Assembly: GCF_001625215.2 (NCBI RefSeq)
Contig: NC_030387.2
Span: 32,015,606-32,079,605, forward strand
Length of the DNA: 64,000 nucleotides
Source: Daucus carota subsp. sativus
Taxonomy: Eukaryota > Streptophyta > Magnoliopsida > Apiales > Apiaceae
Reading direction: 5' to 3'
Shown: piece after piece, positions 1 through 64,000 of the stretch
Layout of the letters: each line of letters begins with the position of its first letter
How positions within the stretch are numbered: the stretch's first letter is position 1
The notes under the pieces: model-generated
Databases searched by the model: none
What the model was told of the DNA's origin: nothing
The model's input: the letters and a program-made list of their open reading frames with translations, nothing else
Made by a program: the position numbers and the translations under genes

Positions 1-779
1 CCGAAGGACATATACTTGTTTGATATCTTTCATGACTATAATGATATAAATGATATCCTGTTATTCGTTAAGACCCATAAATAGAGTGATATATGACGTT
101 GACTTCAGCGATCATTTTAATATTCCAGTACAAACTGAAGTACATTAATTTTGATGATACAAATGAAGGACATTTCATTTCTTTTTAATAAACAACCAGA
201 AGTTTACTCTTATAATTTGCTAATATGGAGACGACAGAAATTCAAATCAAATATGTATATAATTGTCAATGTTTGATTGGTGCACATTATATCATATCAC
301 TATTCCCATTTCCAAGTAAATCCTATTATTTTGTTTGTAATGAAGAATTAGCTTTGCCCATTAGAAAATCTAAATCATAATTAATCATTATGTTGTACAT
401 CAAGTTATGTTGGGAATTAGTTTTTGAGTTTACACGAATTCTAAATATATAATTAGTCACTGCAGGTGAATATGAAATCTCATTAGGATTGTTCTTCTTT
501 CTGGAAAATTATTTTCTTTTTTATAGTTTGGTGATAATTTATGAATCTAGCGCCATAATGAACATATTCTTTATTGTATTTAATTTTTAGCAAAAACGTT
601 TCAGAATTTACATACTTATACCTCTTTTGGACATTTAAAATTTTGGATTCTCGTTTAATGTCCCTAGCACGTTCTTTTCGCATTGCTCTTTCATTTCCTT
701 ATAAAAAAATTGCATTTCGCTAGAGGTTTTAGTCCTTACCTATGTGATATTGTTATGTGTGCGCATCATTGTTTTTATA
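1..779. other. Unit start spacer, no recognised gene
   Basis: AT-rich sequence that begins exactly where the repeat unit begins at 49,807 and 63,291. It holds a 66-codon lysine-rich open frame on the minus strand (483-683). That frame is open again at 50,284-50,484 with two residue changes, but is broken in the copies near 27,000 and 63,900. I recognise no family in it and doubt that it is a gene. Confidence 0.5.
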
Positions 780-799
780 TGCAAAACTGGAGATTTCTA

Positions 800-1230
800 G
801 ACACTTCTTTAGGGCCCGATTCACTCGACTCTCTTCTTATGTGACATCAGTTTGTGTATGTGTTAGTACCGTATTTATATCAAAATCTCAAGAGCTCCAG
901 AAGCTTCTTTCCCCATAAAATTCTAGATATTTTTGTGAGGCCGATTCACTCAACTCTTCTCATGTGATGACATCATTCTTTATATGTGCTAGTACTGTAT
1001 TTAATATTTATATCAAAAATCTCAAAAGCTCTAGACACTTCCTTTTCCCTAGAATTCTAGACACTTCTTTAGCGACCGATTCACTCGACTCTTCTTATAT
1101 GACATCATTTTGTGTATGTGCTAGTATTATATATATCAAAAATCGCATGAGCTCTAGACAACCCCAAACACTTCCTCCCAATTCACTAGATTCTTCTTAT
1201 GCCCTTGTATTTAATCATATGTATGCGTGT
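800..1230. repeat. Imperfect tandem repeat, four units of about 102-135 bp
   Basis: The phrase GATTCACTCGACTCTTCTTAT recurs in variant form near 818, 943, 1,078 and 1,180. Each copy is followed by a TGACATCA-like block, then TATATCAAAAATC and an AGCTCTAGACACTTC-like block. The same array lies at about 50,602-51,030 and, inverted, at about 15,580-16,000 and 26,520-26,910. The open frames across it (for example 964-1,305) follow the repeat periodicity and are unlikely to be proteins. Confidence 0.7.
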
Positions 1231-1318
1231 TATGGTGCTCTTTACCATGCAATTTCGCCGAAGCGGATTGTATCTTACAAATTCCAAAAGAGATGGACAG
1301 GGTAGGTAGATTTCATGC

Positions 1319-1489
1319 ATGGGTAAATATCATTGTATATCATCCTTTGTTCCAGATCAAGAGTCCGGTAACACTATTATAAGTACCGTAACAAATCTTC
1401 AAAAAGAAATGAAGAGATTCAGACAAGAAATCACATTACATCAGTTACTTGAGAAATTTCAGATGGAATATCCTAATATTCCTGAGTAA
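1319..1489 (+). CDS. Unrecognised 56-aa open frame, conserved among unit copies
   Basis: An ATG-to-TAA frame of 57 codons beginning MGKYHCISSF. Its second half is rich in E, K, Q and L and could form an amphipathic helix (LQKEMKRF, HQLLEKFQMEYP). The frame is intact in three other copies: 51,121-51,291 (+), 15,299-15,469 (-) and 26,222-26,392 (-). I recognise no family. Against it being a gene: nearly all differences between copies change the amino acid, and its 5' part lies in one arm of an inverted repeat (about 1,328-1,370 against 1,567-1,605). It could be the last exon of a lost gene or chance openness. Confidence 0.25.
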   Translation: MGKYHCISSFVPDQESGNTIISTVTNLQKEMKRFRQEITLHQLLEKFQMEYPNIPE

Positions 1490-2042
1490 CTAATTTGATG
1501 TGTCGTATTGGATTTAACCTCTTAATTATTCTTTTTTGATTGGCAAAAATACTTCATAGTAATGTTTATGGGGTCTTGATCTGGAACAAGGGGTGATACA
1601 ATGACTTGCATATGGCACTGAGGGTGATATATAGTAATATCACCTACAAATCACTGATCAGTGTGTCCTCAATTATGTTCGAAAAGAGATCTCTAGGCGG
1701 ACACTAGTCACACTGCTGCAGTCAGTTCTTATAATGATTTTCTTTTAATCTTTGTGAAATTTATGACTTTGGGCATGTATTTGCATGTTAGTATATCGAT
1801 AATATTGTGGTAGTTTTTTTTTCTTTTGATGTGTATCCATTACACATATTCTTTGATTACAGTATTAATGGTTATCAGAATATCAGAGTCGAATAACTTT
1901 TTTGAATAGTTTGGACATAGATGAATGATAAAAAAAATGATCTAGTTGCTACATATAAGGTTTGCCGACTGTTTTACATAAAACATTAATAATTTTGTAA
2001 GGAAGACATGTTGCACTGCACATGTTTATATGAATTTTTATA
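1490..2042. other. Spacer, no gene seen
   Basis: This holds the right arm of the inverted repeat that flanks the 56-codon frame (CTTGATCTGGAACAAGG around 1,570) and a short palindrome GGTGATAT/ATATCACC near 1,624-1,645. The rest is AT-rich spacer, repeated in the other unit copies. Confidence 0.5.
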
Positions 2043-2253
2043 GGGTTAAATATCAACTATGTGATAAACTGTATCCAAAAAACTGAAGCACATCACTCAT
2101 TGAAAATTTAACGGACTACGTCCAAAAAACTCAAATAAATCAACTTAATTTAATCATTCGTTCAATTCGAAAGCCGTTGATTGATGATTGGTTTGAGTTG
2201 AGTGACCTATTTGAATTTTTTGGACGTATACAGTCACCTACCAGATATTAACC
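2043..2253. mobile_element. Non-autonomous TIR element (MITE), about 210 bp
   Basis: The ends are long diverged inverted repeats. The left starts GGGTTAAATATC and continues with GTGTCCAAAAAACTGAAGC-like sequence; the right end, read inward, starts GGTTAATATCTGG and continues with ACGTCCAAAAAATTCAAAT. Both arms then carry a TCACTCA block, so the inverted repeats are about 55 bp. There is no coding sequence, and I could not define a target duplication. Copies lie inverted near 14,540-14,750 and 25,460-25,670, and direct near 51,840-52,053. Confidence 0.55.
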
Positions 2254-2331
2254 GCATCCGAATCCGACAATTCCGGATACGGATATAGGCATATTTGTAT
2301 TCGATAATATCCGAATCCGAAATGAATTATA

Positions 2332-2581
2332 CTCCCTCCGTTTCAAAATAAATGTCCACTTTAAAAAAATCACACAGTTTAAAAAAAGTGGATCTTGACA
2401 AATTAGATGCATTAAATTACTATAATATCTGGAATGAGATTGATCTAGGAAATATAAACAAGAGATATGTGGAGTAGAATTGACTTTGGAAATATGATTT
2501 TGCATTGAAAGTTGAAGTGGACAACTAATTTGAAACAAATTTTTTTTTTCAAGATGGACGTGAAAATTGAAACGGAGGGAG
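2332..2581. mobile_element. Stowaway MITE, 250 bp
   Basis: Both ends carry the Stowaway terminus CTCCCTCCGTTTCAA in inverted orientation, flanked by TA on each side (2,330-2,331 and 2,582-2,583), the TA target duplication of Tc1/mariner-type MITEs. The interior is non-coding. The minus-strand frame at 2,248-2,538 runs across the element and is a by-product. The same insertion is in the copies at 25.1 and 52.1 kb and is missing at 14.45 kb. Confidence 0.9.
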
Positions 2582-2583
2582 TA

Positions 2584-2925
2584 TATGATATTTAACTCTA
2601 TTTTAATATTCTATAACTTTATAGTGTGTTTATTATAATGTGTGTATTTATATATAAATTCATAAAATAATATATTTATATAAATTTTATATAATTGTAA
2701 GATATTATAGACATGTATCAAAATATTTTTTGAGTTAAATATTTTAAAGATAACAAATTTATATCGAAATATAAGTAAAAATTAATTTTTGAATAGATAT
2801 AAATCATCTTTATTAACTTTAATTTTAACATCATTTTTTGATCTTTGCTTTTTTTTATAATTTTCAAAATTTTTTAATATAAAAATAAAAATCTATTTAA
2901 AATCAGATTCAGATCGGATGTTAAT
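2584..2925. other. AT-rich spacer ending at a deletion junction
   Basis: AT-rich sequence homologous to the F-box upstream region. It ends abruptly near 2,915-2,921, where CAGATTCAGATCGGA runs straight into the middle of the F-box coding sequence. Intact copies keep roughly 1 kb of promoter and 5' coding sequence here. Confidence 0.6.
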
Positions 2926-2928
2926 GAA

Positions 2929-3519
2929 ATGGGGGCTTATGTTGATGGTAGGTACTACTGGGTAGAGATGAAACAACCCGGAACTGAAGAATTTAATAAG
3001 TTGAAGGGGAATGAGTTGAAGATAATGTCATATGATTTTGATACGCAGTTGTTTGGGGAATTTAATGTGCCAAATCATGTTCCCCGTCTATTTGGAGTTA
3101 TTGCCCCGTTTAAGCTCATGAGTTTTGAAGGTTCACTCGCTCTTTGTACTTTGGACCCAGATTGCTACAATCTAGTGCCTCCCAAGTATCCTTTTCCTAT
3201 ATGGTTGAGGAGGCAACGAAAAGGTGTAGGCTCTTGGGTTCTACTTGCTACAGCTGTGCTCAAACAATATGGGCATCCTTTGAATATTACAAAGACTGGA
3301 ACTCTTATAGTAGAGTCATTCCAATCGCAGCGTCCTGATGAAACGCACATAGTCTCTATTAATTTTAAGAGCGGGATTTCTAAATATCATGGATATGGTA
3401 AGCACGGGGGTCCAGATGTTTCCCGTGAAGTCCTTGCTCCATCTACTGTAGACACCTCGTTTCCACAGAGTCTAATCATGTACGAGGGAGGCAAATTACT
3501 GTTGAAATATGCAAAGTGA
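2929..3519 (+). pseudogene. F-box/FBA gene, 5'-truncated copy
   Basis: The 196 codons match the C-terminal half of the 423-aa F-box protein at 12,516-13,787, starting at MGAYVDGRYYWVEMKQ. The F-box and the first half of the F-box-associated region are missing. The in-frame ATG is an internal methionine of the parent protein, so a short product is possible, but it could not join an SCF complex through an F-box. The loss is a single deletion joining upstream spacer to mid-gene sequence. The remaining frame is clean, with a few substitutions, which suggests recent truncation. The 3' flank keeps CTGCTGGTAAGTGA just after the stop, a likely 3'-UTR splice donor that the inverted copies have lost. 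Confidence 0.85.
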
Positions 3520-5045
3520 GGAATTGTCAGTCTACTGCTGGTAAGTGATACAAATCTACATCTACTAATTAATGATTATATTCTTCAGTCCATAACGATT
3601 ATATTTACTATTTTGCATATGGCGTGGTTGATAATGGCAATATAAAAGAAATATTACAATAAATCTGTGAGAAGTCCATATTTTTGTATCATGTTCAACA
3701 TTCTTTGCTATCGTTTTTTCCAAGTTATCTTATCGTTTATAATTTCTCACTCACTCTTTTTCTGTTTGACCTTTGAATTCAAATCACTGTATTGAATTGT
3801 GGTTATGGAGTTGTTTGTGAAAAACAAGAGAGAGTTGTCTATTTGTTTGACTGATTATATTCTGGAAATCTGTCAATAGTGTTGAACGTCTAATTCAATA
3901 TTTTCTAATAGACTTCATATTAATATTAGCTTGTAGTATAACAGAATCATCCTCGTAATCCTTTGGCAGCTTAACTTGCTAATGTTGCTTTAAATTTCTT
4001 GATCCGTTCTATTTGTTTTTTGTATAACTCGCACTTCATAGCATATAAAGAACTCTTGGATTACAGATGTTGTAATTTCTTTATCAATTCTTTAGACCTT
4101 TACGTGTGTTTAGACCTTTATCAGCACTGTCTACCTAGAAAAGCCCACATATCAGAATGTTGTATGCAATGCTGAACCTCGCTCTATAGTTCTTTTCTCT
4201 ATCTCCCCTGCACCACTCATCATGCCGAGATGTCGTAAGACTTTGACTAAAATTTTATAAGTACCTAAATCAGGCTCTACTCTGTGTTTCTCCATGTCAT
4301 TTGCAAACTCTTAAGCTTCAGTGGAACCCAGCAACACTCAGCCATAATGAGCACATTGTAATTATAAGTATATATTTATCTGTATATTTTTTACAGTTTG
4401 AAGAGGTAATGAATCAGCCCGACCCCAGCACAGATCTCCGGAAATCATGTACTAAGGCCAAGCATGAGGTCAGTCGTGGTTGCCCTTATGACACTCATAT
4501 CCAGAAATAGGGACTGGGATGCCAGTTGATCAGAGAAAAACCGAGATCTTGTTACCTGATGTCTTGAGTGTAGCTTATGACTGGAGTCGTCGTGTTTCCA
4601 TTGCTGTTTAAATGTATTTCTATTAGCTTACAAGAAGTATGCATATCTGCCGCTGGGAATGCTGCTTTCGGTATATACAACAATACTAAACTGTCATAAA
4701 CAGAGGCCTTTCCCTGTGATTTGTGACAGTTCCAGACTTGTAGTACTAAGTGACAGTCATTGATCAGTAGACGACGTTCTTTTATCTTTTGGCATTAACA
4801 GTTACGTTAGAATTAATAAGAAACGTCAAACGTTTATAATATAGCACGCCAGAAATACATTACAGAACTCAATGAGTTACGGTGGATGCAAAACAGGAGT
4901 TGCATTTCTTGTTGAACTGAAAAATTACAAAACATATGAGATACATTTGCTCATAAATTTATTTCTTAAGGCACATATATGGCCTCAGTGTTATTATATA
5001 TATCGATTTTTCCTCCAACTACTTCTTCATGCACCGGAGGTAAGC
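3520..5045. other. Convergent intergenic region, F-box 3' side and nsLTP 3' side
   Basis: About 1.5 kb between the F-box stop and the nsLTP stop. A likely F-box 3'-UTR intron starts at GTAAGTGA (about 3,541). A candidate acceptor is TTTTTTACAG just before TTTGAAGAGG near 4,397, followed by a well-kept block to about 4,560. Short frames at 4,301-4,510 and 4,872-5,063 are open in every copy, but they cross the candidate acceptor or the nsLTP 3' UTR and look non-coding. Confidence 0.45.
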
Positions 5046-5509
5046 TTAGTTTACGCTGCATAGAAAAATATATTAGTCAGTCATGTGTACTAATGAACTA
5101 ATCAAAAAAATTATCAACAATCAGTGAAATAAACTTACGTATTACAGTCGAATTTACGATCAGCAGAATATATAAATGGAAGTCCGCATTTTGCAGGAAG
5201 AGCGTCTATTTTAGGAATACGAGCATCTGGAGCAGGAACACCAGCTCTGTTTCTATTAGAACGATCCTGCACGCAACGACACAACACAATCCTCTCTTCT
5301 CTAGTCTTGGCCGTATCACGGAATGCTTTTAAAGAGTTGCAACACTCAGCAGATGGATCCTGCTGTTCGCCCCTGTGAAATGGATCACAAAGTTGCTTTG
5401 TACGTTCTTGTAATGTTGTTCCGCAGGTAAAAGCCTCCCCTTGCTCCACCATCAGAAAAGCCGCCAAAAATGTGGCAAAAACCATCGTCAAGTACACAAT
5501 CTTCGCCAT
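5046..5509 (-). CDS. Non-specific lipid transfer protein (nsLTP), two exons
   Basis: This encodes a small secreted lipid-binding protein of the eight-cysteine family. Exon 1 is 5,139-5,509; an 83-bp GT-AG intron follows; exon 2 (5,046-5,055) adds only Val-Asn and the stop, giving 126 aa. An intron just before the last two codons is typical of nsLTP genes. Residues 1-26 are a hydrophobic signal peptide ending EQGEA. The cysteines are at 29, 41, 56, 57, 77, 79, 108 and 122, in the C...C...CC...CxC...C...C order. Spacing differs from classic type 1: 11 residues between Cys1 and Cys2 and 28 between Cys6 and Cys7. It differs from the copies at 10,540 and 56,681 at two residues (D51, V75). Without splicing the frame stops two codons earlier. 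Confidence 0.9.
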
Positions 5510-5589
5510 TATTTTCTCAGGTATCTGTAGACTTCTTGGAATGTGCTATGTAGACAAATTGTGCAGAAACAGATTATGCAGCAAGACGC

Positions 5590-5596
5590 ATTTATA
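5590..5596 (-). promoter_or_regulatory. TATA box of the nsLTP gene
   Basis: TATAAAT on the minus strand, 81 bases upstream of the ATG at 5,509 and kept at the same place in the two other intact nsLTP copies. It implies a 5' UTR of about 50 bases. Confidence 0.7.
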
Positions 5597-6131
5597 GGCA
5601 AGTCGGAGAAGCACTAGAACAAAATTAACAAATTTAACTAACAGTTAGGACACCTGGTCTGGTAAGTTCACGTAAATGCCTAGAAACAATTTGATGCTTG
5701 CATCTCTATTAATATGTCTAATTGTGTGGTTACATGTTAGGCTTCATCTGAAAAACTACAAATTTTAATCTGGTATGTAAATTAGTTGGCTAATTATCCT
5801 CTGCTTGGCCTGTTTTATTTAATTTGTAACTGCAACTCCCTCATCTCCCTGTTACACTATGTAAGATCACAGCACTCACAACACGTTAGAATTTTGCAGG
5901 ACATGATGTTCTAACCCCCGAAAAAAACACTTATACTTCTTTTGCCAAACACTACCTAAACAATAGAAACAGTTTAAAGCGCAAAAAAGGAGCCCGAAAG
6001 GACTTAAAGTAATAAGTGTTGCCAAACACCCACTTACTATCTCCTATTTATCCTATATTAGTGTTGAAATTTTTTTTTGAGTATAACTTGTACCTTCCAT
6101 AGAAAATAGTTTTCATATATATATATATATA
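5597..6131. other. nsLTP upstream region with internal junction and dispersed repeat
   Basis: Promoter-proximal sequence shared with 10,100-10,450. Near 5,917 it jumps to a dispersed repeat (about 5,918-6,050) carrying TTGCCAAACACTACC and GTTGCCAAACACCCAC. The inverted copy has about 0.5 kb more between these points, so this unit has a deletion. The segment ends in a short TA microsatellite (about 6,116-6,131). Confidence 0.5.
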
Positions 6132-7532
6132 GGCTCATGATCAAATAGAAACCAATTTTAAAATAAAAACTAGAAACCAATACAAGTTAGTGATATTCTC
6201 AGTACAATTTAGTGATATTCTCTTTAGGATTTAGTGATCTGTGTTGAACGAATTAGTGAAAACTTAATCTCCAGATATGTTCCAGCTTAGAATCTCCAGA
6301 TCTGTTCACGTTTTCGATTCAGATGATGGTGATAGTGGTGGAGATGGTGGAGGTGAAGGTGGAGATGAAGGAAAGATGATTGTAGCGGAGGTTTGGGCGG
6401 CTTGAAGTAGGGGGTTGGAGCGTTGCCGGAATAGTGGCGGCTTCGCGTTTGAAGTTGAGTCGAGGTGGAGAAAGAAGTATGAACGGGGCTGAAGGAGGTT
6501 AAAACAACGATAAAGATGGGGCTAGTGAAGATGGAGGTGGAGGTTGTGTTGTTAGAGAAATAATGGAGGTGGAGGTGGAGATGGAGGTGGTGGTTATGGA
6601 GGGGGCGGGCGGCATAGAGGTGGTAGTGGTTATGAAGGAGGCGACGACGGAGGTGGTGGCGGTGGAGATGGGGTTGGTGAAGATGAAGGTGGGGTTGGTG
6701 AAGATGAAGATGGAGATGGGGTTGTTTAAGAATTTAGTGATATTTGCTTTAGGATTTAGTGATATTTCAGCTTGGTTTTTAGTTTCTAGAATAAGGAGGT
6801 TTCTATTGGAGTAATGCTCTCTCTATATATATATAGAGCATTACTCCAATAGAAACCTCCTTATTCTAGAAACTAAAAACCAAGCTGAAATATCACTAAA
6901 TCCTAAAGCAAATATCACTAAATTCTTAAACAACCTCATCTCCATCTCTATCTTCACCAACCCCACCTTCATCCTCACCAAACCTACTTCCACATCCGCC
7001 ACTGCCACCACCTCCGTCGTCGCCTCCTCCATAACCACCACCACCTCATTGCCGCCCGCCACCTCCATCTCCACCTCTATTATTTCTCTAACAACACAAT
7101 CTCCACCTCCATCTTCACCATCTCATCTTATATGCTACTTCAACCTCCTTTAGCCCCGTTCATACTTCTTTCTCCACCTCGGCTCAACTTCAAAACGTGG
7201 CGGAGCCGCCACTATTTTGGCAATGCTCTAACCCCCTACTTCAAGCCGCCCAGACCTCCGCTACAATCATCCATCCTCCATCTCCACCTTCACCTCCACC
7301 ATCTCCACCACCGTCACCATCATCTGAATCGAAAACGTGAACAGATCTGAAGATTCAGAGCAGTTTCTGGAACAAATCTAGAAATCTGGGCAGTTTCTGC
7401 AAGTTTTCACTAATTCTTGCAACACATATCACTAAATCCCAAAGAGAATATCACTAAATTGTACTGGGAATATCACTAACTTGTATTAGTTTCTAGTTTT
7501 TATTCTAAGAGTGGTTTCTATTTGATCATGAG

Positions 7533-7534
<2 letters not shown>
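6132..7534. mobile_element. Fold-back TIR element, 1.4 kb, in a TA microsatellite
   Basis: The element starts GGCTCATGATCAAATAGAAA and ends in the exact inverse over at least 20 bases. The two arms (6,132-6,830 and 6,840-7,534) are near mirror images meeting at a palindrome around 6,813-6,858 (GAGCATTACTCCAATAG). Each arm carries a GGTGGAGATGG-rich stretch, which gives the repetitive Val/Glu/Met frames at 6,563-6,814 and 6,841-7,074; these are not proteins. Each arm looks like a smaller element with related ends, so two head-to-head insertions may have fused. I see no transposase. The equivalent sites near 20,460 and 57,540 are empty. Confidence 0.6.

Positions 7535-7600
<66 letters not shown>
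7535..7600. repeat. TA microsatellite
   Basis: A run of about 33 TA repeats separating two TIR elements. It is probably the original insertion target, since a bare TA run of similar size occupies this site at about 57,525-57,573. Confidence 0.85.
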
Positions 7601-7603
<3 letters not shown>

Positions 7604-8060
7604 ATAGGATCAAATAAAAACTTTTTTAAGTTACAAACTTACAAACTTTTTTTAATTCTCTCATCGTGTTAATCCTTAGTTATATAAAGTATCCATGTTG
7701 AAAATTCTTTAAAAAACATCACAATTTTTAAAAATAACGCATAAATAAATCGCGTTTTCAACACATTTATAACTGGGGTTCAACATCGGGTGTTGAACAC
7801 TAATTATCATTGTGTTGAATATATCTAAAAAGATGTTTAAAATATACCTCTGGGGTTTGGGTAGGGTCTAGAAACATATATATTAGTTATATAACATGTT
7901 TACCTTAGTTCTTACATTTAAAAATTGGTTTACGTACTTCTCCACCACTATTTTAATCGATGTTCAACAAAATATGTTAAAAAAATGTTGAACTCAAGTT
8001 ATATATGTGTTGAACAAAATTTTTTTGTAAGTTTGTAAGTTTGTACCAGAACCCTCCCTT
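7601..8060. mobile_element. Second non-autonomous TIR element, about 460 bp
   Basis: It begins GGGATAGGATCAAAT and continues to ACAAACTTACAAACTT. The far end, read inward, begins AAGGGAGGGTTCTGGTACAA and continues with ACAAACTTACAAACTT. It is bounded by TA microsatellite on both sides. The interior is AT-rich with repeated TGTTGAAC words and no coding potential. I cannot assign a superfamily. Confidence 0.5.
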
Positions 8061-8410
8061 ATATATATATATATATATATTAAATTAGTACTTACAAAAT
8101 AAAATAACACATCAACAAAAAAGTTACAAAAAAGCATAAATTACATATCTTGTATTTCAATTACTTAGCTAAATACTTCATATGAAGGTTGTAAAATATT
8201 TGATCTAGGAATTCTCATCTAAATTTTATTGAAGGGTTATATTTCGTATTTTATTTTAAATTTTTTTAAGTGAAATGGAAGTGAAAATAATATGATCAGA
8301 GTATAAATTATTCTAAATCAGACTTTCAAGGGCTTAGAAAGATCATGCTTTAAAAAAAAGGTTAATGATTCCAATTATATCTACACATGTATGAAGTGAT
8401 TATTAAGAAA
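8061..8410. other. AT-rich spacer before the LINE fragment
   Basis: A short TA run followed by AT-rich sequence shared with 57,574-57,819. About 200 bases next to the LINE block are present here but deleted in the other LINE copies. No gene is seen. Confidence 0.5.
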
Positions 8411-9157
8411 CGGTTTTGACAGTGTTGAAGTGTGTGTCCCAAACAGCCAGCAGGGATCAGATTTTGTTGATTTATGTGCTTTGTCGGAGTATTTGGCAGA
8501 GACGGAATGATTGGGTATGGAACCATGTCGCTACTTCACCTTTTGGAGTGCGTTCACGAGCATGCTGTATGTTTACTGAATGGCAGCGAGCAAGGGAAGA
8601 TAACTCTGTACATAACACACAACAACACACTATGGTTCGATTTTGAACGTGGTGTAAGCCACTTGAAGGCTGGATTAAAATAAACGTAGATGCAGCTTTT
8701 GTGCAGGGGACAAACCAGGTATGAGTTGGATGTGTTATTAGGGATAAAGAAGGTAACTTTCTTTTAGCCAGAAGTATTGTAGTCCGAGCGAGATTTCAGC
8801 CGAGAGAAGCAGAAGATATGAGCCTCAAGGAAGCTTTAACTTGGACGAAATAATGGAGGAGTAGAAAGTGTCTGTTTGAATGTGATGTCAAGCTCCTAGC
8901 TAGTTGATGCAGTAAATGGCGGTCGGGGAAACACCTACTTTCATGCAATGGTCGAAAATTGTAGGGATATTCTTAAACACTTTGATGAAGTGTTAGTTAC
9001 TTTTACCTTTAGGTCTGCGAATACGTAGTTCATGAATTAGCACGAGTTGCATATTCTATGTCAGGCTCTATACTGCTCCAGATTTCATCATTTTTTACGA
9101 TTGATTCTGAGAAGTATTAATGCAAGTGCGTTTATAAAAAAAAAAAAAAAAAAAAAA
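8411..9157 (+). mobile_element. LINE 3' fragment with RNase H domain, decayed
   Basis: Translation gives the plant LINE-type RNase H signature: IWQRRNDWVWN upstream, then INVDAAF, CVIRDKEGNFLLARS, SLKEALTW and later VVHELARVAYS. In-frame stops interrupt it, for example TGA after the NVDAAF block and TAA after EALTWTK, and there are frame changes, so it is not functional. It ends in a 22-base A run (9,136-9,157), consistent with a LINE tail. The reverse transcriptase and endonuclease are absent (5' truncation). This is the most complete of the copies; those at 19.6, 44.2 and 57.8 kb lack a further 200 bases at the 5' side. Confidence 0.8.
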
Positions 9158-9438
9158 CTTCTCCAAAACAATATTTCACATATCTATATGGTATTTGTCT
9201 ATGGCCAATATATATGTAACCATACCCACCAAACCCCTACCTAATTTGGTACGTAAAAGCAATGTGAGATTGGGTGATATTTGAATTTAATTTTCAAACA
9301 TACATTTAAAGTAACTACATTTGCCAAAACCCAAACCGTATACATGTAAAACAAATTATAAATAATTAAAATAATATGATTGCTAGGTGAAAAATTATAA
9401 AATTTAAATTTTAAAATAATAGAAGAAACCTATTATGT
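9158..9438. other. Remnant of BAH-PHD 3' flank
   Basis: This matches the sequence between the BAH-PHD gene and the LINE at about 19,350-19,630. It stops at 9,438 (CCTATTATGT), where the intact copy continues toward the BAH-PHD 3' end. The gene itself is missing from this unit, so 9,438 marks a deletion or rearrangement breakpoint. Confidence 0.6.
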
Positions 9439-10100
9439 GGGTGTTTGGCAACACTTATTATTTTAAGTCTTTTCCGGCTTTTTTTAGCGCTTTAAGCTGC
9501 TTCTATTGTTTAGGTAGCGTTGGCAAAAGAAGTATAAGTGCTTTTTTAGGGGTTTTAAGCCAAAAGGTAGAAGTGAGATATGCTAACTTTTTTGGCCTTT
9601 TTTAGTGATTTGCATTTTATTATGAAGTTTTTAATTTTTTAATATGTAATAAACTTTATTTAGTAATAAAGTTATTTTATTTTAATAATTTGAAATTTTT
9701 TTAATTTTTAAATTTAAATTACCAAATTTTCAATTGACTTATAGGTAAAAGTTAATTTACATCATAATAATTGTCTTTGCAGTTTTCTTAATCACAAAAG
9801 TTTCAAAAGTGAATATAATAATATAATAAGAGTTGCAAGGATCATTTTATTGCATCGCATCTGATTTTTGTATTGTTAAACTTATTTTTGTTGCAAGAAA
9901 ATTATTTAGACTAAATTATACAATCAAATATACGTATAATTTGTAGTGTGATGTGATATTAATTTCCATTCATGTTAATCACATCTGACAAAATATTAAA
10001 TAAATTAACTCGTCCAACTCGTCAAATTCACTCATTGAACACGGTTTAATTGTGATAATTTGTCTCGGCCTAGCTCGGCTCGTTTCGCCAACCTGAAATA
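9439..10100. repeat. Dispersed repeat and AT-rich block next to nsLTP promoter
   Basis: It starts GGGTGTTTGGCAACACTTAT and contains GCGTTGGCAAAAGAAGTATA about 85 bases later, a related motif in the same orientation. AT-rich sequence then runs to the nsLTP upstream region. The same block is at about 20,550-21,190 and inverted at about 56,910-57,445. The GTTTGGCAA termini resemble hAT-type MITEs, but I could not find two matching ends. Confidence 0.45.
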
Positions 10101-10452
10101 TCTACTTATGAGATGAGGTCAGAAGTTAGAACATCATGTCCAGCAAAATTCTAACGTGTTGTGACTTGTGAGTGTGCTGTGATCTTACACAGTGTAACAG
10201 GGAGATGAGGGAGTTGCAGTTACAAATTAAATAAAACAGGCCAAGCAGAGGATAATTAGGCAACTAATTTACATACCAGATTAAAATTTGTAGTTTTTCA
10301 GATGAAGCCTAACATGTAACCACACAATTAAACATATTAATAGAGATGCAAGCATCAAATTGTTCCTAGGCATTTCTGTGAACTTACCAGACCAGGTGTC
10401 CTAACTGTTAGTTAAATTTGTTAATTTTGTTCTAGTGCTTCTCCGACTTGCC

Positions 10453-10459
10453 TATAAAT
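10453..10459 (+). promoter_or_regulatory. TATA box of the nsLTP gene
   Basis: TATAAAT in the context CCTATAAATGCG, 81 bases before the ATG at 10,540. Confidence 0.7.
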
Positions 10460-10539
10460 GCGTCTCCCTGCATAATCTGTTTCTGCACAATTTGTCTACA
10501 TAGCACATTCCAAGAAGTCTACAGATACCTGAGAACATA

Positions 10540-11003
10540 ATGGCGAAGATTGTGTACTTGACGATGGTTTTTGCCACATTTTTGGCGGCTTTTCTGATGG
10601 TGGAGCAAGGGGAGGCTTTTACCTGCGGGACAACATTACAAGAACGTACAAAGCAACTTTGTGATCCATTTCACAGGGGTGAACAGCAGGAGCCATCTGC
10701 TGAGTGTTGCAACTCATTAAAAGCATTCCGTGATACGGCCAAGACTAGAGAAGAGAGGATTGAGTTGTGTCGTTGCGTGCAGGATCGTTCTAATAGAAAC
10801 AGAGCTGGTGTTCCTGCTCCAGATGCTCGTATTCCTAAAATAGACGCTCTTCCTGCAAAATGCGGACTTCCATTTATATACTCTGCAGATCGTAAATTCG
10901 ACTGTAACACGTAAGTTTATTTCACGGATTGTTGATAATTTTTTTGATTAGTTCATTAGTACACATGACTGACTAATATATTTTTCTATGCAGCGTAAAC
11001 TAA
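10540..11003 (+). CDS. Non-specific lipid transfer protein (nsLTP), two exons
   Basis: An intact second nsLTP copy, inverted relative to the one at 5,046-5,509. Exon 1 is 10,540-10,910, the intron is 10,911-10,993 (GTAAGT...ATGCAG) and exon 2 is 10,994-11,003, giving 126 aa that end CNTVN. The signal peptide is residues 1-26 and all eight cysteines are in place. The charged stretch between Cys6 and Cys7 (DRSNRNRAGVPAPDAR) is unusual for the family and accounts for the long 28-residue gap. The coded protein is identical to that at 56,218-56,681. Family members bind lipids in the apoplast and serve in cuticle formation or defence; which applies here cannot be read from the sequence. Confidence 0.92.
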
Positions 11004-12515
11004 GCTTACCTCCGGTGCATGAAGAAGTAGTTGGAGGAAAAATCGATATATATAATAACACTGAGGCCATATATGTGCCTTAAGAAATAAAATTATGAGC
11101 AAATGTATCTCATATGTTTTGTAATTTTTCAGTTCAACAAGAAATGCAACTCCTGTTTTGCATCCACCGTAACTCATTGAGTTCTGTAATGTATTTCTGG
11201 CGTGCTATATTATAAACGTTTGACGTTTCTTATTAATTCTAACGTAACTGTTAATCCCAAAAGATAAAAGAACGTCGTCTACTGATCAATGACTGTCACT
11301 TAGTACTACAAGTCTGGAACTGTCACAAATCACAGGGAAAGGCCTCTGTTTATGACAGTTTAGTATTGTTGTATATACCGAAAGCAGCATTCCCAGCGGC
11401 AGATATGCATACTTCTTGTAAGCTAATAGAAATACATTTAAACAGCAATGGAAACACGACGACTCCAGTCATAAGCTATACTCAAGACATCAGGTAACAA
11501 GATCTCGGTTTTTCTCTGATCAACTGGCATCCCAGTCCCTATTTCTGGATATGAGTGTCATAAGGGCAACCACGACTGACCTCATGCTTGGCCTTAGTAC
11601 ATGATTTCCGGAGATCTGTGCTGGGGTCGGGCTGATTCATTACCTCCTTCAAACTGTAAAAAATATACAGATAAATATATACTTATAATTACAATGTGCT
11701 CATTATGGCTGAGTGTTGCTGGGTTCCACTGAAGCTTAAGAGTTTGCAAATGACATGGAGAAACACAGAGTAGAGCCTGATTTAGGTACTTATAAAATTT
11801 TAGTCAAAGTCTTACGACATCTCGGCATGATGAGTGGTGCAGGGGAGATAGAGAAAAGAACTATAGAGCGAGGTTCAGCATTGCATACAACATTCTGATA
11901 TGTGGGCTTTTCTAGGTAGACAGTGCTGATAAAGGTCTAAACACACGTAAAGGTCTAAAGAATTGATAAAGAAATTACAACATCTGTAATCCAAGAGTTC
12001 TTTATATGCTATGAAGTGCGAGTTATACAAAAAACAAATAGAACGGATCAAGAAATTTAAAGCAACATTAGCAAGTTAAGCTGCCAAAGGATTACGAGGA
12101 TGATTCTGTTATACTACAAGCTAATATTAATATGAAGTCTATTAGAAAATATTGAATTAGACGTTCAACACTATTGACAGATTTCCAGAATATAATCAGT
12201 CAAACAAATAGACAACTCTCTCTTGTTTTTCACAAACAACTCCATAACCACAATTCAATACAGTGATTTGAATTCAAAGGTCAAACAGAAAAAGAGTGAG
12301 TGAGAAATTATAAACGATAAGATAACTTGGAAAAAACGATAGCAAAGAATGTTGAACATGATACAAAAATATGGACTTCTCACAGATTTATTGTAATATT
12401 TCTTTTATATTGCCATTATCAACCACGCCATATGCAAAATAGTAAATATAATCGTTATGGACTCAAGAATATAATCATTAATTAGTAGATGTAGATTTGT
12501 AAGACTGACAATTCC
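11004..12515. other. Convergent intergenic region, inverted copy
   Basis: The mirror image of 3,520-5,045. Relative to that copy, a 15-base block containing the likely 3'-UTR splice donor (CTGCTGGTAAGTGA) is missing just downstream of the F-box stop, near 12,501. No gene is seen. Confidence 0.5.
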
Positions 12516-13787
12516 TCACTTTGCATATTTCAACAGTGATTTGCCTCCCTCGTACATGATTAGACTCTGTGGAAACGAGGTGTCTACAGTAGATGGAGCA
12601 AGGACTTCACGGGAAACATCTGGACCCCCGTGCTTACCATATCCATGATATTTAGAAATCCTGCTCTTAAAATTAATAGAGACTATGTGCGTTTCATCAG
12701 GACGCTGCGATTGGAATGACTCTACTATAAGAGTTCCAGTCTTTGTAATATTCAAAGGATGCCCATATTGTTTGAGCACAGCTGTAGCAAGTAGAACCCA
12801 AGAGCCTACACCTTTTCGTTGCCTCCTCAACCATATAGGAAAAGGATACTTGGGAGGCACTAGATTGTAGCAATCTGGGTCCAAAGTACAAAGAGCGAGT
12901 GAACCTTCAAAACTCATGAGCTTAAACGGGGCAATAACTCCAAATAGACGGGGAACACGATTTGGCACATTAAATTCCCCAAACAACTGCGTATCAAAAT
13001 CATATGACATTATCTTCAACTCATTCCCCTTCAAACTATTAAACTCCTCAGTTCCAGGTTGTTTCATCTCTACCCAGTAGTACCTACCATCAACATAAGC
13101 CCCCATTTCATTAACAAGCCTCGGAACCCGAGAATCCCCCATCTTCTTCCACGTGTTCTTCCTCAAACTATAAACCTCAACCTTCGGAGCCACCTCTCCA
13201 AACTGCTTCCCCTTTCCATCCTGAACGTAAACAATCCTAATAACCTTATAATCATCCGTACCCTTATCATACCCCATCCCGACAACATAATAACTCTTCT
13301 CCCTATCATCCAAAAGCCTCTTAAAACAACTCGAAACAAGAACCCTATGTCTCCTAACAAAAGGGTTCCACAAATACAACTCCCTAGCAGCATAATCTAT
13401 ATGCAAATCAGTTAACAAAAGCATCCCATCTACTTGCGCAATCAGCTTCAAACTGCCACTCTTGGTAACAAAGGGAATGTCGAATTTTTCGATAACTCGA
13501 GAAGTATCAGCAGAAATTAAAGAGCAATAATTTTGGTGAGAGATAAAAGGGGGGATTATAAGCACAGCATTATCATCACAAAAGGTAACAGCTTTACGAA
13601 TTTGAGAGGAAATAAAAGATGGGCTGTTGATAAGAGAGTACCATGCTTTGTTCACTGAGCTTGATTTGATTAGGTCTTTTACAGAGAGTCTTGAGAAGAT
13701 TTCAGCCGTGGTTTCTTCAGGGAGATCATGAAACGTCGTCGTTGAGACTCCATTGTTGCTTACTGGGGCTACTGGAGCAATTGACAT
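12516..13787 (-). CDS. F-box protein with F-box-associated (FBA type 1) domain
   Basis: 423 aa, single exon, and the only uninterrupted copy in the window. Residues about 19-60 form the F-box (FHDLPEETTAEIFSRLSVKD followed by a VNKAWYSLI block), which binds SKP1 in SCF ubiquitin ligases. The rest is the plant F-box-associated region: LYLWNPFVRRHR near 138, VGMGYDKGTDDYKVIRI near 170, VEVYSLRKNTWKKMG near 203, then a GRYYW strand. In this family that half recruits the substrate; the substrate here is unknown. The organisation resembles CPR1/CPR30-type proteins, but I do not assert orthology. The ATG follows GCAATCAAA, and the start MSIAPVAPV is shared with the other copies. It converges with the nsLTP gene 1.5 kb away. 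Confidence 0.9.
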   Translation of the reverse strand: MSIAPVAPVSNNGVSTTTFHDLPEETTAEIFSRLSVKDLIKSSSVNKAWYSLINSPSFISSQIRKAVTFCDDNAVLIIPPFISHQNYCSLISADTSRVIEKFDIPFVTKSGSLKLIAQVDGMLLLTDLHIDYAARELYLWNPFVRRHRVLVSSCFKRLLDDREKSYYVVGMGYDKGTDDYKVIRIVYVQDGKGKQFGEVAPKVEVYSLRKNTWKKMGDSRVPRLVNEMGAYVDGRYYWVEMKQPGTEEFNSLKGNELKIMSYDFDTQLFGEFNVPNRVPRLFGVIAPFKLMSFEGSLALCTLDPDCYNLVPPKYPFPIWLRRQRKGVGSWVLLATAVLKQYGHPLNITKTGTLIVESFQSQRPDETHIVSINFKSRISKYHGYGKHGGPDVSREVLAPSTVDTSFPQSLIMYEGGKSLLKYAK

Positions 13788-16030
13788 TTTGATTGCAAAG
13801 GAGAAATTGTGAAAATGGTTTTGGAAACAATGAAAGCGGATTATTGTGAAGAGCTTTTTGTAGTGATTTTAAAACCAACGTAAAGAAAAGTCTGCAAACA
13901 CATGGAAAGTGTACGTAAAAGTGAAGAGCCTTTTGCACTGATTTTAACCAATGTAAAGAAAAGCAAAGAAAAAAGTAAATACCACAAAAATGTCAAGTTG
14001 TAAAACGGATAATTGTGATATTAATCTATCTGATATTAATCTGTATGCATGTTGATTCGGATCCGAAAATTCATATCCGTATTCGGATATAGTATTCAGA
14101 TACAAATCCTATCCGAATCTGAATCTGATTTTAAATAGACTTTTATTTTTATATTAATAAAATTAAAAAAAATAGCAAAGATCAAAAAATGATTTTAAAA
14201 ATTAAAGTTAATAAAGATGATTTATATCTATTCAAAAATTAATTTTTACTTATATTTCGATATAAATTTGTTATCTTTAAAATATTTAACTCAAAAAATA
14301 TTTTGATATATGTCTATAATATCTTACAATTATATAAAATTTATATAAATATATTATTTTATGAATTTATATATAAATACACACATTATAATAAACACAC
14401 TATAAACTTATAGAATATTAAAATATATATATAACATATATATTATTTAACATATATATTTCATTTCGGATTCGGATATTATCGAATACAAATATGCCTA
14501 TATCTGTGTCCGGAATTGTCGGATTCGGATGCGGTTAATATCTGATAGGTGACTGAATACGTTCAAAAAATTCAAATAGGTCCCTCAACTCAAACTAATC
14601 ATCAATCAACGGCTTTCGAATTGAACGAAATGATTAAATTAAGTTGATTTATTTGAGGTTTTTTGGACGTAGTCCGTTAAATTTGCAATGAGTGATGTGC
14701 TTCAGTTTTTTGGACACAGTTTGTCACATAGTTGATATTTAACCCTATAAAAATTCATATAAACATTTGCGTTGCAACATGTCTTACTTACAAAATTATT
14801 AATGTTTTATGTAAAACAGTCGGCAAACCTTATATGTAGCGACTAGATCGTTTTTTATCATTCATCCATGTCCAAAGTACTATTCAAAAAAGTTATTCGA
14901 CTCTGATATTTTGATAACCATTAATATTGTAATCAAAGAATATGTGTAATGGATACACATCAAAAGAAACAAAACTACCACAATATTATCGATATACCAA
15001 CATGCAAATACATGCCCAAAGTCATACATTTTACAAAGATTAAAAGAAAATCATTATAAGAACTGACTACAGCAGTGTGACTAGTGTCCGCCTGGACATC
15101 TCTTTTCGGACATAATTGAGGACACACTGATTAGTGATTTGTAGGTGATATTACTATATATCACCCTCAGTGCCATATGCAAGTCATTGTATCACCCCTT
15201 GTTCCAGATCAAGACCCGATAAACATTACTACGAAGTACTTTTGCCAATCAAAAAGGAAAAATCAAGAGGTTAAATCCAATACGACACATCAAATTAGTT
15301 ACTCGGGAATATTAGGATATTCCATCCGAAATTTCTCAAGTAACTGATGTAATGTGATTACTTGTCTGAACCTCTTCATTTCTCTTTGAAGATTTGTTAC
15401 GGTACTTACAATAGTGTTATCGGACTCTTGATCTGGAACAAAGGATGATATACAATGATATTTACCCATGCATGAAATCTACCTACCCTGTCCATCTCTT
15501 TTGGAATTTGTAAGATACAATCCGCTTCAGCGAAATTGCATGGTAAAGAGCACCATAACACGCATACATATGATTAAATACAAGGGTATAAGAAGAATCT
15601 AATGAAATTGGGAGGAAGTGTTTGGGGTTGTCTAGAGCTCATGTGATTTTTGATATATATAATACTAGCACATACACAAAATGATGTCAGATAAGAAGAG
15701 TCGAGTGAATCGGTCGCTAAAGAAGTGTCTAGAATTCAAGGGAAAAGGAAGTGTCTAGAGCTTTTGAGATTTTTGATATAAATATTAAATACAGTACTAG
15801 CACATGTAAAAAATGATGTCATCACATGAGAAGAGTTGAGTGAATCGGCCTCATAAAAGTATCTAGAATTTTATGGAAAAAGAAGGTTCTGGAGCTCTTG
15901 AGATTTTTGATATAAATACGGTACTAGCATATACACAAAATGATGTCACATAAGAAGAGAGTCGAGTGAATCGGGCCCTAAAGAAGTGTCTAGAAATCTC
16001 CAGTTTTGCATATAAAAACAATGATGCTCA
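13788..16030. other. Inverted unit spacer lacking the Stowaway insertion
   Basis: The mirror copy of 1-2,925. It contains the 210-bp TIR element (about 14,540-14,750), the 56-codon frame (15,299-15,469, minus) and the tandem repeat (about 15,580-16,000). At about 14,430-14,460, where sister copies carry the Stowaway MITE, there is only AT-rich sequence running into ATATTTCATTTCGG: an empty site. No conventional gene is seen apart from the small frame. Confidence 0.6.
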
Positions 16031-16034
16031 CACA

Positions 16035-16576
16035 GACATTTTCATGGCCGTCGGGAACCTTTATCTCCTGTAGACGCACACCGACAAATATTCCTAGATC
16101 TTATGGCCTCATAGATCTTATCGCCCCATAGATATTATCGCCTCATGAGTACAAGACTATACATCTTTAGTCTCTTCAACAATTGAAAAATCTACCCCCT
16201 CCCTAATATTTCATCTTTCTCTCACGATCCAGTAGTCTCACTCCGGCGTATTTAAGGTAAAGTGGTGTGTGTCCATGTATAATCGAGTAATTAGATTGAA
16301 CTAATAATATGCATATACACCGGTATCATAACACCCCCCACCCCCCAAATATATCCTCTTTCTCCCAAGATTCTGTTTTCTCCCTCGTAAATATCTAAAG
16401 GTAAAGTGGTGTGTGTCCATGTATAATCGGGTAATTAGTTTGAACTAATAATTAGTAAGTACTTGTATGTTTCTTGCAACTGATTCCAATTTTAGTTTCA
16501 AATTTATACAGAGTTTTCGTTTTTGATTTCTAATTGCAACAGATTTGGCTAAGATTTACTTTTGATATTTACAGTT
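16035..16576 (+). promoter_or_regulatory. BAH-PHD 5' flank and leader with 5'-UTR intron
   Basis: Upstream region of the BAH-PHD gene. A likely 5'-UTR intron runs from GTAAAG (16,401) to TTTACAG (16,574), three bases before the ATG; the donor and acceptor are also present in the copies at 47.8 and 61.5 kb. A 55-base direct repeat (about 16,256-16,310 and 16,400-16,454, TAAAGTGGTGTGTGTCCATG) places a second copy of the donor 144 bases upstream. That duplication is absent from the other copies. The left edge at 16,027-16,034 is a junction with the inverted spacer. Confidence 0.5.
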
Positions 16577-19249
16577 ATGAGGCGCACAAGAAAAGATGTA
16601 CAAGGTGTGAGGGATCCCAAGGGTAAGAAAAGAATCTCGTCATCACATGACTCCATCAACTCCCTTGCACCATCGAAGCTACGCAAACATAATAGTCCTC
16701 ATTATAATGGTAATAACTCTATGTATTTATGTAGTTTTAATTATGATTTTATTATTTGCGTTGCTCATGTTATGATATAATAAATGTATACAACTCAGGA
16801 GGCGGAGGGAGTATTAAATAAACGATGCCTGGGAGGCATCATTTGTTTAATACTCTCACCGTCCCTCTCAGTTGTATACATTGGTGGACGCGGCACGTAC
16901 TTTAATTCTTCTACAAGACTATAACGTATAGCTCTATAACTAATAAAAATTTTATATTTAATTTTTTATCCGGAAGAAGTAAATCTTAAAAAGAAATTAT
17001 AAAAAATAAACTTTACAGGAGTACTAAAGTATGTATAGAATTGAATGTGACAGAGGGAGTAACATTTACTTAATGGATGTAGTTCATTGTTTATTTTCCA
17101 TCAATTTTGTTTCTCCCTCATTGGTATTATCATCTATTTATTTCATAAGCTCTACCATATAACAGTCATATAATTGATGGTCATTTGAGGGATTGATTGT
17201 GGTTAAACCCAATTTTTCGTTAACTTTGTCTAATGTAAGTTTACTAGCTTTTATATTGTGTCTGTTCTAGTACTAGTCACCAAATATGGTCTTACCTAGA
17301 TAATTGGATTATCATCATCCCATCTCTAAAACAATGAAATCACACAAATAATAAATATCTCTACAACTTGGAGTTTAGAAATTATAACTTAAAAATATCT
17401 CTACAATTTTCAAACAAACCCTTTGAATCCCTGCTCAATCTCTTAGTGGAAGCTATCTACATTTCTCCCTCAAAAATACACAATATCTCTCTAAAAAACC
17501 TAATAAATATGTTATATCTCTTAAAAAAACTTAATAATTATGTTATATTTTATTATGAGCTTTTTATAGAAAGTCATTAGGAGGTAGTAAAGAGAACTAA
17601 AATAGAATAAAACTCTATATAACGCCCACCATCCTTCAATAACACTCATTCTCAAGATCCTTATTTCACATGAAGTGTTCCCTCAAGGAGATTGACTTTG
17701 AGGCTCAACCCTTGATGCTCACTTGTATGCTTGTCTGTCAGCGGATGTCCATTTACAAATTTTCTTCTCAACATATCTCTTTGCTATTTAGACAGATATG
17801 TTCTTCTATTTCATCTTTGTTCTTTCCACCTCCCTCATCTCACCGTATGGTACATGAATAAATCATTACAATTTACAATATTTTGATTAAACATGATGTG
17901 AACTATACACTTTTTAAACTTTAGATTTTCTTCAAAACAATCTTAATGGACTACATTAATATAAGTTCATCAAAAAGCATTACAAAAAAAACACATGACC
18001 CCTTAGTGAGTTACCACACATAGATGTTTAGGGGATGACAATCACACTTTCTTTTTTGTATGAGTTGTTGAATATGGTATTGTTTATTTCTCACATTGTC
18101 TATGCTTTTGATGTTCTGTAGATGGAGATTGTGTGCTTATGATGGCCCCTAATCCGGATGATCCACCATATGTTGCTCAGATTGTAGAATCCAAGGCTAA
18201 AAAGGTGACAGTAAGATGGTACTACAGACCCCAAGACACTGGCCTTTGGAAGAAAGACAGTCACGGTGACCTTTGGAAGAAAGACTGTCACGGGAAAAAA
18301 GAATTGTTTCTATCTAACCACTTTGATACTCAAAGTCTAGATTGTATCCTGGGAAAGTGTACCGTGCACACTTTCCATGAATATATGGAGCTTGAAGGTC
18401 GGCGTTCTGATTCTGATTACTACAGTCGATTTGAGTATGATGTTTATAAGAAAAAATTGATTGATGTCAAAGATGCTGATTGGTAAGCGATATGTGACTC
18501 CTAAAGTTACTTGTTATTTGTGTTTAGTTACAAAATTACTCCTTTCAAAGTGTCTAATTTGCCTATTCTTAAATCTTAATTGCAGGCTGTGCATTTGCGG
18601 GAATCCTTACAATCCAGATCTGTATGTCTATTGTCAGATATGCAAATCAAGGTACGGTATCCATTATAATAAAAAAATTGCACTTTTATGTATCAATGTA
18701 TGTGCTTTATTTTCATTTCCAGCATTTCAGAAAAAGAAATCTTGAGGTGCATACATGCAACTCTTTTATTTACTGCTGTTGAATGTTGAATAGATTCTAT
18801 ATTTTCATAAGAAGTGTGGTAAGGCCTCTTTATACTATAAGTTGATTAAGCTACTAAGAATTATCTCCTTAAACGTGCATGCCTTGTGATTTCAATTTTC
18901 ATAGAAGTTTTCGTGTTGCGTTGATTGTGCTTTTAATGTTCCTTCTAGGTTCCATCCATCTTGTACCAACACTGATGCAAAGAGTTCATGCATTATTTTT
19001 TGTGATAACTGCAAGAACTCTCCTAGCCAGGTTAGACTTGTTGGACTTGGCGCTTTTATACATCTTGTTCTATCTTTTTTATTTGACATTTCCCACTCTT
19101 TTTTGCTATGATTATTTACAACACATATAATAAACTCAATTTTTGATTTTTATAATACTTAGGAGCAAGCTGCGGACAAGCGCTTTGAAAGGTATCTCAA
19201 GTTTCCGAGGATGCACAAAGATATCAAAAAGGAGAAGGCCATTAGATAA
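16577..19249 (+). CDS. BAH-PHD chromatin reader, EBS/SHL family, five exons
   Basis: The spliced product is 242 aa; EBS and SHL of Arabidopsis are about 230. Exons: 16,577-16,709, 18,122-18,482, 18,586-18,651, 18,949-19,030 and 19,163-19,249, all GT-AG and in phase. Residues 46-164 are a BAH domain ([39 protein letters not shown]), which in EBS/SHL reads H3K27me3. Residues 165-208 are a PHD finger with ligands C167, C169, C181, C184, H189, C192, C205 and C208. Two oddities: a 27-bp tandem duplication (18,244-18,297) repeats LWKKD(S/C)HG inside the BAH domain, and the conserved Trp before F-H-P-x-C, part of the methyl-lysine pocket, is Arg187. The C-terminus is basic (RMHKDIKKEK). It should be nuclear, and methyl-histone binding by the PHD may be impaired. 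The exon model is from consensus splice sites only. Confidence 0.85.
16784..17059. mobile_element. Stowaway-like MITE with a near-palindrome, in BAH-PHD intron 1
   Basis: The right end is GACAGAGGGAG followed by TA; the left end, after TA at 16,851, is CTCTCACCGTCCCTCTCAG. A further inverted terminus (TGTATACAACTCAGG...CGGAGGGAGTA) lies just left of it, so 16,784-16,882 forms a hairpin of about 99 bases centred on GATGCCTGGGAGGCATC. This may be one element inserted beside the end of another. The same arrangement is in the copies near 47.5 and 61.2 kb. Confidence 0.6.
17060..18121 (+). other. Remainder of BAH-PHD intron 1
   Basis: AT-rich intron sequence ending in TTCTGTAG at 18,121. Open frames at 17,368-17,580 and 17,670-17,861 have no family signature and are not consistently kept; I treat them as chance. 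Confidence 0.6.
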
Positions 19250-19631
19250 TTAAAGATTAAGGAGTATTTCAAATTTTTGTTTGTCTTGTGGAGAATTGTT
19301 GGTTTGTTGTTCCACCCCTTTTATTTATTGTGACATAATAGGTTTCTTCTATTATTTTAAAATTTAAATTTTACTTTTTCACCTAGCAATCATATTATTC
19401 TAATTATGTGTAATTTGTTTTACATGTATACAGTTTGGATTTTGGAAAATATAGTTACTTGATTAAATGCATGTTTGAAAATTAAATTCAAATATCACCC
19501 AATTTCACATTGCTTTTACGTACCAAATTAGGTTGGGGTCTGGTGGGTATGGTCACATATATATTGGCCATAGACGAAATACCATATAGATTTGTGAAAT
19601 ATTGTTTTGGAGAAGTTTGTTTGTTTTTTTA
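19250..19631. other. BAH-PHD 3' flank
   Basis: Downstream sequence common to all BAH-PHD copies, separating the gene from the LINE fragment. No gene is seen. Confidence 0.5.
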
Positions 19632-20213
19632 ATAAACGCACTTGCATTAATACTTCTCACAATCAATCGTAAAAATGATGAAATCTGGAGCAGTATAGAA
19701 CCTGACATAGAATATGCAACTCGTGCTAATTCATGAGCTACGTATTCGCAGACCTAAAGATAAAAGTAACTAACCCTTCATCAAAGTGTTTAAGAATATC
19801 CCTACAATTTTCGACCATTGCATGAAAGTAGGTGTTTCCCCGACCGCCATTTACAGCATCAACTAGCTAGGAGCTGGCATCACATTCAAACAGACACTTT
19901 CTACTCCTCCATTCTTTTGTCCAAGTTAAAGCTTTTGAGGCTCGTAACTTCTGCTTCTCTCGGCTGAAATCTCGCTCGCACGACAGTAACTTTGGCTAAA
20001 AGAAAGTTACCTTCTTCATCCCTAATAACACATTCAACTCATACCTGGTCTGTCCCCTGCACAAAAGTTGCACCTACGTTTATTTTAACCCAGACTTCAG
20101 GTGGTTTACACCATGTTCGAAATCGAACCACAATGTGCTGTAGAGTTATCTTCCCTTGCTTGCTGCCATTCAGTAAACATACAGCTCGTGAACGCAATCA
20201 AAAGGTGATTTAG
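19632..20213 (-). mobile_element. LINE 3' fragment with RNase H domain, decayed
   Basis: The minus-strand copy of the fragment at 8,411-9,157, tail to tail with the BAH-PHD gene. It reads through the NVDAAF, VIRDEEGN and HELARVAYS motifs with stops and frame changes. It lacks about 200 bases present at the 5' side of the first copy. The plus-strand frame at 19,992-20,213 is antisense to it and not a gene. Confidence 0.75.
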
Positions 20214-21430
20214 AAAATTTATACTCTGATCAAATTATTTTTACTTACATTTCACTAAAAAAAATTTAAAATAAAATACCAAATATAACCTTTTAATAAA
20301 ATTTAGATGAGAATTTTATGGATCCTAAATCATATTTTACAACCTTCGTATGAAATATTTTGCTAAGTAATTAAAATACAAGATATGTAATTTATGTTTT
20401 TCTGTAATTTTTTTGGATGATGTGTTATTTTATTTTGTAAGTACTGATTTTATACACACACACACATATGAAAACTATTTTCTATGTAAGGTATAAGTTA
20501 TACTCAACAAAAATTTCCAACACTAATATAGGAAAAATAGGAGATAGTAAGTGGGTGTTTGGCAACACTTATTATTTTAAGTCCTTTCCGGCTTCTTTTA
20601 GCGCTTTTAGGTAGTGTTTGGCAAAAGAAGTATAAGTGCTTTTTTTGGGGGTTTTAAGCCAAAAGGTAGAATTCAGATATGCTAACTTTTTTGGCCTTTT
20701 TTAGTGATTTGCATTTTATTATGAAATTTTTAATTTTTTAATATGTAATAAACTTTATTTAGTAATAAAGTTATTTTATTTTAATAATTTGAATTTTTTT
20801 TAATTTTAAATTTAAATTACCAAATACTCAATTGACTTATAGGTGAAAGTTAATTTACATCATAATAATTGTCTTTGCAGTTTTCTTAATCACAAGAGTT
20901 TCAAAAGTGAATATAATAATATAATAAGAGTTGCAAGGATCATTTTATTGCATCGCATCTGATTTTTATATTGTTAAACTTATTTTTGTTGCAAGAAAAT
21001 TATTTAGACTAAATTATACAATCAAATATATGTATAATTTGTAGTGTGATGTGATATTAATTTTCATTCATGTTAATCACATCTGACAAAATATTAAATA
21101 AATTAACTCGTCCAACTGGCCAAACTCGCGAATTGAACACGGTTTAATTGTCGATAATTTGTTTCGGCTCGGCTCGTTTCGTCAACCTGACATATCTACT
21201 TATGAGATGAGGTCAGAAGTTAGAACATCATGTCCAGCAAGATTCTAACGTGGTGTGAGTCCTGTGATCTTACATAGTGTAACAGGGAGATGAGGGAGTT
21301 GCAGTTACAAATTAAATAAAACAGGCCAAGCAGAGGATAATTAGGCAACTAATTTACATACCAGATTGAATTTTGTAGTTTTTCAGATGAAGCCTAACAT
21401 GTAACCACACAATTAAACATATTAATAGAG
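20214..21430. other. AT-rich flank, dispersed repeat and nsLTP upstream remnant
   Basis: This holds a CA/TA-rich stretch (about 20,450-20,468) that is the empty site of the 1.9-kb TIR-element nest, then the GGGTGTTTGGCAACACTTAT repeat block (20,551 on), then sequence matching the nsLTP upstream region. The proximal promoter with the TATA box is missing because of the deletion described for the next gene. Confidence 0.5.
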
Positions 21431-21744
21431 ATGCAAGCATCAAATTGTTGCAACTCTTTAAAAGCATTCCGTGATACGGCCAAGACTAGAGAAGAGAGGA
21501 TTGAGTTGTGTCGTTGCGTGCAGGATCGTTCTAATAGAAACAGAGCTGGTGTTCCTGCTCCAGATGCTCGTGTTCCTAAAATAGACGCTCTTCCTGCAAA
21601 ATGCGGACTTCCATTTATATACTCTGCAGATCGTAAATTCGACTGTAACACGTAAGTTTATTTCACGGATTGTTGATAATTTTTTTGATTAGTTCATTAG
21701 TACACATGACTGACTAATATATTTTTCTATGCAGCGTAAACTAA
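21431..21744 (+). pseudogene. nsLTP copy without promoter or signal peptide
   Basis: Compared with 10,540-11,003, a 344-bp deletion joins upstream sequence to exon 1 at a shared TGTT. It removes the TATA box, the start, the signal peptide and Cys1-Cys2. An upstream ATG happens to fall in frame (MQASNCCNSLKAF), leaving a possible 76-aa leaderless product with six of the eight cysteines. Exon 1 ends at 21,651, the intron is 21,652-21,734 and exon 2 is 21,735-21,744, both splice sites kept. Without a leader or the full disulfide set it should not work as an nsLTP. Confidence 0.88.
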
Positions 21745-23253
21745 GCTTACCTCCGGTGCATGAAGAAGTAGTTGGAGGAAAAATCGATATATATAATAAC
21801 ACTGAGGCCATATATGTGCCTTAAGAAATAAATTTATGAGCAAATGTATCTCATATGTTTTGTAATTTTTCAGTTCAACAAGAAATGCAACTCCTGTTTT
21901 GCATCCACCGTAACTCATTGAGTTCTGTAATGTATTTCTGGCGTGCTATATTATAAACGTTTGACGTTTCTTATTAATTCTAACGTAACTGTTAATGCCA
22001 AAAGATAAAAGAACGTCGTCTACTGATCAATGACTGTCACTTAGTACTACAAGTCTGGAACTGTCACAAATCACAGGGAAAGGCCTCTGTTTATGACAGT
22101 TTAGTATTGTTGTATACCGAAAGCAGCATTCCCAGCGGCAGATATGCATACTTCTTGTAAGCTAATAGAAATACATTTAAACAGCAATGGAAACACGACG
22201 ACTCCAGTCATAAGCTATACTCAAGACATCAGGTAACAAGATCTCGGTTTTTCTCTGATCAACCGGCATCCCAGTCCCTATTTCTGGATATGAGTGTCAT
22301 AAGGGCAACCACGACTGACCTCATGCTTGGCCTTAGTACATGATTTCCGGAGATCTGTGCTGGGGTCGGGCTGATTCATTACCTCTTTAAACTGTAAAAA
22401 ATATACAGATAAATATATACTTATAATTACAATGTGCTCATTATGGCTGAGTGTTGCTGGGTTCCACTGAAGCTTAAGAGTTTGCAAATGACATGGAGAA
22501 ACACAGAGTAGAGCCTGATTTAGGTACTTATAAAATTTTAGTCAAAGTCTTACGACATCTCGGCATGATGAGTGGTGCAGGGGAGATAGAGAAAAGAACT
22601 ATAGAGCGAGGTTCAGCATTGCATACAACATTCTGATATGTGGGCTTTTCTAGGTAGACGGTGCTGATAAAGGTCTAAACACACGTAAAGGTCTAAAGAA
22701 TTGATAAAGAAATTACAACATCTGTAATCCAAGAGTTCTTTATATGCTATGAAGTGCGAGTTATACAAAAAACAAATAGAACGGATCAAGAAATTTAAAG
22801 CAACATTAGCAAGTTAAGCTGCCAAAGGATTACGAGGATGATTCTGTTATACTACAAGCTAATATTAATATGAAGTCTATTAGAAAATATTGAATTAGAC
22901 GTTCAACACTATTGACAGATTTCCAGAATATAATCAGTCAAACAAATAGACAACTCTCTCTTGTTTTTCACAAACAACTCCATAACCACAATTCAATACA
23001 GTGATTTGAATTCAAAGGTCAAACAGAAAAAGAGTGAGTGAGAAATTATAAACGATAAGATAACTTGGAAAAAACGATAGCAAAGAATGTTGAACATGAT
23101 ACAAAAATATGGACTTCTCACAGATTTATTGTAATATTTCTTTTATATTGCCATTATCAACCACGCCATATGCAAAATAGTAAATATAATCGTTATGGAC
23201 TCCAGAATATAATCATTAATTAGTAGATGTAGATTTGTAAGACTGACAATTCC
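21745..23253. other. Convergent intergenic region, third copy
   Basis: Nearly identical to 11,004-12,515, including the loss of the 15-base splice-donor block. No gene is seen. Confidence 0.5.
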
Positions 23254-24523
23254 TCACTTTGCATATTTCAACAGTGATTTGCCTCCCTCGTACATGATTA
23301 GACTCTGTGGAAACGAGGTGTCTACAGTAGATGGAGCAAGGACTTCACGGGAAACATCTGGACCCCCGTGCTTACCATATCCATGATATTTAGAAATCCT
23401 GCTCTTAAAATTAATAGAGACTATGTGCGTTTCATCAGGACGCTGCGATTGGAATGACTCTACTATAAGAGTTCCAGTCTTTGTAATATTCAAAGGATGC
23501 CCATATTGTTTGAGCACAGCTGTAGCAAGTAGAACCCAAGAGCCTACACCTTTTCGTTGCCTCCTCAACCATATAGGAAAAGGATACTTGGGAGGCACTA
23601 GATTGTAGCAATCTGGGTCCAAAGTACAAAGAGCGAGTGAACCTTCAAAACTCATGAGCTTAAACGGGGCAATAACTCCAAATAGACGGGGAACACGATT
23701 TGGCACATTAAATTCCCCAAACAACTGCGTATCAAAATCATGACATTATCTTCAACTCATTCCCCTTCAAACTATTAAACTCCTCAGTTCCAGGTTGTTT
23801 CATCTCTACCCAGTAGTACCTACCATCAACATAAGCCCCCATTTCATTAACAAGCCTCGGAACCCGAGAATCCCCCATCTTCTTCCACGTGTTCTTCCTC
23901 AAACTATAAACCTCAACCTTCGGAGCCACCTCTCCAAACTGCTTCCCCTTTCCATCCTGAACGTAAACAATCCTAATAACCTTATAATCATCCGTACCCT
24001 TATCATACCCCATCCCGACAACATAATAACTCTTCTCCCTATCATCCAAAAGCCTCTTAAAACAACTCGAAACAAGAACCCTATGTCTCCTAACAAAAGG
24101 GTTCCACAAATACAACTCCCTAGCAGCATAATCTATATGCAAATCAGTTAACAAAAGCATTCCATCTACTTGCGCAATTAGCTTCAAACTGCCACTCTTG
24201 GTAACAAAGGGAATGTCGAATTTTTCGATAACTCGAGAAGTATCAGCAGAGATTAAAGAGCAGTAATTTTGGTGAGAGATAAAAGGGGGGATTATAAGCA
24301 CAGCATTATCATCACAAAAGTTAACAGCTTTCCGAATTTGAGAGGAAATAAAAGATGGGTTGTTGATAAGAGAGTACCATGCTTTGTTCACTGAGCTTGA
24401 TTTGATTAGGTCTTTTACAGAGAGTCTTGAGAAGATTTCAGCGGTGGTTTCTTCAGGGAGATCATGAAACGTCGTCGTTGAGACTCCATTGTTGCTTACT
24501 GGGGCTACTGCAGCAATTGACAT
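23254..24523 (-). pseudogene. F-box/FBA gene copy with a 2-bp frameshift
   Basis: Full length and colinear with the intact gene at 12,516-13,787, with the start MSIAAVAPV and a complete F-box. A two-base loss at about 23,740 (AATCATGACATT where the intact copy has AATCATATGACATT) shifts the frame after NELKIMS, near residue 260. The remaining 156 codons continue in another frame. The product would keep the F-box and half of the FBA region. As it is one small indel in a repeat-rich assembly, a consensus error is possible. Confidence 0.85.
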
Positions 24524-27500
24524 TTTGATTGCAAGGAGAAATTGTGTAGGGTTTTAGAAACAATGAAACTGGATTATTGTGAAGAGCTTTTTGTAGTGAC
24601 TTTAAAATCAACGTAAAGAAAAGCCTGCAAACACATGGAAAGTGTACGTAAAAGTGAAGAGCTTTTTGCAGTAAAGAAAAAAGTAACTACCACAAAAATG
24701 TCAAGCCGTAAAACGGATAATTTTGATATTAATTTGTATGTACGTTGATTCGGATCTGAAAATTCATATCTGTATCCAGATACAAATACTATCCGGATCT
24801 GAATCTGATTTTAAATAGATTTTTATTTTTATATTAAAAAATTTTGAAAATTATAAAAAATAGCAAAGATCAAAAAATGATGTTAAAAATTAAAGTTAAT
24901 AAAGATGATTTATATCTATTCAAAAATTAATTTTTACTTATATTTCGATATAAATTTGTTATCTTTAAAATATTTAACTCAAAAAATATTTTGATATATG
25001 TCTATAATATCTTACAATTATATAAAATTTATATAAATATATTATTTTATGAATTTATATATAAATACACACATTATAATAAACACACTATAAAGTTATA
25101 GAATATTAAAATAGAGTTAAATATCATATACTCCCTCCGTTTCAATTTACACGTCCATCTTGAAAAAAAAATTTGTTTCAAATTAGTTGTCCACTTCAAC
25201 TTTCAATGCAAAATCATATTTCCAAAGTCAATTCTACTCCACATATCTCTTGTTTATATTTCCTAGATCAATCTCATTCCACATATTATAGTAATTTAAT
25301 GCATCTAATTTGTCAAGATCCACTTTTCTTAAACTGTGTGATTTTTTTAAAGTGGACATTTATTTTGAAACGGAGGGAGTATATTTCATTTCGGATTCGG
25401 ATATTATCGAATACAAATATGCCTATATCCGTATCCGGAATTGTCGGATTCGGATGCGGTTAATATCTGGTAGGTGACTGTATACGTCCAAAAAATTCAA
25501 ATAGGTCACTCAACTCAAACTAATCATCAATCAACGGCTTTCGAATTGAACGAATGATTAAATTAAGTTGATTTATTTGAGTTTTTTGGACGTAGTCCGT
25601 TAAATTTTCAATGAGTGATGTGCTTCAGTTTTTTGGACACAGTTTATCACATAGTTGATATTCAACCCTATAAAAATTCATATAAACATGTGCAGTGCAA
25701 CATGTCTTCCTTACAAAATTATTAATGTTTTATGTAAAACAGTCGGCAAACCATATATGTAGCGACTAGATCATTTTTTTTTATCATTCATCTATGTCCA
25801 AACTATTCAAAAAAGTTATTCGACTCTGATATTCTGATAACCATTAATACTGTAATCAAAGAATATGTGTAATGGATACACATCAAAAGAAACAAAACTA
25901 CCACAATATTATCGATATACTAACATGCAAATACATGCCCAAAGTCATACATTTCACAAAGATTAAAAGAAAATCATTATAAGAACTGACTGCAGCAGTG
26001 TGACTAGTGTCCGCCTGGAGATCTCTTTTCGAACATAATTGAGGACACACTGATCAGTGGTTTGTAGGTGATATTACTATATATCACCCTCAGTGCCATA
26101 TGCAAGTCATTGTATCACCCCTTGTTCCAGATCAAGACCCGATAAACATTACTATGAAGTACTTTTGCCAATCAAAAAAGAATAATTAAGAGGTTAAATC
26201 CAATACGACACATCAAATTAGTTACTCAGGAATATTAGGATATTCCATCTGAAATTTCTCAAGTAACTGATGTAATGTGATTTCTTGTCTGAACCTCTTC
26301 ATTTCTTTTTGAAGATTTGTTACGGTACTTACAATAGTGTTACCGGACTCTTGATCTGGAACAAAGGATGATATACAATGATATTTACCCATGCATGAAA
26401 TCTACCTACCCTGTCCATCTCTTTTGGAATTTGTAAGATACAATCCGCTTCGGCGAAATTGCATAGTAAAGAGCACCATAACACGCATACATATGATTAA
26501 ATACAAGGGCATAAGAAAAATCTAGTGAATTGGGAGGAAGTGTTTGGGGTTGTCTAGAGCTCATGCGATTTTTGATATATATAATACTAGCACATACACA
26601 CAATGATGTCATATAAGAAGAGTCGAGTGAATCGGTCGCTAAAGAAGTGTCTAGAATTAGGGAAAAGGAAGTGTCCTAGAGCTTTTGAGATTTTTGATAT
26701 AAATTAAATACAGTACTAGCACATATAAAGAATGATGTCATCACATGAGAAGAGTTGAGTGAATCGGCCTCACAAAATATCTAGAATTTTATGGAGAAAG
26801 AAGCTTCTGGAGCTCTTGAGATTTTTGATATAAATACTGTACTAGCACATACATACAACAAAATGATGTCACATAAGAAGAGAGTCGAGTGAATCGGGCC
26901 CTAAAGAAGTGTCTAGAAATCTCCAATTTTGCATATAAAAACAATGATGCGCACACATAACAATATCATATAGGTAAGGACTAAAACCTCTAGCGAAATG
27001 CAATTTTTTTTATAAGGAAATGAAAGAGCAATGCGAAAAGAACGTGCTAGGGACATTAAACGAGAATCCAAATTTTAAAATGTCCAAAAGAGGTATAAGT
27101 ATGTAAATTATGAAACGCTTTTGCTAAAATTAAATACAATAAGAATATGTTTCATTATGGCGCTAGATTCATAAATTATCACCCAAACTATAAAAAAGAA
27201 AATAATTTTCCAGAAAGAAGAACAATCCTAATGAGATTTCATATTCACCTGCAGTGACTAATTATATATTTAGAATTCGTGTAAACTCAAAAACTAATCC
27301 CAACATAACCTGATGTACAACATATGATTATTATGATTTAGATTTTCTAGTGGCAAAGCTAATTCTTCATTACAAACAAAATAATAGGATTTACTTGGAA
27401 ATGGGAATAGTGATATAATGTGCACCCAATCAAACATTGACAATTATATACATATTTGATTTGAATTTGTCGTCGTCTCCATATTAGCAAATTTATAAGA

Positions 27501-27541
27501 GTAAACTTCTGGTTGTTTATTAAAAAGAAATGAAATGTCCT
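24524..27541. other. Inverted unit spacer, third copy
   Basis: The mirror copy of 1-2,925, including the TIR element (about 25,460-25,670), the 56-codon frame (26,222-26,392, minus) and the tandem repeat (about 26,520-26,910). Clean sequence stops at about 27,541, within the first 180 bases of the unit, where normal bases give way to G runs. Confidence 0.6.
25131..25379. mobile_element. Stowaway MITE, inverted copy
   Basis: The same element as at 2,332-2,581 in the opposite orientation: CTCCCTCCGTTTCAATTT at the left and its inverse at the right, with TA on both sides (25,129-25,130 and 25,380-25,381). Confidence 0.9.
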
Positions 27542-27551
27542 ATGCTTCCTC

Positions 27552-30030
<2,479 letters not shown>

Positions 30031-33000
30031 CGGCCATAATGGAACATATTCTTTGATTGTATTGGTAAGTTTTGCAAAAAGCGTTTTCATAAATTTACAT
30101 ACTGGGTATACCTCTTTTTGACTTTAAAATTTTGTGATTCTCGTTTTAATGTCCCTACCACGGTTCTTTTTCGCAGTTGGCCCGGTTCATTTCCGTTGGA
30201 TAAAAGAAGATTGTGCGATTTCGGCTAGAGTTGTTTTGGAGTCGCGGGTGGGGGGGGGGGGGGGGGGGTGGGTGGGGTGGTGAGCGCTGGAGGGGTGGTG
30301 AGGGGGGTGGGGAAATATAAGGGGGGTGGTTGTGGGGGGGAGGGGTGGGGAGGTGGGGAGGTAGGGGTGTGGGGGGGGGGGGGGGTGGGAGTGTCGCATT
30401 CATTTTTTTTTGGTGTATGAGTTGGGCCTGAGAAGGATGGGATATTGGTCCTAGAACAGAGTGGGAGGCTGCTTTTAGCCCGAATTCACGGCTCCGTAGC
30501 GGCGGGTCTCTTGGAGGTTGTGACGCAGTTCGAGGTGTGTTGGTTGGGGGTTGTAGTGAGGTGGGGGGTGGGGAGTGGTGGACTGGGTGGGGGGTGGGAG
30601 GGGGGGGTAACAGAGGAGTTGTATACAAAATCTCAGGAAGCTCCCAGTGAGGCTTGCTTGTCTTGGCCATAAAAGGTTGCGCTTAGTCTGTGGTTGTGAG
30701 CCTAGTTCACGCAACTCGCTCGGATGTATGAAATCATGCGTTTAGTAGTGTTGCGATACGTAGTTGTAATATGTTTTATATCAAAAAGTCGTCAAGAAGC
30801 TCTAGAACACTTCCTTTATCCGCTAGAGGCATTAGACACTTCTTGAGCGACCGATGGTCACTCGACTCTTCTTATTAGACAAACTCACATAAGTAATAAG
30901 AAGTATGGTGCTGTTAGTTTGATATAGATCCAAAAATCCCCCCCCCCCGCGATGAGCTCTAGACACAACCCCAAACACGTCCCTTCCCAATTCACTAGCT
31001 TTGATAAAAAAATGAGTGTTTGTGCTGTAATGCCCCTGTGTAGGTGGTTAAGTCATATGTATGCGTGGTTATGGTCGCTCCTTTACTGATGCAATTTATC
31101 GCCGAAGCGGATTGTATCTTACAAATTCCAAAAGAGATGACAGGGTAGTTAAGATGGTTTCATGCAATGGGTAAAGGCATTGTATATCTGCCTTTGTTCC
31201 CAGATCAGAGTACCGGTACACTAGTGTAAAAGTACCGTAACAAATCTTCAAAAAGAAATGAAGAGTTCAGACAAAATCCACATTTAACATCAGTTAACTT
31301 GAGAAAATTCAGATGGAATATCCTAAATTTCCTGAGTAAACGAATTTGAGGTGGTTGTCTTATTGGGATTTAACCTCTTCATTATTCCTTTTTTGATTGG
31401 CAAAAGGACTTCAAATAGTAATGTTTTATCGGGTTCCTTGATCGGAAAAAGGGGTGAATACAAATGACTTGGGCATAGGTGAACTGAGGGGTGTGATATG
31501 ATAGTGAATGATCGGAACTACAAACCACGATCAGTGTTTTCCTCAATTATGAGTTCGAAAGAGATCTCCAGTCGGGAACACTAGTCACAACTGCTTGGCA
31601 GTCAGTCTCTTATATGATTTTTCTTTTAATCTTTGTAAATGTATGACGTGGGGGCATGTATTTGCCCCATGTGTTAGTATAGTCGATGAGATGTTGTGTG
31701 GTATAATGTGTTTTCTTTTTGGGATGTGTATGGGGGGGGGAAAGGCCATTACGCATATATCTTTGATTACAGTAGTATGGGTATCAGAATATCAGAGTCC
31801 GAATAAACTTTTTTGATAGTTTTTGGACATAGATGAAATGAGAAAAAAAAATAAAAAAATCTAGGCGCTACATAGATGGTTTTGCCGACGGTTGTTTACT
31901 AAAACATGGTAATAATTTTGTAAGGAAGACTGTGCACTTCAGCATGGGGGTTTATATGAATTTGTTGTAGTAGGGGTTTTTAGGGATAAATCAACTAAGA
32001 GGAGGGGTGATAAGCTTTGGTCCAAAAAACGGGAAGTGCACATCACGCATTTAAAATTAACGGACCTAAAGAGAGCCGGGTCCCAAAACGCTGTCAAATG
32101 AGAGAGTGGCAAGCGGTTAATGTTTAAGTCATTCCGTTCAAGGTCGAAAGCAGGTGATGTTGGATGTATGGTAGGGTGTTAGTTTATAGCCTATTTGAAA
32201 TTTTTTGGTACGTATACAGTGGCCGGAGCCGTACGAAGAATAGATAAACCGATCCGAAGTCACAATACAAAATGATCCTGATAGGCCGTGATGGAGTAGG
32301 CAATAGTTTGGAAGTATTCGATAATAGTCCGAATCCCGAAATGAAAGTATCACTCCCTCCGTTTCAAAATAAATGTCGCACTTAAAAAATCACAAGCAGT
32401 GTTAAGAAAGTGGGATCTTTTGACAAATGGGAGATGCTTAAATTACTATAATGATGTGGAATGAGATTGAGTCTGAGAAATATAAACAAGAGTATGTTGA
32501 GTAAAAGAATTGACGTTGTGAAATTGGATTTTGCTTGAAGAGTTTAAGGGGACCACTAAAGTTGAAACAAATTTTTAAGTGTATGTCAAGAAAAGGATAA
32601 GAATAGAGCGAAACGAGACGTGAAGAAAAAAAAAAAAAAAAAAAAAAAATGTGTAAAACGGAGTGAGTGTAAAATATTGAAAAAGGATTTACTCTATTTT
32701 AAATATTCCCGATAACTTTATAGTGTGTTTAATTAGAATGTTGTGTAGTGTTTATAGAGTAAATTCATAAAAGTGATATATTTTTAATATAAATGTTATA
32801 TATGTAAGATGTAGTTGAATTACATAGGTGGCAAAATTTTTTTGAGTTAAATAAGTTTTAAAGATAACAAATGTTAGATCGAAATATAGTAAAATTTAAT
32901 TGGTTTGGAATAGATAGAAATCATCGTTTAATTACTTTAATTTTTTAACATCATTTTTTTGTCTTTGCTAGTTTTTTTATAATTTGTCAAAATTTGTTTA

Positions 33001-33343
33001 ATAGAAAATAAAAATATATTTAAAACAGATCAGAACGGAATAGTAGTTGTTATCTGGATACAGATAGGAAGGTTCAGATCCGAAAATGGGCAACGTAACA
33101 TACAAATTAAATATCAAATTTAATCCGTTTACGGCTTGACATTGTTGTGTGGTAGGTGTACTAAAAGAGTTTTGTCTTTAATGCAAAAAAGCGCGTTCCT
33201 TTTATATACTCACTTTCCATGTGTTTTCAGGCCTTTTTTCTTTACGTTGATTTTTGTAAAGTCACTAACAAAAAGCTCTTCACAATAATCCAGTTTCAGT
33301 GTTTTCTAAAACCCTACAACATTTGCTACCCGTTGCAATCAAA

Positions 33344-34662
33344 ATGTCCAATGGGCTGCAGTGCCCCAGTAAGCAAAACAATGGAGTCGCAACGACGACG
33401 TTAATCAAATTAACGCATCTGAAGAAACCAACGCTGAAATCTTCTCAAGACCTCTTAAAAGACTAATCAAATCAAGCTCAGTGAAACAAGCATGGTACTC
33501 TTCGTAGCAACAACCCATCTTTTTATTTCCCTCTCAAATTCGGAAAAGCTGTGAACTTTGTGATGAGAATGCTTTTGTGGGCCTGTAGAATCCCCCCCCT
33601 TTTATCTCTCACCAAAAAAAGTACTGCGCTTAATCGTCTGCCTGAGACTTCGTCGATTTAGCGAAAAATTCGACATTCCCGTTGTGTACAAGAGTGCAGT
33701 TTGAGCAATTGGCCGCAAGTAGATGGAATCTTTTTTGTTAACTGATTTGGCATATTAGAATTAATGCTGGCTAGGGAGGTTTGTATTTGGTGGAAACCCT
33801 TTTGTTAGGAGACATGGTTTCGTTTGTTCGAGTTGTTGTTAAGAGGCTTTTTGGATGATAGGGAAGAAGAGATTTTTAGTGGGTCGGATGGGGTTAATGA
33901 GAAGGGGGACACGGATGCATTCATAAGGTTTTATTTAGGATTGGGTTTAACGTCAGGATGGAAGGGGACGCAGTTTTGGAAGAGGTGGCCTCCGAAGGTT
34001 TAGGTTTGATAGTTTGAGGAAGAACACGTGGAAAAGATGGGGATTCTCGGGTTCCCGAGGCGTGTTTAATGAATGGGGGCTTATGTTTGAGATGGTAGGT
34101 AACTACTTTGGGGGGTAGTATATGGAAACAACCTGAACCTGAGGAGGGTTGTTAATAGTTTTAAATTGGAGAGGGGAAGAAGTTTTTGAAGAATCGGTCA
34201 ATGAACAATTGTTGAATAGCAGTTGTTTGGGGGAATTTAAATGTGCCAAATGTGTTTCCCCGTCTAGTTGAGTTATTGCCCCGTGTAAGCTTCAATGAGT
34301 TGTTGAAGGTGGCAACAATAAAACAGCTCTTTGTACTTTTGGACCCAGAGGGCGATCCAATCTTAGTGGCCTCCCAAGTATCACATTTATCACTAAATAT
34401 GGGGAGGAAGGCAACGGGAAGGGGTAAGGCGTCGGTGTGTGGTTCTAACCTGCTACAGCTTTTGGCGCAAACATATGGGCATCCTAATGAAATAAAAAAA
34501 AAAAAAAAAAAAATAAATACAACAACGACTAAGTAAACTCTGAATAGTACAGTATAACATTCCAATCGCACGTCCCTGAATGAACAGCACATAGTCCTAT
34601 TAATTTTTAAAGAGCAGGATTTCTAAATATCATGGATGGGTAAGACGGGGTCCAGAAAATAT

Positions 34663-34720
<58 letters not shown>

Positions 34721-34858
34721 CGTGAAGTCCTTGCTCCATCTACGTAGACACCTCGATTTCCCACAGAGTCTAAATCCATGAAAAAAAAAATGGCGGGCTA
34801 AGATAAGGGCAAATCAACTGTTAGAAGGGGGGGGAAATGAGGTGGGGGGCGGAAGTGA
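33344..34858 (+). pseudogene. F-box gene image in the error-rich block
   Basis: ATGTCCAATGGGCTGCAGT at 33,344 corresponds to the F-box start, and matches continue to the end of the gene, with many insertions and deletions and a 40-base A run at about 34,665-34,718. No frame survives beyond short pieces. It is probably the noisy image of the gene at 23,254-24,523, so it should not be counted as a gene copy. Confidence 0.6.
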
Positions 34859-36991
34859 GGTACAGACATAAAAAGTTGATCATGTCCGTACAAAATCTAC
34901 AATCTTACTAATTGAGATGGATTGATATCTGGGAGTCCCAGTAACGATTAATTTTAACTAAGAATTTATGCATTGGCGTGTGGTTTTATAGATGAAGCCA
35001 ATATAAAAAAAGAATAATACAATAAAAAGGTCTGTGAGAAGTCCATATTTTTGTGAAAATAATCATGAATTCAACATTCTTTTGCCGATCGTTTTTAGTC
35101 CCAAGTTTATCTTATCGGTTAGTAATTTCATCACTGCGCTCTTGTGTAAAAATCTAAAAAAATAATTGAACAACATTTGAATGGTGTGCGTGGGTGAGTC
35201 GAGCGTGTGGTGTGAGGTGTGAATGAGGATTAATGGAGTAGTGTTATAGTTAAAAACAAGAGAGAGTTGTCTATTTGGTGACTGAGGATAATATACATGA
35301 AACACATAAACAATAAAACAAATAGGTGGGAAACGTCGGGAAGGTGGGGTCAATGAATTTGGTGGCGTGTAGATAGAGCCTTACAAAATAAGTAAGATTA
35401 GCTTTGTAGTATAACAAATCATCTCTAATCCTTTGGCATTGGAGGCGGAAAAATATGCGAATATAAAAAAATAAAAAAAATAAAATAAAAGAAAAGCTTT
35501 AAATTAATCATTGAAAACATCAAAAACGATTCTATATGTTGTTAAAAAGTTTGAAGTTTGTATAACCAGACACTTCATAGCAGATAAAGAACGTCTTGGT
35601 TACAGATTTTGTAAAGTTCTTTAGCAATTCTTTAGACCTTTACGTGTGTTAAGACCTTTATCAGCACCGGCTACCTAGAAAAAGCCCACAATCAAAATGA
35701 TTGTATGCAATTGCTGAAAACGGCTCTATAGTTCTAATTTCGGGGGGGGGGGGGGGGGCTATCGTCCCCTGCAACCACTCATCATGCCGCGCGAGAATCA
35801 GGGGGGTGTCATAAAAAAAAATAAGACGTTGACTAAAATTGTTTATAAGTACCTAATCGAGTCAGCGAACTGCACTGTTGTTTCTCCAGTCAATTTCAAA
35901 CCACTCGTAGCTTCAGTGGGAACCCAGCAACACTCAGCACCATAATGACAACATGGTGGAAGTAAGAAGTTATAATAGATATTATCCTGTATATTTTTAT
36001 ATTATACAGTTTTAAAGAGGTATGATCAGCCCGACCCCAGCACAGATCTCCGGAAATCATGTAACTAATGCCCAAGCATGAAGGTCAGTTCCAACGTTGG
36101 GTTTGCCCTATGACACTCATATCCAGAAATAGGGAAACTGGGATGCCGGTTTTGATCAGAGGAAAAAACCGAGAAGTCTGTTACCTGATGTGCTGTGTTA
36201 GGGTGTTATAGCGTTTATGACTGAGGCCTCGGTTTACCATTGCCGGTTGTTTAAAATGTAGTCCTATTAGCCTTACAAGAAGTATGCATATCGTGCCGAT
36301 GGGAATGATGCTTTCGGTAAGATAACAACAATAACTAAACCTTCAATAGAACAGAGGCCTTATAAAACAAAAACTAAGATTAAATTAAAAATATATGACA
36401 AAAGTAATACCAGACGGTGATGTAACTAAGGTGAACAGTCAGTTGATAAAGTAGACCAACGTTCGTTATAAATCTAAGATTTGGCATTAACAGTGTACTT
36501 AGAATTATAAGACAACGGCAAACGGTTGATAGGGTAGGGGGCACGCCAGAATACAAAATAAATAACGAAGAACAGAAACTCAAATGATTTAGCCGGTGGA
36601 AAATGAAAAAAAACACAAACAAAAACAGGAGTTGGCGCATTGCTTGTTGAACTGAAAAATGCAAAACAGTAAGATACATATGTGCTCATAAATAATAATT
36701 AAGATTTCTTAAGGGGCAAGGCGATGAGGGTGAGGTGGGCCGCAGTGGTGTATTATATAGATCGATAATAAGGTGTATCACAATACCCAACGGTGACTGT
36801 GGGCGGATTCCAATAGAAGCGGCCGGGAGAGGGTACAGGCTTTAGGTATGGTGTACATACGGCATAAGAAAAAGAAAAAAAAAAAAAAAATAGTCAATCA
36901 TTGTACTAATGAAACCTAATCAAAAAACAAGCTATCAACAATCCGAAAATAAACTTAAAAAAAAGTACAAATATGAAAAAAAAAAAAAAAA

Positions 36992-37342
36992 TAACGTCGA
37001 AATTTAACGATTCCAGCAGAGTATATAATGGAAGTCCCGCATTTTTTGCGTAGTCGCGGGTGGGGCTGGGTGGGGGGTGTAGTAAAAGAGAAATACACCC
37101 AACAAAGAAAAAAGAGGTCCATCTGGGAGCAAGAAGAACAAAAGAAAAGAAAGAAGACCAGCGGCGGTGCAAATAATAAATAAAAAATAAAAAAGGGTAA
37201 TACAAAAGAGTAGGGGAGGGGGTGTGGGAAGAACGACATGCCTGCACGACAAAGAACCAGGACGACAATCCCTCCAACTGGTCTCTAGAAAAAATACTGG
37301 GGGTGTCCGGATCAACGGAATGCTTTATAAACGGAGTTGCGG
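36992..37342 (-). pseudogene. nsLTP image in the error-rich block
   Basis: Recognisable pieces are CCAGCAGAGTATATAATGGA near 37,013 and ACGGAATGCTTTATAAACGG near 37,316, with scrambled sequence between. It is followed at once by sequence from upstream of the nsLTP promoter, as in the deleted copy at 21,431-21,744. Confidence 0.5.
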
Positions 37343-39079
37343 AGGTCAGCAATAATAAAAAATAATAACAAAAAAAAGAAAAAAATAAAATAACAAAAAG
37401 GTTGCGAGCTCTATTGATTATGGTTTAATGTAAAAAAAAAGAATGTGGGTACATGGGGCGAGGCATCATCTGCCAAACAACAAACTACAAAACACAACTT
37501 CAAATTGCTGGTATGTAAGATAAAAAAAATAAATAATAAAAAATGCAAAAACAAATCAAAACTAAAAAAAAACATCCCTCAAAAACATAATAAAAAAAGA
37601 AAAGAGCCGGGCTGTGTTAAGTTACGTGGGGGGGTGTGACGTCCACAAATAACACCTCATCTCACCATAGTGCCACTATGTAAGAGCACAGTACTCACAC
37701 CACGTTAAGAAAGCGTGCATGACCCTGAAATGTAAAAAAGAAATACAACTAGACTTGGGGGGAACTAGCCCTCATCGCTAAGTAGAGTAGTGTAAGGGTT
37801 AAATAGGACACGAAAACGACCGAGCCGAACAACAAATAATAAAATCGAAAAACAAAAGATTAAACAAGTGTTCAATGGTCGCGAGTTTTGGCCAGTTTGA
37901 CGAGGTAATAATTTAGTTAAATATTTTGTCAATGTGATTAACATGAAAATGAAAAATTACATAATCCCATACAACGAACAAATAATATAAATACATATAT
38001 TTGATTGTATAATGGTTTGAGTGCCCCTAAATAATTTTCTATCACAAAAATAAGTGGTTAAGCATATAAAAAAATCAATGCGATAGCCAATGAAAATGAT
38101 CCTTGCGGAACTCGTTATTATAAATTATTAGGGTGATTCACTTTATATTATACAACTCCTGTGATGTAAGAAAACTGCGAAGGAGACATTTTAATGAAAA
38201 TGTAAAATTAAAACTAAAAGTGGACCTAGTTAAGTCAATTGAGGAAAATAATTGGAATAATTAATATCAAACGTAAGTAAACAATGAAAACGGGTGTCAC
38301 GAATTATTAGCGCGACGATGCTCAGTAGATACGGTAAAAATATACACGGAAATAAAGGTAAAATTACAAATAAATCAACATATTAAAACAAAGCACAAAG
38401 TTTCATAAATAGAAAGAAAAAAATAACACACCAATCACTAAAAAGACGCAAGGGAGAGTGTGTGTGATCGGACGTGGGTGCTGGAGGCTACCTTTTGGGG
38501 TGTGTGCACAGCGCGAGCGGGCGCGGCCGCGCGATGAGAGCCAGTGGTGGCGGCGTGGTGCGTGTGGTTGCCAAACACGGAGCAACAAATAAAGGGCGCT
38601 GAGAGTGTGGATCGGCGGGGAGAAGGACTTAAAATAGAAGGGGGGGGGTAAGGAAAGAAAAGAAGAGAGATAGGAGGAATGCAAACCCAAACTATAAAAA
38701 CTATCTCCTGGTTTCCTATAATTATTGTTGGAAATGTTTTTGTTGAGTATAACGTTAGAACCTTAACAATAGAAAATATGTTCATAGGTGGGTTGGGTGT
38801 GGTAAAAAGCAGTACGGTACAAAAGAAAATAACACACAAATACACAAAATACACACACACAACAAAATTACAGGAAACGATAAATGGTACAATATCTTAG
38901 AAAAATATTGTGGTAAGTTACGATGCAAAATATGTTCCATACGAAAGGTTTTGTAAAATAGTGAAATTAGGATCCATAAAATGGCAGCAATCTAAGATTT
39001 TTTATTAAGGTTATATGTGGGGTGATTTTATTTTTAATTTGTTGATTATGAAATGAAGTAAAATAATTTGATCAGAGTA

Positions 39080-39640
39080 TAATGTGGCTAAATCAACTTT
39101 TTGAAGTGGCGTTCACGAGGCTGGAAATGTTACTGAATGGCAGCAACAGAGGGAAGAGACTCTACAAAGCACATTGATGGTGTCCCCGATTTCGAAACAT
39201 GGTGGTAACCACATGAATCTGGGTTAAAATAAAACGTGGATCAGACTTTATGTGCAGGGGACAGACGCGAGGGGGGGGGGTTTAATGAGTGAATGTGTTA
39301 TTAGGGATGAAGAAGGTACGGTTTCTTTTAGCCAAAAGGTTACTGTCGGTGGAGCGAGAAAAATTTGTCCAAGCCGGAGAGAACAGAAGTTACGAGCCGC
39401 AAAAGCGTTAACTTGTGGACAAAAGAAGGGAAGGAGTAAAAGTGTCTGTCTTGAATGTGGATGCCAGCTCCTAGCTAGTTGAATGCTAGTAAATGGCGGT
39501 CGGGAAACACCTACTTTCAATGCAAAATGGCATCCAAAATTTGTAGGGATATTTTTCGGTAAAACCTTGATGAAGGGTTAGTTTTACTTGTGTTATCTTT
39601 AGAGGTCCTGCGAATACATGAGCGGCTCCCAAGTGAATTT
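39080..39640 (+). mobile_element. LINE fragment image in the error-rich block
   Basis: This matches the RNase H fragment at 19,632-20,213 in reverse complement (TGTTACTGAATGGCAGCAAC near 39,127, AATGGCGGTCGGGAAACACC near 39,493). The match breaks near 39,640 and resumes at about 40,379. Confidence 0.55.
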
Positions 39641-40378
39641 GTAGCAACGATTTTGCAGGCAGCAATAATTCTTGTTTTCCTATGGGCTATGTCAGGTATG
39701 TCTATAACTAAAACTAAAAAGTTCTGGGTTTCTATCTTTGTTCTAGATACTCATAATTTCTTGATACTCTAATAAGGTTCTAAAAAAACTAGAGGTTGTC
39801 TAGCTATTCTATCTGCTCTGTCAGGGGTGTCTGGTTTTTCCTATTCCTAAAATTTCTAATATCTGCTTTACTTAGGTTTTTCCTAAAATCTATAAATCTA
39901 CTCGTACTATACTAAACTAACTATACTGCTGGGTCCTGCGATAATACCTGCTTGTTACGTACTTTAGGCGTTACTTGCTTTCTTTTTCTGGTTGTTCTAA
40001 AGTCCAGGTGTGCTATACGGCTTACTCCTACTACTACTAACGCTTACTGCTTTCTAATACTAACTGCCTATACTGTGTCTAATACTGTAAACTAACTGCT
40101 TTACTGGCGTTACTAACCGATATGCGACGAGGAGTACTGCCAACTTTTGTGGGGGCAGGTGTTCGTGGGGTGTGCTTACTTATACGAGCTGCTGGATGGG
40201 TACGAAAGGTAAAAATACTGCTATGTGGCGGGGAAAGGATGGAGATTCGGGACATAAATACGATAACGGAAGGACTGAACAATATAACCTATACGGAAAC
40301 ACGTATACGGGTCGGTGAGAAGCGTAGAAAGGAAAGTACTACATACGAGGCTAAGTACAATACGATACTGAGCCAGAT
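39641..40378. other. Low-complexity C/T/A insert inside the LINE image
   Basis: About 0.7 kb of CTAACT/TACTGC-like sequence where other copies have about 90 bases of LINE sequence. It matches nothing else in the window and has no coding signal. It resembles base-calling noise of the same kind as the G block, in a different base mix. Confidence 0.55.
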
Positions 40379-40839
40379 GTCAATCAGTTTTACGATTGAG
40401 ATTGTGAGAAGTATTAATGCAATGCGTTTTATTAAAAAAAAACAACAAACTTCTCCAAAACAATATTTCCACAAATCTATATGGTATTTATCCGTCTATG
40501 GCCAATAAATAGTGGGTGGGGGACCGGGAATACCCACCAGACCCCAACCTAAGTTTTGGTACGTAAAGCAATGTGAAAATGTGGGGGTGAAATATTTTGA
40601 ATGTTTTAAGGGAAATTTTCCCAAACATGCTTTATCAAGTAACTAGTATTTTCCAAAATCCAAACTGTATACATGTAAACAAAATTACAATAATTAGAAT
40701 AAAAGTGATTGCTGGTGAAAAAGTAAATTTAAAGTTTAAAATAAAAAGAAACCTATTATGTCACAATAAATAAAAGGGGTGGAAACAACAAACCAACAAT
40801 TCTCCACAGACAAACAAAAATTTGAAATACTCCTTAGGC

Positions 40840-43800
40840 CTTTATATCTTAATGAAGCCTTCTCCTTTTTTGATATCTTGTGCATCCTCGAAACTTGAGA
40901 TCCTTTCAAAGCGCTTTGTCGCAGAGCTTGCCTCCTAAGTATTATAAAAATCAAAAAATTGAGTTTTATTATATGTGTGGTAAATAGCAGAGCAAAAAGA
41001 GTGGGAAGTTGGTCAAAGAAAAAAGTAGAACAGAAATGTATAAAAGCCCGCCAAGTCCAACAAGTAACCTGCTAGGAGAGTTTCGTGCGGATGTATCAGG
41101 CGAGGAAGAGGAATGAAGGTTGCCATGAACTCCTTTTGCAATCAGTGTGGTAACAAGATGGGAGAACCTAGAAGGAACATTAAAAGCACATCACGCAACA
41201 CGAAACTTCTATGAAATTGAAAGCAACAAAGGAAAATGCCGTGTTAAGGGAAATTCTTTAGTACCCTTAAAATCAACTTAGAGTATAAAGAGCCTTACCA
41301 CACTGGGGGTGCTTGAGGTGGGAATATAGAAGCTAGTCAACATTGCAACAGGGCAGTAAAATAAAAGAGTTTTGCAGTTATGCACCTCAGATTTTCTTTT
41401 TCTGAAAATGCGGGAAAGCTGTGGGCTAGATCGTGTATAAAAAATACTAGCTAGGTTCATAAAGCGAGACTCTCCTCTCGTCAAGACAAATGTGTTGGAA
41501 ATAGTAAAAAAAAAAAAGTGAGGTGTGGGTGTGTGGTGCATATCACACAATACACAACAATATAATACAGGCGTTGGGGGTCGGGGTGGTAGGGGGGGCA
41601 ATAAAAGACATACAGATCCTGGGATTGTAGGATTTCCCGCAAAGGTACACCTGCAAGAAGAATTTGAAGAATAGGCAAATTAGACACTTGGGTTGAACGG
41701 AGTAATTTTGTTAACGAAACACAATAACAAGTAACTTTAGGAGTCACAATATTCGACTTACCAATCAGCATCTTTTGACCATCAATCCATTTTTTTTTTC
41801 TATAAACATCAATACTCAAATCGACGGTAGTATCAGAATCAGAACGCCGACCGTCAAGCGCATATAAATTCATGGAAAGTTGGGGGACGGGACCGTTCCC
41901 GGAGACAATCTAGACTTTTGAGTAACAAAAAGTGGTTAATAGAAACAATATCCTGTTTTCCCGTGACAGTCTTTCTTCCAAGGTTCACCGGGACTGTCTG
42001 TCTTCCAAAGGCCAGAATTCTATGGGGCTGTAGTAACAGCGTACTGTCCACCTTTTTTTTTAGCCTGGATTGCCTACAAGCTGAGCAACATAATGGTGGA
42101 TCATCCGGAATTAGGGGCCCATCATAAGCAACACAATCCCAACATAGGTGCTAACAACAAGACACGAAATCAAAACGACGAGTAGAGAAGCGAACATAAG
42201 TGTGTGAGTTGACAAAAATAAACAATACCATAGTCAAGCTAAACGAACTCATACAAAAAAAAGAAAGTGTGATTGTCTCCCCCGAAACACTATGTGTGGT
42301 AACTCACTAAGGGTCAAATGTTTTTTTAAAATTGTAAGTGGCGATTTTTGGAATGAACTTATATGTAATGTATCCAATTAAGATTGTTTTTTTGAGAAAA
42401 TGCGTGAAAGTTTAAAAAGGGGATAGTTCACATCATGTTTAATCAAAATATTGTAAATTGGTGTAAGTGATTTTAGTCATGTAAATACGGGAGATGGAGG
42501 GAGGAATGGAAAGAAGCAAAAGATGAAATAGAGAGAACAGTATCTGTCTAAATCTCAAGAGAATATGTTGAGAATAAAATTAATAGGAGAAATATTCAAA
42601 GGTGGACAGCGCGCTGAGGCAGACAGGCCAAAGTAAAAACGCGCGAGTGAGCATCAAGGGTTGAGCCTCAAAGTCAATCTCCTTGGGGAACACTGCAGTG
42701 TTGAAATAAGGAAATCTTGAAATGAGTGGTTATTGAAGGATGGTGGGCGTTATAGAGATTTGTATTCAGTTTAGTTTCTCTGTTACTACCTCCTAATGAC
42801 TTTTGCTAATAAGAAAGGGGCTCATAATAAATATAACATAATTATTAGTTTTTTTTTTAAAGAGAGTATAACATATTACACAGTTTGAATAGGTTTAGAG
42901 AGATTTGTGTATTTATTTGGAGGGAGAAATGTAGAGAGCGTCACTAAGAGATTGAGAGTGGAGGTCAAATTCCAAGGTTAATTGTTTTTTGAAAATTGGG
43001 TAGAGATATTTTTAAGTTATAATTTCTAAACTCCAATTTAGGAGAATATTGATGTATTTGTGAGTGAGATTTCAATTGTTTTTAGAGATGGGATGATGAT
43101 TAAATCCGGAATGATCTAGGTAAGACCATATTTTTGTGAATGGTGAAAGGGCTAGTAACTAGAACAGAGCACAAGTTAAAAGCTAGTAAACCTTACATTA
43201 GACAAGTTAACAAGAAAAAATTGGGTTTTTTTAACCAACAATCCATCCTCAAATGAACCATCATTATAATGAAACCGTTATAGTGGTAGAGCTGAATGAA
43301 AAAATATAAAAAATAGATGAGAATAACAAATGAGGAGAAACAAAAGTGGATGGAAAATAAAAAACAATGAACTCATCCATTAAGTAAAGTTTGGAGGGGC
43401 GTGGGGCCACTCTTCAATTCATCCTATACAGACTTTAGTAAAACTCCTGTAAAGTTTAATTTTTTTTATAATTCTTTTGTAAAGGTGAGTGTGAATTAAT
43501 TCTTCCGAAAAAAATAATGGAGGTAGGGAAGGGGGAATTTTTTATTAGTTATAGAAAGCATATAACGTAAGATCCCTTGTAGAAGAGGGTGAGTTAGTAT
43601 AGACGGAGGGACAGGGCGTACCACACCAATGTATCGAACTGAGAGGAGGAACGGTGAGGAGTATTAAACAAATGAAAAATCCTCCAGGCATCGTGTTTAA
43701 AATTTAAGGTACTCCCCTAGCCCTCCCTGAGTTGTATAGCATTTAAAAGTAGTAATCATAACAGTGAGCAACGACAAATAAATAAAAATCCAGAATGAAA

Positions 43801-44075
43801 AGCTAACATAAATACTGAGAAAGATTTAAAGATTACACATATAAGATGAAGGAACCTATGTATGATTTTGCGTAGCGGTCGATAAAATGTAAGGCAAAGG
43901 GGAGTTATGTGAGGTAGTCACCAACCGCATGGTGATGGGAAGAAAGATTCTATAAAGTCTATACACCGTGAGGAAGGAGTAGCAACCGTCAGCAACCAAA
44001 TATTGATTACGATCATTAAAATAGTCTGGGTGATACGCCGCTACAAATAACATGTGTTAAAAATATCAAAAGTAA
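40840..44075 (-). pseudogene. BAH-PHD gene image in the error-rich block
   Basis: All five exons can be followed in reverse complement (last exon near 40,860-40,930, BAH exon near 41,760-42,130), with many small errors and a scrambled first exon (43,860-44,060). It carries the private variants of the gene at 16,577-19,249 and is best read as an image of it. Confidence 0.55.
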
Positions 44076-44103
44076 TCTTTAGCCAAATCTGTTGGCAAGT
44101 TAG

Positions 44104-45140
44104 AAAACAAATTTTTTAAGTGAATTGTAAGTAAAAAATAATTTGATCAGAGTATAAATTTTCTAAATCACCTTATGGATTGCGTTGACGAGCGTGCTGT
44201 ATGTTTACGGAATGGCAGCGAGCAAGGAAAGATAACTCTGTATATAACACACAACAGCACATTGTGGTTCGATTTCGAACGTGCTGTAAACCACCTGAAG
44301 TCTGGGTTAAAATAAACGTAGATGCAGCTTTTGTGCAGGGGACAGACCAGGTATGAGTTGGATGTAATTAGGGATGAAGAAGGTAACTTTCTTTTAGCCA
44401 AAAGTATTGTCGTGCGAGCGTGATTTCAGCCGAGAGAAGCAGAAGTTATGAGCCTCAAAAGCTTTAACTTGGACGAAAGAATGGAGGAGTAGAAAGTGTC
44501 TGTTTGAATGTGATGCCAGCTCCTAGCTAGTCGATGCAGTAAATGGCGGTCGGGAAACACCTACTTTCATGCAACGATCGAAAATTGTAGGGATATGCTT
44601 AAACACTTTGATGAAGGGTTATTTACTTTTTATCTTTAGGTCTGCGAATACGTAACTTATGAATTAGCACGAGTCGCATATTCTATGTCAGGCTCTATAC
44701 TGCTCCAGATTTCATCATTTTTATGATTGATTCTGAGAAGTATAATGCAAGTGCGTTTATAAAAAAACAAACAAACTTCTCCAAAACAATATTTCACAAA
44801 TCTATATGGTATTTCGTCTATGACCAATATATATGTAACCATACCCACCAAACCCCAACCTAATTTGGTACGTAAAAGCAATGTGAGATTGGGTGATATT
44901 GAATTTAATTTTCAAACATGCATTTAATCAAGTAACTATATTTGTCAAAATCCAAACTGTATGCATGTAAAACAAATTACAAATAATTAGAATAATATGA
45001 TTGTTAGATTAAAAAATAAAATTTAAATTTTAAAATAATAGAAGAAACCTATTATGTCACAATAAATAAAAGGGGCGGAACAACAAACCAACAATTCTCC
45101 ACAAGACAAACAAAAATTTGAAATACTCCTTAATCTTTAA
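44104..45140 (+). mobile_element. LINE 3' fragment and BAH-PHD 3' flank
   Basis: Clean sequence resumes at about 44,104, directly after BAH-PHD leader sequence, an order seen nowhere else. The RNase H fragment spans about 44,164-44,761 (ATGCAGCTTTTGTGCAGGGG near 44,320), decayed as in the other copies and without the 22-base A run. The rest is the usual flank between LINE and BAH-PHD. Confidence 0.65.
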
Positions 45141-47806
45141 TTATCCAAGGGCCTTCTCCTTTTTGATATCTTTGTGCATCCTCGGGAACTTGAGATACCT
45201 TTCAAAGCGCTTGTCCGCAGCTGCTGTCCTAAGTATTATAAAATATCAAAAATTGAGTTTATTATATGTATTGTAAATAATCATATCAAAAAAGAGTGGG
45301 AAATGTCAAATAAAAAGATAGAACAAGATGTATAAAAGCGCTAAGTCCAACAAGTCTAACCTGGCTAGGAGAGTTCTTGCAGTTATCACAAAAAATAATG
45401 CATGAACTCTTTGCATCAGTGTTGGTACAAGATGGATGGAACCTACAAGGAACATTAAAAGCACAATCAACGCAACACGAAAACTTCCATGAAAATTGAA
45501 ATCACAAGGAATGCACGTTTAAGGAGATAATTCTTAGTGAGTTAATCAACTTATAGTATAAAAAAGCCTTACCACACTTCTTATGAAAATATAGAATCTA
45601 TTCAACATTCAACAACAGTAAATAAAAGAGTTGCATGCATGCACCTCAAGATTTCTTTTTCTGAAATGCTGGAAATGAAAATAAAGCACATACATTGATA
45701 CATAAAAGAGCAATTTTTTTATTATAATGGATACCGTACCTTGATTTGCATATCTGACAATAGACATACAGATCCGGATTGTAAGGATTCCTGCAAATGC
45801 ACAACCTGCAATTAAGATTTAAGAATAGTCAAATTAGACACTTTGAAAGGAGTAATTTTGTAACTAAACACAAACAACAAGTAACTATAGGAGTCACATA
45901 TCACTTACCAATCAGCATCTTTGACATCAATCAATTTTTTCTTATAAATATCATACTCAAATCGACTGTAGTAATCGGAATCAGAACGCCGACTTCAAGC
46001 TCCATATATTCATGAAAAGTGTGCACGGTACACTTTCCTAGGATACAATCTAGACTTTGAGGATCAAAATGGTTAGATAGAAACAATTTTTTTTCCCGTG
46101 ACAGTCTTTCTTCCAAAGGTCACCGTGACAGTCTTTCTTCCAAAGATCAGTGTCTTGGGGTCTGTAGTACCATCTTACTGTCACCTTTTTAGCCTTGGAT
46201 TCTACAATCTGAGCAACATATGGTGGATCATCCGGATTAGGGGCCATCATAAGCACACAATCTCCATCTACAGAACATCAAAAGTATAGACAATGTGAGA
46301 AATAAACAATACCATATTCAACAACTCATACAAAAAAGAAAGTGTGATTGTCATCCCCTAAACATCTATGTGTGGTAACTCACTAAGGGGTCATGTGTTT
46401 TTTTTGTAATGCTTTTTGATGAACTTATATTAATGTAGTCCAGTAAGATTGTTTTAAAGAAAATCTAAAGTTTAAAAAGTGTATAGTTCATATCATGTTT
46501 AATCAAAATATTGTAAATTGTAATGATTTATTCATGTACCATACGGTGAGACGAGGGAGGTGGAAAGAACAAATATGAAATAGGAGAACATATCTGTCTA
46601 AATAGCAAAAAGATATGTTGAGAAGAAAATTTGTAAATAGACATCCGCTGACAGACAAGCATACAAGTGAGCATCAAGGGTTGAGCCTCAAAGTCAATAT
46701 GCTTGAGGGAACACTTCATGAGAAATAAGGACCTTGAGAATGAGTGTTATTGAAGGATGGTGGGCGTTATATAGAGTTTTATTCTATTTTAGTTCTCTTT
46801 ACTACCTCCTAATGACTTTCTATAAAAAGATCATAATAAAATATAACATAATTATTAAGTTTTTTAAGAGATATAACATATTTATTAGGCTTTTTGAGAG
46901 ATATTGTGTATTTTTGAGGGAGAAATGTAGATAGCTTCCACTAAGAGATTGAGCAGGGATTCAAAGGGTTTGTTTGGAAATTGTAGAGATATTTTTAAGT
47001 TATAATTTCTAAACTCTAAGTTGTAGAGATATTTATTATTTGTGTGATTTCATTGTTTTAGAGATGGGATGATGATAATCCAATTATCTAGGTAAGACCA
47101 TATTTGGTGACTAGTACTAGAACAGACACAATATAAAAGCTAGTAAACTTACATTAGACAAAGTTAACGAAAAATTGAGTTTAACCACAATCAATCCCTC
47201 AAATGACCATCAATTATATGATTGTTATATGGTAGAGCTTATGAAATAAATAGATGATAATACCAATGAGGGAGAAACAAAATTGATGGAAAATAAACAA
47301 TGAACTACATCCATTAAGTAAATGTTACTCCCTCTGTCACATTCAATTCTATACATACTTTAGTACTCCTGTAAAGTTTATTTTTTATAATTTCTTTTTA
47401 AGATTTACTTCTTCCGGATAAAAAATTAAATATTAAATTTTTATTAGTTATAGAGCTATACGTTATAGTCTTGTAGAAGCATTAAAGTACGTGCCGCGTA
47501 CAACAATGTATACAACTCAGAGGGACGGTGAGAGTATTAAACAAATGATGCCTCCCAGGCATCGTTTATTTAATACTCCATCGCCTCCGGAGTTGTATAC
47601 ATTTATTATATCATAACATGAGCAACACAAATAATAAAATCGTAATTAAAACTACATAAATACATAGAGTTATTACCATTATAATGAGGACTATTATGTT
47701 TGCGTAGCTTCGATTGTGCAAGGGAGTTGATGGAATCATGTGACGAGATTCTTTTCTTACCCTTGGGATCCCTCACACCTTGTACATCTTTTCTTGTGCG
47801 GCTCAT
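45141..47806 (-). pseudogene. BAH-PHD gene copy with small indels
   Basis: Five-exon copy of the gene at 16,577-19,249. Exons, in gene order: 47,677-47,806, 45,909-46,267, 45,740-45,805, 45,361-45,442 and 45,141-45,228. All splice sites are kept. Exon 2 is two bases short (one base lost in the A run after the CHGKK codons and one near GAAGTCGGCG), and exon 5 has one extra base (GACAGCAGCTGC). The frame fails within the BAH domain. The Trp-to-Arg change in the PHD finger and the 27-bp duplication are present. Because the lesions are single-base indels, partly in homopolymers, this could be an intact gene with consensus errors. Confidence 0.75.
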
Positions 47807-48739
47807 AGCTGTAAAATATCAAAAGTAAATTTTAGCCAGATCTGTTGCAATTAGAAATCAAAGACGAAAACTCTGTATAAATTCGAAAACTAAATTGGAA
47901 TCAATTGCAAGAAACATACGAGTACTTACTAATTATTAGTTCAAACTAATTACCCGATTATACATGAACACACACCACTTTACCTTTAGATATTTACGAC
48001 GGAGAAAACAGAATTTTGGGAGAAAGATGATATATTTGGGAGGTGGGGGATGTCTAATCCAATATTTCTAGTAGTGGCTTTACCTTAAGTACGCCGGAGT
48101 GAGACTACTGGATCGTGAGAGAAACATGAAATATTAGGGACGGGGTAGATTTTTCAATTGTTGAAAAGACTAAAAATGTATAGTCTTGTACTCATGAGGC
48201 GATAATATCTATGGGGCGATAAGATCTATGAGGCGATAAGATCTAGGAATATTTGTCGGTGTGCATCTATAGGAGATAAAGGTTCCCGATGGTCATGGAA
48301 ATGTATGTGTGCGTCTACACGAGATGTAGATGCATCTGTGTTTGTGGGAGCAATATGAAGTGTCCAAGAATCTGTAAAAGAAAATTTTATTCATCTTTTC
48401 ATTCACTTTTAACTCATGTGGTTAGTTTGAATTGACAAAAGTACACAAATTGAGCAAAATTTAATTAAATAGAATTATAAATGTAGAATATTTATTTAGT
48501 TATAATATTACAAAGGCATGAACTCTCAAAATGCACATATACAAAATGCACTTTTTCTTTAATTTATAACTACATGCAAACTCCAATCTCTTTGTTACAC
48601 TATATGGCTCTGTTTGGAAGTCAGAGATTTTGGGCAAAATTAGAGGTTTGAGGTGTTTTAGAGGTTTGACAACTAGAACCGCTAATATTAGTGCTTGGTA
48701 GTTATAAGCAGATTGTAATAAAGGTTTTTTTTACAAAAA

Positions 48740-49330
48740 TCGGTCCTATGCGGTCAACATCCCGCCTAGGCTGCCCAAATCCCGCCTAGGAGGTCCAGGC
48801 GGTCAAAAACAAAAAAAAAACATTTTTAATAAATTAAATCTAAAATTATGATTATATTATAAGAAAATATTATTCACTTGTGCTTAACTTAATATCCTAT
48901 AAGTGACTAATTTTATTTAATATTTATTACATTATTTCGATTGGTATATATTTATTTAATCAATGATTTGTATTATATATATCAAGTATTTATTTAATAT
49001 ATGATATTATATTGTTTACTAGTTTGACTCCACTAGTAGTGAAAAGTAGATAAAATTATTAAATTACATATAATTATAATAATTTAAAAAGAGTAGTGCT
49101 AGGTGCACATAATTGTGTAAATGCAAGGGGGCCATCCAATTAAAATCTGCCACATGTCATTATGTACATGTCTTTGTACACAATTTTGTGTACCAAGCAT
49201 TTTCCATTTAAAAATAATATATGTCCGATTAATGCTCCGATTAATCTTTCCGATTAATCCCCGATTTACCGATTAATCGCTAGAAGGTACCCCGACCGCC
49301 CTGGGACGCCTAGCGATTTCTAGAACCCTG
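48740..49330. repeat. Dispersed repeat with CCCGCCTAGG and CGATTAATC motifs
   Basis: The left part has CCCGCCTAGG twice and AGGCGGTC; the right part has repeated CCGATTAATC followed by GGGACGCCTAGCGATTTCTA. About 400 bases of AT-rich sequence lie between. Such GCCTAGGCGG/CGATTAATC sequences are dispersed in many eudicot genomes, but I cannot name the family. The second copy is at about 62,360-62,822. Confidence 0.5.
49091..49205. mobile_element. Mutator-like MITE, 115 bp, 9-bp target duplication
   Basis: Flanked by ATTTAAAAA at 49,082-49,090 and 49,206-49,214. The ends are imperfect inverted repeats: GAGTAGTGCTAGGTGCACAT at the left and GGAAAATGCTTGGTACACAA read inward from the right. The sister unit has a clean empty site (one ATTTAAAAA at 62,697-62,705). 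A 9-bp duplication points to the Mutator superfamily. Confidence 0.8.
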
Positions 49331-49472
49331 AATACAATAATGAGTTACACTATACTGGATGCTTTAAATGGTGATAGAGATGATTGGCTGATAAGAGTAA
49401 GAGTTTGTCGGATGCACAAATTTATTTTATTCTAAAAATTTTAAGTTTAAATCATTAATATAATTTTTATAG

Positions 49473-49501
49473 GCCGCCGCAACGCGCGGCTTCTCAACTA
49501 G
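49473..49501 (+). mobile_element. Helitron-like 3' terminus
   Basis: A GC-rich hairpin (GCCGC...GCGGC, 49,473-49,490) in AT-rich surroundings lies seven bases before CTAG (49,498-49,501), which is followed by T. That is the 3' layout of plant Helitrons. The sister copy at 62,962-62,987 keeps the stem with a different loop. I could not locate the 5' TC end. Confidence 0.55.
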
Positions 49502-49806
49502 TTACCTCTAAATATGAGTAAAAAGAGTAATAATATTATTTATAGAGTTTTATTATTGAATGTTACCACAATAAAGTAAGATTATGACTTCTAATATTTA
49601 TGATAATATATTTAGATTTTATCAAATTTATGTGCTATTTATTTTTATTATAAAGTTATTTTCTTTGTTTTAATTAAATATAAATAGTAGATAAACTTGT
49701 TAAAATTTAAATATATTATTATAAATATTAGAATTCATAACTTTTTACTTGGTTATGTCACATTCAAGAATAATATTTAGAACTTTGTAAAAAAATATTT
49801 TTACTC

Positions 49807-52800
49807 CCGAAGGACATATACTTGTTTGATATCTTTCATGACTATAATGATATAAATGATATCTTGTTATTCGTTAAGACCCATGAATAGAGTGATATAT
49901 GACGTTGACTTCAGCGATCATTTTAATATTCCAGTACAAACTGAAGTACATTAATTTTGATGATACAAATGAAGGACATTTCATTTCTTTTTAATAAACA
50001 ACCAGAAGTTTACTCTTATAATTTGCTAATATGGAGACGACAGAAATTCAAATCAAATATGTATATAATTGTCAATGTTTGATTGGTGCACAATATATCA
50101 CTATTCCCATTTCCAAGTAAATCCTATTATTTTGTGTGTAATGAAGAATTAGCTTTGCCCACTAGAAAATCTAAATCATAATTAATCATTATGTTGTACA
50201 TCAGGTTATGTTGGGAATTAGTTTTGGAGTTTACACGAATTCTAAATATATAATTAGTCACTGGAGGTGAATATGAAATCTCATTAGGATTGTTCTTCTT
50301 TCTGGAAAATTATTTTCTTTTTTATAGTTTGGTGATAATTTATGAATCTAGCGCCATAATGAACACATTCTTTATTGTATTTAATTTTTAGCAAAAACGT
50401 TTCATAATTTACATACTTATACCTCTTTTGGACATTTAAAATTTTGGATTCTCGTTTAATGTCCCTAGCACGTTCTTTTCGCATTGCTCTTTCATTTCCT
50501 TATAAAAAAAATTGCATTTCGCTAGAGGTTTTAGTCCTTACCTATGTGATATTGTTATGTGTGCGCATCATTGTTTTTATATGCAAAACTGGAGATTTCT
50601 AGACACTTCTTTAGGGCCCGATTCACTCGACTCTCTTCTTATGTGACATCATTTTGTGTATGTGCTAGTACCGTATTTATATCAAAAATCTCAAGAGCTC
50701 CAGAAGCTTCTTTCTCCATAAAATTCTAGATATTTTGTGAGGCCGATTCACTCAACTCTTCTCATGTGATGACATCATTCTTTATATGTGCTACTACTGT
50801 ATTTAATATTTATATCAAAAATCTCAAAAGCTCTAGACACTTCCTTTTCCCTAGAATTCTAGACACTTCTTTAGCGACCGATTCACTCGACTCTTCTTAT
50901 ATGACATCATTTTGTGTATGTGCTAGTATTATATATATCAAAAATCGCATGAGCTCTAGACAACCCCAAACACTTCCGCCCAATTCACTAGATTCTTCTT
51001 ATGCCCTTGTATTTAATCATATGTATGCGTGTTATGGTGCTCTTTACTATGCAATTTCACCGAAGCGGATTGTATTTTACAAATTCCAAAAGAGATGGAC
51101 AGGGTAGGTAGATTTCATGCATGGGTAAATATCATTGTATATCATCCTTTGTTCCAGATCAAGAGTCCGGTAACACTATTGTAAGTACCGTAACAAATCT
51201 TCAAAAAGAAATGGAGAGGTTCAGACAAGAAATCACATTACATCAGTTACTTGAGAAATTTCAGATGGAATATCCTAATATTCCTGAGTAACTAATTTGA
51301 TGTGTCGTATTGGATTTAACCTCTTAATTATTCTTTTTTGATTGGCAAAAGTACTTCATAGTAATGTTTATCGGGTCTTGATCTGGAACAAGGGGTGATA
51401 CAATGACTTGCATATGGCACTGATGGTGATATATAGTAATATCACCTACAAATCACTGATCAGTGTGTCCTCAATTATGTTCGAAAAGAGATCTCCAGGC
51501 GGACACTAGTCACACTGCTGCAGTCAGTTCTTATAATGATTTTCTTTTAATCTTTGAAATGTATGACTTTTGGCATGTATTTGCATGTTAGTATATCGAT
51601 AATATTGTGGTAGTTTTGTTTCTTTTGATGTGTATCCATTACACATATTCTTTGATTACAGTATTAATGGTTATCAGAATATCAGAGTCAAATAACTTTT
51701 TTGAATAGTTTGGACATGGATGAATGATAAAAAAAAATGATCTAGTCGCTACATATAAGGTTTGCCGACTGTTTTACATAAAACATTAATAATTTTGTAA
51801 GGAAGACATGTTGCACTGCACATGTTTATATGAATTTTTATAGGGTTAAATATCAACTATGTGATAAACTGTGTCCAAAAAACTGAAGCGCATCACTCAT
51901 TGAAAATTTAACGGATTACGTCCAAAAAACTCAAATAAATCAACTTAATTTAATCATTCGTTCAATTCGAAAGCCGTTGATTGATGATTAGTTTGAGTTG
52001 AGTGACCTATTTGAATTTTTTGGACGTATACAGTCACCTACCAGATATTAACCGCATCCGAATCCGACAATTCCGGATACGGATATAGGCATATTTGTAT
52101 TCGATAATATCCGAATCCGAAATGAAATATACTCCCTCCGTTTCAAAATAGATGTCAACTTTAAAAAAATCACACAGTTTAAGAAAAGTGGATCTTGACA
52201 AATTAGATGCATTAAATTACTATAATATGTGGAATGAGATTGATCTAGGAAATATAAACAAGAGATATGTGGAGTAGAATTGACTTTGGAAATATGATTT
52301 TGTATTGAAAGTTGAAGTGGACAACTAATTTGAAACAATTTTTTTTTTTTCCAAAATGGACGTGTAAATTGAAACGGAGGGAGTATATGATATTTAACTC
52401 TATTTTAATATTCTATAACTTTATAGTGTGTTTATTATAATGTATGTATTTATATATAAATTCATAAAATAATATATTATATAAATTTTATATAATTGTA
52501 AGATATTATAGACATATATCAAAATATTTTTCGAGTTAAATATTTGTAAAGATAACAAATTTATATCGAAATATATGCAAAAATTAATTTTTGAATAGAT
52601 ATAAATCATCTTTATTAACTTTAATTTTTAACATCATTTTTTGATCTTTGTTATTTTTTTTAATTTTCAAAATTTTTTAATATAAAAATTAAAATCTATT
52701 TAAAATCAGATTCATATCCGGATAGTATTCGTATCTGGATACTATATCCGGATACATATATGAATTTTCGGATCCGAATAACATACATACAAATTAATAT

Positions 52801-53002
52801 CAAAATTATCCGTTTTACGGCTTGACATTTTTGGGGTAGTTACTTTTTTCTTTACTGCAAAAAGCTCTTCACTTTTACGTACACTTTCCATGTGTTTGCA
52901 GGCTTTTCTTTACGTTGGTTTTAAAGTCACTACAAAAAGCTCTTCACAATAATCCACTTTCATTGTTTCTAAAACCCTACACAATTTCTCCTTGCAATCA
53001 AA
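49807..53002. other. Unit spacer, direct copy
   Basis: Homologous to 1-2,925, with the tandem repeat (about 50,602-51,030), the 56-codon frame (51,121-51,291, plus) and the TIR element (about 51,840-52,053). Unlike the first copy it continues into the complete F-box upstream region to 53,002. Confidence 0.6.
52132..52383. mobile_element. Stowaway MITE, direct copy
   Basis: The same element and site as 2,332-2,581: CTCCCTCCGTTTCAAAATAG at the left, its inverse at the right, TA on both sides. Confidence 0.9.
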
Positions 53003-54672
53003 ATGTCAATTGCTGCAGTAGCCCCAGTAAGAGCAACTCCAATGCAATGCTATACTTGGTTCTATTGCTATATTATAGCATCAAATGTAAAAAAACTCAA
53101 CTCCAAAGGGGTGCTATATTTGGATGCATCCATGCATAGATGCATCCTTGGTTCTATATTTGAAACCAAGGATGGATCCATCCATGTTGCCACATCACCA
53201 ATAAATAGAAATTGGAAACTAGTTAATGAGTTAATGAGTTAGGTAAAAGTTAAAGAGTTGGTTCTATATAGAAGTTAGGTAAAAGTTAATGAGTTGGTTA
53301 AATTTGAAACAAGCTATAGAACTTAGCATTGGAGTGCAAGTTTTATTTTAGCACCAAAAAACATTTTTTGGTGCTATATTATAGCAATAGCAATAGATAT
53401 ATAGCATCTAGCATTGGACTTGCTCTAAGCAACAATGGAGTCTCAACGACGACGTTTCATGATCTCCCTGAAGAAACCACCGCTGAAATCTTCTCAAGAC
53501 TCTCTGTAAAAGACCTAATCAAATCAAGCTCAGTGAACAAAGCATGGTACTCTCTTATCAACAACCCATCTTTTATTTCCTCTCAAATTCGGAAAGCTGT
53601 TAACTTTTGTGATGATAATGCTGTGCTTATAATCCCCCCTTTTATCTCTCACCAAAATTACTGCTCTTTAATCTCTGCTGATACTTCTCGAGTTATCGAA
53701 AAATTCGACATTCCCTTTGTTACCAAGAGTGGCAGTTTGAAGCTGATTGCGCAAGTAGATGGGATGCTTTTGTTAACTGATTTGCATATTGATTATGCTT
53801 CTAGGGAGTTGTATTTGTGGAACTCTTTTGTTAGGAGACACAGGGTTCTTGTTTCGAGTTGTTTTAAGAGGCTTTTGGATGATAGGGATAAGAGTTATTA
53901 TGTGGTCGGGATGGGGTATGATAAGGGTACGGATGATTATAAGGTTATTAGGATTGTTTACGTTCAGGATGGAAAGGGGAAGCAGTTTGGAGAGGTGGCT
54001 CCGAAGGTTGAGGTTTATAGTTTGAGGAAGAACACGTGGAAGAAGATGGGGGATTCTCGGGTTCCGAGGCTTGTTAATGAAATGGGGGCTTATATTGATG
54101 GTAGGTACTACTGGGTAGAGATGAAACAACCCGGAACTGAGGAATTTAATAAGTTGAAGGGGAATGAGTTGAAGATTATGTCATATGATTTTGAGACGCA
54201 GTTGTTTGGGGAATTTAATGTGCCAAATCGTGTTCCCCGTCTATTTGGAGTTATTGCCCCGTTTAAGCTCATGGGTTTTGAAGGTTCACTCGCTCTTTGT
54301 AGTTTGGACCCAGATTGCTACAATCTAGTGCCTCCCAAGTATCCTTTTCCTATATGGTTGAGGAGGCAACGAAAAGGTGTAGGCTCTTGGGTTCTACTTG
54401 CTACAGCTGTACTCAAACAATATGGGCATCCTTTGAATATTACAAAGACTGGAACTCTTATAGTAGAGTCATTCCAATCGCAGCGTCCTGATGAAACGCA
54501 CATAGTCTCTATTAATTTTAAGAGCAGGATTTCTAAGGATCATGGATATGGTAAGCACGGGGGTCCAGATGTTTCCCGTGAAGTCCTTGCTCCATCTACT
54601 GTAGACACCTCGTTTCCACAGAGTCTAATCATGTACGAGGGAGGCAAATCACTGTTGAAATATGCAAAGTGA
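53003..54672 (+). pseudogene. F-box/FBA gene interrupted by a MITE in codon 9-10
   Basis: The start MSIAAVAPV (ATG at 53,003) is followed by a 395-bp MITE plus 3-bp duplication. Coding sequence then resumes at SNNGVSTTTFHDLP (53,428) and stays open to the stop at 54,672, with complete F-box and FBA regions. The 398 added bases shift the frame, and translation from the original ATG stops inside the element at about 53,242. The downstream frame extends 33 codons back into the MITE but has no ATG there; the first in-frame ATG lies beyond the F-box. A full product would need a non-AUG start or a suitable splice. It otherwise differs from the intact copy by few residues, so the insertion is recent. 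Confidence 0.88.
53031..53425. mobile_element. Tourist/Harbinger-like MITE, 395 bp
   Basis: The left end is GAGCAACTCCAATGC; the right end, read inward, is GAGCAAGTCCAATGCTA. The element is flanked by TAA at 53,028-53,030 and 53,426-53,428, and intact copies have a single TAA here. A 3-bp TAA/TTA duplication with GAGCA..TCCAATGC ends is typical of PIF/Harbinger MITEs. The interior is non-coding, with internal repeats (GTTAATGAGTT, GGTAAAAGTTAA). Confidence 0.9.
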
Positions 54673-56217
54673 GGAATTGTCAGTCTACTGCTGGTAAGTG
54701 ATACAAATCTACATCTACTAATTAATGATTATATTCTTCAGTCCATAACGATTATATTTACTATCTTGCATATGGCCTGGTTGATAATGGCAATATAAAA
54801 GAAATATTACAATAAATCTGTGAGAAGTCCATATTTTTGTATCATGTACAACATTCTTTGCTATCGTTTTTTCCAAGTTATCTTATCGTTTATAATTTCT
54901 CACTCACTCTTTTTCTGTTTGACCTTTGAATTCAAATCACTGTATTGAATTGTGGTTATGGAGTTGTTTGTGAAAAACAAGAGAGAGTTGTCTATTTGTT
55001 TGACTGATTATATTCTGGAAATCTGTCAATAGTGTTGAACGTCTAATTCAATATTTTCTAATAGACTTCATATTAATATTAGCTTGTAGTATAACAGAAT
55101 CATCCTCGTAATCCTTTGGCAGCTTAACTTGCTAATGTTGCTTTAAATTTCTTGATCCGTTCTATTTGTTTTTTGTATAACTCGCACTTCATAGCATATA
55201 AAGAACTCTTGGATTACAGATGTTGTAATTTCTTTATCAATTCTTTAGACCTTTACGTGTGTTTAGACCTTTATCAGCACTGTCTACCTAGAAAAGCCCA
55301 CATATCAGAATGTTGTATGCAATGCTGAACCTCGCTCTATAGTTCTTTTCTCTATCTCCCCTGCACCACTCATCATGCCGAGATGTCGTAAGACTTTGAC
55401 TAAAATTTTATAAGTACCTAAATCAGGCTCTACTCTGTGTTTCTCCATGTCATTTGCAAACTCTTAAGCTTCAGTGGAACCCAGCAACACTCAGCCATAA
55501 TGAGCACATTGTAATTATAAGTATATATTTATCTGTATATTTTTTACAGTTTGAAGAGGTAATGAATCAGCCCGACCCCAGCACAGATCTCCGGAAATCA
55601 TGTACTAAGGCCAAGCATGAGGTCAGTCGTGGTTGCCCTTATGACACTCATATCCAGAAATAGGGACTGGGATGCCAGTTGATCAGAGAAAAACCGAGAT
55701 CTTGTTACCTGATGTCTTGAGTATAGCTTATGACTGGAGTCGTCGTGTTTCCATTGCTGTTTAAATGTATTTCTATTAGCTTACAAGAAGTATGCATATT
55801 TACAAGAAGTATGCATATCTGCCGCTGGGAATGCTGCTTTCGGTATATACAACAATACTAAACTGTCATAAACAGAGGCCTTTCCCTGTGATTTGTGACA
55901 GTTCCAGACTTGTAGTACTAAGTGACAGTCATTGATCAGTAGACGACGTTCTTTTATCTTTTGGCATTAACAGTTACGTTAGAATTAATAAGAAACGTCA
56001 AACGTTTATAATATAGCACGCCAGAAATACATTACAGAACTCAATGAGTTACGGTGGATGCAAAACAGGAGTTGCATTTCTTGTTGAACTGAAAAATTAC
56101 AAAACATATGAGATACATTTGCTCATAAATTTATTTCTTAAGGCACATATATGGCCTCAGTGTTATTATATATATCGATTTTTCCTCCAACTACTTCTTC
56201 ATGCACCGGAGGTAAGC
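54673..56217. other. Convergent intergenic region, direct copy
   Basis: Homologous to 3,520-5,045, keeping the 15-base block with the likely F-box 3'-UTR splice donor. A short duplication (TTACAAGAAGTATGCATAT twice, about 55,781-55,818) is private to this copy. No gene is seen. Confidence 0.5.
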
Positions 56218-56681
56218 TTAGTTTACGCTGCATAGAAAAATATATTAGTCAGTCATGTGTACTAATGAACTAATCAAAAAAATTATCAACAATCCGTGAA
56301 ATAAACTTACGTGTTACAGTCGAATTTACGATCTGCAGAGTATATAAATGGAAGTCCGCATTTTGCAGGAAGAGCGTCTATTTTAGGAATACGAGCATCT
56401 GGAGCAGGAACACCAGCTCTGTTTCTATTAGAACGATCCTGCACGCAACGACACAACTCAATCCTCTCTTCTCTAGTCTTGGCCGTATCACGGAATGCTT
56501 TTAATGAGTTGCAACACTCAGCAGATGGCTCCTGCTGTTCACCCCTGTGAAATGGATCACAAAGTTGCTTTGTACGTTCTTGTAATGTTGTCCCGCAGGT
56601 AAAAGCCTCCCCTTGCTCCACCATCAGAAAAGCCGCCAAAAATGTGGCAAAAACCATCGTCAAGTACACAATCTTCGCCAT
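56218..56681 (-). CDS. Non-specific lipid transfer protein (nsLTP), two exons
   Basis: Exon 1 is 56,311-56,681, the intron is 56,228-56,310 and exon 2 is 56,218-56,227. The 126-aa product is identical to that at 10,540-11,003: signal peptide 1-26, eight cysteines, charged 28-residue stretch between Cys6 and Cys7. It converges with the interrupted F-box gene. Identity of the protein despite differences in the flanks suggests recent duplication, gene conversion or constraint. Confidence 0.92.
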
Positions 56682-56761
56682 TATGTTCTCAGGTATCTGT
56701 AGACTTCTTGGAATGTGCTATGTAGACAAATTGTGCAGAAACAGATTATGCAGGGAGACGC

Positions 56762-56768
56762 ATTTATA
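56762..56768 (-). promoter_or_regulatory. TATA box of the nsLTP gene
   Basis: TATAAAT on the minus strand, 81 bases upstream of the ATG, as in the two other intact copies. Confidence 0.7.
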
Positions 56769-57520
56769 GGCAAGTCGGAGAAGCACTAGAACAAAATTAA
56801 CAAATTTAACTAACAGTTAGGACACCTGGTCTGGTAAGTTCACAGAAATGCCTAGGAACAATTTGATGCTTGCATCTCTATTAATATGTTTAATTGTGTG
56901 GTTACATGAATGGAAATTAATATCACATCACACTACAAATTATACGTATATTTGATTGTATAATTTAGTCTAAATAATTTTCTTGCAACAAAAATAAGTT
57001 TAACAATACAAAAATCAGATGCGATGCAATAAAATGATCCTTGCAACTCTTATTATATTATTATATTCACTTTTGAAACTTTTGTGATTAAGAAAACTGC
57101 AAAGACAATTATTATGATGTAAATTAACTTTTACCTATAAGTCGATTGAAAATTTGGTAATTTAAATTTAAAAATTCAAAAAATTTCAAATTATTAAAAT
57201 AAAATAACTTTATTACTAAATAAAGTTTATTACATATTAAAAAATTAAAAACTTCATAATAAAATGCAAATCACTAAAAAAGGCCAAAAAAGTTAACATA
57301 TCTCACTTCTACCTTTTGGCTTAAAACCCCCCAAAAAAGCACTTATACTTCTTTTGCCAACGCTACCTAAACAATAGAAGCAGCTTAAAGCGCTAAAAGA
57401 AGCCCGAAAAGACTTAAAATAATAAGTGTTGCCAAACACCCACTTACTATCTCCTATTTTTCCTATATTAGTGTTGGAAATTTTTGTTGAGTAAAACTTG
57501 TACCTTACATAGAATATAGT

Positions 57521-57578
<58 letters not shown>

Positions 57579-57819
57579 TCAGTACTTACAAAATAAAATA
57601 ACACATCACCCAAAAAAATTACAAAAAAACATAAATTACATATCTTTTATTTTAATTACTTAGCTAAATACTTCATACGAAGGTCGTAAAATATGATCTA
57701 GGATCCATAAATTTCTCATCTAAATTTTATTAAAGGGTTATATTTGGTATTTTATTTTAAATTTTTATAAGTGAAATGTAAGTAAAAATAATTTGATCAG
57801 AGTATAAATTTTCTAAATC
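56769..57819. other. nsLTP upstream region, dispersed repeat and TA run
   Basis: Near 56,910 the nsLTP upstream sequence (GTGGTTACATG) jumps to sequence that lies about 0.4 kb further away in the copy at 10,000-10,350; the two sides share CATG. The GTTGCCAAACACCCAC repeat block follows (to about 57,445), then a TA microsatellite (about 57,525-57,573), the empty site of the 1.9-kb TIR nest seen at 6,132-8,060. Confidence 0.55.
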
Positions 57820-58413
57820 ACCTTATGGATTGCGTTGACGAGCGTGCTGTATGTTTACTGAATGGCAGCGAGCAAGGAAAGATAGCTCTGTATATAACAC
57901 ACAACAACACATTGTGGTTCGATTTCGAACGTGGTGTAAACCACCTGAAGTCTGGGTTAAAATAAACGTAGATGCAGCTTTTGTGCAGGGGACAGACCAG
58001 GTATGAGTTGGATGTGTTATTAGGGATGAAGAAGGTAACTTTCTTTTAGCCAAAAGTATTGTCGTGCAAGCGAGATTTCAGCCGAGAGAAGCAGAAGTTA
58101 TGAGCCTCAAAAGCTTTAACTTGGACGAAAGAATGGAGGAGTAGAAAGTGTTTGTTTGAATGTGATGCCAGCTCCTAGCTAGTCGATGCAGTAAATGGCG
58201 GTCGGGAAACACCTACTTTCATGCAATGATCGAAAATTGTAGGGATATGCTTAAACACTTTGATGAAGGGTTATTTACTTTTATCTTTAGGTCTGCGAAT
58301 ACGTAACTTATGAATTAGCACGAGTCGCATATTCTATGTCAGGCTCTATACTGCTCCAGATTTCATCATTTTTATGATTGATTCTGAGAAGTATTAATGC
58401 AAGTGCGTTTATA
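57820..58413 (+). mobile_element. LINE 3' fragment with RNase H domain, decayed
   Basis: Near copy of 44,164-44,761, with NVDAAF, VIRDEEGN and HELARVAYS-like motifs broken by stops and frame changes. The A run at the end is short and mixed (AAAAAAACAAACAAAC). The minus-strand frame at 57,823-58,053 is antisense to it. Confidence 0.75.
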
Positions 58414-58793
58414 AAAAAACAAACAAACTTCTCCAAAACAATATTTCACAAATCTATATGGTATTTCGTCTATGACCAATATATATGTAACCATACCCAC
58501 CAAACCCCAACCTAATTTGGTACGTAAAAGCAATGTGAGATTGGGTGATATTTGAATTTAATTTTCAAACATGCATTTAATCAAGTAACTATATTTGTCA
58601 AAATCCAAACTGTATGCATGTAAAACAAATTACAAATAATTAGAATAATATGATTGTTAGATGAAAAAATAAAATTTAAATTTTAAAATAATAGAAGAAA
58701 CCTATTATGTCACAATAAATAAAAGGGGCGGAACAACAAACCAACAATTCTCCACAAGACAAACAAAAATTTGAAATACTCCTTAATCTTTAA
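58414..58793. other. Flank between LINE and BAH-PHD
   Basis: AT-rich sequence shared with 19,250-19,631 and 44,762-45,140. No gene is seen. Confidence 0.5.
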
Positions 58794-61434
58794 TTATCTA
58801 AGGGCCTTCTCCTTTTAGATATCTTTGTGCATCCTCGGGAACTTGAGATACCTTTCAAAGCGCTTGTCCGCAGCTTGCTCCTAAGTATTATAAAATATCA
58901 AAAATTGAGTTTATTATATGTATTGTAAATAATCATATCAAAAAAGAGTGGGAAATGTCAAATAAAAAAGATAGAACAAGATGTATAAAAACGCTAAGTC
59001 CAACAAGTCTAACCTAGCTAGGAGAGTTCTTGCAGTTATCACAAAAAATAATGCATGAACTCTTTGCATCAGTGTTGGTACAAGATGGATGGAACCTACA
59101 AGGAACATTAAAAGCACAATCAACGCAACACGAAAACTTCTATGAAAATTGAAATCACAAGGAATGCACGTTTAAGGAGATAATTCTTAGTGAGTTAATC
59201 AACTTATAGTATAAAAAAGCCTTACCACACTTCTTATGAAATATAGAATCTATTCACATTCAACAACAGTAAATAAAAGAGTTGCATGTATGCACCTCAA
59301 GATTTCTTTTTCTGAAATGCTGGAAATGACAAATAAAGCACATACATGATACATAAAGAGCAATTTTTTTATTATAATGGATACTGTACCTTGATTTGCA
59401 TATCTGACATAGACACATACAGATCCGGATTGTAAGGATTCCCGCAAATGCACAGCCTGCAATTAAGATTTAAGAATAGTCAAATTAGACACTTTTGAAA
59501 GGAGTAATTTTGTAACTAAACACAACAACAAGTAACTATAGGAGTCACATATCACTTACCATCAGCATCTTTGACATCGATCAATTTTTCTTTAAATATC
59601 ATACTCAAATCGACTGTAGTAATCGGAATCAGAACGCCGACCTTCAAGCTCTATATATTCATGGAAAGTGTGCACGGTCACTTTCCTAGGATACAATCTA
59701 GACTTTAAGGATCAAATGGTTAGATAGAAACAATCTTTTTTCCCGTGACAGTATTTCTTCCAAGGTCACCGTGACAGTCTTTCTTCCAAAGATCAGTGTC
59801 TTGGGGTCTGTAGTACCATCTTACTGTCACCTTTTTAGCCTTGGATTCTATAATCTGAGCAACATATGGTGGATCATCCGGATTAGGGGCCATCATAAGC
59901 ACACAATCTCCATCTACAGAACATCAAAAGTATAGACAATGTGAGAAATAAACAATACCATATTCAACATCTCATACAAAAAAGAAAGTGTGATTGTCAT
60001 CCCCTAACATCTAGTGTGGTAACTCACTAAGGGTCATGTGTTTTTTTTGTAATGCTTTTTGATGACTATATTAATGTAGTCCAGTAAGATTGTTTTAAGA
60101 AAATCTAAAGTTTAAAAAGTGTATAGTTCATATCATGTTTATCAAAATATTGTAAATTGTAATGATTTATTCATGTACCATACGGTGAGACGAGGAGGTG
60201 GAAAGAACAAAGATGAAATAGGAGAACATATCTGTCTAAATAGCAAAAAGATATGTTGAGAAGAAAATTTGTAAATAGACATCCGCTGACAGACAAGCAT
60301 ACAAGTGAGCATCAAGGGTTGAGCCTCAAGTCAATATGCTTGAGGGAACACTTCATGAGAAATAAGGACCTTGAGAATGAGTGTTATTGAAGGATGGTGG
60401 GCGTTATATAGAGTTTTATTCTATTTTAGTTCTCTTTACTACCTACTAATGACTTTCTATAAAAAGATCATAATAAAATATAACATAATTATTAAGTTTT
60501 TTAAGAGATATAACATATTTGTTAGACTTTTAGAGAGATATTGTGTATTTTGAGGGAGAAATGTAGATAGCTTCCACTAGAGATTGAGGAGGGATTCAAA
60601 GGGTTTGTTTGGAAATTGTAGAGATATTTTTAAGTTATAATTTCTAAAACTCTAAGTTGTAGAGATTATTATTATTTGTGTGATTTCATTGTTTTAGAGA
60701 TGGGATGATGATAATCCAATTATCTAGGTAAGACCATATTTGTGACTAGTACTAGAACAGCCACATATAAAAGCTAGTAAACTTACTTAGACAAAGTTAA
60801 CGAAAAAATTGAGTTTAACCACAAATCAATCCCTCAAATGACCATTAATTTAATGATTGTTATATGGTAGAGCTTATGAAATAAATAGATGATAATACCA
60901 CTTGAGGAGAAACAAAATTGATGGAAAATAAACAATGAACTACATCCATTAAGTAAATGTTACTCCCTCTGTCACATTCAATTCTATACATACGTTAGTA
61001 CTCCTGTAAAGTTTATTTTTTATAATTTATTTTTAAGATTTACTTCTTCCGGATAAAAAATTAATATTAAATTTTTATTAGTTATAGAAGCTTATACGTT
61101 ATCGTCTTGTAGAAGCATTAAAGTACGTGCCGCGTCCAACAATGTATAACAACTCAGAGGGACAGTGAGAGTTATTAACAAATGATGCCTCCCAGCATCG
61201 TTTATTAATACTCCATCGCCTCCGAGTTGTATACATTTATTCTATCATAACCTGAGCAACACAAATAATAAATCATAATTAAAACTACATAAATAATGAG
61301 TTATTACCATTATAATGAGGACTATTATGTTTGCGTAGCTTCGATTGTGCAAGGGAGTTGATGGAATCATGTGACGAGATTCTTTCTTACCCTTGGGATC
61401 CCTCACACCTGTGCATCTTTCTTGTGCGGCTCAT
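58794..61434 (-). pseudogene. BAH-PHD gene copy with many single-base deletions
   Basis: A third recognisable copy, from ATG at 61,434 to TAA at 58,794, with all five exons present. Exon 1 loses two bases relative to the intact gene (AGAAAGATGCACAGGTGTG). Exon 2 loses bases in CTTTGG and in the A run after CHGKK. Exon 5 matches the intact version (GAGCAAGCTGC). Similar one-base losses run through its introns. The PHD Trp-to-Arg change is present. The pattern suits under-corrected long-read sequence at least as well as gene decay. Confidence 0.7.
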
Positions 61435-63290
61435 AGCTGTAAAATATCAAAAGTAAATTTTAGCCATATCTGTTGCAATTAGAAATCAAAAACGAAAACT
61501 CTGTATAAATTCGAAAACCAAAATTGAATCGATTGCAAGAAACATACGAGTACTTACTAATTATTAGTTCAAACTAATACCCGATTCTACATGAACACAC
61601 ACCACTTTACCTTTAGATATTTACGACGGAGAAAACAGAATTTTGGGAGAAAGATGATATATTTGGGGGGTGGGGGATGTATAATCCAAATTTCTAGTAG
61701 TGACTTTACCTTAAATATGCCGGAGTGAGACTACTGGATCGTGAGAGAAGATGAAATATTAGGGACGGGGTAGATTTTTCAATTGTTGAAAAGACTAAAA
61801 ATGTATAGTCTTGTACTCATGAGGCGATAATATCTATGGGCGATAAGATCTATGAGGCGATAAGATCTAGGAATATTTGTCGGTGTGCATCTACAGAGAT
61901 AAAGGTTCCCGATGGTCATGGAAATGTCTGTGTGCGTCTACACGAGATGTAGATGCATCTGTGTTTGTGGGAGCAATATGAACTGTCGAAGAATCTGTAA
62001 AAGAAAATTTTATTCATATTTTCATTCACTTTTAACTCATGTGGTTAGTTTGAATTGACAAAGTACACAAATTGAGCAAAATTTAATTAAATAGAATTAT
62101 AAATGTAGAATATTTATTTAGTTATAATATTACAAAGGCATGACTCTCCAAAATGCACATATACAAAATGCACTTTTCCTTTAATTTATAACTACATGCA
62201 AACTCCAATCTCTTGTTACACTATATGGCTCTGTTTGGAAGTCAGAGATTTTGGGCAAAATTAGAGGTTTGAGGTGTTTTAGAGTTTTGACAACTAGAAC
62301 CGCTAATATTAGTGCTTGGTAGTTATAAGCGGATTGTAATAAAGGTTTTTTTTACAAAAATCGGTCCTATGTGCGGTCAACATCCCGCCTAGGCTGCCCA
62401 AATCCCGCTAGGAGGTCCAGGCGGTCAAAAAAAAAAAACATTTTTAATAATTAAATCTAAAATTATGATTATATTATAAGAATTATTATTCACTTTACTT
62501 AACTTAATATCCTATAAGTGACTAATTTTATTTAATATTTATTACATTATTTCGATTGGTATATATTTATTTAATCAATGATTTGTATTATATATATCAA
62601 GTATTTATTTAATATATGATATTATATTGTTTACTAGTTTGACTCCACTAGTAGTGAAAAGTAGATAAAATTATTAAATTACATATAATTATAATAATTT
62701 AAAAATAATATATGTCCGATTAATGCTTCGATTAATCTATCCGATTAATCCCCGATTTACCGATTAATCGCTAGAAGGTACCCCGACCGCCCTGGGACGC
62801 CTAGCGATTTCTAGAACCCTGAATACAATAATGAGTTACACTATACTGGATGCTTGAATGGTGATAGAGATGATGGCTGGTAAGAGTAAGAGTTTGTCGG
62901 ATGCACAAATTTATTTTATTCTAAAAATTTTAAATTTAAATCATTAATATAATTTTTATAGGCCGCTTGCGGCGGCTTCTCAACTAGTTACCTCTAAATA
63001 TGAGTTAAAAGAGTAATAATATTATTTATAGAGTTTTATTATTAAATGTTACCACAATAAAGTAAGATTATGACTTCTAATATTTATGATAATATATTTA
63101 GATTTTATCAAATTTATGTGCTATTTATTTTATTATAAAGTTATTTTCTTTGTTTTAATTAAATATAAATAGTAGATAAACTTGTTAAAATTTAATATAT
63201 TATTATAAATATTAGAATTCATAACCTTTTACTTGGTTATGTTACATTCAAGAATAATATTTAGAACTTTGTAAAAAAATATTTTTACTC
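61435..63290. other. BAH-PHD leader and unit-end spacer, second copy
   Basis: Homologous to 47,807-49,806 but without the 115-bp Mutator-like MITE. It contains the CCTAGGCGG repeat (about 62,360-62,822) and the Helitron-like 3' end (62,962-62,987). No gene is seen. Confidence 0.5.
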
Positions 63291-64000
63291 CCGAAGGACA
63301 TATACTTGTTTGATATCTTTCATGACTATAATGATATAAATGATATCCTGTTATTCGTTAAGACCCATGATAGAGTGATATATGACGTTAACTTCAGCGA
63401 TCATTTTAATATTCCAGTACAAACTGAAGTACATTAATTTTGATGATACAAATGAAGGACATTTCATTTCTTTTAATAAACAACCAGAAGTTTACTCTTA
63501 TAATTTGCTAATATGGAGACGACAGAAATTCAAATCAAATATGTATATAATTGTCAATGTTTGATTGGTGCACATTATATCACTATTCCCATTTCCAAGT
63601 AAATCCTATTATTTTGTTTGTAATGAAGAATTAGCTTTGCCCACTAGAAATCTAAATCATAATTAATCATTATGTTGTACATCAGGTTATGTTGGGAATT
63701 AGTTTTTGAGTTTACACGAATTCTAAATATATAATTAGTCACTGCAGGTGAATATGAAATCTCATTAGGATTGTTCTTCTTTCTGGAAATTATTTTCTTT
63801 TTTATAGTTTGGTGATAATTTATGAATCTAGCGCCATAATGAACATATTCTTTATTGTATTTAATTTTTAGCAAAAGCGTTTCATAATTTACATACTTAT
63901 ACCTCTTTTGGACATTTAAAATTTGGATTCTCGTTTAATGTCCCTAGCACGTTCTTTTCGCATTGCTCTTTCATTTCCTTATAAAAAAAATTGCATTTCG
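63291..64000. other. Start of the next unit
   Basis: The first 710 bases of another copy of the unit, colinear with 1-710 and 49,807-50,516, which sets the direct repeat period at about 13.48 kb. It continues beyond the window. Confidence 0.8.

Follow-up and report, generated by a model that had tools for sequence, protein, structure and literature searches.

An uncorrected fold-back long read as the probable source of a noisy mirror image in a carrot gene array

Positions 27,542-44,103 (~16.6 kb) of the analysed carrot DNA (the window, a stretch of 64,000 nucleotides taken at its full length) very probably represent one uncorrected fold-back long read and not real DNA; we put the probability at about 0.93. 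This interpretation had been proposed in a first-pass annotation of the window and holds on the sequence: the segment is a mirror image of the clean array unit to its left (left arm, L), shares variants which are private to L, carries errors at the density of a raw read and ends at edges which are not natural. If the segment is an artefact, the ~16.6 kb and any gene models inside are spurious, and the array is overcounted here in both copy number and orientation. The surrounding array of F-box, LTP and BAH genes, including its inverted copies, appears to be genuine.

Array units and mirror geometry

The array was delimited by self-BLAST of the window. Its unit is ~13.65 kb long, so that position 44,109 recurs at 57,759, and it contains genes for an F-box protein, an LTP-like protein and a BAH-domain protein according to Pfam matches of five translated pieces. 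The F-box protein encoded at 53,320-54,669 is 99% identical to a protein of Daucus carota subsp. sativus; the next named match is from celery (70%). Clean copies are mostly 94-98% identical to one another in self-BLAST, with some shorter stretches at 89-94%; for instance, 44,109-49,090 and 57,759-62,705 share 96.9% identity. Over the columns of L, identity between L and the other copies is 94.1-99.2%. The segments are as follows:

16515..27541, plus strand: left arm L, a clean partial array unit serving as template for the mirror
27542..29049, no strand: turn, G-dominated noise of ~1.5 kb in which neither the mirror nor the continuation of other copies past 27,541 was detected
29050..30020, minus strand: start of the right arm with many extra G calls, corresponding to L 27,538 to ~27,171 (G-removed alignment)
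30021..39664, minus strand: main part of the noisy right arm, L ~27,170 to ~19,715 (self-BLAST and global alignment)
39665..40372, no strand: block of ~0.7 kb within the right arm for which no counterpart was found in L or elsewhere in the window
40373..44103, minus strand: end of the noisy right arm, L ~19,688 to ~16,515 (self-BLAST and global alignment)
44104..44109, no strand: false join to the next clean sequence; register jump from L 16,515 to L 20,267 with orientation unchanged
44109..57541, minus strand: clean array unit after the artefact, orientation opposite to L (self-BLAST), starting mid-unit at 44,109

Further differences between the units were observed. The F-box gene of L (23,254-24,553 in the ORF list) is interrupted near 23,739 by a frame break, which is an L-private deletion of 2 bp common to the right arm; the F-box frames at 12,516-13,868 and 53,320-54,672 are open over 450 codons from stop to stop. 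An insertion of ~1.9 kb at 6,115-8,060 (L-equivalent 20,454-20,466) is missing from the L copy. It includes an inverted repeat at 6,115-7,551, which is almost spacer-free and has 86% identity between its arms, AT microsatellites and a second element-like stretch (~7,600-8,055), and perhaps consists of foldback or MITE-type elements. Another possible MITE is a short imperfect self-inverted repeat (79%) at 49,550-49,773, with a related copy at 63,036-63,257. The clean copy at 53-57 kb apparently lacks ~330 bp at 56,897-56,908, beside the LTP gene, judged from BLAST coordinates. This piece is carried by the copy at 9,983-10,313 and by L; the gap would be another variant of unit length. The copy at 57,600-62,700 shows 74 gap openings against 44,109-49,090, of which 54 are missing bases, and another 66 in comparison with L, compared with 3-26 in 11 other clean comparisons; its consensus is probably thin or badly polished.

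The right arm is the colinear reverse of L in self-BLAST as well as in a global alignment to reverse-complemented L. In self-BLAST, 30,021-44,103 matches L with 78-88% identity in exactly reversed order. When the global alignment was divided into 500-bp bins of the right arm, the L coordinates fell monotonically from 27,191 to 16,525, which bears out the mirror order described in the first-pass annotation. That annotation had placed the mirror at 30,030-44,103. The end stands (~44,103, equivalent to L 16,515); the start had to be moved to ~29,050, equivalent to L 27,538.

The start was determined by alignment of the tip of L with the turn. A plain global alignment scored 396.7, compared with a maximum of 323.2 for 60 shuffles and 407.8 for the best of 60 window pieces, and the local score of 37 stood against 34 for the top-scoring of 100 shuffles. 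A second plain alignment with G kept was equalled in score by 51 of 620 window pieces. Since the plain alignments failed to convince, G was removed from both sequences and the controls were treated identically. Then, the last 350 bp of L scored 341 against 28,900-30,000, with a maximum of 235 for 907 other window pieces. The G-removed match extends from 29,050 (L 27,538) down to L 26,970, and 472 of its 481 aligned non-G letters are identical. Thus, G calls have been added on top of well-kept non-G letters at 29,050-30,296, and 29,050-30,000 resembles junk because these extra calls swamp the mirror there. In terms of L, the arms start ~3 bases apart (L 27,538 versus the stop of L at 27,541) and no loop sequence was detected between them. 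The right arm (29,050-44,103) is ~1.37 times as long as its template.

Private variants and errors of the right arm

A site was considered L-private when the L base occurred in no other aligned copy, at least two other copies were present and all of these agreed, which gave 104 sites; one copy was excluded from the count beyond L 21,081, where its identity is 79.6% and it is misplaced. The right arm has the L base at 95 of these sites and the base of the other copies at 2; 3 sites are deleted and 4 carry a third base. By chance, the base of the others is expected at ~1.9 sites, given that the right arm shows 543 substitutions and 270 deletions over the 10,165 positions at which the aligned copies are unanimous. 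A further 298 sites distinguish L from one or more of the copies; here, the right arm follows L in 283 cases and another copy in 5; 5 are deleted and 5 show a third base.

Length variants give the same picture. The L-private 344-bp deletion in the LTP gene is present in the right arm with confirmed breakpoints, and the missing piece scored 167 against the right arm, with up to 169 for its 15 shuffled copies; the shared nsLTP deletion had been correctly recognised in the first-pass annotation. The other L-private deletions of at least 2 bp, one of which comprises 17 bp, are also found in the right arm (4 of 4). For exon 2 of the BAH-PHD gene, diagnostic short sequences had been suggested. GACTGTCT and AAAGGCCAG are limited to L and the right arm (positions 41,992 and 42,007 in the latter), and the form AAAGATCAG is confined to the copies at 46,142 and 59,788, all in agreement with the suggestion. 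It needs a restriction for GACAGTCT, which has a second occurrence nearby in L and in the right arm and is, therefore, diagnostic at its aligned site only. As judged from these variants, the right arm is derived from L itself and not from another copy of the array.

In the aligned core, the right arm and reverse-complemented L have 9,825 matches, 564 substitutions, 3,720 inserted bases and 278 deleted bases, and the raw-read error density assumed earlier is thereby confirmed. Insertions exceed deletions 13-fold; ~675 of the inserted bases fall in the block 39,665-40,372. The 1,399 gap openings of the right arm (1,153 insertions and 246 deletions) compare with 3-26 in each of the clean-copy comparisons (n = 13), except for the two with 57.6-62.7 kb (66 and 74). 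Transitions and transversions number 119 and 445, whereas the clean-copy ratios range from 0.76 to 2.33 (13 comparisons). Inserted bases are rich in purines (A 1,420, G 1,304, T 605, C 391). The differences from L look like read errors, not like evolutionary divergence.

Raw PacBio reads are reported to contain ~8% insertions, 3% deletions and 1-2% substitutions with elevated transversions, and ONT reads ~4% errors of each type with prominent transitions (PMC7671305). The excess of insertions and transversions in the right arm favours a PacBio raw read with a missed or absent adapter over nanopore. Per 10.7 kb of L, the right arm holds 3,720 inserted bases (~3,050 if the 0.7-kb block is left out), an insertion load several times as high as the average published for PacBio.

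Turn, edges and orientation

At 27,541, L drops into noise. A G-only block had been described at the turn; a G block is indeed present, but 27,542-30,020 consists of 69.8% G and 2.8% C and is not pure G. A search of the noise block for the unit sequence with which other copies continue past 27,541 gave scores of at most 184.5, versus a null maximum of 191.5, and hence no match. The published SMRTbell adapter scored 14.5 at the turn, compared with a maximum of 15.5 for 40 shuffles, and the noise could hide an adapter. In the literature listed for a poly-G query, nothing on G-rich blocks in PacBio reads was evident. The channel for G is the dimmest in PacBio sequencing, and no argument is built on this.

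The noise of the right arm proceeds in phases, with G in excess near the turn, A in excess at 34.5-38 kb and a block devoid of homology at 39,665-40,372. In the first part of this block (39,665-40,100), 78% of C are followed by T; the neighbour bias then shifts. A real insert found no support, the block being without match anywhere in the window, and neither did a rereading of L, for which scores of 149.5 and 158.0 stayed under those of 10 shuffled copies (158.5-168). We read the block as a second noise burst, perhaps caused by a distinct signal fault.

Neither edge of the segment is a natural unit boundary, since clean copies cross both 27,541 and 44,109. Beyond the equivalent of 27,541, other copies go on with unit sequence (e.g., 167 down to 1). 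A natural boundary at 44,103/44,109 was rejected because the copy 57,572-61,680 runs unbroken through the same register. Due to the register jump at this join, ~3.8 kb are doubled in tandem, the noisy version being followed by the clean one. Towards its right tip, L has more indels: gap openings against two copies number 8 and 7 in the last bin and 0-4 in earlier bins, except for 7 at 26,791. This rise would fit a thinning read cover near 27.5 kb.

An inverted junction of another kind was observed elsewhere in the window. The units 1-9,438 and 9,431-16,034 form a head-to-head inverted pair with clean sequence at the join. Their opposed copies 2,919-5,915 and 10,125-13,116 are 98% identical, and the join at ~9,431-9,438 is asymmetric (L-equivalents 19,333 and 20,545). 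In contrast to the turn at 27.5 kb, this junction has the appearance of a true inversion point. Given this junction and the orientation of the unit right of 44,109, opposite to L, a real orientation switch may sit in the gap which the artefact fills; this may be the reason why an assembler or gap filler took the read.

Explanations and comparison with known reads

The following course of events would account for the segment. We infer a single read, its platform, a missed adapter and an assembly step. A long read would have hit the end of its molecule near 27,541, lost clean signal for ~1.5 kb of calls and then returned along the opposite strand of that molecule as far as about L 16,515. It was likely a raw PacBio read whose hairpin adapter escaped recognition, leaving both passes in one subread. 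The forward pass would have been covered by other reads and yielded the clean consensus of L; the return pass, without a true genomic place, would never have been polished and kept its raw errors. Assembly or gap-filling would finally have attached the next contig to the read end at 44,103/44,109, out of register. A paper on gap closing lists missed adapters among the problems of real PacBio reads, alongside chimeras and low-quality regions (PMC8848313), and palindromic reads of this kind are described as able to damage assemblies (PMC6218980). The carrot DH1 v3 assembly was based on PacBio, ONT and Hi-C with a gap-filling phase, and two T2T carrot assemblies on PacBio HiFi and ultra-long ONT, though none of these is necessarily the assembly of the window (PMC10581907; PMC10541555, PMC12552772). 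Counted against the artefact were the undetected adapter, the high insertion load and the 0.7-kb block, which is explained only as noise, and further that the clean unit to the right is truly opposite to L, so that a real inversion point could lie in the gap.

If L had been duplicated as a true palindrome very recently, or its arms had been kept alike by gene conversion, the second arm would have been assembled from one unpolished crossing read; we consider this very improbable. The opposed clean copies near the left end of the window speak for it, as does the next clean unit on the right, which demands a switch from plus to minus if the orientation of the scaffold is correct, and real inverted duplications are reported to yield second arms of low quality in nanopore reads as well (PMC7229812). 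At the L-private sites, however, the right arm departs from L no more than its error rate accounts for, whereas a divergence from L of ~1-6% is seen in the other aligned copies. The arms meet ~3 bases apart, the turn holds only G-dominated noise, both edges lie mid-unit, and a real arm ought to have had other reads correcting it. The substitution spectrum (119 transitions, 445 transversions) is unlike ordinary mutation, although one bad read across a palindrome would show the same. The same small chance is given to the version in which the carrot-like F-box/LTP/BAH array repeatedly makes head-to-head copies, the near-perfect palindrome of L is too young to have gained mutations in its arms and a single bad read was all that reached the assembler. 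A palindromic chimera formed by whole-genome amplification before sequencing seems the least credible of all. Such palindromes are frequent after amplification (PMC6218980). By itself, this process leaves the 1.5-kb noise block and the restriction of the errors to one arm unexplained. Plant assemblies are, moreover, rarely built from amplified DNA.

A dispute about the platform only concerns a nanopore fold-back, with template followed by complement, which we regard as unlikely; its probability is not to be added to that of the fold-back reading as a whole. The anatomy would be the same, a degraded second arm has been described for inverted duplicates (PMC7229812), and ONT was used beside PacBio in the three carrot assemblies mentioned, which need not include that of the window (PMC10541555, PMC12552772, PMC10581907). 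In the nanopore account, faster translocation causes bases to be missed and leaves a low-quality region that is shorter than the first arm (PMC7229812). In the carrot segment, the length of the second arm is ~1.37 times that of L, deletions are rare (278 versus 3,720 inserted bases), and the errors are mainly transversions and calls added over kept sequence. An uncorrected PacBio read folded back on L thus remains the preferred reading.

A fold-back read is a known kind of error, and the case is most likely of practical, not of biological, interest. Shared private variants could wrongly suggest a young palindrome. An artefact may be tested for without reads by private variants, error spectrum and register of the edges, and the dominant noise base should be stripped before a turn is aligned.

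Three comparisons place the segment among known structures. The clean inverted junction at 9,431-9,438 resembles the turn at 27.5 kb in that two opposed unit copies lie head to head, but it is clean, its arms have diverged by ~2% or more, its join is asymmetric and it is without noise block. Nanopore reads of inverted duplicates share the clean first arm and a bad complementary arm from the turn on; their second region is described as shorter, with missed bases, while that of the carrot case is insertion-rich and longer (PMC7229812). Palindromic reads from missed or missing SMRTbell adapters are treated in the context of Pacasus, and reads classed as palindromic accounted for 0.5% of an unamplified PacBio data set, with false positives in this figure (PMC6218980). 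Apart from ~1.5 kb of G-dominated noise at the turn, the lack of a recognisable adapter and a second arm noisier than the published average, the carrot case is like these reads, in which a forward strand is followed by its complement within one read and the arms are identical save for errors (PMC6218980).
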